Part shown: positions 1 to 64,000 of the stretch, one piece after another
Layout: each line of letters begins with the position of its first letter
Numbering within the stretch: the stretch's first letter is position 1
Source of the DNA: Camarhynchus parvulus
Lineage: Eukaryota > Chordata > Aves > Passeriformes > Thraupidae
Reading direction: 5' to 3'
Assembly (NCBI RefSeq): GCF_901933205.1
Contig: NW_022148556.1
Location: 62,001 to 126,000 of the forward strand
DNA: 64,000 bases
Notes under the pieces: model-generated
Told to the model about the DNA's origin: nothing
The model's database searches: none
Seen by the model: only the letters and a program-made list of their open reading frames with translations
Made by a program: the position numbers and the translations under genes

Positions 1-758
1 CCGCCTCGTTTTGGGGCAAAATCTGCTTTGTTTTGGGGCAAAATCTGCCCGCCGTTTTGGGGCAAAATCCACCTCATTTTTGGGGCAAAATCTGCTTTGT
101 TTTGGGGCAAAATCTGCTTTGTTTTGGGGCAAAATCCGCCTGTTTTGGGGCAAAATCTGCCTCGTTTTGGGGCAAAATCCGCTTTGTTTTGGGGCAAATC
201 CCACCTCGTTTTGGGGCAAAATCCGCCTCGTTTTGGGGCAAAAACTCCTCTTCACCCGTTTTGGGGCAAAAAATGGGGCAAAATCTGCTTTGTTTTTGGG
301 GCAAATCCCGCCTCGTTTTGGGGCAAAATCAGCTTTGTTTTGGGCCAAAATCCGCCTCATTTTGGGGCAAAATCGGCTTTGTTTTGGGGCAAAATCCGCC
401 TCGTTTTGGGGCAAAATCTGCCTCATTTCTGGGGCAAAATCCGCTTTGTTTTGGGGCAAAATCCACCTTGTTTTGGGGCAAAATCTGCCTCGTTTGGGGC
501 CGAATTTTTGGTTTTTTCGCCACCCCCAGAGCCCGGATTTTTTCCCCTCGACTTGGGGGTGGTCTCATCATTTTGGGAACCCCTCAAACATTTTGGGGAG
601 GGGTCTCAAGAATTTCAGAAAAACTTTGGGGAGGGGGTAGAACTCAAAACCTGCCTCGTTCTGGGGCAAAACCCGCCTCGTTTTGGGGGCGAATTTTGGG
701 GTTTTTTCACCCGGATTTTTTTGAGGGGGGTCTCCCCGATGTGGGGCGGGGGTCTCAC
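1..758. repeat. LTBP4 intron 7 minisatellite
   Basis: Positions 1-520 are a roughly 22-bp minisatellite with core GGGGCAAAATCTGCCTCG. Positions 520-758 hold decaying copies and G-rich sequence. I see no further LTBP4 exon here. Confidence 0.9.
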
Positions 759-929
759 CGGATCCGAAGGGGGGGCAGAGCAGGCAGGAGCCCCCCCAGG
801 CTTTGCCCACGCGGCTGCAGCAGCAAACCTGGCGGGTGATGTTGCGCAGGGTGGGCAGCGCGCAGCGGCCAGGGCCGTCCCGCAGGAGGCGGAAACACGG
901 CCCGCGGGCCTCGGACAGCACCTGCTGGG
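759..929 (-). CDS. LTBP4: LTBP4 exon 7 (TB domain)
   Basis: Reads [20 protein letters not shown], then [20 protein letters not shown], then [15 protein letters not shown]: a TB (8-cysteine) domain with the diagnostic triple cysteine. Acceptor CCCCAG, donor GTGAGA, in frame. It is the last LTBP4 exon inside the window. Confidence 0.95.
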
Positions 930-3900
930 CTGGGGGAGAGCCTGGTGAGCACCTGGAGCCCTCCCAGTCCATCCCAGTCCATCCCAGTTCATCCCAGTCC
1001 CATCCTAGTCCATCCCAGTCCATCCTATCCCAGCCCATCCCGTTCTATCCCAGTTGATTCGCATCCCGGACCAGGTGGATTTGGGGTCCCCCCGGAGCCT
1101 TTGAGAGACGTTTTGGGGCTGTGGACGCGCATGGTGAGCACCTGGAGCCCTCCCAGTCCATCCCAGTCCATCCCAGTCCCATCCCAGTTTGTCCCAGTGT
1201 GTCCCAGTCCCATCCCAGTCCATCCTATCCCATTCCATCCCATTCTATCCCCATCGGTTCTCTCCCAGACCAGGTGGGTTTGGGATCCCCCCGGAGCCTT
1301 TGAGAGATGTTTTGGGGCTGGGGACGCACATGGTGAGCACCTGGAGCCCTCCCAGTCCATCCCAGTTCATCCCAGTTTGTCCCAGTTTGTCCCAGTCCGT
1401 CCCAGTCCATCCCAGTCCCATCCCAGTTCATCCCAGTTCATCCCAGTCCCATCCCAGTCCATCCTATCCCAGCCCATCCCGTTCTATCCCAGTCGATTCG
1501 CATCCCAGACCAGGTGGGTTTGGGATCCCCCCGGAGCCTTTGAGAGATGTTTTGGGGCTGGGGGCGCACCTGGAGAGCACCTGGAGCCCTCCCAGTCCAT
1601 CCCAGTTCATCCCAGTTTGTCCCAGTTTGGCCCAGTCCATCCCAGTCCATCCTATCCCAGCCCATCCCATTCTATCCCCATCGGTTCTCTCCCACACCAG
1701 GTGGGTTTGGGATCCCCCCGGAGCCTTTGAGAGATGTTTTGGGGCTGGGGATGCACATGGTGAGCACCTGGAGCCCTCCCAGTCCATCCCAGTTCATCCC
1801 AGTTTGTCCCAGTCCCATCCCAGTCCATCCTATCCCAGCCCATCCCGTTCTATCCCAGTTGATTCGCATCCCAGACCAGGTGGGTTTGGGATCCCCCCGG
1901 AGCCTTTGAGAGACGTTTTGGGGCTGGGGACGCGCATGGTGAGCACCTGGAGCCCTCCCAGTCCGTCCCAGTTCATCCCAGTTTGTCCCAGTTTGTCCCA
2001 GTCCATCCCGGTTTGTCCCAGTTCATCCCAGTCCATCCCAGTCCATCCCAGTCCATCCCAGTTCATCCCATTCCATCCTAGAGCCTCCCAGACCAGGTGG
2101 ATTTGGGGTTCCCCCCAAGCATCTGAGAGATGTTTTGGGGCTGGGGGCGCACATGGTGAGCACCTGGGGCCCTCCCAGTTCATCCCAGTTCATCCCAGTT
2201 TGGCCCAGCCCATTCCCAATTCCAAAAACCCCACAAATGACCCCAAATGTCCCGACAGATGCAGCGGAAGCGGGACGAGTCGAGCAGGAATCCCATCCCA
2301 AACCCATCCCCAACCCCACAAATCCCACCGATAACCCCACAAATCCCACCGAATAACCCCATAAATCCCACAGATTACCCCATAAATCCCACAGATAACC
2401 CCACAAATCCCACAGATAACCCCATCAATGACCCCAAACCCCACAAACGACCCCATAAATCCCACAGATAACCCCATAAATCCCACCGATAACCCCATAA
2501 ATCCCACATAGAACACCGTCAATGACCCCAAACCCCATAAATAACCCCACAAACGACCCCATAAATGCCAAGCCACGCTCACAGATGCAGCGGGAGCGGG
2601 ACGAGTCGAGCAGGAATCCCATCCCAAACCCATTCCCAACCCCACAAATCCCACAGATAACCCCATAAATCCCACAGATAACCCCACAAATCCCACAGAT
2701 AACCCCATCAATGACCCCAAACCCCATCAATGACCCCAAACCCCACAAACGACCCCACAAACCCCAGACCCCACTCACAGATGCAGCGGGAGCGGGACAA
2801 GTCCAGCAGGAATCCCATCCCAAACCCATCCCCAGCCTCCATAAATGACCCCAAACCCCACAAATGACCCCATTAAAGACCTCAAACCCCACAAATTACA
2901 CCAAACCCCGCAAAAACCCCATAAATGATCCCATTAAAGACCCAACCTCCATGAATCCCACAGATAACCCCATCAATGACCCCAAACCCCACAAACGACC
3001 CCACAAACGCCAGACGCCGCTCACAGATGCAGCGGGAGCGGGACGAATCCAGCAGGGATCCCATCCCAAACCCATTCCCAACCCCACAAATCCCACAGAT
3101 AACCCCATAAATCCCACAGATAACCCCATGAATCCCACAGATAACCCCATCAATGACCCCACAAACGCCAGACGCCGCTCACAGATGCAGCGGGAGCGGG
3201 ACGAATCCAGCAGGAAGCCCGGCGGGCACAGGCAGGCGAAGCTGCCGCGGGTGTTGGTGCAGAGCCCGAGCTGGCACAGCGCCCCCTCCTGGCACTCGTC
3301 CACGTCTGGGGGGACACACGGACACGGGAGGGACACACGGACACGGGAGGGACACATGGACACGGGAGGGACAGAGGGACACGGAGGGACACACGGACAC
3401 GGGAGGGACAGACGGACACGGGAGGGACACACGGACACGGGGAGGGACACATGGACACGGGAGGGACACACGGACACGGGGAGGGACAGAGGGACACGGG
3501 GAGGGACACACGGACACGGGAGGGACAGACGGACACGAGGGACACACGGGAGGGACACACGGACACGGGAGGGACAGAGGGACACGGGAGGGACACACGG
3601 ACACGGGAGAAACGCAGAGGGACACACGGAGGGACACACGGACACGGGAGGGACAGACGGACACGGGAGGGACACACGGACACGGGAGGGACACACGGGA
3701 GGGACACACGGACACGGAGGGACAGACGGACACGGGAGGGACAGACGGACACGGAGGGACACACGGACACGGGAGGGACACACGGGAGGGACACACGGAC
3801 ACGGAGGGACACACGGACACGGGGAGGGACACACGGACACGGGAGGGACACACGGACACGGGGAGGGAGGCGTCAGTGGGCACCCCCCGATCGCAAAAAT

Positions 3901-6900
3901 TCCTGGAGCCCAAAATCCCAAATCCCAAATCCCCAATCCCGATCCCAAATCCCGATCCCGATCCCCAATCCCGATCCCAAATCCCTGATCCCAAATCCCC
4001 GATCCCGATCCCCAATCCCGATCCCAAATCCCCAATCCCAATCCCAAATCCCCGATCCCAAATCCCCGATCCTGATCCCAAATCCCCGATCCCAAATCCC
4101 CAAATCCCCGATCCTGATCCCAAATCCCCGATCCCAAATCCCCAAATCCCCAATCCCGATCCCAAATCCCCGATCCCAAATCCCCAAATCCCCGATCCCG
4201 ATCCCCAATCCCGATCCCGATCCCAAATCCCAAATCCCCGATCCCAAATCCCGATCCCGATCCCAAATCCTCTCTCACCCACGCAGGTTCCGTTCTGCCG
4301 CTGGAATCCCGGCGGGCACGGCTCTGCAACGGGGCGGGGGTGGCACCTTTGTCACCTTGGTGTCACTTGGTGTCACCTTGGTGTCACTTTTGTCACCTTT
4401 GTGGCACTTCTGTGGCACCTTTGTCCCCACCGTGTCCCCGTGTCCCACCCCTCAGTGTCCCCGTGCCCCGTGTTGCACCCCCTTGTGTCCCCCCGGTGTC
4501 CCGTCCCCTCTCAGTGTCCCCGGTGTTGTGTCCCTCCCGGTGTCCCCGTGTCCCCTCCCGGTGTTCTCCTCAGTGTCCCCGTGTCCCTCCCCCCGCTGTT
4601 TGTCCCCACACGATGTCCCGGTGTCCCCGTGTCCCCCCCCTCAGTGTCCCCGTGTCCCCCGCAGTGTCCCGTCCCGGTGTCCCCCTCAGTGTCCCCGTGT
4701 CCCTCCCCCCGCTGTTTGTCCCCACACGATGTCCCGGTGTCCCCGTGTCCCCCCACTCAGTGTCCCCGTGTCCCCCTCCGATGTCCCCGTGTCCCCCCCG
4801 GTGTCCCCCTCAGTGTCCCCGTGTCCCCTCCGGTATTTGTCACCCCCTCCGATGTCCCCGTGTCCCTCCCGGTGTCCCCGTGTCCCCTCCGGTGTTTGTC
4901 CCGTGTCCCCCGCAGTGTCCCGTCCCGGTGTCCCCCTCAATGTCCCCGTGTCCCCTCCGGTGTTTGTCACCCCCTCAACGTCCCCGTGTCCCCTCCGGTG
5001 TTTGTCACACCCTCGGTGTCCCGGTGTCCCCCCCTCTGTGTCCCCGTGTCCCTCCCGGTGTTTGTTCCCGTGTCCCCCGCAGCGTCCCCTCCCGGTGTCC
5101 CCCGGTGTCCCCTTGTCCTCCTCAATGTCCCCGTGCCATCCCCCCGTGTCGTCCCCGCCCCGATGTCCCCGTGTCCCCTCCGGTATTTGTTACACCCTCG
5201 GTGTCCCCGTGTCCCCCTCAATGTCCTCGTGCCATCCCCCCGTGTCTCCCAGTCCCCATTTTTCCCATTCCCCCCCCGGTGTCCCCGTGTCCCCTCCCGG
5301 TGTCCCGGTGTCCCCTTCAGTGTCCCCGTGTCCCTCCCGGTGTTTGTCCCCCCACGATGTCCCGGTGTCCCCGTGTCCCCCCCCCGGTGTCCCCGTGTCC
5401 TCCTCAATGTCCCCGTGCCATCCCCCCATGTCCCCCCCTCAGTGTCCCCGTGTCCCCCCCCGATGTCCCCGTGTCCCCCGGTATTTGTCACCCCCCGATG
5501 TCCCCGTGTCCCCCCCCGATGTCCCGGTGTCCCCGTATCCCCCCAGTGTCCCCCCCCTCAGTGTCCCCGTGTCTCCCCCCGATGTCCCCGTGTCCCCCCC
5601 GATGTCCCGGTGTCCCCGTATCCCCCCGGTGTCCCCCCTCAGTGTCCCCGTGTCCCCCCCCGATGTCCCCGTATTTCCCCGGTGTCCCCGCCCCCGATGT
5701 CCCCGTGTCCCCCCCCGATGTCCCCGTGTCCCCCCCACGGTGTCCCCCCCCTCAGTGTCCCGGTGTCCCCGCCCCCGATGTCCCCGTGTCCCCCCCCGAT
5801 GTCCCGGTGTCCCCGTATCCCCCCCCCCCGGTGTCCCCCCCCGATGTCCCGGTGTCCCCCCCCCCGGTGTCCCCGATATCCCCCGGTGTCCCCCCTCAGT
5901 GTCCCGGTGTCCCCCCCCGATGTCCCGGTGTCCCCCCCCGGTGTCCCTTACGGGCGTGGCCGTCGCACGGGTGACACTCGCGGACGCCCCAGGCGACGCC
6001 GCCGCCGCCGCGGCAGCAAATGTCCCGGGTGCGGAGCCCGGGCAGGGGGGAGCTGCACTGGGGGGGAAAATGGGGGAAAAACGGGGAAAATGGGAAAAAT
6101 GGGGGAAATGGGGGAAATGGGGAAAATGGGGGAAATGGGGGAAATGGGGGAAATGGGGGAAAATGGGAGAAATGGGGGAAATGGGAGAAATGGGGGAAAT
6201 GGGAGAAATGGGGAAATGGGGAAAAACGGGGGAAAATGGGAAAAATGGGGAAATGGGAGAAATGGGGGGAAATGGGAAAAATGGGGAAATGGGGAAAATG
6301 GGGAAAATGGGGAAAAATGGGGAAATGGGGGAAATGGGGAAAATGGGGGAAAATGGGGAAAATGGGGAAAATGGGGAAATGGGGAAATGGGAAAAACGGG
6401 GAAAAATGGGGAAAATGGGGGAAATGGGGAAAAACGGGAAAAAATGGGGAAATGGGGAAATGGGGAAAATGGGGAAAATGGGGAAATGGGGGAAAAACGG
6501 GGGAAAATGGGGGAAATGGGGGAAATGGAGGAAATGGGGAAAATGGGAAAATGGGGAAATGGGGGAAATGGGGAAAATGGGGAAAATGGGGAAATGGGGG
6601 GAAATGGGGGAAATGGGGAAAATGGGGGAAAATTGGGGGAAATGGGGGAAAAATGGGGAAAATGGGAAAAATGGGGAAATGGGGGAAATGGGAAAAATGG
6701 GGGAAATGGGGAGAAATGGGGAAATGGGGAAATGGGGAAAATGGGGAAAATTGGGAAAAATGGGGAAAAAAATGGGGAAAAATGGGGAAAATGGGGAAAT
6801 GGGGAAATGGGGAAAAATGGGGAAATGGGGAAATGGGGAAAATGGGGGAAATGGGGAAAATGGGAAAAATGGGGAAAATGGGGAAAATGGGGAAATGGGG

Positions 6901-9900
6901 AAATGGGGAAAATGGGGAAAATGGGGAAAATGGGGGAAAATTGGGGAAAATGGGGAAAAATGGGAAAAATGGGGAAAATGGGGAAAATGGGGGAAATGGG
7001 GGAAATGGGAGAAATGGGAGAAATGGGGAAAATGGGGAAAATGGGGAAAATTGGGGAATGGGGAAATGGGGGAAATGGGGAAAATGGGAAAAATGGGGAA
7101 ATGGGAAAATGGGGGAAATGGGGGAAATGGGGGAAATGGGGAAAATGGGGAAATGGGAAAATGGGGAAAAAATGGGGAAAATGGGGGAAAATGGGGGAAA
7201 ATGGGGAAATGGGGGAAATGGGGAAAATGGGAAAAATGGGGAAAAACGGGGGAAAATGGGGGAAATTGGGGAAAAATGGGGGTGGATGGGGAAAATGGGG
7301 AAGAAATGGGGAAATGGGGAAAATGGGGAAAATGGGGAAATGGGGAAAATGGGGGAAATGGGGAAAATGGGGGGACATGGGAGAAATGGAGGAAATGGGG
7401 GAAATGGGGAAATTTGGGGAAAATGGGGAAAAATTGGGAAAAATTGGGGGAATTGGGGAAAATGGGGAAAAATGGGGAAAATTGGGGAATTGGGAAAATG
7501 GGGGAAATTTGGGAAAATGGGGGCAAAAAGGGGGAAATTTGGGGGGAAAAAAGGGGGGAAAAGGGAGGAAATTGGGGGGAAATGGGGAAAATGGGGGAAA
7601 ATGGGGGAATGGGGAAAATGGGGAAATGGGAAAAATGGGGGAAATTGAGGGGGAAATGGGGGGAATGGGGAAAAAGGGGGGGAAATTGGGGGAAAATGGG
7701 GAAAAATGGGGGAAATGGGAAAAATTGGGGGAAATGAGAAAAATGGGGGAAAAACAGGGGGAAAAGGGAGGAAATGGGGGGAAATGGGAAAATGGGGCAA
7801 AAGGGGGAAATTTGGGGAAAAAAGGGGGGGGAAGGGGGGAAATTGGGGGGGAAATGGGGGGGAAAGGTGAAAAAAAGGGAAATTTGGGGTAAAAGGGCGA
7901 AAAATAGGGAAAATTGGGGGAAAAAAGGGGGGAAATGGGGGGAAAAAAAGAGGTTGGACCCCCCAGAAGCAAATCCCGGATTCCCCCACCCCAAAATTCC
8001 CCATTTCCCTCTTTTTGCCGTCAAATCCCCGCCTTTTCCCCCCAAATCCCCCCTTTTTCCCCATTTCCCCCCAAATCCCCCCATTTTTCCCTTTACCCCC
8101 TTCCCTCCCCTCATTTTCCCCTTTCCCCCCCCTTTTTTTCCCATTTTCCCATTTTCCCCCAAATTCCCCCCCTTTCCCCCTCCTTTTTTCCTTTTCCCCC
8201 CCCATTTTTCCACCAAATCCCCCCTTTTCCCCATTTTCTCCATTTCCCTCTCTTTTCCCCTCATTTTCCACTTTTTTTCCCCCCCCCCCACCTTTGCCCC
8301 CATTTTCCCCTTCCCCCCATTCCCCCCCCATTCCCACCCCCCGAATTCCCCAAATTTCTCCAATTCCCACCCCACAAATTCTCCCCAAATTTCCCCAATT
8401 CCCACCCCTCCAATCTCCCAAATTTCCCCCAATTCCCACCCCCCCAATTCCCCCAATTCCCACCCCCACAAATTTCCCCAAATTCCCCCCAATTTCTCCC
8501 CAAATTCCTCACCTGCCCCCCCCGCAGCTGCCTGAAGCAATACCCGAACCCCGAGTTCTCGCCGGCGGGGGGGTCCCGGCCGGGTCCCCTCTGTGCGAGC
8601 ACCCGGAATTGGGGCGGGGGGCTCGCGGGGGGGGTTGGGGGCGCTGGGGAGGGGTAGCGGCCGCCGCCGCCCCGCACCCGCTCCACGCTGTGGATCGTCA
8701 CCGTGGCGTGCGGCGGGTGCCGCACCAGCACGCTCACCATGGACTGCGCGCCTGCAGCGGCCATTCGGGGCTTTTTTGGGGTTTGTTTGGGGCGATTTGG
8801 GGTTTTTTTTGGGAGATTTGGGGGTTTTTTTGTGAGTTTTGGGGTTTTTCCCCGCCCCCCAAAAAATCCTCATCCCGATCTCATCCCGATTGCCGCCATT
8901 CCGCCCCCCAAAAAGGTCAAAATCACCGAATTTCCACCCCTCCTAATTCCCCCCTTTTCACCCCAAAAATTTCCTTTTTCCCCCCATTTCAATCCCTCAA
9001 ACCCCTCCCCAATTTTCCCAAATTTCCACCCATTCCCACCCACAAATTCTCCCCCAATTTTCCCAAATTTCCACCCATTCCCACCCCACAAATTCTCCTT
9101 CTCCCCAATTTTCCTCCTTCCACCACAAATTCTCCCATCCCATTCCCACCCCCACCAAATTCTCCCCACATTTTCCCAAATTTCCACCCATTCCCACCCC
9201 ACAAATTCTCCCCAAATTTTCCCAATTTTTCCCCCATTCCCACCCCACAAATTCTCCTCTTTTCCCCCATCCCAAATCCCACCCCCAAATCCATTTTTCT
9301 CCCCATCCCAAATCCCCAAATCCCCCTCCCAATTTCCCCCATTCCATCCCCAAAAATCTCCCCCAAATTTTCCCCATTTCAATCCCCCAAATCCCTCCCC
9401 AATTTTCCCAATTTTCCACCCATTCCCACCCCACAAATTCTCCCCAATTTTCCCAAATTTCCACCCATTCCCACCCCACAAATTCTCCCCAATTTTCCCA
9501 ATTTTTCCCCCATTCCCACCCCACAAATTCTCCTCTTTTCCCCCATCCCAAATCCCTCCCCAAAATCCATTTTTCTCCCCATCCCAAACCCCCAAATCCC
9601 CCTCCCAATTTCCCCCATTCCATCCCCAAAAATCTCCCCCAAATTTCCCCCATTTCAATCCCCCAAATCCCTCCCCAATTTTCCCAAATTTCCCCCCATT
9701 CCCACCCCAAAAATTCCCCCCTTTTCCCCCATTTCAATTCCCCAATTTTCCCAAATTTTCCCCCATTCCCACCCCATAAATTCCCTCCTTTTCCTCCATC
9801 CCAAATCCCTCCCCAAAATCCTTTTTATCCCCATCCCAAAACCCCAAATCCCCAATTCCCAAAATCCCCAAATCCCCATTTCAGTCCCCCCAATTTGGGG

Positions 9901-12900
9901 GATTTTGGGGTGGGATCTGGGATGGGGGAAAAGGGGAGAATTTGTGGGGCGGGAATGGGGAAAATTTGGGGAAATCATCGGGGAATTTGGGAATTGAAAT
10001 CGGGGAATTGGGGTGGGGGGATCTGAGGATTTGGGGATTTGGGATTTAGGAATTTGTGGGGTGGGAATGGGGGAAGATTTGGGAAAATTGGGGAATTGAA
10101 ATGGGGAAAAAAAGAAAGGGGGAAATTTGAGGGGGAATTTGGGGAAGTTGGGAGAAACAGGGAGAGGGGGGATGGATTTGGAAGTGGGTAAGAGATCTAA
10201 AAAATAAAACGGGGGAAAATTGGGGAAAATAAAGGAATTGGGGAATTGGTGGGAAAAATCCTCAAAAAATTTTTTGGGGGATAGGGAAAAATCCCCTAAA
10301 ACCAATTTTTTGGGGGTGGGGATATGAAAATCCCTAAAACCAATTTTTTGGGGATGAAGGAAAACCTAAAACCAATATTTTTGGGGTGTGGATAATTAGG
10401 GAAAAATCCCTCAAAACCAATTTTTTGGGGATGATAATTAGGGAAAAATCCCCTAAAACCAATATTTTTGGGGTGTGGATAATTAGGGAAAAATCCCTTA
10501 AAAACCAATTTTTTGGGGGATGATAATTAGGAAAAAATCCCTTAAAACCAATTTTTTGGGGGGTGGATAATTAGGAAAAAATCCCTAACATTTTGGGGGT
10601 GAAATAACTTTTGGTGGATAGTGGAAAAATCCCTAAAACAATTTGGGGGTGGATAATTAGGGAAAAACCCTAAAAAACCAATTTTTGGGGGGGATAAATT
10701 AGGGAAAAATCCCCTAAAAACCCATTTTTTGGGGGTGGATAATTAGGAAAAAATCCCCTAAAACCAATTTTTTGGGGGGTGGATAATTAGGGAAAAATCC
10801 CCTAAAAACCAAATTTTTGGGGGAGGATAAATTAGGGAAAAATCCCCTAAAAACCCATTTTTTTGGGGGGTGGATAATTAGGAAAAAATCCCCTTAAAAC
10901 CCAAATTTTTGGGGGTGGATAATTAGGAAAAAATTCCCTAAAACCCCAATATTTTTTGGGATGATAATTAGGGAAAAATCCCCTCAAAATCCAATTTTTT
11001 GGGATGATAATTAGGAAAAAATCCCCTAAAAAACCAAATTTTTGGGGGATGATAATTAGGAAAAATCCCCTAAAAACCCAAATATTTTTGGGGATGATAA
11101 TTAGGGAAAAATCCCCTAAAACCCCAAATATTTTCGGGGGGGCTCTCACCATCCTCCTCGTCGCGGTGGTTGCTCAGGGGCAGGGTGTAGATGGAGCGGG
11201 TCAAGGCTTGGGGGCGCCCCCCCGTGGACGTTGTGGGGATTTGGGGCGCCCCCGTGGACGTTGCGGGGATTTGGGGCGCCCCCCCGTGGACGTTGCGGGG
11301 ATTTGGGGGCGCCCCCCGCGGGTTTGGGGCGCTCTCTTTGGTGCCGTTGCCCGAGGGGAGGTGACAAAACTTCCCGGTGAACTGGGGGGGGCACAGGCAG
11401 CGCTGGGGGTGGGCGCAGACCCCCCCGTTCCGGCAGAGCAGCGGGCACAGCACTGTGGGGAGGGGGACACCCCGAAATTAGAGAGAGCCCCCCAAAAAAA
11501 CCCCATAAAATCCCCAAAAACCCCGCCGAAAATAACCCCAAAAATGACCCCAAATCATCAAAATAACCCCAAAATTGGGTCCCCCCCATTTCGGCACAGC
11601 ACTGCGGGGGGAGGGACACCTGAAATTAGGAGCGCCCCCAAAAATAACCCAAAAACACCACCAAACCCAAAACCCAACCAAATCCCTTTACACTGGGGGG
11701 GGGGGACCCGAAAAAGAGAGCCCCCAAAATAACCCATAAAAATAACAGAAATTCCCCCCCGAAAATAACCCCAAAAATGACCCCAAATCATCAAAATAAC
11801 CCCAAAATTGGGTGTCCCCCCATTTCGGCACAGAACTGCGGGGGGAGGGACACCCCGAAATTAGGGAGCGCCCCCCAAAAATAACCCCTAAAAAACGACC
11901 ATAAAATCCCCAAAAAAACCCGCCCAAAATGACCCCAAAAATGACCCCAAATCATCAAAATAACCCCAAAAATAACGCCCAAAATAACCGCAAAATTTGG
12001 TGTGTCCCCCCCCCATTTCGGCACAGAACTGCGGAGGGGGACACCCCGAAATTAGGGAGGGCCCCAAAAAAACCTAAAAAGTAACCCAGAAATTCCCCAA
12101 AACCCGCCCAAAATAACCCCAAAAATGACCCCAAAATCATCAAAATAACCCCAAAAATAACCCCAAAAATAACCCCAAAATATCCCAAAATAACCCCAAA
12201 ATTGGGTGTCGACCCCGAAATTAGGGAGCGCCCCCCCCAAAAACTTAAAAAATAACCCAGAAATGCCCCAAAACCCGCCCAAAATAACCCCAAAAATGAC
12301 CCCCAAAATCATCAAAATAACCCCCAAAATAACCCCAAAATATCCCAAAATAACCCCAAAATGGGGTGTCGTCCCCTCCCCCATTTCGGCACAGCACTGC
12401 CGGGGGGGGGACACCCCGAAATTAGGGAGCCCCCCCCAAAAAAACCCATAAAATAACCCAGAAATTCCCCCAAAACCCCCAAAACAACCCAAAATCATTA
12501 AAATAACCCCAAAAATAACCCCAAAACTGGTTGCCCCCCCCCCCCATATTTTGGAACAGCATTGGGGGGGGGGAACACTCCAAAATTAGGGAGCCCCCCC
12601 TCAAAAAAAAAAAGGAAAAACGACCCCAAAAATTACCCAAAATACCCCAAAATAACCCTAAATTGTGGGGGGTTTAAGGGTTTTTTTCGGGGCGGGTCCC
12701 AGGAATTCGGGGGGGGAATTTTGGGGGGGGGGGGGGTCTCAGATATTTGGGGGGGACCCCAAAATTTGGGGGGAGAGGGGTCCCGGAAGGGATCGCGACA
12801 TTTGGGGGGGTCCCGGGGGGGGAATTTTGACTTTTGGGGTCGAACCAAACTTTTGGGGGGGGGGGGGTTCAAGGTGGGATTCCAAAATTTGGGGAGGGGG

Positions 12901-15562
12901 GTCCCTGACATTTGGGGGGGTTCAGAGTGAGACCCCGAATTTTGGGGGGTCTCGGACATTTTGGGGAGGGGGGGATCCAAATTTTGGGGGGGATCCCAGA
13001 ACATTTGGTGGGGGTCCCAGATTTTGGGGGGGTTCCAGAAATTTTGGGGGGGTCCCAGACATTTTTGGGAGGGTCCCAGAAATTTTGGGGGGGGGGTCCA
13101 GAACATTTGAGGGGGGGTCCCAGCGCGGAATTTTGGGGCCGATCCAGAACATTTTGGGGAGCGTCCGAAATGAAATGAAAAATGAAATCCCGACATTTAG
13201 GGGGGGGATCCAGATTTGGGGGGCGGGGTCTGGGATATGTGGGGGGGGTCCCAGACATTTTGGGGGGGGTCCCAGCGCGGCTTTTGGGGCGGGGGGGGCC
13301 CCGGGGCCGCCTCGGCCGCAGCTCTGCCGGGGCCCCTCTGTTTATGTTGCGAATTCCCGGCGATTTCCAGCGGGACCCGATGAGCTCATGGAGCTGCGTG
13401 GGTGGGATGGGGCCCACCCTTCCCCCGGGGGGCCCCAAAATCCCCCCCGACCCCAAAAACCCCTCCCCAAAAAACCGGGGATGGGCGCACGAACCCCCAC
13501 CCCAAAAATGGAAGGAAAAGGGGTTTTGATTTTGGGGGTTTTTTGGGGTTTTTTGGGGTTTTTTGGGGGGAGTTGTGAGGGTGGGATGGGGCCCACCCTG
13601 ATCCGAACCCCCCTGGGAGGGCCCCCCCCGGCCCTAAAAACCCCCCCCCGACCCCAAAATCTCCATCCCAAAAATGGGGAGGGGCGCACGAACCCCCACC
13701 CTAAAAATGGAAGGAAAAGGGGTTTTGATTTTTGGGGTTTTTGGGAGATCCCGCCCCAAAACGCCCGCGGGGATTTGGGGGATTTGGGGGCTGGGAAGCC
13801 CCAAATGTCCTGGGAACCCCCCCAAAACCACGAACCCCAAAATTTGTGGGGTTGTCAAACCTTCCCCCCCCCGCACAGCCAAAAGGGAATTTGGGGGTGT
13901 TGGAGATGCCCCCGCACCCCGAATCCTCCCTGGACCCCGAAATTCCCCTCGTGCCCTAAAAGATCCTGAACCCCAAAATGTCTCAACTTCCCCCCAAATC
14001 CCGCCTGAACCCCAAATCCTCCATCCCAAATCCTCCCATATTCCAAATCCTCCACCCCAAATCGCTCCTGAACCCCAAAATCCCCCCGTATCCTAAATCT
14101 CTCCTTCCACCTCAAACTCCCCCCTAATCCCAAAAACTCCCCGGCATCCCAAAATCCCCAACCCCCCACCCCCAAAATCCCAAACTCCCCAAAATCCCAA
14201 ACTCCCCCCATTCAAAAGTTCCGGATCCCGATACCCCCTCCCCAAAATCCCAGATCCCTCCCAAACCCCAAAATTTTCCACCACCCCAAACCCCCCAAAT
14301 CCCAAAATTCCCTTCCCAAAAATTCCGGATCCCGACTCCCCCTCCCCAAAACCCCAAACTCCAAATCCCTCCCAAATCCCAACCCCCCCCAAATCCCAAA
14401 CTCCCCCAAATCCCCAAACTCTCCCCACTCAAAACTTCCCGCATCCCGACCCCCCTCCCAAAATCCCAACCCCCCAAATCCCAAACTCCCCCCTCCCAAA
14501 GCTGCCAGATCCCAACTGCCCCCTCCCCCAAAATCCCGAACTCCAAATCCCAAACTCCCCAAACTCTCGAACTCCCCCCTCCCAAAACTTCCGCATCCCG
14601 ACTCCCCCCCCCCCCAAAACCCCAAACTCCAAATCCCTCCCAAATCCCAACCCCCCCAAATCCCAAACTCCCCCAAATCCCCAAACTCTCCCCACTCAAA
14701 ACTTCCGCATCCCGACCCCCTCCCCAAAATCCCAACCCCCCCAAATCCCAAACTCCCCCCTCCCAAAGCTGCCAGATCCCAACTCCCCCCCCCAAAATCC
14801 CACCAAATCCCAAACTCCCCCAAACTCTCGAACTCCCCCTCCCAAATCCCATCCCGACTCCCCTCCCCAAAATCCCAAACTCCCCCTCCCCAAAACTTCG
14901 CATCCCAACTCCCCTCCAAAATCCCAAACTCCCCCTCCCAAAACTTCCGCATCCCAACTCCCCCTCCCCAAAATCCCGAACTCCCCCCACTCAAAACTTC
15001 CGGATCCCGAACCCCCCCCCAACCCCCCAATCCCAAACTCCCCCCCCACACCCAATCCCAACCCCCCTCCCCAAAACCCCAAACCCCCCACTCAAAACTT
15101 CCGGATCCCGACTCCCCCTCCCCAAAATCCCAAACTCCCCAAACTCCCCACTCCAAAACTTCCCCATCCCACTCCCCTTGCTTCGCCCCGAACGCCCCCC
15201 CTCCGGGCCCGCATCCCGACCCCCCAAACCCCCAAACCCCCAAACCCCCCAAACCCCCCAAACCTCCCAAACCCCCAAACCCCCAAACCCCCGCACTGAC
15301 CGAGCCTGAAGCCGGCGGCCCGGGGGCCCGCCGCTCTCAGCACCACCACGGTGACGTTGCTGTCCGCGTCCCCCGCCGCCTCCGGGTCCCCCCCGGCCCG
15401 GGGGCGACACCCGGGGGCGCAGCGACCCCCGGGGCAGCAGCGGGGGGGGGAGAAACGGACGCGGAGCCGGGGGGGGCCGGGACCCCCGGGCGGGGAGGCG
15501 GGGGAGCCCGGGGCGGGCAGCGCCAGCAGCGCCGCGAGCAGCAGAGCGGGGCCCGGCGCCAT
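759..15562 (-). CDS. LTBP4: LTBP4, 5' part (exons 1-7 of a longer gene)
   Basis: Latent TGF-beta binding protein 4 is a secreted matrix protein that tethers latent TGF-beta complexes to fibrillin and elastic fibres. Seven minus-strand coding exons are visible, in order: signal peptide and basic N-terminus; first EGF-like domain; linker; hybrid (TB-like) domain; a short linker; a calcium-binding EGF domain starting DVDEC and ending [10 protein letters not shown]; and a TB domain with the triple cysteine [11 protein letters not shown]. All junctions have GT/AG and matching phases (1,1,0,1,1,1), and no exon has a frame break. I prefer LTBP4 to LTBP1-3 because of the close match of the MPLANHRD-like stretch (here [12 protein letters not shown]), the CCRG..GVAWGV segment and the LLDSSRS EGF. 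The coding sequence continues beyond position 1, so most EGF domains are absent. Introns are almost entirely minisatellite. Confidence 0.93.
940..2215. repeat. Composite 180-240 bp tandem repeat (LTBP4 intron 6)
   Basis: Seven copies of a large unit, each starting with GGTGAGCACCTGGAGCCC (about 947, 1134, 1333, 1572, 1757, 1938, 2157). Each unit holds a variable run of CATCCCAGTC-type short repeats and a conserved segment GGGATCCCCCCGGAGCCTTT. The unit begins immediately upstream of exon 7 but contains no recognisable exon. Confidence 0.85.
2216..3178. repeat. Array with four extra copies of the LTBP4 exon 6 end and donor
   Basis: Extra copies start near 2254, 2575, 2770 and 3014, downstream of the real edge at 3183. 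Each contains the minus-strand exon end encoding [10 protein letters not shown] followed by the donor: GTGAGC, GTGAGC or GTGAGT, and a mutated GTCGGG in the farthest copy. Copies are separated by AACCCCATAAATCCCACAG repeats. Confidence 0.93.
3183..3305 (-). CDS. LTBP4: LTBP4 exon 6 (calcium-binding EGF domain)
   Basis: A complete phase 1-1 EGF exon: [40 protein letters not shown], then I. DVDEC and the TNTRGSF spacing are the calcium-binding EGF signature. Donor GTGAGC. The last 33-36 bases and donor are copied four more times downstream. Confidence 0.95.
3306..4278. repeat. Two short-unit arrays (LTBP4 intron 5)
   Basis: Positions 3306-3885 are GGGACACACGGACACGG repeats. Positions 3895-4270 are GATCCCAAATCCCC repeats. 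Nothing else is visible. Confidence 0.9.
4279..4323 (-). CDS. LTBP4: LTBP4 exon 5 (short linker)
   Basis: A 45-nt exon reading [15 protein letters not shown], matching the PCPTGFERVNGSC segment before the next EGF domain. Acceptor TTGCAG, donor GTGAGA, phase 1 at both ends. Confidence 0.85.
4324..5951. repeat. C-rich minisatellite (LTBP4 intron 4)
   Basis: Mostly GTGTCCCCGTGTCCCCC and CCCGATGTCCC variants, with longer units at 4.5-5.4 kb that include GTTTGTC. A short GTCACCTTTGTGGCAC run lies at 4340-4420. No exon found. Confidence 0.9.
5952..6057 (-). CDS. LTBP4: LTBP4 exon 4 (end of hybrid domain)
   Basis: Reads [20 protein letters not shown] then [15 protein letters not shown], the second half of the eight-cysteine hybrid domain with the CC pair. 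Donor GTAAGG. It sits as a small island between a C-rich array (4.3-5.9 kb) and a 1.9-kb purine tract (6.06-7.95 kb). Confidence 0.92.
6058..8512. repeat. Purine tract switching to pyrimidine tract (LTBP4 intron 3)
   Basis: Positions 6060-7955 on the plus strand are almost only G and A plus single T (GGGGAAAATGGGG units). From about 7957 to 8510 the strand bias reverses to CCCCATTTTCCCCC. The two halves are roughly reverse complementary. Confidence 0.92.
8513..8751 (-). CDS. LTBP4: LTBP4 exon 3
   Basis: Reads [20 protein letters not shown], then VERVRGGG and the start of the hybrid domain [14 protein letters not shown]. Acceptor CTGCAG, donor GTGAGG, 79 codons plus two bases, in frame. The middle is a proline/glycine-rich low-complexity linker. 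Confidence 0.9.
8752..10280. repeat. Higher-order repeat in LTBP4 intron 2
   Basis: From about 8935 to 9880, CCCATTCCCACCCCACAAAT and related units form a higher-order repeat of about 280 bp (compare 9248 and 9527). From 9890 to 10280 the bias flips to GGGG-rich with related words. Confidence 0.8.
10285..11135. repeat. AT-richer 45-55 bp array with internal hairpins (LTBP4 intron 2)
   Basis: About 17 units built on GGATAATTAGGGAAAAATCC and CCTAAAACCAATTTTTTGGG. Each unit contains the inverted repeat TTAGGG-AAAAAT-CCCTAA. It is the least GC-rich part of the LTBP4 region. Confidence 0.85.
11150..11452 (-). CDS. LTBP4: LTBP4 exon 2 (first EGF-like domain plus linker)
   Basis: Acceptor CACAG, then [19 protein letters not shown], the first EGF-like domain, followed by [10 protein letters not shown]. 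The exon ends in [19 protein letters not shown] before GTGAGA. Between the EGF and this end lie three copies of a roughly 30-bp coding minisatellite (about 11214-11330, NVHGGAP / [10 protein letters not shown]). Unit lengths differ by two bases, so successive units read in different frames, yet the exon as a whole stays open. Confidence 0.9.
11460..12655. repeat. Array with five extra copies of the LTBP4 exon 2 acceptor
   Basis: Copies lie near 11589, 11822, 12015, 12382 and 12547. On the minus strand each reads CCGCAG followed by TGCTGTGCC or TTCTGTGCC and a remnant of the following exon sequence (a 12-nt deletion relative to the real exon start at 11452). They are separated by AAAATAACCCCAAAAATGAC repeats. 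Confidence 0.85.
12656..15300. repeat. Minisatellites of LTBP4 intron 1
   Basis: 12.66-13.28 kb: GGGGGTCCCAGACATTTTGG units. 13.40-13.97 kb: a roughly 180-bp duplication (13402 and 13570 both carry GGTGGGATGGGGCCCACCCT). 13.97-15.30 kb: CCAAACTCCCC and AACTTCCGGATCCCGACTCC units in higher-order blocks. A short non-repetitive island lies at 13290-13400. Confidence 0.8.
15301..15562 (-). CDS. LTBP4: LTBP4 exon 1 (signal peptide)
   Basis: Starts at ATG 15562 with [19 protein letters not shown], a clear signal peptide. It continues with a basic segment containing LRVRF, the counterpart of the LRVRFTP stretch of mammalian LTBP4, and several cysteines. It ends before GTCAGT with one base left over, which joins correctly to exon 2. 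A second, truncated copy of this start lies at 16.1 kb. Confidence 0.85.
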
Positions 15563-16620
15563 CGGGGGGGGACACTGAGGGGACACGCAGGGGACACCGA
15601 GGGGGGGACACTGAGCGCGGGGGGACACGGGTGGGAACCGCCCCGGGGGGGGGGGCGGGCCGGGGGCACGGGGACACGGGGCTTGGGGGGGGGACTGAGG
15701 ACATCCACACGAGATGGGGACAGGGGGGACACGGGGGGGACATGAGGGACAGATCGGGGGGGACACGGGGGGGACAAGGGGGGGACACGGGGGGACATGA
15801 GGGACAGATCGGGGGGGGACACGGGGGGGACAAGGGGGGACACGGGGGACATGAGGGACAGATCGGGGGGACACGGGAAGGACAAGGGGGGGGACATGAG
15901 GGACAGATCGGGGGGGACACGGGGGACAGAGTGGGGGGAACACGGGGGGGATTAAATGGGACTTAATGGGGGGGACACCGGGAGGGACAAGGGGGGGACA
16001 CTCGGGACAAGGGGGGCGACACGGGGGGGACACGAGGCGGGACAAGGAGGGGACACGAGTGGGGACACGGGGGGGACACTCGGGACAGACTGAGGGGGAC
16101 ACGGGCGACCCTGGCGAGCAGCAGAGCGGGGCCCGGCGCCATCGGGGGGGGACACTGAGGGGACACGGAGGGGGGGACACTGAGCGGGGGGGGGGGGACA
16201 CACGGTGGGAACCGCCCCGGGGTGGGGCCGGGCCGGGGGGGGGCGGGGAAACGCCCGGGGTGGGGCCCGAGCATCGCGGGACATGGGGGGGAGCGTGAGG
16301 GACAGAAGGGGGGGACACAGGCGACAAAGTGGGGGGGACGGGGGGGGGGAACGGGAATTAATGGCGGGGACACGGGCGGGACAAGGGGGGGACATGAGGG
16401 ACAGATCGGGGGGGACACGGGACCCCCAGGGGGACACGGAGGTGACAATGGGGGGGACACAGGGGGGACAATGAGGGGACACGGGGGTGACAATGGGGGG
16501 ACACGGGGGTGACAATGGGGGACACGGGGGTGACAATGGGGGACACGGGGGTGACAATGGGGGGACACGGGGGTGACAATGGGGGACACGGGGGTGACAA
16601 AGGGGGACACGCGGGGGTGT
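15563..16620. promoter_or_regulatory. LTBP4 upstream region with duplicated start segment
   Basis: GC-rich sequence upstream of the LTBP4 ATG, mostly GGGGGGACACGGGG units. A segment matching about 15535-15660 (end of exon 1, ATG, 5' flank with GGGAACCGCCCCGGGG) recurs at about 16110-16240. The copy keeps the ATG and [10 protein letters not shown] on the minus strand and then diverges. A promoter role is inferred from position and base composition only. Confidence 0.55.
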
Positions 16621-17280
<660 letters not shown>

Positions 17281-17559
17281 TGACAGGTGACAGCTGCGGG
17301 TGGGGTGTGGCCACCCCGTTGTCACCCCGGTGCCACCTGTGCCCGGCACGGCAGGTTCCTCTGGCAGCGGCCACCGGAAGTGGCGATGCCACAGCGATGC
17401 CACAGCGATGTCACCGCGATGCCACAGCAATGTCACAGCGGTGCCACGCCGGTGCCACCGCGATGCCACAGCAATGCCACAGCGATGTCGCACCGGTGCC
17501 ACCGCGATGTCACCGCGATGTCGCAGCGGTGCCACCGCGGTGTCGCCGAGCGGGGCTGG

Positions 17560-17850
17560 CACCGTGCCCAGCGCGGGGGGCGCGGCCCTGGCCCGGGTCC
17601 CGCTGTGCCCAGCGCTGTCCCCTTTGTCCCCGTTGTCGCCGCTGTCCCCTCCCGGGCCGGATCCGGGCGGGAATTGCTGGGCCCTGACTCAGGCCGGGCT
17701 CAGCCGGAATTTCTGCCCCGGCCGCCCCTCCCTGGCCGGGATCGCCGGGATCGCCGGGGCCGGTGCCATAAATCCGGGAGGGACCGGGACAGGCACGGGA
17801 CAGCACCGGGAGGGGACGGGACAGGGACCGGGACCGGGACCGGGACAGGG
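17560..17850 (+). promoter_or_regulatory. Candidate NKPD1 promoter
   Basis: The only largely non-repetitive stretch upstream of NKPD1. It holds an AP-1-type TGACTCA at 17685-17691 and a TATA-like CATAAATC at about 17767, about 80 bases before the candidate ATG. Inferred from motifs and position. Confidence 0.4.
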
Positions 17851-17874
17851 ATGGAGCCGCTGGAACTGCCCCGG
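17851..17874 (+). CDS. NKPD1: NKPD1 exon 1 (candidate)
   Basis: Reads MEPLELPR, then donor GTAGGA, phase 0. Two further copies of the exon end and donor lie near 18019 and 18209, but both have ACG in place of the ATG. The start is plausible, not proven: I rely on the open frame and phase match to exon 2. Confidence 0.6.
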
Positions 17875-20800
17875 GTAGGACCGGGTGGGACCGGGATGGG
17901 ATTGGGATCACTGGGATCGCCGGGACCGGGACCGGGATCGGGATCGGGACCGGGACAGGCACGGGACAGCACCGGGAGGGGACGGGACAGGCACGGGGAC
18001 AAGGACCGGGACAAGGACGGAGCCGCTGGAGCTGCCCCGGGTAGGACTGGGGTGGGACCGGGATGGGATTGGGTCACTGAGATCGCCGGGACCGGGACAG
18101 GGACCAGGATCGGGACCGGGACAGGCACGGGACAGCACCGGGAGAAGACGGGACAGGGAACGGGACCGGGACAGGGATGGGGACAGGGACCGGGACCGGG
18201 ACAGGGACGGAGCCGCTGGAGCTGCCCCGGGTAGGACCGGGATTGGGACTGAGATCTCCACAGTGTCTCCAATGTGTCCCTGTCCCCGCAGGGTTCCCAT
18301 TGTTTGTGATGTCCCCAGGGTGTCCCCAATGTGTCCCTGTCCCGCAGGGTCCCTGTGATGTCCCCAATGTGTCCCCAATGTGTCCCTGTGATGTCCCCAA
18401 TGTGTCCCCATTGTGTCCCTGTCCCGCAGGGTCCCTGTGATGTCCCCAATGTGTCCCTGTCCCCGCAGGGTTCCTGTGATGTCCCCAAGGTGTCCCTGTG
18501 ATGTCCCCAATGTGTCCCTGTCCCGCAGGGTTCCTGCTGCTCCTCGGGGCCGGGGCTGTCCCTGTGATGTCCCCAAGGTGTCCCCAGGGTGTCCCCAATG
18601 TGTCCCTGTCCCTGCAGGGTCCCTGTAACGTCCCCAAGGTGTCCCTGTCCCCGCAAGGTTCCCGTTGTTTCTGGTGTCCCCAAGGTGTCCCTGTGGTGTC
18701 CCCAATGTGTCCCTGTCCCCGCAGGGTTCCTGCTGCTCCTCGGGGCCGGGGCTGTCCCTGGAGATGTCCCCAAGGTGTCCCTGTGATGTCCCCAATGTGT
18801 CCCTGTCCCGCAGGGTTCCTGTGATGTCCCCAAGGTGTCCCCAGGGCTGTCCCCAAGGTGTCCCTGTGATGTCCCCACAGTATCCCCAGTGTGTCCCTGT
18901 GATGTCCCCAAGGTGTCCCTGTGATGTCCCCAATGTGTCCCTGTCCCCCAGGGGGTTCCTGTGATGTCCCCAAGGTGTCCCCAGGGCTGTCCCCAAGGTG
19001 TCCCTGTGATGTCCCCACAGTATCCCCAGTGTGTCCCTGTGATGTCCCCAAGGTGTCCCTGTGATGTCCCCAATGTGTCCCTGTCCCCGCAGGGTTCCTG
19101 TGATGTCCCCAAGGTGTCCCCAGGGCTGTCCCCAAGGTGTCCCTGTGATGTCCCCAATGTGTCCCTGTCCCCCAGGGTTCCTGCTGCTCCTCGGGGCCGG
19201 GGCTGTCCCTGGAGATGTCCCCGGGGCTGTCCCCGGTGATGTCCCCGGGGGGCTGCGAGGAGAGCGAGGCCTGGCTGGGCCCGGGGGGCTCCCCCCGGCC
19301 GTGTCCCCACGGAGCCCCCGCCGAGGGAGCGGCCCCGGAGCCCCGAGGTACGGCCTGATCCCGAATCCTGATCCCGAATCTGAGCCCGAATCCTGATCCC
19401 GAATCATGATCCTGAATCCTGATCCTGATCCCGAATCCTGATCCCGAATCCTGATCCTGATCCCAAACCCTGATCCCGAATCCTGATCCTGATCCTGAAT
19501 CCTGATCCCTGAATCCTGATCCCGAATCCTGATCCCGAATCCTGATCCCAAACCCTGATCCTGATCCTGAATCCTGATCCCTGAATCCTGATCCCGAATC
19601 CTGATCCCAAACCCTGATCCTGATCCTGAATCCTGATCCCTGAATCCTGATCCCGAATCCTGATCCCGAATCCTGATCCTGAATCCTGATCACAAATCCT
19701 GAATCCTGAATCCCAAATCCTGAATCCTGATCCCAAACCCTGAATCCTGAATCCCAAATCCTGAATCCTGATCCCAAATCCTGATCCCAAATCCCAAATC
19801 CTGAATCCTGATCCCAAATCCTCATCCTGATCCCAAATCCTGAATCCTGACCCCAAACCCCAAACTCTGACCCCAAACCCCAAACCCCAAACGCAGATCC
19901 CCCGATGACAGAGGATGACATCTACTGCCGCTGCCTGTCCCCAAACCCCAAACTCTGACCCCAAACCCCAAACTCTGACCCCAAACCCCAAACTCTGACC
20001 CCAAACCCCAAACCCTGTCCCCAAACCCCAAACTCTGACCCCAAAACCCAAACCCTGTCCCCAAACCCCAAACCCTGACCCCAAAACCCCAAACCCTGAC
20101 CCCAAAACCCCAAACCCCAAACGCAGATCCCCCGATGACGGAGGATGACATCTACTGCCGCTGCCTGTCGCGCACGCTGTGCCACACGGCCACGCCCGTC
20201 ACCGTCGGGTTCTACGCGCCCTGCGGGCACCGCCTCGAGTCCCTGCTGGCCAAGGTCACCGGTGCGTCCCCGATCCGGGAATCACTCGGGAATTTGGGAA
20301 TGTGGGAATGTGGGAACGCGGGAATTCGGAGCGGTGGGTTTGGGGTTTTCTGTGCCCGGTGTTGTTTCCTCGCGGTTTGGGGTGTCAGGGCAAGCTCCAG
20401 TCCCAAATTCCATCCCAATCGTAAATTGGGTCACAAATCCCACCCCTAAATCCCAAATTTCATCTCAATCCTAAATCCCATCCCAGTCCCAAATCTCATC
20501 CCAAATCCCAAATCCCATCTCAATCCTAAATCCCATCCCAGTCCCAAATCCCAAATCTCATCCCAAATCCCAAATTTCATCTCAATCCTAAATCCCATCC
20601 CAGTCCCAAATCCCATCCCAAATCCCAAATCCCATCCAATCCCAAATCTCATCCAATCCCAAATCTCATCTCAATCCTAAATCCCATCCTGAATCCCAAA
20701 TCTCATCCCAGTCCCAAATCCCACCCAATCCCAAATCTCATCCCAAATCCCAAATCCCACCCTAAATCCCAAATGTCATCTCAATCCTAAAGCCCATCCA

Positions 20801-23140
20801 ATCCCAAATCCCATCTCAAATCCCAAATCCCATCCTGAATCCCAAATCTCATCTCAATCCCAAATCCCATCCCAGTCCCAAATCCCAGTCCCATCCAACC
20901 CAACTCAAACACCATCCCAATCCCAAATCCCACCCCAAATCCCATCTTGAATCCCAAATCCCAAATCCCAAACCCCCAAAACCCCAAATCCCAAATCCCG
21001 TACCATGCATTCCATCTCAAACCCAACCCAACCCCAACCCAACCCAACCCAATGAACCCAACCCAACCCTATCCAATCCCACCCACCCCAAACCCCAAAT
21101 CCAACCCCAAAAACGACCCAAATTCCCAAAACCACCCCAAATCCCAAATTCCAACCTGTCCCATGCATTCCATCCCAAAACCAACCCAACCCAACGCAAC
21201 CCAACTCAACCCAACCCAACCGAACCCAACTCAACCCAACCCAACCCAACTCAACCCGACTGAACCCAACCCAACCCAACCCAACCCAACCCAACCCAAC
21301 CCAACGCAACCCAACCCAACCCAACCCAACCCAACCCAACGCAGCTCAACCCAACTCAACCCAACCCAACCCACCCAACCCAATGCAACCCTATCCAATC
21401 CCACCTACCCCAAACCCCAAATCCAACCCCCAAAACCACCCCAAAATCCCGTTGCCAGCCTTCATGCGTGAGGAGATGGCGCAGCGCGCGGCGGCCGAGC
21501 TGCGCCGGGGCCAGCGCAAGCCGCGCAGCCCCCACGGCTGGGGCCTGCTGGAGGCCCTGTGGCTCCTGGCCTTCTACGAGCCCGTGGTGACCGAGGGCCA
21601 CCTGAGGAGGAAGAACCTGGAGTTCATCTTCATCCGCTTCAGCGCCTGGGAGTTCGCGGGCTGCGACAAGCTCTGGGCGGGGCTGGTGACCACGCTGTGC
21701 CACCACGTGCGGCAGCACTTCGGCTCCGGCGCTGCCGCTCAGCGTCTTCCACGTGCTGGGCTCGCGGCCGCGCTTCGCCTCCGGCTTCTCGCAGCGCGAG
21801 TGGATCCTGAAGAGAGGGACCTGCCTGCGGCTCTGGGGGCTGCTGCTGGTGCTGGCGGCGGGCATCGCCATCCTGCTGGTGGCGCTGCTGGTGCCGGGCA
21901 TCAAGGATCACCGCGCTCTCCAGGTGGTGGGCAGCGCCGTGGCGTCGCTGTCGGGCTCCTCGCTGGTGTTGGGAGCCTTGTCCATCCTCAAGAACTTCCT
22001 GGTCAGCGAGAAGAAGAAGATCGAGCGCTTGACCAACAGCGACAGGTTCGCCGGGCAGCTGGGGTTCATGAGCAAGATCCGCGAGGAGGTGGAGGTCCTG
22101 GTGGATTATTTGGCTTTCATGGAAGTCTTCGAGCGCCGCCGGCTGCGCGTGGTGATGGAGATCACCAGCCTAGACCTCTGCTACCCGGAGAAAGTGGCCG
22201 GGGTCTTCAACGCCATGGCCACGCTGCTGTCGGACGCCAACGCGCCCTTCATCTTCCTGCTGGCCGTGGACCCCAGCGTCATCGTGCCGTGCCTGGAGCA
22301 GACGGGCTGCATGAAGGGGCTGGCGGACAACGGCTACCTGTACCTGAACCGCGCCGTCACGCTGCCCTTCTCCATCCCCGAGATGGGCGCCCGCTCCCGC
22401 CTGCGCAGCGTGGCCGCCGCCATCCAGACACGCGAGGACCTCATGTACCGGATCATCGCCGACAACGTCGCCAAAACCCGCGGTGGTTGCGGCGGCTGCG
22501 GCGGCGGCTGCGGCGCGGTTGCGGCAGCGCCCAGCTGGAAGGAGGTGGATTCCGAGGCGGTGGCGTGGATCCACGAGGCGTTCCGGTGCCTCCACGACGC
22601 TTCGGACGTCCTGTGCCGGTACCTGCCGGAGAACGGCGCCAACGTGCGGCGCATCGTCAACACCATCCCCATCACGCTGCGGCTGCTGCTGCACCGCGCC
22701 CAGCGGCGCCGCCGTGGCGAGCTAAGCGCCCAGCGCGCGCGCCGGCCGCCTGGGTGGTGCTGGCCGACCGCTGGCCCTGCCGCCTCAGCTGGACGCTGCA
22801 GTGCCTGGACGACGCCGGGCAGGGCCACGCGGCCGCGGCGGCGGAACCTTCCGGAAGGTCGCTGTGGAGCGTGTTCCAGGAGCACGCCGGGGAGCTGAGC
22901 GCGCTGCGGCAGCCGCTGGCCAAGGTGCTGAGCCTGGACGGAGAGCCCGGGCTCTTCCGGGCCTTCCTGGAGCGCGACTTCCCCTTTGGCGCCGGCGAGG
23001 CGCGGCGGCTGCTCGGCGTCACCGTCAACCTGGACCACTCCATCCGGCAGCAGATGGGGCTGCTCAGGGCCATGGCGCGGCTGGGCAGGGCCGCGCCCGT
23101 CTCCAGGGCGGTGCAGTGCGCCCCGCACGGCGCCCGGTGA
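17851..23140 (+). CDS. NKPD1: NKPD1, KAP-family P-loop domain protein
   Basis: Four exons (17851-17874, 19176-19347, 20127-20261, 21459-23140) with GT/AG and matching phases give about 670 residues. Exon 3 carries TEDDIYCRCLSRTLCHTATP and TVGFYAPCGHRLESLL, the NKPD1 form of the KAP nucleotide-binding region in which the Walker A GxGKS is lost. Exon 4 has FIFIRFSAWEFAGCDKLWAG, two hydrophobic membrane segments (LLLVLAAGIAILLVALLV; VGSAVASLSGSSLVLGAL), a Walker B-like RLRVVMEITSLDLC, and a C-terminus with AWVVLADRWPCRLSW and VNLDHSIRQQMGL. Exon 4 has two compensating frame breaks, near 21725 and 22720. The gene is divergent from LTBP4 and convergent with PPP1R37, as the human PPP1R37-NKPD1 pair is. 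Its molecular function is not well established. Confidence 0.9.
17875..19175. repeat. NKPD1 intron 1: exon 1 donor copies and ten acceptor copies
   Basis: 17875-18240: GGGACCGGGACAGG units carrying two copies of the exon 1 end plus GTAGGA. 18270-19170: GTGATGTCCCCAATGTGTCC units carrying CCCCGCAG followed by GG of exon 2. AGs end at 18291, 18347, 18429, 18468, 18528, 18617, 18724, 18813, 18951 and 19092, plus one mutated copy near 18656. The 18528 and 18724 copies keep about 35-45 bases of exon 2. Confidence 0.9.
19176..19347 (+). CDS. NKPD1: NKPD1 exon 2 (candidate)
   Basis: Open from CCCCAG to GTACGG, 57 codons plus one base, low-complexity: GSCCSSGPGLSLEMSPGLSP then GGCEESEAWLGPGG. Phases fit exons 1 and 3. 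It is not recognisably conserved. Ten tandem copies of its acceptor precede it. Confidence 0.6.
19348..20126. repeat. NKPD1 intron 2 arrays with one exon 3 head copy
   Basis: 19350-19850 is GATCCCGAATCCTGATCC; 19850-20120 is CCCCAAACCCCAAACTCTGA. The 19897-19939 segment is a copy of the exon 3 start behind its CGCAG, differing by one base over about 42, and then returning to the repeat. Confidence 0.92.
20127..20261 (+). CDS. NKPD1: NKPD1 exon 3 (degenerate P-loop)
   Basis: Begins DPPMTEDDIYCRCLSRTLCH and ends HRLESLLAKVT, 45 codons, donor GTGCGT. Strong match to the conserved NKPD1 segment; the P-loop lysine and glycine pattern is missing, as is usual for this family. The acceptor and first 43 bases are duplicated at 19897-19939. 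Confidence 0.9.
20262..21458. repeat. NKPD1 intron 3 arrays
   Basis: 20262-20400 is non-repetitive. 20400-20960 is CCCAAATCCCATCTCAATCC. 21000-21380 is dominated by the 5-bp unit CAACC, with CATGCATTCCATC present twice (21003 and 21161). Confidence 0.88.
21459..23140 (+). CDS. NKPD1: NKPD1 exon 4 with two frame breaks
   Basis: Begins AFMREEMAQRAAAELRRGQ. Homology runs in one frame to about 21722 (HHVRQHFG), moves to the +1 frame (ALPLSVFHVLGSRPRF) until about 22720, and returns to the first frame for AAWVVLADRWPC through the TGA at 23138. The total length still fits the entry and exit phase, so the two shifts cancel. Confidence 0.9.
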
Positions 23141-25020
23141 TTGGGGATTGGGATTTGGGGATTTGGGATCAGAATTTGGGATTTGGGATCAGGGACTGGG
23201 GCGGTTCCATGGGCAGTGCAGTGCGCCCCGCACGGCGCCCGGTGATTGGGGACGGGATTTGGGGATTTGGGGACTGGGATCGGGATTTGGGATCAGGATT
23301 TGGGATTTGGGATCAGGGACTGGGGCGGTTCCATGGGCAGTGCAGTGCGCCCCGCATGGCGCCCCGTGATTGGGGATCGGGATTTGGGGATTTGGGGACT
23401 GGGATCGGGATTTGGGATCAGGATTTGGGATCAGGATTTGGGATTTGGGATCAGGGACTGGGGCGGTTCCATGGGCGGTGCAGTGCGCCCCGCACGGCGC
23501 CCGGTGATTGGGGATCGGGATTTGGGGATTTGGGATCAGGATTTGGGATTTGGGATCAGGGACTGGGGCGGTTCCATGGGCAGTGCAGTGCGACCGCACG
23601 GCGCCCCGTGATTGGGGATCGGGATTTGGGGATTTGGGGACTGGGATCGGGATTTGGGATTTGGGATATGGGATATGGATTTGGGATATGGGATTTGGGA
23701 TTTGGGATCAGGATTTGGGATCAGGATGTGGGGTATGGGATTTGGGATTTGGGAATTTGGGATATGGGATTGGGATTTGGGATATGGGATTTGGGATCAG
23801 GATTTGGGATTGGGATTTGGGATATGGGATCTGGGATCAGGGTTTGGGATTTGGGATCACGATTTGGGATTGGGATTTGGGATTTGGGGACTGGGATTTG
23901 GGATATGGGATATGGGATCAGGATTTGGGATCAGGGATATGGGATTTGGGATTTGGGATACAGGATTGGGATTTGGGATCAGGATTTGGGATACGGGATT
24001 TGGGGATTTGGGGATTTAGGGACTGGGACTGGGGTTTGGGGTTTGGGATCGGGATTTGGGATATGGGATTGGGATTAGGGATTTGGGATTTGAGATTTGG
24101 GATCGGGGACTGGGGCGGTTCCATGGGCAGCAGATGGGGCTGCTGCGGGTGTGCAGGGCGGTGCAGTGCGTCCCACACAGCGCCCGGTGATTGGGGATCG
24201 GGATTTGGGATCGGGGATGGCATCAAGATTCGGGGATTTGGGCATTTGGGATCAGGGACTTGGGGTTTGGGATCAGGATTGGGGATTTGGGATCAGGAAT
24301 GGCATCAAGATTTGGGATTTGGGATTGGGATCACAATCTGTGATTTGGGTTCGGCAATGACACCAGGATTTGGGATTTGGGATCGGGATTTGGGATTGGG
24401 ATTGGCATCCGAACTGGAGATCAGGAATGGCATCGGCATTTGGGATCAGGATTTGGGATTGGGATTCGGGAAATGGGATCAGGATTTGGGATTGGGATTT
24501 GGGACCAGGAATGGCATCAGGATTTGTGATTTGGGATCAGGATTTGAGATTGGGATTTGGGAAATGGGATCAGGATTTGGGATTGGAGATTTGGGATTGG
24601 AGATTTGGGATTGGAGATTTGGGATTAGAGATTTGGGATTGGAGATTTGGGATTGGAGATTTGGGATTGGAGATTTGGGACTGGAGATTTGGGATGTTTG
24701 GGATTGGGATTGGATTGGATTTGGGACTGGAGATTTGGGATTGGAGATTTGGGATTGGAGATTTGGGAAGGATTTGGGATTGGAGATTTGGGATTAGAGA
24801 TTTGGGATTGGAGATTTGGGATTGGAGATTTGGGACTGGAGATTTGGGATTGGAGATTTGGGATTGGAGATTTGGGATTGGGAACAGGATCAGGATTCAG
24901 GATCAGGAACGGCATCGGGATTGGGGATTCGGGATCAGGATTTTGGATTTGGGATCGGGACACGCCCAAGGGCAGGGAAAGCTCCTGGAGGATTTGGGGA
25001 TCTTTTGAGGGGAACAGGGA
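23141..25020. repeat. NKPD1 3' region: tandem copies of the coding end
   Basis: Five further copies of the end of the NKPD1 coding sequence, including its stop context (GCGCCCGGTGATTGGGGAT), lie near 23213, 23334, 23478, 23578 and 24157, separated by GGGATTTGGGATCAGG units. The 24.13-kb copy reaches farther back into coding sequence (CAGCAGATGGGGCTGCTG). 24.55-24.90 kb is GGAGATTTGGGATT. Confidence 0.92.
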
Positions 25021-25478
25021 TTGGGAATTCTGGGTTTTTATCCCAGAATTCTGATCCTGGAGACGCTGGAGGAGTTTGGGAAGATCCAGAGGAAATTCCT
25101 GGGTTTTATTCCTGGTTTTTTGGAGATGTTGGAGCGGTTTGGGACGATCCAGGAGTGAATTCTTTGGTTTTATTCCCAGTTTTTGTCACTGGGAGATGCT
25201 GGAGGAGACTGGGATTGGGAATTCGGGGTTTTGGTCCCGGATTTTGGGGGTGCTGGAGCGGTTTGGGGTGATCCAGGGGTATCCCAAAGGAATTCCGACC
25301 CCTCCTGGGAATCCCCCACCCTGAGACACTTTTGGGATCTCTTCCCAAAATCTGAGCCCTTCTGGGGAGGGAAAATCGGGAAAATCCCCCCCAAAAAAAG
25401 CCCCAAATTTGGGCCACGCCCAAACCCCACCCCACCCAGGATTCCCGGGAAAATTCCGCGGGATCACCCCCCAATAAA
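25021..25478 (+). terminator. Candidate NKPD1 3' end
   Basis: Three diverged repeats of about 110 bp (25050-25300), then more unique sequence with AATAAA at 25473-25478. This would give a long repeat-rich 3' UTR ending just before PPP1R37's own 3' end on the other strand. Inferred from the signal alone. Confidence 0.4.
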
Positions 25479-25658
25479 CCAAGTTCCACCCCCGGCTCTG
25501 TATTTTGGGATTTTTTGGGATTTCCCACCTGTTCTGGGCTTTTTTTTTGGGGATCTTCACCCCCCCCCCCCCCCCCCCACGAAATCCACGAATTCCCAAA
25601 ATCCTGGAATTCCGGGCTGAGCCCCCAAAAAGAGGGCGGGTGACGAATGCAGAATTCC

Positions 25659-26684
25659 TTTAATTAGAAAACAGCCGTTTAACAAAAAAAATTCCACCAC
25701 GGGGAAAAAACGGAGGGGGGGAAAAAACCCAAAAACCGGGAAAAGACAGAAAAACAAACAAAAAAAACCCGAAAAACCAAACCCAGAGGAAACACCAGCG
25801 AAAATTCCCGGCCGGAAAATCGGGAATATCCCCCCGGAATTCCAATCCCCTCCCCTCCCCTCCCCAAGCTCCCTGAAAGATTTTATTGCACTTAAGAAAG
25901 AAAAGCGACCCCCGGGAATTGCCCCGGGAATTTTTGGGGAATTTTTGGGAATTCCGGGCCGGGAGATCCCCGCGGGAAGAATCGCTGGATTTCCCCCTTC
26001 CCCCAACACCTCTGGAAATTTGGGATGGGTGAGGAATTCCAGCCCCTGCCCCTCTCCCCTTTTCCACCTTTCCCCGTTTTCCCGGGAATTCTGCGGCTGG
26101 TGATAAATAGAGACGGGAAAAACGGGGGAAAAAAAAAACGGGAAAAAAAAAAAAACAGAAAAAAAAATGAGGGGGAAAAAAAATAGGGAGAAAAAAAAAT
26201 TCCCAAAGAAACCAAAGCCACCGGAGGAAAAGGAAAGGGAAATTCAAAATAAATAATAAATCCCGGGGTTGTGGTTTTTTTTTTTGTTTAGGGACGGAAT
26301 TCCCAAACCGCCGCCGGGAAAAAGTCGGGGGGGAAAAAAAAAAATCAGGGGAAAAAAAAAAAAAAAATCCGTTTTTTTAGTTTTTGCGTTTCGTGTTTTG
26401 GTTTTTTTTTTTTTTTTTTTTTTCTTTTTTTTCCTTTTTCCCAAAGCAAAGTCCCGAAATTCCCGAGGTTTGGTTGGAATCTTGTGCGGAGAGAAGGGGG
26501 AAAAAAGCTCCGGAGCCTCCCCCCTGCAGGACCTGTGTGGGGAGAGCGGGAGGGAAATGCCAGAAATTCCCAGAAATAATAATTCCCGGAAACTCCGGGA
26601 CGTTCCCAGAAATTCCAGGATTTTTTTTTAATTTTTTTAATTTTTTTTAATTTTTTATTCCCGGGTTTCTCGTACCTGCGGGGG
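25659..26684 (-). terminator. PPP1R37 3' UTR and candidate poly(A) signals
   Basis: After the stop at 26685 the minus strand has AATAAA at 26654-26659, AATAAA at 25882-25887 and ATTAAA at 25659-25664. I favour 25882. The UTR contains long A and T runs (26100-26470), and an uninterrupted C run lies just outside it near 25560. Confidence 0.45.
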
Positions 26685-26767
26685 TCACAGCGGCTCCGCA
26701 GCCGTGTCCTGGCTGGCCTCGAGGAGCAGCTCCTGCAGCTCCTGCTCGTTCCTGGAGCAGCTCAGCT
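26685..26767 (-). CDS. PPP1R37: PPP1R37 exon 12 (C-terminus)
   Basis: Reads [20 protein letters not shown] then DTAAEPL and TGA at 26685-26687. Acceptor CCGCAG, phase matches exon 11. Confidence 0.95.
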
Positions 26768-29700
26768 CTGCGGGCACCGAGCGCTGAACGTTCCGGAACC
26801 CGCCCGCAAATTCCCCATTTTCCCGCTCCTTCCCGCTTTTTCCTACCCCCAACCCAAGGATTTCCACTTTCCCTGCTCCTTTCTTGTTCATTTACCCCAA
26901 TTCCTGCTCCTTTCCCAATTTTTCCTGTTCCCAACCCAGAGATTTGGGATTTTCCCACTCCTTTCCCAGTTTTTCCAGCTGTTTTCCCAGTTTTTCACCC
27001 CAATCCCTGCTCCTTTCCTGTTCATTATCCCCAATTCCTACTCCTTTCCCAGTTTTTCCTGTTCCCAACCCAGAAATTTGGGATTTTCCCGCTCCTTTCC
27101 CAATTTTCCACCCCAATCCCTGCTCCTTTCCCAATTTTTCCTGTTCCCAACCCAGGAATTTGGGATTTTCCCGCTCCTTTCCCAATTTTTCCTCTTCCCA
27201 ACCCAGAAATTTGGGATTTTCCCACTCCTTTCCCAATTTTCCACCCCAATTCCTGCTCTTTTCCCAATTTTTCCTGTTCCCAACCCAGAAATTTGGGATT
27301 TTCCCGCTCCTTTCCCAGTTTTTCCTGTTCCCAACCCAGAAATTTGGGATTTTCCCACTCCTTTCCCACTTTTTCCTGTTCCCAACCCAAGGATTTGGGA
27401 TTTTCCCGCTCCTTTCCCAATTTTCCACCCCAATTCCTGCTCCTTTCCCAGTTTTTCCTGCTCCCAACCCAGGAATTCAGGATTTTCCCGCTCCTTTCCC
27501 AGTTTTCCACCCCAATCCCTGCTCTTTTCCCACTTTTTCCTACTCCCAACCCAGGAATTTGGGATTTTCCCGCTCCTTTCCCAATTTTCCACCCCAATTC
27601 CCGCTCTTTTCCCAGTTTCCTGTTCCCAACCCAGAGATTTGGGATTTTCCCGCTCCTTTCCCAGTTTTTCCTGTTCCCAACCCAGAGATTTGGGATTTTC
27701 CCGCTCCTTTCCCAGTTTTTCACCCCAATTCCCGCTCCTTTCCCAATTTTTCCTCTTCCCAACCCAGGAATTCAGGATTTTTCCGCTCCTTTCCCAATTT
27801 TCCACCCCAATCCCTGCTCCTTTCTTGTTCATTTACCCCAATTCCTGCTCCTTTCCCAGTTTTTCCTGTTCCCAACCCAGAGATTTGGGATTTTCCCACT
27901 CCTTTCCCAGTTTTCCACCCCAATTCCCGCTCTTTTCCCAGTTTTTCCTACTCCCAACCCAAGGATTTCCACTTTCCCAGCTCCTTTCCCAATTTTCCAC
28001 CCCAATTCCTGCTCCTTTCCCAATTTTTCCTCTTCCCAACCCAGAAATTTGGGATTTTCCCGCTCCTTTCCCAGTTTTCCACCCCAATTCCTGCTCCTTT
28101 CCCACTTTTTCCTGTTCCCAACCCAAGGATTTCGGATTTTCCCGCTCCTTTCCCAGTTTTTCCTACCCCCAACCCAGGAATTTGGGATTTTCCCGCTCCT
28201 TTCCCAATTTTCCACCCCAATTCCTGCTCCTTTCCCAATTTTTCCTCTTCCCAACCCAGGGATTTTGGATTTTCCCGCTCCTTTCCCAGTTTTCACCCCA
28301 ATTCCTGCTCCTTTCCCAGTTTTTCCTGTTCCCAACCCAGGGATTTGGGATTTTCCCACTGCTTTTCCCAGTTTTTCCAGCCGTTTTCCCACTTTTTTCG
28401 CCCCGATTCCAAACTCCTGGGAATGCCCCGAGCCCTCTGGAATTTTGGGAATCTCAGAACCTTCTGGAATTTGGGAATCTCAGAACCCCCAGAAATTTGG
28501 GATCCCAGAAAAACTCCCGAACCTGGGAACAGCCTCTTGGGAATTTGGGGATCTCAGAATCGCCCGAATTCCGGGATCCCAACCGCCCATTGCCTGCGGG
28601 AACGGGACTCCCTTGATTTGGATTTGGACTCAAGCTCCCAGAATTCCGATCCCAGAATTCCCGGGAATGCCCCGACCCTGGGAACTCCCTCTGGAATTTG
28701 GGGATCCCAGAATTCCTTGGAATGCCCCGAGCCTGGGAACTTGCGGAATTTGGGAATTTGGGGATCCCTGAACCCCCAGAATTCCAGGATCCCAGAACTC
28801 CCAGAATTCCGGGATCCCAGAATTCCCGGGAATGCCCCAACCCTGGGAACTCCCTCTGGAATTTGGGAATTTGGGGATCTCAGAGCTCCCAGAATTCCAG
28901 GATCCCAAAATTCCTGGGAATGCTCCGACCCTGGGAACTCCCTCTGGAATTTGGGGATCCCAGAATTCCTGGGAATGCCCCGAGCCTGGGAACTCAGAAT
29001 TTGGGAATTTGGGGATCCCTGAATCCCCAGAAATTTAGGATCCCAGAACCTTCAGAAATGCGGGATCCCCAAATTCCCGGGAATGCTCCAACCCTAGGAA
29101 CACCCTCTGGAATTTGGGGATCTCAGAATCTCCCGAATTCCGGGATCCTAGAATTCCCGGGAATGTCTCAACCCTGGGAACTCAGAATTTGGGAATTTGG
29201 GGATCCCTGAACCCCCAGAATTCCGGGATCCCAGAACTCCCGGGAATGCCCTGAGCCCGGGAACTCCCTCTGGAACGTGGGAATTTTTGGGAATTTCTGG
29301 GAATCTCACCGTGCTCGGCCGCGCACGTTCCCGATTTCCCGTCGCCCTCCGGGCCCGGCTCCGGCAGCGCGCGGGCGAAGTCGGCCTTGAGCCCGTTGGG
29401 GAGCGGCGAATCCCGCGAGGGGCTCCCGCATGGAATCCCCTCGGGAACGGCCCCGGATCCGGCGGGAACGGCTCCAAATCCATCGGGAACGGACCCGGAT
29501 CCAACGGGAACGGTGCTGGATCTGACGGGAACGGCCCTGGATGCATCGGGAACGGCTCCAAATCCATCGGGAACAACCCCAGATCCGATGGGAACGGCTC
29601 CAAATCCAACGGGAACGGCCCTGGATCCATCAGGAATGGCCCCGGATCCGATGGAAACAGCGCTGGATCCGTCAGGAACGGCCCCGGATCTGACGGGAAT

Positions 29701-32700
29701 GGCTCCAAATCCATCGGGAACAGCCCCAGATCCGATGGGAACAACCCTGGATCCAACAGTAACCATGTTGGATCCATCGGGAACGGCCCCGGATCCATCA
29801 GGAGCAACCCTTGATCCATGGGGAACGGTGCTGGATCCATGGGGAACAATCCCAGATCCATCAGGAACAGCTCCAGATCCATCAGGAACGGCTCCAGATC
29901 CATCGGGAACGGCGCTGGATCCAATGGGAACAACCCTGGATCCATCAGAAATTGTCCCAGATCCATCAGGAACGGTGCCGGATCCATCGGGAACAGAGCT
30001 GGATCTGACGGGAACGGCTCCAGATCCATCAGGAATGACCCTGGATGCATCAGGAACAATCCCAGATCCATCAGGAACAACCCCAGATCCATCAGAAATT
30101 CCCCCAGATCCTTCAGGAACAACCGGAGATCCATCAGGAACGATCCCAGATCCTTCAGGAACAGTCTCAAATCCATCGGGAACGGCCCTGGATCCATTGG
30201 GAACGGCTCCAGATCCATCGGGAACGCCTCCAGATCCCTTGGGAGCATCTCCAGATGCCTCAGGAACAGTCCCAGGTTCCTTGGGAACGGCCCCGGATCC
30301 TTCCGGAACGTTCTCCACCCGCGTCACCACGAAGATCTTGCGGCCTCTGCCGGGGCTGGAGACGGAAATCCTGCGCTCGCCATTCCCGGAATTCCCGGAA
30401 TTCCCGCAAGATTCCACAACCTCCCTCGAGTCCTTCCCATCCTCCTCCTCCTCCTCCTCCTCCTCGGTGTCCGAGCTGGAATCTCCGGCTGGGGCCGCGT
30501 TGCCGTTCTCCTCCGGGCCGGGGGAAACGCCCTCGGGAATTTCGGGAATTTCGGGGATTTCGGGAATTTCGGGGTCGCCGCCGGAGATCTCGGCCATGGA
30601 GGCCGAGTGCTGGAGCTGCTGCTCCTTCTCCTCCTTCTCCTTGGCCAGGATGAAATTCCGCTTGCAGCCGTTCTGGATCTCGGCCAGCAGCGCCTTCTGC
30701 GTCTCCAGGAAGCTCTTGACCTGCCGGGGGGAAAAATTCGGGAATGGCGGGAAAATCCCCGGGAATCCCAGCGGGAATGGCGGGACAGGAGGATTTTTTG
30801 GGGAATTTTAGGAATTCCAGCCCAAACCAACCTCTTCCTTGGGCTCGAGCTCGAATCCCAAACCCCCAAACTCCCAACACCTCAAGGCGCCATTTCCCGC
30901 TCCGGGAACGCCCCAGAACCATGGGGATTTTTGGAAATTCCCAGAATTTTTTTGGGAATTCCCAGAATTTTTTGGGAATTCCAGGATTTTTTTGGGAGAA
31001 TTCCGGGAATTCCAGCCCAAACCAACCTCTTCCTTGGGCTTGAGGTCGAATCCCAAACCCCCAAATCCCCAAACCCCAACACCTCAAGCGCCGTTTCCCG
31101 CTCCGGGAACACCCCAGAACCGCGGGGATTTTTTTGGTAACTCCCGGAATTTTCTGGGAATTCCGTGGATTTTTTTGGGAATCCCGGGACTCACCGCCTC
31201 CTTCTTGGGCTCATGCTCAAACCCCCAAACCCCCAACTCCCAAATCCCCAAACCCCAACACCTCAAGCGCCGTTTCCCGCTCCGGGAACGCCCCAGAACC
31301 GCAGGGATTTTTTTGGTAACTCCCGGAATTTTTTGGGAATTCCGTGGATTTTTTTGGGGAATCCCGGGACTCACGGCCTCCTTCTTGGGCTCGCGGTCGA
31401 GGTCGAGGCGCAGCAGGGAGTGGTTGACGCGCACCGCCAGCGACAGCGCCATGAGCCCCCCGGTTTTGATGTCGTTCTCGCGCAGGTCCAGGCGCAGCAG
31501 CCGGGGCTCTCGGCCACGAACTCGGCCACGGCCACGGCCCCTGCGGGAAAAAAAATCCCGGGGATTGGGGGGGAAAATATCCCAGGAGTTGGGGGAAATA
31601 TCCCGGGAAATTGGGGGAAATATCCCGGGAAACTGGGGGGAAATATCCCGGGAACTGGGGGGAAATATCCCGGGAAATTGGGGAAAATATCCCGGAAATT
31701 GGGGGAAATATCCCAGGAAATTGGGGGGAAACATCCCGGGAATTGGGGAAAATATCCTGGGAAATTGGGGGGAAAATATCCCGGGAAATTGGGGAAAATA
31801 TCCCGGGAATTGGGGGGGAAATGTCCTGGGAACTGGGGGGGAAAATCCTGGGAATTGGGGGGGAAAATCCTGGGAATTGGGGGCGAAAATCTCCCGGGGA
31901 TTGGGGGGAAAATATCCCGGGAAATCATGGGGATTTCGGGGAAAAAATCCCAGGAATTTGGGGGGAAGAATCCTGGGAATTGGGGGGAAAATATCCCGGG
32001 AACTGGGGGGAAAATATCCCGGGAACTGGGGGAAAAAATCCCGGGAAATTGGGGGAAAATATCCCGGGAAATTGGGGGAAATATCCCGGGGATGGGGGGA
32101 AAATAGCCCGGGAAATTGGGGGGAAAATATCCCGGGAAATCATGGGGATTTGGGGGGAAAAATCCCAGGGATTGGGGGAAAATATCCCGGGAGTTGGGGG
32201 AAAATATCCCGGGAATTGGGGGAAAATATCCCGGGAAATTGGGGAAAATATCCCGGGAAATTGGGGGGAAATATCCCAGGAAATTGGGGGAAAACATCCT
32301 GGGAAATTGGGGAAAATATCCCGGGAAATTGGGGGAAATATCCCGGGAAATTGGGGAAAATATCCCAGGAAATTGGGGAAAATATCCTGGGAATTGGGGG
32401 GGAAATATCCCGGGAAATTGGGGAAAATATCCCGAATTGGGGAAAATATCCCGGGAAATTGGGGAAAATACCCCGGGAAATTGGGGAAAATATTCCGGGA
32501 GTTGGGGGAAAATATCCCAGGAAACTAGTGGGAAAATATCCCAGGAATTGGGGGAAAATATCCCGGGGATTGGGGAAAATATCCCAGCAAATCATGGGGA
32601 TTTCGGGAAAAAATCCCAGGAATTTGGGGGGAAGAATCCTGGGACTTGGGGGGAAAATATCCCGGGGACTGGGGGGAAAATATCCCGGGAATTGGGGGAA

Positions 32701-35700
32701 AATATCCCGGGAACTGGAGGGGAAAATATCCTGGGAATTGGGGGAAAATATCCCAGGAAATTGGGGAAAATATCCCGGGAAATTGGGAAAATATCCCGGG
32801 AGTTGGGGGAAAATATCCCGGGAAACTGGGGGGAAATATCCCAGGAAATTGGGGGGAAAATATCCCGGGAAATTGGGGAAAATATCCTGGGAAATCAGGG
32901 GGATTTGGGGGAAAAATCCCTGGAATTGTGGGGAAAACCCGGGAAATCAGGGAAAAATCCGAGAAATCGGGAAAATTGGGAATCGATTCGGGCTCCAGAG
33001 GCTCAAACCAACTTTTCCAGGTCCATCTCAACTTCTCCAACCCCATCTCAACTTTCCCACCCCAACTTTCCCACCCCAACCTTCCCAAGCCCATCCCAAC
33101 TTTTCCAATCCCATCCCAGTTTTCCCATCCCAACTTCCCCAATCCGATCTCAACTTTCCCAAGCCCAACCCAACTTCTCCCATCCCCACCCCAACTTTCC
33201 CATCCCATCTTTACCAATCCCATCTTTCCCATCCCAATTTCCCAACCCCATCCCAACTCTTCCATCCCAACTTTACCAATCCCAACTTTCCCACCCCAAC
33301 TTTCCCAATCCCATCCCAACCTTCCCACCCCAATTTCCCACCCCACCTCCCATCCCACTTCCCAACCCCTCCCAACTCTCCCCCAACCCCCATCCCAACC
33401 CCCACCCATCCCAACTTTCCACCCCCCCATCCCCACCCCCAACTCCCACCCAATTTCCCATCCCAACTTCTCCCATCCCCACCCCAACTTTCCCACCCCA
33501 ACTTTCCCATCCCAACTTTCCCATCCCAACTTTCCCATCCCCATCCCAACTTTCCCATCCCAACTTTCCCACCCCAACTTTCCCATCCCAATTTCCCATC
33601 CCCACCCCAACTTTCCCACCCCAACTTTCCCACCCCAATTTCCCATCCCCATCCCAACTTTCCCACCCCAACTTTCCCATCCCAATTTCCCATCCCCATC
33701 CCAACTTTCCCACCCCAACTTTCCCATCCCAATTTCCCCATCCCCACCCCAACTTTCCCACCCCAATTTCCCATCCCCATCCCAACTTTCCCACCCCAAC
33801 TTTCCCATCCCAATTTCCCATCCCCACCCCAACTTTCCCACCCCAACTTTCCCATCCCAATTTCCCATCCCAACTTCTCCCATCCCCACCCCAACTTTCC
33901 CATCCCACTTCCCATCCCACTTCCCATCCCACTTCCCATGCCCACCCCAACTTTCCCACCCCAACTTCCCATCCCCACCCCAACTTTCCCACCCCACTCC
34001 CCATCCCCATCCCAGCTTCCCACCCCACCTCCCACCCACTTCCCATCCCCACCCCAACTTTCCCACCCCAACTTTCCCATCCCAATTTCCCATCCCAACT
34101 TCTCCCATCCCCACCCCAACTTTCCCATCCCAATTTCCCATCCCAATTTCCCATCCCACCCCACCCACCCCCACTCCCACCCAATTCCCATCCCCACCCC
34201 AACTTTCCCACCCCAATTTCCCATCCCCACCCCAACTTTCCCATCCCAACTTTCCCTACCCAACTTCATCCCCATCCCAACTTTCCCACCCCCTTACACA
34301 AACTCCCATGCCCATCCCACGCGACCCAGCCCCCGGGACCGTCTAGGCAAAGGTGAGCTTGGTGCAGGCACCAAGGCCGTACGGAGCGGTTCCCGATCAA
34401 GCCGTTCTTCAGGTTCCACGACGCCCCCCGAAAACCCACGCGTGGCCCAGGTTCAGCGCGCTCCAGGGCGCAATGCCTGGAAAACGGAAAATCCGCGGGA
34501 AATCCATGGGGAACCCATGGAAAATCCGTGGGAAAGTCTAGAGAAATTTCATGGAAAAATCTAGAGCAAATCCATGGGAAAATCCATGGGAAAGCCATGG
34601 GGATCCAGGGAAAATCCATGGGAAAATCTAGAGAAAATTCATGGAAACACCTAGAGAAAACCCATGGGAAAATCCATGGGAAAATCCATGGGAAAGTCTA
34701 GAGAAAATTCATGGAAAAATCTAGAGCAAATCCATGGGAAAATCCATGGGAAAATCCATGGGGATCCAGGGAAAAATGCATGGGAAAATCCCTGGGAAAC
34801 CCATGGGAATTCATGGAAAAGCCATGGGACAATCTAGAGAAAATTAATGGAAAAATCTAGAGCAAATCCATGGGAAATTCATGGGAAAATTTAGGGAAAA
34901 TTCATGGGAAAATCTAGAGCAAATCCATGGAAAAATCTAGAGCAAATCCATGGGAAAAGCCATGGGAGAATCTAGAGAAAATTAATGGAAAAATCTAGAG
35001 GGAATCCATGGGAAAATCCATGGGAAAATCCATGGGGAAATCCATGGGAATTCATGGAAAAGCCATGGGAGAATCTAGAGAAAATTAATGGAAAAATCTA
35101 GAGAAAATCCATGGGAAAATCCATGGGGAAATCCATGGGAAACCCACGGGGATCCATGGAAAATCCATGGGAAAAATCTAGAGAAAATTCATGGAAAACC
35201 AACAAAACCCCACAGGAAACCAACGGAAAACCCCAGAAATCCACAAAATGAAACAACAACAACAAAAAAAATCAATCAACATTTTTCCCGGAACGCCGGG
35301 AACGCCGGGAACGTGGTAACGCCCGGAACGCCGGGAACGCGGGAACGCGGGAACGCCGGGACGCTCACCAGGGTCATGCCCAGGTAGGCCATGCCGGCGT
35401 GGCTCAGCTGGTTGTTCCAGAGCACCAAGGTCACCAAACCCCGGCGCTGCTCCCGCAGCCCCTCGCAGATGTAGGCCAGGCCTGGAAAAGGGGGAAAACC
35501 CCGGGAAATCCCGGGAAATCGGGGCTTAGACCCGGCCTGGAAAATCCTGGGATTAGGCCAGGCCTGGAAATATGGGAATAGCTGGGAAATCCTGGGAAAT
35601 GGGGATTTAGGTCAGGCCTGGAAAAGCGGGGATTAGGGATTCCCAAACCTTTTCCCAGATCCCGTTCCCACGTTCCCAAACCCCAAAATTCCCAGAATTC

Positions 35701-38700
35701 CCGTTATTTTTCCCCACCCAAGTCCATGAGGTGGTTGTTGCCCATTCCCACATTCCCAGAATTCCCGGAATTCCTGTTATTCCCACTCGAGTCCATTAGG
35801 TGGTTGTTGCCCATTCCCATATTCCCGGAATTCCCAAAATTCCCGGAATTCCCACCGGAGTCCATGAGGTGGTTGTTGCCCATTCCCACATTCCCAGAAT
35901 TCCCAAAATTCCCAGAATTCCCACCGGAATCCATGAGGTGGTTGTTGCCCATTCCCACATTCCCAGAATTCCCAGAATTCCCACCGGAGTCCATGAGGTG
36001 GTTGTTGCCCATTCCCAAACCCCATTCCCACATTCCCAAACCCCAGAATTCCCGGAATTCCCGGAATTCCCACCAGAGTCCATGAGGTGGTTGTTGCCCA
36101 TTCCCACATTCCCAGAATTCCCGGAATTCCTGGAATTCCTGGAATTCCCACGGAATCCATGAGGTGGTTGTTGCCCATTCCTGAACCCCATTCCCACATT
36201 CCCAGAATTCCCAGAATTCCCAAAATTCCCGGAATTCCCACCGGAATCCATGAGGTAGTTGTTGCCCATTCCCAAACCCCATTCCCACATTCCCAAAATT
36301 CCCACATTCCCAGAATTCCCAAAATTCCCAGAATTCCCAGAATTCCCACCAGAGTCCATGAGGTGGTTGTTGCCCATTCCCACATTCCCAGAATTCCCAG
36401 AATTCCCAGAATTCCCAGAATTCCCACCAGAGTCCATGAGGTGGTTGTTGCCCATTCCCACATTCCCAGAATTCCCAGAATTCCCACCAGAGTCCATGAG
36501 GTGGTTGTTGCCCATTCCCACATTCCCAGAATTCCCAGAATTCCCAGAATTCCCACCAGAGTCCATGAGGTGGTTGTTGCCCATTCCCACATTCCCAGAA
36601 TTCCCAGAATTCCCAGAATTCCCACCAGAGTCCATGAGGTGGTTGTTGCCCATTCCCACATTCCCAGAATTCCCAGAATTTCCAGAATTCCCACCAGAAT
36701 CCATGAGGTGGTTGTTGCCCATTGCCAAACCCCATTCCCACAGTTCCCACATTCGAATTCCCAGAATTCCCACCAGAATCCATGAGGTGGTTGTTGCCCA
36801 TTCCCACATTCCCAAAATTCCCAAAATTCCCGGAATTCCCACCAGAGTCCATGAGGTGGTTGTTGCCCATTGCCAAACCCCATTCCCAGAGTTCCCACAT
36901 TCCCGGAATTCCCGGAATTCCCACCGGAATCCATGAGGTGGTTGTTGCCCATTCCCAAACCCCATTCCCAGAATTCACAGAATTCCCAAACCCCAAAATT
37001 CCCAAATTCCCACCAGAGTCCATGAGGTGGTTGTTGCCCATTCCCAAACCCCATTCCCAGAGTTCCCACATTCCCGGAATTCCCGGAATTCCCGGAATTC
37101 CCACCGGAGTCCATGAGGTGGTTGTTGCGCAGGTCCAGGATCTGGATGCAGCCGTTGAACTTGAGCAGGTTCCCGAGCTGGGCCGAGTCCTGCAGCCCGT
37201 TGAGCTTGTTGTCAGCCAGGTACAGCTCCCGGAGCGTCACGTTCATCTTCAGCGCCGTGGCTGCGCGAAAAATGGGGAGAAAAATGGGAAAAATGGGAAA
37301 AAACGGGAAATAAATAACTGGGAATGGGAAATGGGAATGGGAAATGGGAAATGGAATGGGGAATGGGGAATGGGAAATGGGAAATGGAACTGAGGCTGTT
37401 GTCAGCCAGGTACAGCTCACGGAGCGTCACGTTCATCTTCAGCGCCGTGGCTGCGGCAAAAACGGGAAAAAATGGGAAAAATGGGAAAAAACGGGAAATA
37501 AATAACTGGGAATGGGAAATGGGAATGGGAAATGGGAATGGGAAATGGGAAATGGGAAATGGGAAATGGGAATGGGAAGTGAGGCTGTTGTCAGCCAGGT
37601 ACAGCTCACGGAGCGTCACGTTCATCTTCAGCGCCGTGGCTGTGGCAAAACGGGAGAAAATGGGGGAAAAATGGGAAAAAAACGGGAAATAAATAACTGG
37701 GAATGGGAAATGGGAATGGGAAATGGGAAATGGGAAATGGAAGTGAGGTTGTTGTCAGCCAGGTACAGCTCAGAGAGAGTCACGTTCATCTTCAGCGCCG
37801 TGGCTGTGCGGGAAAAATGGGGAAAAAAAGGGGAAAATGGGAAAAAACGGGAAATAAATAACTGGGAATGGGAAATGGGAAATGGGAAATGGGAAATGGG
37901 AAATGGAACTGAGGCTGTTGTCAGCCAGGTACAGCTCACGGAGCGTCACGTTCATCTTCAGCGCCGTGGCTGTCTGGAAAATGGGGAGAAAAATGGGAAA
38001 AATGGGAAAAAACGGGAAATAAATAACTGGGATGGAAATGGGAAATGGGAAATGGGAAATGGAATGGGAAATGGGAAATGGAACTGAGGCTGTTGTCAGC
38101 CAGGTACAGCTCCCGGAGCGTCACGTTCATCTGCAGCGCCGTGTGTGGAAAATGGGGAGAAAAATGGGAAAAATGGGAAAAAACGGGAAATAAATAACTG
38201 GGAATGGGAAATGGGAATGGGAAATGGGAAATGGGGGAAATGGGAAATGGGAAATGGAACTGAGGCTGTTGTCAGCCAGGTACAGCTCCCGCAGCGTCAC
38301 GTTCATCTTCACGCGCGCTGCGGAAATGGGAAAAATGGGAAACGGAAAAACGGGGAAAAAATGGGAAAAATGGGAAAAAACTGGAAATAAATAACTGGGA
38401 ATGGGAAATGGGAATGGGAATGGGAAATGGGAAATGGAACTGAGGTTGTTGTCAGCCAGGTACAGCTCCCGCAGCGTCACGTTCATCTTCAGCGCCGTGG
38501 CTGTGCGGAAAATGGGGAGAAAAATGGGAAAAATGGGAAAAAACGGGAAATAAATAACTGGGAATGGGAAATGGGAAATGGGAATGGGAAATGGGAAATG
38601 GGAAATGGGAAATGGGAAATGGAACTGAGGCTGTTGTCAGCCAGGTACAGCTCACGGAGCGTCACGTTCATCTTCAGCACCGTGGCTGTGCGGAAAATGG

Positions 38701-41700
38701 GGAGAAAAATGGGAAAAATGGGAAAAAATGGGAAATAAATAACTGGGAATGGGAAATGGGAATGGGAAATGGGAAATGGGAAATGGGAAATGGGAAATGG
38801 GAAATGGGAAATGGAACAGAGGTTGTTGTCAGCCAGGTACAGCTCAGAGACAGTCACGTTCATCTTCAGGGCCGTGGTTGTGCGGAAAAATGGGGAAAAA
38901 ATGGGAAAAATGGGAAAAAACGGGAAATAAATAACTGGGAATGGGAAATGGGAATGGGAAATGGGAAATGGGAAATGGGAAATGGAACTGAGGCTGTTGT
39001 CAGCCAGGTACGGCTCAGAGAGAGTCACGTTCATCTTCAGCGCCGTGGCTGTGCGGAAAAATGGGGAAAAAATGGGGAAAATGGGAAAAAACGGGAAATA
39101 AATAACTGGGAATGGGAAATGAAATGGGAAATGGAAATGGGAAATGGGAAATGGGAAATGGGAAATGGGGACAGCACCAAGAGCACCACCAGGAACAGCA
39201 GGAAAATAAGGGGGGAAATGGGAAAAAATGGGTGGGAAAATGGGGAAAAATGGGTGGGAAAATGGATGGGAAAACTGATGGAAAAATGGGTGGAAAAATG
39301 GGGAAAAATGGGTGGGAAAATGGGTGGAAAAATGGGAGAAATGGGTGGGAAAATGGGTGGAAAAATGCGTGAAAAGACTGATGGAAAAATGGGAAAAAAT
39401 AGATGGAAAAATGAGTGGAAAATGGATGGAAATGGGAAAAAATTGATGGGAAAATGGGAAAAATTGATAGAAAATGGATGGGAAAATGGGCAAAATGGAT
39501 AGAAAAACTGGTGGAAAACAGATGGAAACGGATGGAAAATGAGTGGGAAAATGGGAAAAGTGGATGGAAAATGGATGGGGAAACTGATGGAAAAATGGGA
39601 AAAAATTAATGGAAAAATGGATGGGAAATGGGAAATAAATAGATGGGAAAATGGGTGGGAAAATGGATGGAAAATGAGGGGAAAATGGGTGGGAAAAATG
39701 GAGAAAATGGGTGGGAAAATGGCTGGAAAATGAAGGGGAAAATTTGATGGAAAAATGGGTGGGAAAATGGGGAAAAATGGATTAAAATGGGTGGGAAATT
39801 GATGGAAAATAGGTGGAAAATGAGTGAGAAAACGGGAAAAAAATCAATGGAAAATGGGTGGGAAAATGGGTGGGAAATTGGTGGAAAATGGGAAATAAAT
39901 GGGAGAAATGGGTGGGAAAATGGGAGGGAAAATGGACGGAAAATGGGCAGAAAATGAGCAAGAAAATGAGAAAAAATGGGAGAAATGGATGGAGAAATGG
40001 GTGGGAAAATGGGAGAAATGGAGAGAAAAATAAGCGGGAAAATGGACGGAAATGTGTGGAAAAATGGGAAAAATTGATGGAAAAATGGGGAAAATCCCCC
40101 CCAGAAATTCCCAGTCCCTCCCTTCCCCACCCCAGCGGAAATTCCAGAATTTTCTGGGATTTTTGGGGCCCTGACCGAGCAGCATGAGGGGCCTCCCGGA
40201 CAGTGAGGTGTTCTCCAGGTGCAGCACCACGAGGCTGCTGCTGATGCGAGGGGGCGCAACAGCGCCAGCCGAGGGCTCCAGCGCTGCGCATGTTCGGGCC
40301 CCAGGTACTGCAGGCAGCTGGTCTGGGGGGAAAATAGGGGATTTGGGGTGAAAAATGGGGGATTTGGGGTCATTGAAACACACCCAGGTACTGCAGGCAG
40401 CTGGTCTGGGGAGAAAATGGGGATTTGGGGTGAAAAATGGGGGATTTGGGGTGAAATAAATGGGATTTGGGATCATGGAAACACACCAGGTACTGCAGGC
40501 AGCTGGTCTGGGGAGAAAATGGGGTTTGCAGGGGGATTGGGGAAAAAAAGGGGGGATTTGGGGTCATTGAAACCCACCCAGGTACTGCAGGCAGCTGGTC
40601 TGGGGGGAAAAGGGGATTTGGGGTATGGGATTTCAATAAAAAATGGGATTTGGGGTGAAAAAATGGGATTTGGGATCATTGAAACCCACCAGGTACTGCA
40701 GGCAGCTGGTCTGGGGGAAAAAGGGATTTGGGGTGAAAAATGGGGGATTTGGGATCAAAAAACGGGATTTGGGGTCATTGAAACCCCCCCAGGTACTGCA
40801 GGCAGCTGGTCTGGGGGAAAAATGGGGTTTGGGGTGAAAAATGGGGGATTTGGGGTGAAATAAATGGGATTTGGGGTCATTGAAACCCACCCAGGTACTG
40901 CAGGCAGCTGGTCTGGGGGGATAAATGGGGTTTGGGGTGAAAAATGGGGGATTTGGGATCAAAAAATGGGGATTTGGGGTCATTGAAACCCACCAGGTAC
41001 TGCAGGCAGCTGGTCTGGGGGGAAATATGGGATTTCAATTTAAAAAATGGGGTTTGGGAGCAAAAAAAATGGGATTTGGGAACAAGGAAATTGGGATTTG
41101 TGGTTGGGATTTGGGATCAGGAAATTTGGGGGAAATCTGAGCCGGGGTATTTAGGGAAACATCCCAGAATTCCCAGGAGAATTTGGGAATTTTGGGGACG
41201 GACCCCCCATAGCAGAATTCCGAAAATTGGATTGGGAAAAAAAATTGGGATAAAAAGTTTGGGATCAAAAAACACTCCCAAAGCACCTCTGGGGAAAACA
41301 AAGAATTTTGAAAGGAAGAGGGTTTGATCGCCCCACACGATTCCCAAAAAATTCCACCCGTTGGTGGCCCCAAAGGGAAACGAGGGGGATGGGAAAGAAC
41401 CAAACCAAGAGGGGGGAAAGGGATCCGGACATTTGATAAGGGATATTTATGGGGAATGGAGAACAAAACTGTGGGTAATTAACCCTTTGTTGGAGCAGGA
41501 TTTGTTACGAATTGGGGGGGCCCAAAGGGAAGCGGGGGGGCAGGAATTTGGGGGATTCCATAAATGATTCCCAAGGAATTTTGGGCAATTTCGGGAATTC
41601 TGGGAATTTTGGTCCCAGGAATTTGGAAAGTGCTTTGGGGATTCGGGGGATTCCCAGGAATTTGGGGAATTTCAGGGAATTCCGAGAAATAATTCCCAGG

Positions 41701-44700
41701 AATTTGGGGAATTTCAGGGAATTCCTGGGAAATGATTCCCAGGAATTTTGGGAATTTCAGGGGATTCCGGGAGTGATTCCCAGGAATTTTGGGAATTTCA
41801 GGGAATTCTGGGAAACAATTCCCAGAGATTTTGGGGATTTCAGGGAATTCCGAGAAATAATTCCCAGGAATTTGGGGATTTCAGGGAATTCTGGGAAATG
41901 ATTCCCAGGGATTTTGGGAATTTCAGGGAATTCCGGGAAATAATTCCCAGGAATTTTGGGGATTTCAGGGAATTCCAGGAAGGATTCCCAGGAATTTTGG
42001 GGATTTCAGGGAATTCTGGGAAATAATTCCCAGGAATTTTGGGGATTTCAGGGAATTCCAGGAAGGATTCCCAGGAATTTTGGGAATCAAATGGAAATCC
42101 AGGATTTTGGTTTAATTGGGACAATCCCCAGGTTTTGGGATAGGAATTCGAATAATTCCGGTTTTGGGATTTGGGAAAGGAGGATCCCAAATTTTGATCA
42201 GGAATTCTGGGATATTTGGAATTTTGGAATTTAGAGGAAATAATTCCCAGGAATTTTGGGGATTTCAGGGAATTCTGGGAAACAATTCCCAGGAAGTTTG
42301 GGGATTTCAGGGGATTCCGGGAAGGATTCCCAGGAATTTTGGGAATTCTCACCTTCCTGAGTGTGAGCCATCCCTGCCCCTGCCAGGCACAAAACCCCTC
42401 AGGAGTGGCAGAAATTCCTTGGAATTCCAGGAATTTTGGGAAAAAAAAACCCTCAGGAATTTTGGGGAATTTCAGGGAATTCCGGGAAGGATTCCCAGGA
42501 ATTTTGGGAATCCTCACCTTCCTCATCACCCGTGCAGCCACCCACCCTCCCTGGCTATGAAAAACCTCAGGAATGGCAGAAATTTTGGGAAAATCCCCAA
42601 AATTCCAGGAATTTTGGGAAAACCTCAGGAATTTTGGGAATTTCAGGGAATATCGGGAAGGATTCCCAGGGGTTTTTGGGATTTCAGGGGATTCCGGGAG
42701 TGATTCCCAGGAATTTTGGGAATTTCAGGGGATTCCGGGAAGGATTCCCAGGAATTTTGGGGATTTCAGGGAATTCCGGGAAGGATTCCCAGGGATGTTT
42801 GGGAATCCTCACCTTCCTCATCATGTGCGCGGCCGCCTGCCAGCCCCGCGGGCCCAGGTGTTTGTTGGCGCCGATGTTGAGGTGCGTGGCCGACTCGTAG
42901 TACTCGATCATGTCAAAGAGAGCCGAGGCGCCCTGGGGAAAATCAGGGGGAAACATCAGGGGGAAATCAGGGGGAAATCGGGGGGAAATCGGGGGAAAAT
43001 TGGGAGGAAATCGGGGGAAAATCGGGGGAAAATCAGGGGGAAATCAAGGGAAATAATGGGGAAAATCAGGGAAAAGTCATGGCAAAAATCGGGGGAAATC
43101 AGGAGGAAATCAGGGAAAAATCGGGGGAAAATCAGGGGAAAAATCAGGGGAAAATCAGGGGGAAATCAAGGGAAATAATGGGGAAAAATCAGGGAAAAGT
43201 CATGGCAAAAATTGGGGAACGTCATGGGAAAAATCAGGGGGAAATCAGGGAAAAATCGGGGGAAAATCAGGGGGAAATCAAGAGAAATAATGGGGAAATA
43301 GTGGGGAAAAATCAGGGGGAAATCAGGGAAAATCAGGGGGAAATCAAGGGAAATAATGGGGAAAAATCAGGGAAAAGTCATGGGAAATATCAGAGGGAAA
43401 TCAGGGAAAAGTCAGGGGGAAATCAAGGGAAATAATGGGGAAATAGTGGGGAAAAATCAGGGGGAAATCAGGGAAAAATCGGGGGGAAATCAGGGAAAAA
43501 TCGGGGGAAAATCAGGGGGAAATCAAGGGAAATAATGGGGAAAATCAGGGAAAAGTCATGGCAAAAATCAGGGAAAAAACAGGGAAAAATCAGGGGAAAA
43601 GTCATGGTTAAAATCAGGGGAAAAATCGGGGAAATCAGGGAAAAATCAGGGAAAAGTCAGGGGGAAAAGTCATGGGAAAAATCAGGGGGAAATCACGGAA
43701 GAATCAGGGAAAAGTCATGGGAAATAGTGGGGAAAAGTCAGGGAAAAACGGGGGAAAATCGGGGAAAAGTCAGGGAAAAAACATGGGGGAAAATCATGAG
43801 AAATAGTGAGGAAAAATCAGGGGAAAATCAGGGAAAAATGGGGGAAAAGTCAGGGGAAAATCAGGGGAAACTCAGGGAAAAGTCGTGGAAAATAGTGGGG
43901 AAAAATCAGGGAAAAGTCAGGGAAAAAAATCAGGGAAAAAATCAGGGAAAAATAAGGAAATAAGGGAAAAGTCATGGGAATTAGTGGGGGAAAATCAGGG
44001 AAAAAATGGGGGAAAAATGGGAAAAAATCAGGGAAAAATAAGGGAAAAGTCACAGGAAATAGTGGGGGAAAATCAGGGAAAAAACGGAGAAACAATCAGG
44101 GAAAAAATCAGGGAAAAATCAGGGAAAAGTAATGGGAAATAACAGTGAAAGGTCAGGGGGAAATCATGGGAAAAATCATGGGAAAAGTCAGGGGAAAATC
44201 AGGGGAAAAATCAGGGGAAAATCAGGGAAAAATGGGGGGAAAGTCAGGGGAAAAATCAGGGGGAAATTCCCCCAAAAATTCCCAAAATTTAAAAAAAAAT
44301 TCCCCAAAAAATTCCAAAAAAATCCGAAAAATTCCCCAAAAACTCCACCAAAAAATTAAAAAAAAACCCAAAAAATTCATAAAATTTTCCCCAAAATTCC
44401 CCAAAAATTCCAAAAAAAAGATCCAAAAAATTCCACCAAAAATTCCCAAAAATTTCAAAAACATTCCCCCAAAAAATCCCAAAAATTCCCCAAAATTTCC
44501 CCCAAAATAAAAAAAAAGTTCCAAAAAAACCCCAAAGATTTCAAAGAAATTCCCCAAAATCCCCCAAAATTCCCCCAAAATATTCCCCAAAATTCTCCAA
44601 CAACTCCACCAAAAATTAATAAAAAAAAATCCCCAAAAATTTCCCAAAAAATTCCCCAGAAATTCCCTGGAATTCCCGGGGTGCCACTCACGTCCTCGTC

Positions 44701-47700
44701 CAGGCTGGTTTGCTCCAGGTCGAGCAGTTTGAACTGGAGCCGCTTGAAAATCTCCTCCATGGCCTCGCAGGAGCGGTAATCCAGCTTTTCTCCTGGAAAA
44801 ACAACAGCAACATTCCCAAAAATCCCTGGGAAAAATCCCCAGAAAGTCCCCGAGAGATTCCCAAGAGATTCCTGAAAAATTCCTGAGAAAATCGTGGGAA
44901 AATTCCGGAGAAATTCCCAAGAAATTGTCAAGAAATTCCTTCAAAACTCCTGAAAAATTCCTGGGAAATTCCTGAGAAATTCCCGGGAAATCCCTGGGAA
45001 AATCAACAGAAAGTCCCTGAGAGATTCCCAAGAGATTCCTGGAAAAATTCCTGAGAAAATCGTGGGAAATTCCTGAGAAATTCCCAAGAAATTCCTAAAA
45101 AATTCCCAAGAAAATTTAAAAAAATTTCCCCAAAACTCCTGAGAAATCCCTGGGAAAATCCCCAGAAAATCTCTGAGATATTCCCAAGAAATTCCTGGAA
45201 AATTCCCGAGAAAATCGCGGGAAAATTCCTGAGAAATTCCCAAAAAATTCCCAAGAAATTTTCAAGAAATTCCTTCAAAACTCCTGAAAAATTCCTGGGA
45301 AAATCCCCAGAAAGTCCCTGAGGTATTCCCAAGAAATTCCTGAAAAATTCCTGAGAAAATCGTGGGAAAATTCCTGAGAAATTCCCAAGAAATTCCTGAG
45401 AAATTCCCAAGAAATTCCAGAGAAATTCCTGAGAAATTCCTGGGAATTCCCGGAAAAATTCCTGGGAAATCCCTGGGAAAATCCCCAGCAAGTCCCCAGA
45501 GGTAATCCAGCTTTTCTCCTGGAAAAAAATAACGGGAAAATTCCCAAAAAATTAATGGGAAAATTCCTGGCAAAATCCCCAGAAAGTGCCTGAGGTATTC
45601 CCAAGAGATTCCTGGAAAAATCCTGAGAAAATCGTGGGAAAATTCCCAAGAAAATGTCAAGAAATTCCCCAAAACTCCTGAGAAATTCCCAAGAAATTCC
45701 TGAAAAATTCCTGGGAAAATCCCCAGAAAATCTCTGAGATATTCCCAAGAAATTCCTGGAAAATTCCTGAGAAAATTGTGGGAAAATTCCTGAGATATTC
45801 CCAAGAAATTCCAAAAAAATTCCCAAGAAAATTTCAAGAAATTTCCCCAAAACTCCTGAGAAATCCCTGGGAAATTCCTGAGGAAAATTCCTGGGAAATC
45901 CCTGGGAAATTCCCAAGAAAGACCTGAGAAAAAGCCGAGAAATTCCCAAAAAATTCCTGAGGAATTCTTGAGGAACTCCTGGAAAATTCCTGGGAAATTC
46001 CCAAGAAAATCCCAAGAAATTTCAGAGAAATTCCCGAGAATTCTCCAAAATTCCTGAGAAAACCCCAAGACATTTCTGAGCAACTCCAGAAAAATTCCCA
46101 AAAATTCCTGAAGAAATCCCGAGAAATTCCTGAGGAAATCCCAAGAAATTCCCAAAAAGTTCCGGAGAAAATCTCAAGAAATTCTCAACTGCAAAAAAGC
46201 TGGAAAAATCTGGAAAAGGGAGAAAAAAATCCGGGAAAATCTGGGAACTCACCCTTGAGATCCAAGCAGTCGATCCTGGGAGCCAGGTCCTTGAATTCCT
46301 GCAAAACACCAAAAAATGGGAATTTTGGGGGAAAAAAAGGGATTTTTGAGGGATAAAAAGGGATTTTTTGGGGGATAAAAAAGGGATTTTGGGGGAGGAT
46401 AAAAAGGGATTTTTTGGGGGGGAAAAAGGGATTTTTTTGGGGGGGAAAGGGATTTTTTGGGGATAAAACGTAGAAAAAAAAGGGATTTTTTGGGGATAAA
46501 AAAGGGATTTTTAGGGGTAAAAAAAGGGATTTTTTAGGGAGATAAAAAAGGGATTTTTGGGTGGGGGAAAGAGGATTTTTTGAGGGTAAAACATAGAAAA
46601 AGAAAGGAATTTTCTGGGGGAAAAAAGGGGTTTTTGGGGGTATAAAAAAGGGATTTTGGGGGGTAAAAAAAAGGGGATTTTTGTGGGATAAAAAAGGGAT
46701 TTTTTGGGGGATAAAAAAGGAATTTTTTGGGGAATAAAAAGGGATTTTTTGGGGTAAAAATGGGGATTTTGGGGGTAAAAAAAAGAGATTTTTGGGGGAG
46801 ATAAAAAGAGATTTTTTGGGGGGATAAAAAGGGATTTTGGGGGATAAAAATGGATTTTTTTGGGGATAAAAACGGGGATTTTGGGGGGTAAAAAAGGGAT
46901 TTTTGGAGGAGATAAAAAGGGATTTTTTGGGGGATAAAAAAGAGCTTTTTGGGGGGATAAAAAGGGATTTTTTGGGGGGATAAAAAGGGATTTTTGGGGC
47001 AGAAAAAAGGTATTTTTTGGAGGATAAAAAGGGATTTTTTGGGGGTAAAATGGGACTTTGGGGTAGGGGGGAGAAAAAAGGGATTTTTGGGGGATAAAAA
47101 GGATTTTGGGGGGGATAAAAAGGGATTTTTTGGGAATAAAAAGGGAGTTTTTGGGGCAGAAAAAGGTATTTTTGGGGGATAAAGGAGGATTTTTTGGGAT
47201 AAAAATTGGGATTTTGGGGGCTAACAAAAGGGATTTTTGGGGGAGATAAAAAGGGATTTTTTTGGGGGGATAAAAAGGGATTTTTGGGGGATAAAAAGGG
47301 ATTTTTGGGGGGATAAAAAGGGATTTTTTGGGGCAGAAAAAAGGTATTTTGGGGGTAAAAGGGATTTTTGGGGGTAAAATGGGGACTTTGGGGGAAAAAA
47401 AAAGAGATTTTTGGGGGAGATAAAAAGGGATTTTTGGGGGGGATAAAAAGGGATTTTGGGGAGATAAAAGGGATTTTTTGGGGGGATAAAAAGGGATTTT
47501 TGGGGCAGAAAAAAGGTATTTTTTGGGGGATAAAAAGGGATTTTTTGGGGATAAAAATTGGGATTTTGGGGGCTAAAAAGGGATTTTTGGGGGAGATAAA
47601 AAGGGATTTTTGGGGGGATAAAAAGGGATTTTTGGGGGATAAAAAGGGATTTTTTGGGGGGATAAAAAGGGATTTTTGGGGCAGAAAAAAGGTATTTTTT

Positions 47701-50700
47701 GGGGGATAAAAAGGGATTTTTTGGGGGTAAAAATGGGGACTTTGGGGGGGAAAAAAAAGAGATTTTTGGGGGAGATAAAAAGGGATTTTTGGGGGGATAA
47801 AAAGGGATTTTTGGGGGATAAGAGGTATTTTTGGGGGATAAAAGGTATTTTTGGGGGAAAAAAGGATTTTTTGGGGAAAAAAATTGGGATTTTGGGGGGA
47901 AAAAAGGGATTTTGGGGAGAAAAAGGGATTTTGGGGGGAAGGATTTTTGGGGAAAGGGATTTTTTGGGGGATAAAAAGGATTTTTGGGGATAAAAAGGGA
48001 TTTTTGGGGATAAAAAGGGATTTTGGGGGATAAAAGGATTTTTTTTTTGGGGATAAAAGGGATTTTGGGGGAGATAAAAGGTTTTTTGGGGATAAAAAGG
48101 GATTTTTTGGGGGAGAAAAAAAGGGGGGCAGCAAAGGGGGGATAAAAGGATTTGGGGGAAAAAAAGGGGAGATTTTGGGGAGATAAAAAGGGATTTTGGG
48201 GGATAAAGAAGGGGGATTTTTGGGGGAAAAAAAAGGGAAAGTTGGGGGGGGGATAAAAGGATTTTTGGGGCAGAAAAAGGTGGAAATTTGGTGGGGGGAG
48301 GTTTTTGGGGATGGAAAAGGTGGGGGGGGGGGGTGGGGGTAACAAAAGGGAGGGGTGTTTGGGGAGATAAAAAGGGATTTTTTGGGAAAAAAAAAGGATT
48401 TTGGGGATGGACAAAAGGATTTTTTGGGGATAAAAAAAGATTTTGGGCAAAAAGGGAAATTTTTGGGGATAAAAGGGATCTTTTGGGAAGGGAAAATGGG
48501 GGAACTTTGGGAAAAAGAGATGGGAAAGGGGGGAAGGATGGACAAAAGAATGGATTTTGGGGGTGGAAAGTGAGAGAGGCTTTTGGGGAAAAAAAAGGAA
48601 AGATTTTTGGGGAGATGGAAAAAAGGGATTTTTGGGGGGAAAAAAGGGATTTTAGGATGGAAAATGAGGGAGTGGGGGGGAAAAGGGATGGGAGGGGATT
48701 TGGGAGGAAAAATTGGATCTGCTTGAGCAGCTTGGGGCTCTGGCGGCAGTTGAGCTTGAGGCAGGCCTGGGGTGGGGGGATGGCCCCCACGCCCCCGAAC
48801 CAGGGGTCGGCAAAATTCTGGGTGGAAATGCCAAATAAACCCAAAATCAGGGGGGGAAAGGGGAAAAGGGGGGGGAAAAGGGGAAATAGATGGAAAAACG
48901 GGTGGAAAATGGGGAAAAAAGGGGGGAAAAGGGGGGAAATAGGATGGAAAATGAGGGGAAAAGGGGTGGGGAAAGGGCTCGAAAAATGGGGGAAAAGGGG
49001 AAAAAATAGATGGAAAAATAAGGGAAAAAGGGGGGGAAAGGATGGACAAAAAGGGTGGAAAAATGAGGGGAAAAAAGATGGAAAAAGGAGTGGGAAAAGC
49101 AGGGAAAAGGGTGGGAAAAGGGATGGGGAAAGAGGGGGAAAAGGGGGAAAATGGATGGGAAAATAGAGGGAAAAATGTGGGAAAAGGGGGGGAAAGGATG
49201 GACAGAAAGAATGGACAAAAAGGGTGGAAAATGAGAGAAAAGGGTGGGGGAAAAGGAAGGAAAGAAAAATGGGAAAAGAGATGGAAAAACGGGTGGAAAA
49301 TGGGGGAAAAAGGGGGAAAAAGGGGGGAATAGAATGGAAAATGAGGGGGAAAGGGTGGGAAAGTGCAGGATGGGAAAGGGCTCGAAAAATGGGGGAAAAG
49401 GGGAAAAAATAGATGGAAAAATAAGGGGAAAGGGGGGGAAAGGATGGACAAAAAAGGGTGGAAAAATGAGGGGAAAAAAGATGGAAAAAGGAGGGGAAAA
49501 GCAGGGAAAAGGGTGGGAAAAGGGATGGGGAAAGAGGGGGAAAAAGGATGGGAAAAAGGGGAAAAATTGTGGGAAAAGGGGGATGGACAGAAAGAATGGA
49601 CAAAAAGGTGGAAAATGAGGGGAAAAGGGAGGGGGAAAAGAAGGAGACAAAAAGGGTGGAAAAATGAGAGAAAAAAGGGTGAAAAGGGGAAAAGGGAAAA
49701 TAAAAAATGAGGGGAAAAGAGGGGAAAATGGGAAAAGAGATGGAAAAGGAGAGGAAAATGGGGGAAAAAGGAGGAAAAAGGGGGGAAATAGAATGGAAAA
49801 TGAGGGGGAAAGGGTGGGAAAAGGGATGGGGAAAGGGCTGGAAAAAAAGGGGGAAAGGGGGGAAAAATAAATGGAAAAATAAGGAAAAAAGGGGGTGAAA
49901 GGATGGACAAAAAGGGTGGAAAAATGAGGGGAAAAAAGATGGAAAAAGGGGTGGGAAAAAGCAGGAAAAAGGGTGGGAAAAGGATGGGGAAAGAGGGGGA
50001 AAAGGGGGAAAATGGATGGGAAAATAGAGGGAAAAATGTGGGAAAAGGGGGGGAAAGGATGGACAGAAAGAATGGACAAAAAGGGTGGAAAATGAGAGAA
50101 AAGGGTGGGGGAAAAGGAAGGAAAGAAAAATGGGAAAAGAGATGGAAAAACGGGTGGAAAATGGGGGAAAAAGGGGGAAAAAGGGGGGAAATAGAATGGA
50201 AAATGAGGGGGAAAGGGTGGGAAAAGGGATGGGGAAAGGGCTCGAAAAATGGGGGAAAAGGGGAAAAAATAGATGGAAAAATAAGGGGAAAGGGGGGGAA
50301 AGGATGGACAAAAAGGGTGGAAAAATGAGGGGAAAAAAGATGGAAAAAAGGAGTGGGAAAAGCAGGGAAAAGGGGTGGGAAAAGGGATGGGGAAAGAGGG
50401 GGAAAAAGGGGGGAAAAGGGGGAAAAATAAATGGGAAAATAAATGGGAAAATGAGGGAAAAGGAGGGGAAAGGATGGACAAAAAGCGTGGAAAAATGAGA
50501 GAAAAGGGTGGGGAAAAGGGGGAAAATGGGGGGAAAAGGGGGAAAATGGGGAAATAGATGGAAAAACGAGTGGAAAATGGGGGAAAAAGGAGGAAAAAGG
50601 GGGGAAATAGAATGGAAAATGAGGGGGAAAAGGGGGAAAAGGGATGGGGAAATAGAGGGAAAAATGAGGGGGAAATGTGGGAAAAGGGGGGGAAAGGATG

Positions 50701-53700
50701 GACAAAAAGGGTTGGAAAATGAGAGAAAAGGGTGGGGAAAAAGGGGGGGAAATGATGGGAAAAGGGGAAAAAAGGGATGGAAAAAGGGGGGAAAAGATGG
50801 ACAAAAACGGCAGAAAAATGAGGGAAAAGAGTGGGAAAAGGGGGAAATAGGAAGGAAAGAAAAAGGGGAAAAGAGATGGAAAAATGAGGGCAAAAAAGAC
50901 AGAAAAAGGGGGAAAATAGGGTGGGAAAATGAGGGGGAAAATATGGAAAAGGGGGGAAAAGGGAAAAATATGAAAAAAGGTGAGGGGAGGGTGGAAAATG
51001 AGGGAAAAAGGGAAAAAAGGGCGGGAAAAGGTGGGAAAAACAAGGAAAAGGTGGGAAAAAGGTGGGAAAAAAAGATAAAAAGGTGAGAAAAGGGAAAAGA
51101 AGGGGTGGGAAAGGGGTGGGGAAAGGGATGGGGAAAAAAAGAGCTGGAAAGGGGAAAAAGCAGGATGGAAAATGATGGGGAAAGGGAAAAAAAAGGGGTG
51201 GAAAAAGAGCTGGAAAAGGAAAAAACCAGGATGGAAAAGAGGAGGAAAAAAGGGATGGAAAAGGAGTGGAAAAAAGATGGAAAAGGGAAAAAACAGGAGG
51301 GGAAAGAGGTGGGAAAATGGAAATAAAAAAAGAAAAAATGTGGGAAAAGGGTAAAAAATGATGGGAAAATAGGTGGGAAAAATAGGGAAAAATAGAGATG
51401 GAAAATGGGGGGAAAAGGGGAAAAAGGGGGATGGAGAAAAGGCTGGAAAAGGGAATTTTGGGAGCTTTTGGGAAGGGAAGAAATGAAAAGATTTTTCCTT
51501 TTTCTCGGATTTTTTTCCCACCCCCTCTGGAGTTGGGATTTTGGGATCCCACCCAGAAATCCGGGAGGGTTTTGGGGAAAAACCGCTGGGAAAAGGCTGG
51601 AATTGGATCCTGAAATGGATCCCAAGGAAATCGGGAATAATTCATGAATTCAGGAATAATTAATGAAATGAAATCAGGAATAATTAATGAGGATCCACAG
51701 GAGGAAACCTGAGCTGGAGCTGCAGGGGGGGCAGCGCCAAGAGGGGAAAAAGTGGGAAAAAATCTCAAAATTCCTGTTGGGATCCCAGAAATTCCTGTTT
51801 GAATCCTAAAAATTCCATCCGGATCCCAAAAAATCCTGCCTGGATCCTTAAAATTCCTGTTTGGATCCTTAAAATTCCTGTTTGGATCCCAAAATTTCTC
51901 TCCAGATCCTAAAAATTCTTATCAAGATCCCAAAAATTCCTGTTTGGATCCTAAAAATCCTCTCAGGATCCCAAAAATTCCTGTTTGGATCCTAGAAAAA
52001 GTCCTGATTTTGGGGCATTTGCAGGATGTTTTTAGGGCATTTTTGAGACATTTTGAAGACAATTTTAAGACGATTTTGGGGCATTCTCAGGGTGATTTTA
52101 GGGCATTTTTGGGGTGGTTTTGGAGGATTTTTGGGCTGATTTTGAGGTGTTTTACAGCTGGTTTTGGGGCTGTTTTCTGGATGTTTTCAGGCTGGCTTTG
52201 GGGTATTTGGGAGGCATTTTCAGGCCATTTTCACACCGGTTTTTGGGGTGATTTGTGGAATGTTGGGGTTGTTTTTCAGGGCAGTTTTTGGGGTGATTTG
52301 GGGGGATTTTGGGGCTGTTTTCAGGCTCATTTTGGGGCCATTTCCAGGTTGCTTTCAGGCTGTTTTCAGGTTGGTTTTGGGGTGGTTTGGGGGTATTATT
52401 TGGTCATTTTCAGGCTCTATTCAGACTGGTTTTGTGGTATTATTCGGGTCATTTTCGGGCTCTTTTCAGGCTGTTTTTGGGGTGGTTTTGGGGTATTATT
52501 CGGGTCATTTTTGGGCTGTTTTCAGGCTGGTGTGGGGGTATTATTTGGACTGGTTTTGGGGTGAGTTTGGGGTATTATTCGGGTTGGTTTTGGGGTGGGT
52601 TTGGAGATATTATTCAGGCAGGATTTGGGGTGATTTTGGGGTATTATTCAGGCTGGTTTGGGGTGATTTGGGGTATTATTCAGGCTGGGTTTGGAGTATT
52701 ATTCGGACTGTTTCCAAGCCATTTTTTGGGGTATTATTCGGACTGTTTTCAAGCTCGTTTTGGGGATATCATCCGGGACTATTTTCGGGCTCTTTTCAGC
52801 CTTTTTGGGCCATTCTGGGGCCATTCCCAGGCCGCTTCCAAGCTCCCCCCCTCCCTCCCTCAGCCGCCTTTCCCCGTCCCCTCACGGTCTTCGGTGCCCC
52901 CTCACGGTTCCCGGTGTCCCCTCACGGTCTCCGGGGTCCCCTCACGGTTCCCGGTGTCCCCTCACGGTCTCCGGGGTCCCCTCACGGTTCCCGGTGTCCC
53001 CTCACGGTTCCCTCACGGTTCCCTCACAGTCCCCTCTGTTCCCTCAGGGTTCCCGCTGGCCCCTCACTATCTTCGGTGCCCCCTCACGGTCCCCTCTGTC
53101 CCCTCACGGTTCCCTCCCCGGTCCCCGCTGTCCCCTCACGGTCTCCGCTGTCCCCTCACGGTTCCCTCCCCGGTCCCCGCGGTCCCCTCACGGTCCCCGC
53201 TGTCCCCTCACGGTCTCCGGTGCCTCCACACAGTCCCCTCTGTCCCCTCACGGTTCCCGCTGTCCCCTCATGGTCCCCGGTGTCCCCTCACGGTTCCCGC
53301 TGTTCCCTCACGGTCCCCGCTGTCCCCTCACGGTCCCCGCTGTCCCCTCACGGTTCCTCACCGGTGTCCCCCCCCCCACCGTCCCTTCACGTTCCCTCAC
53401 GGTCCCCGCTGTCCCCTCACGGTCCCCGGTGTCCCCTCACGGTTCCCTCACGGTTCCCTCCCCGGTCCCCGCCGTCCCTTCACGGTCCCCTCACGGTCCC
53501 AGCCCTCTGTCCCCTCACGGTTCCCTCCCCGGTCCCCGCTGCCCCCTCACGGTCCCCACTGTCCCCTCACGGTTCCCTCACGGGTCCCTCCCCGGTCCCC
53601 GCTGTCCCCTCACGGTCCCTTCACGATCCTCGCTGTCCCCTCACGGACCCCCCTCTGTCCCCTCACAGTCCCCGCTGTCCCCTCACGGTCCCAGCTGTCC

Positions 53701-53897
53701 CTTCTCGGTCCCTTCCCGGTCTCTTCTGCCCCCTCACCGTGTCTCCAGGGGTCCTTGGGCTCCACAGCCCCGGACACGATGTCCTCGTCCGAGGGGAACG
53801 TGACCCGCTTGGCCCCGGGCCTCCCCCGCCCGTCCCCCGGTGAGGCCTCGGCGGCCGCCGGGGCCGCGTCCCCCGCCGCGGGCTCGGCCTCGTCCAT
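26685..53897 (-). CDS. PPP1R37: PPP1R37, leucine-rich PP1 regulatory subunit
   Basis: Twelve recognised coding exons over 27 kb. The protein binds and inhibits protein phosphatase 1. Exon 1 has the PP1-docking RVxF motif in [20 protein letters not shown]. Exons 3-10 encode the leucine-rich repeats (e.g. [40 protein letters not shown]). Exon 11 is a large acidic and repeat-rich C-terminal region, and exon 12 ends [14 protein letters not shown]. Exons 3-5, 7, 8, 11 and 12 are in frame with correct splice sites. Exons 6, 9 and 10 have frame breaks, and exon 2 lacks a visible donor. A block of about 41 heptapeptides in exon 11 makes the product longer than the roughly 690-residue human protein. 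Confidence 0.95.
26860..29300. repeat. PPP1R37 intron 11 arrays
   Basis: 26.86-28.39 kb: about 50-bp units (CCCAACCCAGAAATTTGGG, TTTTCCCGCTCCTTTCCC) in higher-order blocks. 28.39-29.27 kb: CCCGGGAATGCCCCGACCCT / GGAATTTGGGGATCCCAGAA units. No exon found. Confidence 0.9.
29310..30720 (-). CDS. PPP1R37: PPP1R37 exon 11 with coding heptapeptide array
   Basis: 470 codons plus one base, fully open. Begins [20 protein letters not shown], then an [13 protein letters not shown] run, an acidic [14 protein letters not shown] tract, and from about 30310 to 29440 roughly 41 seven-residue repeats (consensus VPDGSGA). It then returns to conserved [20 protein letters not shown]. Donor GTGAGA. Confidence 0.93.
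29440..30310 (-). repeat. 21-bp coding minisatellite in PPP1R37
   Basis: About 41 tandem 21-bp units (GATCCATCAGGAACGGCTCC on the plus strand) inside exon 11, all in frame without a stop. The product is a proline-, glycine- and aspartate-rich low-complexity segment of about 290 residues. Confidence 0.95.
30721..31374. repeat. PPP1R37 intron 10: three copies of the exon 10 end
   Basis: Copies of the segment encoding PKKEA lie near 31190, 31018 and 30823. The 31190 copy keeps AAGGAGGCG followed by GTGAGT; the two farther copies read CCCAAGGAAGAGGTTGGT with a weak donor. Units are about 170-190 bp. Confidence 0.9.
31375..31540 (-). CDS. PPP1R37: PPP1R37 exon 10 with one-base break in a C run
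   Basis: Reads [12 protein letters not shown], then after a shift [20 protein letters not shown] and [18 protein letters not shown]. The run AGCCCCGG has four C where five would keep the frame; the length is 166 rather than 167. Donor GTGAGT. Confidence 0.93.
31541..34339. repeat. PPP1R37 intron 9: purine half and pyrimidine half
   Basis: 31.56-32.98 kb is GGGAAATTGGGGGAAAATAT with ATCCCGGGAA; 33.00-34.30 kb is CCCAACTTTCCCACC / CCCATCCCAATTT. The strand bias flips at about 33,000. Confidence 0.92.
34340..34476 (-). CDS. PPP1R37: PPP1R37 exon 9, degraded
   Basis: Homology is split over several frames: SALNLGH, then [12 protein letters not shown], then TKLTFA followed by TAG. The length (137 nt with these edges) is about 5 short of the expected 142. 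Acceptor TTCCAG is clear; donor GTCCCG is poor. Either consensus errors or real decay. Confidence 0.7.
34477..35368. repeat. PPP1R37 intron 8: ATGG/CTAGAG array
   Basis: 34.48-35.21 kb consists of AATCCATGGGAAAATCTAGA and GAAAATTCATGG units of about 30 bp, with dense CCATGG and TCTAGA palindromes. 35.22-35.36 kb ends in GGAACGCCGGGAACG units. Confidence 0.9.
35369..35481 (-). CDS. PPP1R37: PPP1R37 exon 8
   Basis: Reads [20 protein letters not shown] then [17 protein letters not shown], 113 nt, acceptor TTCCAG, donor GTGAGC. Confidence 0.95.
35482..37104. repeat. PPP1R37 intron 7: 18 extra copies of the exon 7 donor edge
   Basis: Copies begin near 35722, 35791, 35860, 35930, 35989, 36078, 36153, 36246, 36355, 36431, 36491, 36561, 36630, 36698, 36778, 36846, 36927 and 37018. 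Almost all read, on the minus strand, CAACAACCACCTCATGGACT followed by CCG or CTG and GTGGGAATTC, that is NNHLMDSG plus donor. They are spaced by AGAATTCCC units. Confidence 0.95.
37105..37260 (-). CDS. PPP1R37: PPP1R37 exon 7
   Basis: Reads [20 protein letters not shown], then [20 protein letters not shown], then [12 protein letters not shown]. 156 nt, in frame, donor GTGGGA. Both edges are heavily copied in the flanking introns. Confidence 0.96.
37261..39180. repeat. PPP1R37 intron 6: ten extra copies of the exon 7 acceptor edge
   Basis: Copies near 37401, 37590, 37754, 37920, 38095, 38271, 38451, 38637, 38829 and 38999, spaced about 165-195 bp. Most keep CAG and about 53 exon bases encoding [17 protein letters not shown]; the edges near 38095 and 38271 are altered. 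GGGAAATGGGAATGGG and AAATAAATAACTGGG units fill the gaps. Confidence 0.95.
39190..40090. repeat. PPP1R37 intron 6: GGATGGAAAAATGGGTGG array
   Basis: G/A-rich minisatellite with short irregular units. No exon copies seen. Confidence 0.88.
40176..40322 (-). CDS. PPP1R37: PPP1R37 exon 6 with one-base frame break
   Basis: Starts TSCLQYL in one frame, then continues [20 protein letters not shown] and [16 protein letters not shown] in the next. The length is 147 nt where phase needs 148, so one base is missing just after CTGG (about 40300). Otherwise a good leucine-rich match. Confidence 0.9.
40323..41060. repeat. PPP1R37 intron 5: seven extra copies of the exon 6 acceptor edge
   Basis: Copies near 40386, 40490, 40581, 40691, 40793, 40893 and 40996, about 100 bp apart. 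On the minus strand each reads CCAG, ACCAGCTGCCTGCAGTACCT, GG and then, in several, GTGGGT, so 22 exon bases are flanked by both an acceptor and a donor. Confidence 0.93.
41061..42812. repeat. PPP1R37 intron 5, distal part, with two exon 5 donor copies
   Basis: 41.06-41.56 kb is largely unique sequence. 41.56-42.80 kb is a roughly 45-bp array (GGGAATTTCAGGGAATTCCG, GGATTCCCAGGAATTTT). Copies of the exon 5 end with its donor lie at about 42347 and 42517. Confidence 0.88.
42813..42932 (-). CDS. PPP1R37: PPP1R37 exon 5
   Basis: Reads [20 protein letters not shown] then [20 protein letters not shown], exactly 40 codons, donor GTGAGG. Two copies of its end and donor lie downstream. Confidence 0.95.
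42933..44691. repeat. PPP1R37 intron 4 arrays
   Basis: 42.95-44.27 kb: AATCAGGGGGAAATCAAGGG units, purine-rich. 44.27-44.65 kb flips to CCCCAAAAATTCCC. Confidence 0.9.
44692..44792 (-). CDS. PPP1R37: PPP1R37 exon 4
   Basis: Reads [20 protein letters not shown] then [13 protein letters not shown], 101 nt, acceptor TTCCAG, donor GTGAGT. The acceptor and first bases are copied once, at about 45500. Confidence 0.95.
44793..46252. repeat. PPP1R37 intron 3 array with one exon 4 head copy
   Basis: AAATTCCTGAGAAATTCCCA units throughout. At about 45500-45525 the minus strand has TCCAGGAGAAAAGCTGGATT, the acceptor and first 20 bases or so of exon 4, about 730 bases before the real exon. Confidence 0.92.
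46253..46298 (-). CDS. PPP1R37: PPP1R37 exon 3
   Basis: Reads [16 protein letters not shown], 46 nt, acceptor TTGCAG, donor GTGAGT, exit phase 1. Confidence 0.93.
46310..48650. repeat. PPP1R37 intron 2 array
   Basis: About 25-30 bp units, GGGATTTTTTGGGGG plus ATAAAAA, over 2.3 kb. Strong strand asymmetry; the plus strand has almost no C. Confidence 0.92.
48713..48766 (-). CDS. PPP1R37: PPP1R37 exon 2 (core; edges unclear)
   Basis: Reads [18 protein letters not shown], a clear match to the conserved QACQKLNCRQIPKLLRQLQ segment. No GT follows CAGATCCAA; the sequence runs straight into a G/A repeat. The expected preceding residues (NVTVDEVIGAYK) are not found: an open frame from an AG at 48818 gives [17 protein letters not shown], similar only at its ends. 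Confidence 0.75.
48820..51450. repeat. 2.6-kb purine minisatellite (PPP1R37 intron 1)
   Basis: GGGGAAAAGGGGGGAAA / GATGGAAAAATGAGGGG units, very nearly all A and G on the plus strand. It contains large internal duplications (49.0-49.3 kb resembles 49.9-50.2 kb). Confidence 0.92.
51451..53737. repeat. PPP1R37 intron 1, proximal part
   Basis: 51.45-51.76 kb is mostly unique. 51.76-52.0 kb: TTCCTGTTTGGATCC units. 52.0-52.83 kb: GGTTTTGGGGTATTATTCGG and TTTTCAGGCTG units. 52.87-53.73 kb: CCCCTCACGGTCCCCGCTGT units. I looked for the missing part of exon 2 here and did not find it. Confidence 0.85.
53738..53897 (-). CDS. PPP1R37: PPP1R37 exon 1 (RVxF motif)
   Basis: Starts [20 protein letters not shown] and contains [20 protein letters not shown], then PWRH, ending CAC-G before GTGAGG. 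The RVTF residues are the PP1-binding site. It lies in a CpG-rich island. Confidence 0.95.
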
Positions 53898-54470
53898 GGC
53901 GGAGCTCTCGGTGCTTCAGGGCCGCCCGGGGGGCATCGCCCGCGGCCTCGGGGGCCGCCCCGCAGCGAGGGAGGCCCCGGCAGCGGCAGCGGCACCGGCA
54001 GCGGCACCGAGCGGAGCCGCCGCCGCCGCCGCAACGGCCCCGCGCCACGGCCGCAACGGCCGCACTTTCGGCACGGCCGTGAGGGGAGATCCCGCCGAGA
54101 TCGGGGCTCCAGGAAAAATCACCGAGGGGCGGGGACGGAGGGGAACGGGACGACGGAGGGGATGGCGGGGAAAGAACGAGGATAACGGGAGGAGGAGGTG
54201 GAGCGCCCGGGCCGGCGGTCGTGGCGAATCTGCGGCGGCGAATCTGCGGCGGGGTGAGGGGCGGCAGATTCGGCACGGAGCGGGGATTTGGGGGATTTTC
54301 GGTAAATTTGAGGGAATTTGGGGAAAAAGAGAGAGGGGGAGAGGGGAAGGGAGCGGGGGAGAGCGGTGAGGGGGCTCCGGTGGCAGCAGGGCTGGGGAGG
54401 TCTCGGGGGTGCCGGTGGCGAATCGGCGGAGCGGCGGCAGCGCTGGGCCGGGGACCCGCGTGGGGAGCGG
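53890..54470. promoter_or_regulatory. GC-rich island between PPP1R37 and GEMIN7
   Basis: CpG-dense and largely non-repetitive around the PPP1R37 start, facing GEMIN7 on the other strand. A shared promoter is likely from the head-to-head layout; no single element is decisive. Any GEMIN7 5' non-coding exon was not identified. Confidence 0.5.
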
Positions 54471-56560
54471 ACCGGGACCGGAACCGGATTGGGACCGGGA
54501 CCAGGAATCCCACACGGGTACGGGACCGGGCTGGAACGGACCGGGAATCCCACACGGGTACGGGACCGGGGCTGGGAACGGGACCAGGAATCCCACGGGT
54601 ACGGGACCGGGGCTGTGAACCGGACCGGGAATCCCACAGGTACGGGACCGGGGCTGTGAACCGGGACCAGGAATCCCACACGGGTACGGGACCGGGGCTG
54701 TGAACCGGACCGGGAATCCCACACGGGTACGGGACCGGGGCTGGGAACGGGACCAGGAATCCCACACGGGTACGGGACCGGGACTGGGAACCGGACCGGG
54801 AATCCCACACGGGTGCGGGACCGGGGCTGTGAACCGGACCGGGAATCCCACACGGGTGCGCGACCGGGGCTGGGAACCGGACCGGGAATCCCACACGGGT
54901 ACGGGACCGGGATTGGGATCGCGACCGGTACCGGGGCTGTGAACGGGACCGGGAATCCCACACGGATGCGGGACCGGGGCTGGGAACGGGAACCGGGACC
55001 AGGAATCCCACACGGGTACGGGACCGGGGCTGTGAACCGGACCGGGAATCCCACACGGGTACGGGACCGGGAATCCCACACGGGTACGGGACCGGGAATC
55101 CACGTGGGAGACCCCATTGGGATCGGGAATCGCACACGGGACCGGGAATCCCGCCCGGGACCGGTACCGGGAATGCCACACGAGACCGGGAATGGGACGG
55201 GGAATTCTACACGGGTCTGGATCGGGAACGGAAATCCCAACCGGGACCGGGAATGGGAACCGGACCGGGAATCCCACTCGGGAACGGGACCGGGAATTCC
55301 ACGCGGGAAACGGGACCGTGACTCCCTCTTTTCCCCCATTTTTCTCCATTTTTTCCCCATTTTCCCCCTCCCCCAATTTTCTCCCTCTTTTCCCCCATTT
55401 TCCCCCTTTCCCTCCTTTTCCCCATTTTCTCCTTTTTCCCCCTTTTTCCCCTTTTTTCCCCATTTTTCTCCCTCTTTTCCCCATTTTTCTCTTTTCCCCC
55501 CCATTTTTCTCCCTCTTTTTCCCCCATTTTCTCCCTCTTTTCCTCCCTCTTTCCCCATTTTCCTCCATTTCCCCCCCATTTTTCTCCATTTTCCCCCCAT
55601 TTTTCTCCCTCTTTTTCCCCCATTTTCTCCCTCTTTTCCCCCATTTTCCCCCCATTTTTCTCCCTCTTTCCCCATTTTCTCCCTCTTTCCCCCCATTTTC
55701 CTCCATTTTTCCCCTCCCCCATTTTTCTCCCTCTTTTCCCCAATTTTCCCCCCATTTTTCTCCATTTCCCCCCATTTTTCTCTCTCTTTTCCCCCATTTT
55801 TCTCCATTTTTCTCCCTTTTCCCCCATTTTCCCCCCATTTTTCTCCCTCTTTCCCCCCATTTTTCTCCCTCCTTTCCCCATTTTTCTCTTTTCCCCCCCA
55901 TTTTCTCCCTCTTTTCCCCTCCCCCATTTTTCTCCCTCTTTTCCCCCATTTTTCCCTCCATTTTTCTCCCTCTTTCCCCCATTTTCCTCCCTCTTTCCCC
56001 CATTTTTCCCCCATTTTTCTCCCTCTTTTTCCCCCATTTTCTCCCTCTTTCCCCCCATTTTCCTCCATTTTTCCCCTCCCCCATTTTTCTCCCTCTTTTC
56101 CCCAATTTTCCCCCCATTTTTCTCCATTTCCCCCATTTTTCTCTCTTTTCCCCCATTTTTCTCCATTTTTCTCCCTCTTTTCCCCCTTTTTCCCCCCATT
56201 TTTCTCCCTCTTTCTCCCCATTTTTCCCCCATTTTTCTCCCTCTTTTCCCCCATTTTTTCCCCCTCTTTCCCCCATTTCCCCATTTTCTCCCTCTTTCCC
56301 CTCCCCCATTTTTCTCCCTCTTTCCCCCCATTTTCCCCCCATTTTTCTCCCTCTTTTCCCCCTTTTTCTCCCTCTTTTCCCCCCATTTTCCCCCCATTTT
56401 TCTCCCTATTTTCCCCATTTCTCCCTCTTTCCCCCCATTTTCCTCCATTTTCCCCTCCCCCATTTTTCTCCCTCTTTTCCCCCATTTTCCCCCCAATTTC
56501 TCCATTTTCCCCCCATTTTTCTCCCTTTTTTCCTGCCCCATTTCCCCGCTTTCCCCTCCT
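54471..56560. repeat. GEMIN7 upstream arrays
   Basis: 54.47-55.31 kb: about 42-bp units (GAATCCCACACGGGTACGGG). 55.32-56.56 kb: pure pyrimidine tract of CCCATTTTTCTCCCTCTTTT units ending just before the GEMIN7 start. Confidence 0.9.
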
Positions 56561-56581
56561 TTCCCGTTCCGCAGCCGCTCC

Positions 56582-56690
56582 ATGGCCGATCCCATCCCGG
56601 TTCCCGTGGGGATCCTGCGCCTCCCGCGGGGCCCCGACAGCTCCGGCAGCCGCGGCTTCTCCCGGCACCGGGACCGGGACCGTGACCGTG
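56582..56690 (+). CDS. GEMIN7: GEMIN7 exon with start codon (3' edge uncertain)
   Basis: MADPIPVPVGILRLPRGPDS then SGSRGFSRHRDRD. The donor must be one of the GTGACC units in the array starting near 56685; I cannot say which. Alternatively the RD-repeat is translated. Confidence 0.75.
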
Positions 56691-58003
56691 ACCAGGGACG
56701 GGACCAGGACCGTGACCGGGACCGTGACCGTGACCGTGACCGGGACCGTGACCGTGACCGTGACCGTGACCAGGACCGGGACCAGGACCGTGACCGGGAC
56801 CGTGACCGTGACCGTGACCAGGACCGTGACCGTGACCGTGACCGGGACCGGGACCAGGACCGGGACCTCGCCGCTTGCAGGCCGTGCGGAGCGGGCCGGG
56901 CCGCCCGCTCGGGAGCTATCTCTGCGCCTCCTCGGGGGCCCCGGCGGGGCAAACGGAGCCGCTTCTGCCTCTGCACCGGGCTCGGGCTGCGCGCCGACTT
57001 CGGGGCGGCCGATGTGCACTGCGGGGCCTTCCAGGTCAGCGCTGCTTTCTGCCTTTTTCCCTTTTCTTCCACCTTTTCCCCCTTTTTTCTGGCTTTCCCC
57101 CGGTTTTCTCCCCTTTTTTTCTGGCTTTATTCTTGATTTTCCCCCCTTTTTTTTTGGCTTTATTCTTGGTTTTCCCTTTTTTTCTGGCTTTATTCTTGGT
57201 TTTCCCTTTTTTTCTGGCTTTATTCTTGGTTTTCCCTTTTTTTCTGGCTTTTCCCCCAGTTTTCTCCCCCTTTTCTGGCTTTATTCTTGGTTTTCTCCCC
57301 TTTTTCTGCCTTTCCCCCCCGGTTTTCTCCCCTTTTCTGGCTTTTTTCTTGGTTTCCCCCCTTTTTTTCTGGCTTTATTCTTGGTTTCTCCCCTTTTTCT
57401 GCCTTTCCCCCTGGTTTTCTTCCCTTTTTCTGGCTTTATTCTTGGTTTTCCCTTTTTTTCTGGCTTTTTTCTTGGTTTCCCCCCTTTTTTTTCTGGCTTT
57501 ATTCTTGGTTTCCCCCCTTTTTTCTGCCTTTTCCCTCGGTTTTCTTCCCTTTTTCTGGCTTTTTTCTCGGTTTTCCCCCTTTTTTTCTGGTTTTATTCTT
57601 GGTTTTCCCTTTTTTTCTGGCTTTTCCCCCGGTTTTCTCCCCCTTTTTTTTCTAGCTTTATTCTTGGTTTTCTCCCCTTTTCTGGCTTTATTCGTGGTTT
57701 GCCCCCTTTTTTTCTGCCTTTTCCCCCTTTCCTCTCTTTTTTTCCGCCTTTTCATTGGAAATTTTCCACATTTTTCTTTTTTCTCAGGAATTTTCCCAAT
57801 TTTCCCTGACTTCCCACCCTTTTTATTTGGAATTTTCCCCATTTCCCTGACTCCCCACCCTTTTGATTTGCAATTTTTCCCCATTTTTCCCGACTTTTCC
57901 CCCTTTTTTCCAGGTGGATTCTCTGTGGACCCCTCTGGGAGTTCAGGCCTCGGCCCTGCTGCGCTCTGGGGACGTTCTGGAATTTTCCTTCCCTCTGGAA
58001 TGA
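56582..58003 (+). CDS. GEMIN7: GEMIN7, SMN-complex subunit
   Basis: Gemin7 pairs with Gemin6 in an Sm-like dimer of the SMN complex that assembles spliceosomal snRNPs. The N-terminus reads MADPIPVPVGILRLPRGPDS, matching the conserved IPVPVLRLPRGPD. The middle (ERAGPPARELSLRLL, then a one-base shift, then RFCLCTGLGLRADFGAADVH) and the end (VDSLWTPLGVQASALLRSGD then VLEFSFPLE) match the Sm-like fold. Between them lie a GACCGT hexamer array (56.69-56.87 kb) and an 879-bp GT-AG intron. Phases fit if the hexamer array is intronic: exon 1 ends C before GTGACC, and the next exon starts after CTTGCAG at 56880. The product would be about 115-120 residues, against 131 in human. Confidence 0.88.
56881..57034 (+). 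CDS. GEMIN7: GEMIN7 middle exon with frame break
   Basis: Frame 3 gives RAERAGPPARELSLRLL; from about 56950 the match moves to frame 2, SRFCLCTGLGLRADFGAADV then HCGAFQ. The length is 154 nt where 155 would be in frame. It ends before GTCAGC. Confidence 0.78.
57035..57913. repeat. GEMIN7 intron: TTCTGGCTTTATTCTTGG array
   Basis: About 35-bp units of TTTTTTTCTGGCTTTATTCT and TTGGTTTTCCCCCC up to 57.76 kb, then T/C-rich sequence to the acceptor. Confidence 0.9.
57914..58003 (+). CDS. GEMIN7: GEMIN7 last exon
   Basis: VDSLWTPLGVQASALLRSGD, then VLEFSFPLE and TGA. Acceptor TTCCAG preceded by a long pyrimidine tract. Confidence 0.92.
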   Translation: MDSLWTPLGVQASALLRSGDVLEFSFPLE

Positions 58004-58035
58004 CCCCGGCAATTCCTGCACTCAGCCCCCCAGGG

Positions 58036-58041
58036 AATAAA
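58036..58041 (+). terminator. GEMIN7 poly(A) signal
   Basis: AATAAA 32 bases after the GEMIN7 stop. A short 3' UTR is likely. Confidence 0.75.
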
Positions 58042-58049
58042 TGGATTTT

Positions 58050-59215
58050 TTTCCATTTTTCCACTGCCTTGTTCTGGCTTTTTTCTGCAATTTCCCCTTT
58101 TTTCTGACTTTTTCCCATCCTCCTTCTCCCTCTTCCTGATTTTTTCTGCCTTTTCCCACTTTTCTCCTCCCTTTTCCTGGTTTTTTCCCCAATTTCCTCC
58201 CTTTTTCTCCTTTTTCCCCGGCTTTTCTCTCCTTTTTCCCACTTCCCCCCAGACTTTTCCCCCCTTTTATTTTCCTGCCCTTTCCCCCCTTTTTTCTGAT
58301 TTATTTTTCCCAATTTTCCTCCTTTTTCCTGACTTTTCCCTACTTTTTTTCCCCCTTTTTGTGGCTTTTCCCCATTTTCCTGGTCCCCCCCATTTCCCAG
58401 ACTTTTCCTCCATTTTTCCAGCTTTTCCCCATTTTTCCATTATTTTTCCCAATTTTTCCAGGTTTTCCCCCTTTTTTTCCAGCTTTTTTTCCATCATTTT
58501 TTCCCAAATTTTCCTGCTTTCCCCCCTCTTTTTTCCCATTTTTTTTCCTGGCTCTTTTCCCCCATTTTCCCCCTTTTTTTTTCTGGCTTTTTTCCCCATT
58601 TTTCCCATTATTTTTCCCAATTTTCCAGGTTTTCCCCCCTTTTTTCCAGTTTTTCCATATTTTTCCCAATTTTCCTGTTTTTCCACCCCTTTTTTCCCAG
58701 CTTTTTTTCCCCAGCTTTTTCCCATTTTTTCCTGGCTCTTTCCCCCATTTCCCCCCTTTTTTTCTGGCTTTTTTCCCCCAATTTTTCCATTATTTTCCCC
58801 CAATTTTTCCAGCTTTTTCCCCCTTTTCCCCATCATTTTTTCCCATCATTTTTTCCAGGTTTTCCCCCCTTTTTCCCAGCTTTTTTCCCATAATTTTTTC
58901 CCAAGTTTTCCAGCTTTTCCCCATAATTTCACCATTTTTCCTGCTTTTCCACCCCTTTTTTCCCAGCTTTTTTTTTTTCATTTTTCCAGCTTTTCCCCAT
59001 TTTTTCCCATAATTTTCCCCAAATTTTCCATCTTTTTTCCCCTTTTTTTCCATAATTTCTTCTCCTGTTTTTCCACCTTTTCCCCCTTTTCCCCATCATT
59101 TTTTCCCCAATTTTTCCCCCCCCTTTTCCATCTTTTTTCCCCTTTTTTTCCATAATTTCTTCTCGTTTTTTCCAGCTTTTTTTCCCCTTTTCCTCAGTTT
59201 TTGCCCCATTTCCCG
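58050..59215. repeat. Pyrimidine tract between GEMIN7 and CLASRP
   Basis: TTTTTCCAGCTTTTTCCCC units over 1.1 kb, almost no purines on the plus strand. ZNF296, expected near here from the human order, is not present. Confidence 0.88.
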
Positions 59216-59257
59216 CGGGCACCGACAATTCCGGGGGAATTTGGGATTTTCCAGGGA

Positions 59258-59263
59258 TTTATT
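59258..59263 (-). terminator. CLASRP poly(A) signal
   Basis: AATAAA on the minus strand, just after the CLASRP stop codon. Confidence 0.7.
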
Positions 59264-59279
59264 GGGAGGGCTCCGTCCC

Positions 59280-59322
59280 TCAGTGCCGGTAGTGGGGGCT
59301 CCGCGAGTGCGACCGCGAGTGC
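59280..59322 (-). CDS. CLASRP: CLASRP last exon
   Basis: 43 nt, acceptor CCCCAG, encodes HSRSHSRSPHYRH and TGA at 59280-59282. The AATAAA poly(A) signal on the minus strand is at 59258-59263, about 20 bases later. Confidence 0.85.
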
Positions 59323-62300
59323 CTGGGGGAAAAACGGGAAAAAATGGGGAAAAACGGGAAATTTGGGAAATTTGGGATTCCTGGGATCTGGGGAAATGGG
59401 AAATTTGGGATTCCTGGCAAAATGGGAAATTTGGGATTCCTGTGGTTTGGGGAAAAGAGGAAAATTGGGGAAAAAATGGGAAATTTGGGATTTCTGGGAA
59501 AATGGGAATGGGAAATTTGGGGAAAATGGGAAATCTGGGGAAAATGGGAAATTTGGGGAAAATGGGAAATCTGGGATTCCTGGGATTTGGGGAAAGAGGA
59601 AAATTGGGGAAAAAAAGGGAAATTTGGGATTCCTGGGATCTGGGGAAATGGGAAATTTGGGATTCCTGGCAAAATGGGAAAATTGGGATTCCTGGGATTT
59701 GGGGAAAGAGGAAAATTGGGGAAAAAAAATGGGAAATTTGGGATTTCTGGGATTTGGGGAAAGAGGAAAATTTGGGATTCCTGGCAAAATGGGAAATTTG
59801 GGATTCCTGTGGTTTGGGAAAAGAGGAAAATTGGGGAAAATGGGAAATTTGGGATCCCTGGGAAAATGGGACATTTCAGAAAAATGGGAGATTTGGGAAA
59901 ATGGAAAATTTGGGAAAAATGGGAAATTTGGGATTCCTGGGATCTGGGGAAATGGGAAATTTGGGATTCCTGGCAAAATGGGAAATTTGGGATTCCTGTG
60001 GTTTGGGAAAAGAGGAAAATTGGGGAAAAAAATGGGAAATTTGGGATTTCTGGGAAAATGGGAATGGGAAATTTGGGAAAAATTGGAAATTTGGGGAAAA
60101 TGGGAAATTTGGGGAAAATGGGAAATCTGGGATTCCTGGGATTTGGGGAAAGAGGAAAATTTGGGATTCCTGGCAAAATGGGAAATTTGGGATTCCTGGG
60201 ATCTGGGGAAAGAGGAAAATTTGGGATTCCTGGCAAAATGGGAAATTTGGGATTCCTGTGGTTTGGGAAAAGAGGAAAATTGGGGAAAATGGGAAATTTG
60301 GGATCCCTGGGAAAATGGGACATTTCAGAAAAATGGGAGATTTGGGAAAATGGAAAATTTGGGAAAAATGGGAAATTTGGGATTCCTGGGATCTGGGGAA
60401 ATGGGAAATTTGGGATTCCTGGCAAAATGGGAAAATTGGGATTCCTGGGATCTGGGAAAAGAGGAAAATTGGGGGAAAAAAAAGGGAAATTTGGGATTTC
60501 TGGGAAAATGGAAATGGTGAAAATTGGGATTTCTGGGATCTGGGGAAAGAGGAAAATTGGGGAAAAAAAGGGAAATTTAGGATTCCTGGGATTTGGGAAA
60601 AAGGAAATGGTGAAATTTGGGATCTGGGAAAATGGGAAATTTGGTGAAAATGGGAGATTTGGGAAAAACAAGAAAAATGGGAATCCTGGGAAAATGGGAA
60701 ATTTGGGGAAAATGGGAAATCTGGGATTCCTGGGATTTGGGGAAAGAGGAAAATTGGGGAAAAAAAGGGAAATTTGGGATTCCTGGGATCTGGGGAAAGA
60801 GGAAAATTGGGGAAAAAAATGGGAAATTTGGGATTTCTGGGATCTGGGGAAATGGGAAATTTGGGATTCCTGGCAAAATGGGAAAATTGGGATTCCTGTG
60901 GTTTGGGGAAAAGAGGAAAATTGGGGAAAAAAAATGGGAAATTTGGGATTTCTGGGATTTGGGGAAAGAGGAAAATTGGGGAAAATGGGAAATTTGGGAT
61001 CCCTGGGAAAATGGGACATTTCAGAAAAATGGGAGATTTGGGAAAATGGAAAATTTGGGAAAAATGGGAAATTTGGGATTGCTGGGATCTGGGGAAATGG
61101 GAAATTTGGGATTCCTGGCAAAATGGGAAATTTGGGATTCCTGTGGTTTTGGGAAAAAAGAGGAAAATTGGGGAAAAAAATGGGAAATTTGGGATTTCTG
61201 GGAAAATGGGAATGGGAAATTTGGGAAAAATTGGAAATTTGGGGAAAATGGGAAATTTGGGGAAAATGGGAAATCTGGGATTCCTGGGATTTGGGGAAAG
61301 AGGAAAATTGGGGAAAAAAAAGGGAAATTTGGGATTCCTGGGATCTGGGGAAAGAGGAAAATTTGGGATTCCTGGCAAAATGGGAAATTTGGGATTCCTG
61401 GGATCTGGGGAAAGAGGAAAATTTGGGATTCCTGGCAAAATGGGAAATTTGGGATTCCTGGGATTTGGGGAAAGAGGAAAATTGGGGAAAATGGGAAATT
61501 TGGGATCCCTGGGAAAATGGGACATTTCAGAAAAATGGGAGATTTGGGAAAAATGGGAAATTTGGGAAAAATGGGAAATTTGGGATTGCTGGGATCTGGG
61601 GAAATGGGAAATTTGGGATTCCTGGCAAAATGGGAAAATTGGGATTCCTGGGATCTGGGAAAAGAGGAAAATTGGGGGAAAAAAAAGGGAAATTTGGGAT
61701 TTCTGGGAAAATGGAAATGGTGAAAATTGGGATTTCTGGGATTTGGGGAAAGAGGAAAATTGGGGAAAAAAAGGGAAATTTAGGATTCCTGGGATTTGGG
61801 AAAAAGGAAATGGTGAAATTTGGGATCTGGGAAAATGGGAAATTTGGTGAAAATGGGAGATTTGGGAAAAACAAGAAAAATGGGAATCCTGGGAAAATGG
61901 GAAATTTGGGGAAAATGGGGAATTTGGGATCCCTGGGAAAATGGGAAAATTGGGATTTCTGGGATCAGGGCAAACGGGAAATTTGGGAAAATGGGAAATT
62001 TGGGGGTTCTGGAAAAACAGGAATGTGAAATTTGGGATTTCTGGGAAAAGGTGGAATTTAGGAAAACGGGAAATTTGGGATTCTTGGGATCAGGGAAAAC
62101 GGGAAATTTGGGATTCCCTGGGATCAGGGAACGGGGCTGGATCAACCCCAGGATCTCCAGAAATCCCAGAAATCCGGAAATCCCGGGAATTGCGGCCGTA
62201 CCTCCGGGAGGAGCTGTACTCCCGACCTGCCGGGGAAACACCACAAATCAACTCCCAAAATTCCCTTTTTTCCCACTTCTTTCCCCATTTTTCCCACCCC

Positions 62301-63115
62301 AAAATCCCACAGCTCGGCCTCCCCCAAAATCCCATTTTCCAGCCCCAAATCCCTTTTCTTCCCCCAATTTTTTCCCATTTTTCCCACCCCAAAATCCCAT
62401 TTTTCCTCCCCATGTTCCAGCCCCAAATCTCTTTTTTTCCCCCAAATTTTTCCCATTTTTCCCACCCCAAAATCCCATTTTTCCTCCCCATTTTCCAGCC
62501 CCAAATCCCTTTTCTTTCCCCCATTTTTCCCCCATTTTTCCCACCCCAAAATCCCATTTTTCTCCCCATTTTCCAGCCCCAAATCCCTTTTCTTTCCCCA
62601 ATTTTTTCCCATTTTTCCCACCCCAAAATCCCATTTTTCCTCCCCATTTTCCAGCCCCAAATCCCTTTTTTTTTTTCCCCCAATTTTTTTCCCATTTTTC
62701 CAGCTGGAAATCCCTCCCCACTCTGCCTCCCCCATCCCCTGGAATTTTGGGAATGGCTCCCGGAATTTTTGGGGAATTTTCCAGGAATTTTGGGAATGGA
62801 CCCCTCAGAGCCCTGGGGAACGTTGGGAATTTTCTGGGAATTTGGGGAATTTTCTGGGAATCGCCCAGAATTTTGGGAAGGGACCCCAAAGACCCCTGGG
62901 AAAGTGGGAACGGCTCCCGAATTTTTGGGGAATTTTCCAGGAATTTTGGGAAGGAACCCCCTGAGAGCCCCGGGGAAGGTTGGGAATTTGGGGAATTTGG
63001 GGATTTTTGGGGAATTTTGGGGATTTGCGCACCGTGGCGCGGGGAGGGGCTGCGGCTCTGGCGGCTGTACTGGCGCTCCCACTCCTCCCGCTCCTTCTCC
63101 CGACGCTCGCGCTCC
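59280..63115 (-). CDS. CLASRP: CLASRP, 3' part (last three exons)
   Basis: CLK4-associating SR-like protein, a nuclear splicing regulator whose C-terminus is arginine/serine-rich. Three exons splice in phase: RERREKEREEWERQYSRQSR-SPSPRH; a 25-nt micro-exon giving REYSSSRR; and HSRSHSRSPHYRH followed by TGA. The remainder of the gene lies beyond 64000. All three are in frame. Its place next to GEMIN7 and PPP1R37 matches the human block. Confidence 0.85.
59330..62150. repeat. CLASRP last intron: GGGAAATTTGGGATTCCTGG array
   Basis: 2.8 kb of about 30-bp units arranged in higher-order blocks of several hundred bases (for example 59.85-60.05, 60.28-60.45, 60.97-61.15 and 61.48-61.65 kb share GGGACATTTCAGAAAAATGG). 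Confidence 0.92.
62202..62226 (-). CDS. CLASRP: CLASRP 25-nt micro-exon
   Basis: Acceptor CGGCAG, donor GTACGG. Encodes REYSSSRR across its two junctions. Correct phase to both neighbours. Confidence 0.82.
62240..63030. repeat. CLASRP penultimate intron
   Basis: 62.26-62.70 kb: about 60-bp units with CCCCAAATCCCTTTTCTT and TTTTTCCCACCCCAAAATCC. 62.70-63.03 kb: more unique, with GGAATTTTCCAGGAATTTTG repeats. Confidence 0.85.
63033..63115 (-). CDS. CLASRP: CLASRP third-last exon
   Basis: 83 nt, acceptor TTTCAG, encodes the charged ERERREKEREEWERQYSRQS then RSPSPRH. Donor GTGCGC, weak but in phase. Confidence 0.85.
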
Positions 63116-64000
63116 CTGAAAACCGGGAAAAAACGGGGAAAGTGGGAAAAACGGGGAAAGTGGGAAAAACGGGAGAAGTGGGGAAAACGGGGAAAGTGGG
63201 GAAAACGGGGAAAAGTGGGAAAACGGGAAAAATGGGGAAAGTGGGAAAAACGGGGAAAGTGGGAAAAATGGGGAAAATGGGATGAGAGATGGGGAAAAAT
63301 GGGATTGGGGATGGGGAAATGGGAAAAGACAGCAGGAAAATGGGAAAAATGGGATTGGGGATGGGAAAAATGGGATTGGGGATGGGGAAAATGGGATTGG
63401 GGATGGGGAAATGGGAAAAAATGGGATCAGGGACACAGAAAAGCTGGGAAAATGGGATCAAGGACACAGGCAATGGGAAAAGCAGGGAAAGGGCTGGGAA
63501 AAAGGGGTTGGGAAGATAGGGGTGGGAAAATGGGGAATATGGGGAAAAGGGGCGGGGAAAAGGGCGGGAAAAAGGGGCTGGGAATGGGGAAAGGGGGTGG
63601 GAGGAAAAGGGGTGGGAATGGGAAGGGGGGGATGGGACGGGGTGGGAATGGGGAAAAATCAGGGGTTGGGAAAATGGGAATGGGGAGAGGGGGGGAAAAA
63701 TGGGGATTGGGAATGGGGATGGGGAGGAATGGGAAAACAGGCAGGAAAATGGGAAAAATGGGATTGGGGATGGGGAAAAATGGGATTGGGGATGGGGAAA
63801 TGGGAAAAAATGGGATCAGGGACACAGAAAAGCTGGGAAAATGGGATCAAGGACACAGGCAATGGGAAAAGCAGGGAAAGGGCTGGGAATGGGGATCAGG
63901 GGTTGGGGATCAGGGGTTGGGAATGGGGATCAGGGGTTGGGAATGGGGATCAGGGGCTGGGAATGGGGATCAGGGGGTGGGAATGGGGATCAGGGGTTGG
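63116..64000. repeat. CLASRP intron at right edge
   Basis: GGGGAAAGTGGGAAAAAC, GGGATTGGGGATGGGG and GATCAGGGGTTGGGAATG arrays. A block of roughly 90 bp (GACACAGAAAAGCTGGGAAA) occurs at 63430 and 63820. No exon seen. Confidence 0.88.

Follow-up and report, generated by a model that had tools for sequence, protein, structure and literature searches.

The introns of three neighbouring genes of Camarhynchus parvulus, LTBP4, NKPD1 and PPP1R37, carry tandem copies of the edges of their own exons together with the splice site. The question raised by this locus is whether these copies come from repeated capture of splice sites by intron minisatellites, as the original prediction held, or whether local duplication alone is sufficient. 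We placed 21 exons (42 edges) of the three genes in the window, i.e. the whole stretch of 64,000 nt that was analysed, and compared each edge with its adjoining sequence in a border-anchored, ungapped scan. No count includes PPP1R37 exons 2 and 9, the E9 donor or a putative LTBP4 exon around 13.4 kb, all of which were damaged or uncertain. The scan yielded 55 copies on the expected side, at 14 of the 42 edges, together with one antisense copy and two copies on the opposite side, both of exon N1, whose 23-nt coding part is duplicated entire. Wrongly paired edges and introns, used as a control, gave no match in 1,369,440 bases. These results confirm the pattern described in the original prediction. 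Its 13 edges ('about a dozen') we take to be the present 14 without that of P8, its LTBP4 exons 1, 2 and 6 being L1, L3 and L7 here. Its total of about 70 copies is approached when two P7 acceptor copies and one P7 donor copy, gapped and outside the ungapped scan, and a few further gapped copies spotted by eye are added to the 55. The copied edges are listed in Table 1. By eye, additional gapped acceptor copies were seen at exon L3 and two further donor copies at exon P10.

Table 1. Copied exon edges in the window (all positions are those of the window)
Source edge	Positions of copies	Strand	Copies	Copied exon part and detection
LTBP4 coding start (ATG + 26 nt), upstream of exon L1 (15301-15562)	16114..16142	-	1	29/29 nt identical; blastn, scan
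LTBP4 exon L3 (11150-11452), acceptor	11593..12396	-	2	borders 12396, 11601; 9 nt exon each; scan
LTBP4 EGF exon L7 (3183-3305), donor	2257..3056	-	4	32-34 nt exon each; blastn, scan, alignment
NKPD1 exon N1 coding part (17852-17874) with donor	18019..18230	+	2	blastn, scan
NKPD1 exon N2 (19176-19347), acceptor	18529..18821	+	3	36, 47, 8 nt exon; blastn, scan
NKPD1 exon N3 (20127-20261), acceptor	19897..19939	+	1	43 nt exon; blastn, scan
NKPD1 coding end with stop codon (exon N4, 21459-23140)	23211..24190	+	5	blastn, scan, alignment
PPP1R37 exon P4 (44692-44792), acceptor	45498..45518	-	1	21 nt; scan
PPP1R37 exon P5 (42813-42932), donor	42518..42528	-	1	11 nt exon + 15 nt intron; scan
PPP1R37 exon P6 (40176-40322), acceptor	40383..41014	-	7	22-24 nt exon each; blastn, scan, alignment
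PPP1R37 exon P7 (37105-37260), acceptor	37397..39048	-	10 (8 ungapped)	up to 54-60 nt exon each; blastn, scan, alignment
PPP1R37 exon P7, donor	35718..37040	-	18 (17 ungapped)	about 24-27 nt exon each; blastn, scan, alignment
PPP1R37 exon P8 (35369-35481), acceptor	35554..35617	-	2	short, weak; scan
PPP1R37 exon P10 (31375-31540), donor	31195..31212	-	1	18 nt; scan

Outside the window, the edge scan covered the remainder of the contig, where 8 of 25 edges have copies (22 in total), and three genes located on other contigs, with 11 copies distributed over 4 of 16 edges. In these three genes, wrongly paired edges again gave no match in 0.417 Mb. Overall, 26 of 83 nameable edges have copies, which are direct, local and border-spanning, and the pattern is present on four contigs. 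A SIPA1-like gene on another contig gave one wrong-side match. The LTBP4 EGF exons in the rest of the contig gave 119 wrongly paired and six wrong-side matches; those of the 119 that were inspected belong to other EGF exons, as copies or exon ends. Because the EGF exons are paralogous, wrong pairing is no valid control for the LTBP4 EGF acceptors.

Across the whole contig, 91 matches lie near their own exon. Among these, 63 reach the exon border on the expected side, with the splice site included (one place is counted for both LTBP4 exon E7 and its copy E7b), three are antisense and 25 lie off the border. Copies of internal exon sequence are therefore not as common as edge copies; had they been, this would by the terms of the original prediction have spoken against it. 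A simple repeat of exon P11 makes up 15 of the 25, and thus 15 of the 28 matches other than the 63. Four matches of P7 and four of E7/E7b are read as diverged edge copies, and the single pieces of N2 and N4 sit inside edge-bearing copies. The claim that normal-length exons are never copied in full fails in the same gene, outside the window: E7 (C916:47829-47960, 132 nt) has a copy, E7b (46671-46801, 131 nt), 1.16 kb away, with both acceptor and donor present and, by eye, two substitutions and one missing base.

Blastn with exon sequence only, at 36 bits or more, gave 22 upstream and 25 downstream matches in the adjoining stretch of the window (one upstream match overlaps another) and no antisense match; the best match in each of ten shuffled controls scored between 0 and 40.1 bits. 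Seven distal matches were found, every one of them the single simple repeat of exon P11. This repeat, which lies within the exon and matches the P7 intron array, is a real case of chance likeness between low-complexity introns and exon edges, and the L3 and P8 copies, with only 9-14 nt of exon, would suit the same explanation. However, the exon part of many copies is 20-60 nt long and 90-100% identical to its source, and the absence of wrongly paired matches in 1.37 + 0.417 Mb excludes chance for the main arrays, leaving it a negligible probability overall; L3 and P8 stay weak. The same control bears on a mobile or dispersing element that copies splice sites. Such an element would account for numerous copies at many edges, but the copies adjoin their own exon only, and no match was found at unrelated places, the LTBP4 EGF exons apart. 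We rejected this highly improbable explanation.

The original prediction knew of no described class of this kind. The accessible text of Hron et al. (2026, Genome Biol Evol evag038, PMC12954441) describes exon stuttering, or sequence stuttering, on chicken dot chromosomes. We believe that the present arrays are very probably a case of exon stuttering. Almost all of the non-coding DNA of these genes is tandem repeat, and the arrays would be by-products of the local tandem duplication that is frequent there. Most likely they originated in local tandem duplications that happened to straddle an exon border. The founding duplication would have had one end in the intron and the other in the exon, so that the exon stayed intact and the intron gained a surplus edge; the founding unit would then have been multiplied by slippage or unequal exchange, as in any minisatellite. 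The copies would survive because the message is unaltered while the exon-proximal site is used, and most would be neutral decoys that decay along with the array. The earlier view that the repeat unit enters the exon by some tens of bases, and that array growth thereby multiplies splice sites, is supported both inside and outside the window.

The layout of the copies is explained by the same duplications. The original prediction took it as a mark of a special element that acceptor copies lie only upstream and donor copies only downstream. The rule itself holds (55 copies on the expected side versus two on the wrong side), but any border-straddling tandem duplication leaves this layout beside an intact exon. 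In a geometry model of random duplications touching an exon, with real exon lengths and unit lengths chosen by us, 73% took one edge only, 13% the whole exon and 14% internal sequence; the founder classes observed were 26, 1 and 2, respectively (one-edge share versus geometry, p 0.057). Nor are splice sites favoured as 'capture' would imply, since the rate of copying is no lower for coding start and stop edges (3/7) than for splice edges (23/76; Fisher p 0.67). No splice-aware mechanism is therefore needed, and a very high local tandem duplication rate is enough. Repeated capture is also at odds with blastn and alignment, in which the copies of most aligned arrays have one exon-side breakpoint in common. 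Founding events were thus probably far fewer than copies, most of which look secondary. Overall, the first interpretation is partly supported.

Are the extra splice sites used? Arrays under selection, tuning splicing or supplying alternative exon segments, would be expected to keep their sites, and over the whole contig AG is retained in 34 of 36 acceptor matches and GT in 21 of 22 donor matches. This retention is, however, not clearly above the general identity of the copies, and AG is lost from two of the ten P7 acceptor copies by alignment (the retention table gives 7/10 kept because one copy carries an indel; alignment gives 8). Moreover, copying also affects start and stop edges, where no splicing is required, and 23 of 42 distinct changes in the copies alter the amino acid. 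Mostly retained AG/GT combined with many amino-acid changes is as expected of unused decoys. Two results count against neutral decoys and for use: synonymous changes are in excess (19/42 versus 29% expected, p 0.027; 11 arrays, with six copies with indels or strong divergence left out), and in 8 of 10 arrays the exon part of the unit has diverged less than either of the intron parts next to it, a comparison biased by how the copies were found. Both results may stem from finding bias, low-complexity alignment and silent changes in the lineage of the exon itself, and we do not take the mild synonymous excess as function. We consider selection for use unlikely. By eye, certain copies read as in-frame mini-exons: three of the seven P6 copies read AG, 21 nt, GT (TSCLQYL), and four of the ten P7 acceptor copies hold a GTGAGC donor 30 nt past the AG, in frame. 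Conceivably, though with little probability, splicing could include some copies as additional in-frame segments, and these could be kept for that reason, which would also account for the lower divergence of exon parts.

Misassembly of noisy reads into repeated exon edges might be suspected from the frameshifted look of PPP1R37 exons 6 and 9 and of the large NKPD1 exon. In contrast, the copies differ among themselves and from the exon, the same pattern occurs on four contigs, and the chicken case is reported in the accessible text as verified with raw nanopore reads (PMC12954441). Pure assembly stutter is very unlikely and was rejected on the diverged copies and the four contigs; copy numbers may still be wrong. 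The frameshifted look points to consensus errors or damaged exons. In the chicken description, coding regions are intact and the repeats stay out of exons; here, exons L3 and P11 contain internal repeats, and consensus errors may play a part.

The IFI6-type minisatellite, going by the title of its paper, reportedly has repeats that carry splice donors of the host gene. By that title the arrays here are alike, but there a single locus is concerned and the donors are used in the transcript, while the copies here are putative donors. The accessible text on human genes in segmental duplications (PMC2812944) likewise describes minisatellites at exon-intron boundaries, altering splicing patterns; these are repeats that vary between human paralogs and form novel introns, rather than edge copies scattered along introns full of repeats. 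GC-rich avian genes also have introns and flanks consisting of tandem repeats (PMC6792250), though exon-edge copies are not described in the accessible part of that paper. No second paper with the phrase 'exon stuttering' or 'sequence stuttering', and nothing on edge copies in LTBP4, NKPD1 or PPP1R37 of chicken or other birds, was found in the literature searched.

The closest likeness is to the chicken arrays, which, according to the accessible text (PMC12954441), are direct copies of the lateral part of an exon with its splice site, spread through the adjacent repeat-dense intron. There, more than 90% of copied sources lie at most one base from the exon border, copies number 1-44 (median 4) with a median exon part of 36 bp, and intron length varies between individuals. 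The main text names none of the three genes and contains neither 'UTR' nor 'stop codon'; what the present locus adds to it is the copying of start and stop edges and of one whole exon. Unlike the chicken dot chromosomes, the present contig (135,625 bases) carries no chromosome assignment. The locus is an independent, high-density sighting of a phenomenon that reached print as late as 2026, and it narrows the range of explanations. Its arrays are natural test beds for splice-site choice, as at exon P7, which faces 18 near-equal donors and 10 near-equal acceptors. In chicken, with minimum thresholds of 20 nt and 42.1 bits, proximal-intron matches were found in 190 of 5,572 dot introns (accessible text of PMC12954441). 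Here, 21 upstream and 19 downstream matches reach at least 42.1 bits, start- and stop-edge matches included, and fall by hand count in 6 of the 18 intervals that separate successive annotated exons, in a window picked for the feature. Heavy simple-repeat cover of introns is likewise found, TRF assigning 84% of the contig outside annotated exons to tandem repeats.

The borders of exons were fixed from the reading frame and the splice site, and exons that were damaged or uncertain were excluded from the edge counts. A border-anchored scan of the window recovered 55 copies on the expected side at 14 of 42 edges, and these 14 include all 13 edges of the original prediction. The side rule, claimed there to be strict (acceptor copies upstream of the exon, donor copies downstream), holds for these copies and fails for two others, both of N1, an NKPD1 exon with a coding part of 23 nt. 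One copy was antisense, and edges paired with the wrong introns gave no match in 1.37 Mb. Using exon-only blastn at ≥36 bits, we found 22 matches upstream, 25 downstream and none antisense.

We also scanned sequences outside the window. The contig, of which the window is positions 62,001-126,000, has 135,625 bases, in an assembly of 1.05 Gb in 1343 contigs, and tandem repeats cover 81% of it (84% outside annotated exons). Its other 71.6 kb holds 13 LTBP4 EGF exons, one a duplicate, giving 25 usable edges; 8 of these have copies, 22 in all. Five 10-kb stretches were picked on other contigs that share a repeat with the window. Exons could be named in three (BOP1, eIF3c and SIPA1-like) and in none of the other two. 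Of the 16 edges scanned in these three genes, 4 carry copies, 11 in total; one further copy lay on the wrong side, and wrongly paired edges and introns gave no match in 0.417 Mb. Pooled, 88 copies occur at 26 of 83 edges. BOP1 and eIF3c exons were identified by search, and PPP1R37 by tblastn with a human protein query; a solved-structure search with one PPP1R37 exon gave no match. We take one gene to be NKPD1 from a KAP_NTPase domain match, and another to be LTBP4 from TB and EGF_CA domain matches, with LTBP-1 and fibrillin among the solved structures matched by its exons. SIPA1-like is a presumed identity, domain and structure searches having given no match.

Within an array, copies mostly end at one common exon base, N2 of NKPD1 being an exception with ends at 36 and 47, and they share changes not seen in the exon: for example, 10 of 18 P7 donor copies carry TCT in place of TCC. 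Each array therefore probably goes back to a single capture of its edge, or to a few, followed by amplification. The farthest copy of the NKPD1 stop also carries a more internal exon piece, as if the original duplication had been longer.

Edge copies, duplicates and other features (window coordinates unless prefixed; C916, the contig; L013, a part of it; L021, the stretch with BOP1)
Feature	Position	Copies	Exon-side end	Remarks
P6 (PPP1R37)			22-24	
P7 acceptor (PPP1R37)			54-60	
P7 donor (PPP1R37)			133	
L7 (LTBP4)			90-92	
N4 (NKPD1)			1646-1648	
NKPD1 farthest stop copy, internal piece	24126-24144			
E7/E7b (LTBP4 EGF exon)	C916:46671-47960 (L013)			whole exon duplicated; further diverged donor-edge copies close by
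BOP1 acceptor	other contig	5		
BOP1 stop	L021:8379-8600	1		3′ flank, with stop codon; ungapped; second diverged copy by eye
eIF3c donor	other contig	4		
SIPA1-like (presumed) donor	other contig	1		
L3 (LTBP4)	11211-11316 (minus)			about three internal tandem units, 30-32 bp
P11 (PPP1R37)	29441-30237 (minus)			long internal coding repeat, ~21-bp unit, GS-AVP-like; many blastn self-matches
Array stopping just short of L5 (LTBP4)	6063-7821	~191		9-bp unit; extreme strand skew
PPP1R37 exon 6	40176-40322			looks frameshifted
PPP1R37 exon 9	34340-34480			looks frameshifted
Large NKPD1 exon	21459-23140			looks frameshifted

When a tandem duplication starts in an intron and stops in an exon, or the reverse, the intron side necessarily receives a truncated edge, and the exon stays whole on the other side. 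Upstream acceptor copies and downstream donor copies are thus the expected product of any local duplication. When random duplications with units of 60-250 bases were modeled on the real exon lengths, 73% of those touching an exon crossed one edge, 14% were internal and 13% took in the whole exon. We counted as founders 26 edges with copies, two exons with internal repeats (L3 and P11) and one whole-exon duplication, E7/E7b (one-edge share versus model, p = 0.057). This last, outside the window, contradicts the claim that no copy spans a whole exon of normal length; E7b is one base shorter than E7, a frame shift unless it is a sequencing error. The side rule therefore points to local duplication rather than dispersal, hardly requires selection, and is no argument for a splice-aware element. 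Splice sites as such are not what is copied: start and stop edges are copied too (3/7 versus 23/76 splice edges, Fisher p = 0.67), with five copies of the NKPD1 stop edge and one of the LTBP4 start edge in the border-anchored scan.

AG is retained in 34 of 36 acceptor matches and GT in 21 of 22 donor matches; the exon's own nine splice-site bases are present in 10 of 26 donor copies. The copies show 42 distinct changes, of which 23 replace an amino acid and 19 are synonymous, versus 29% expected (p = 0.027). In 8 of 10 arrays, the exon parts of the units diverge less than either flanking intron part. This low divergence and the synonymous excess count against our neutral reading; both may stem from biased searching, from the way low-complexity DNA aligns, or from silent change on the lineage of the exon itself. 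Arrays with exon parts less variable between copies include P7, P6, L7 and N4, and E10, E12 and E6 among the LTBP4 EGF exons.

Although the original prediction knew of no such class, Hron et al. 2026 (PMC12954441) describe it as sequence stuttering on chicken dot chromosomes, where lateral exon parts with the splice site are copied through the adjacent intron. Their account covers 115 genes with a total of 236 stuttered introns, of which 190 lie on dot chromosomes. It reports that these introns differ in length between individual chickens, notes expanded repeats in other birds as well, and proposes replication stress, G-quadruplexes or meiotic conversion as causes (PMC12954441). Human cases had been published earlier (among them PMC2812944). 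The present case adds copied start and stop edges, as well as a copy of an entire exon, neither of which we found in the portions of the chicken account available to us (PMC12954441); the features of stuttering tested here were found, save that the coding regions may or may not be intact. The frameshifted appearance of PPP1R37 exons 6 and 9 and of the large NKPD1 exon reflects consensus errors or real damage.
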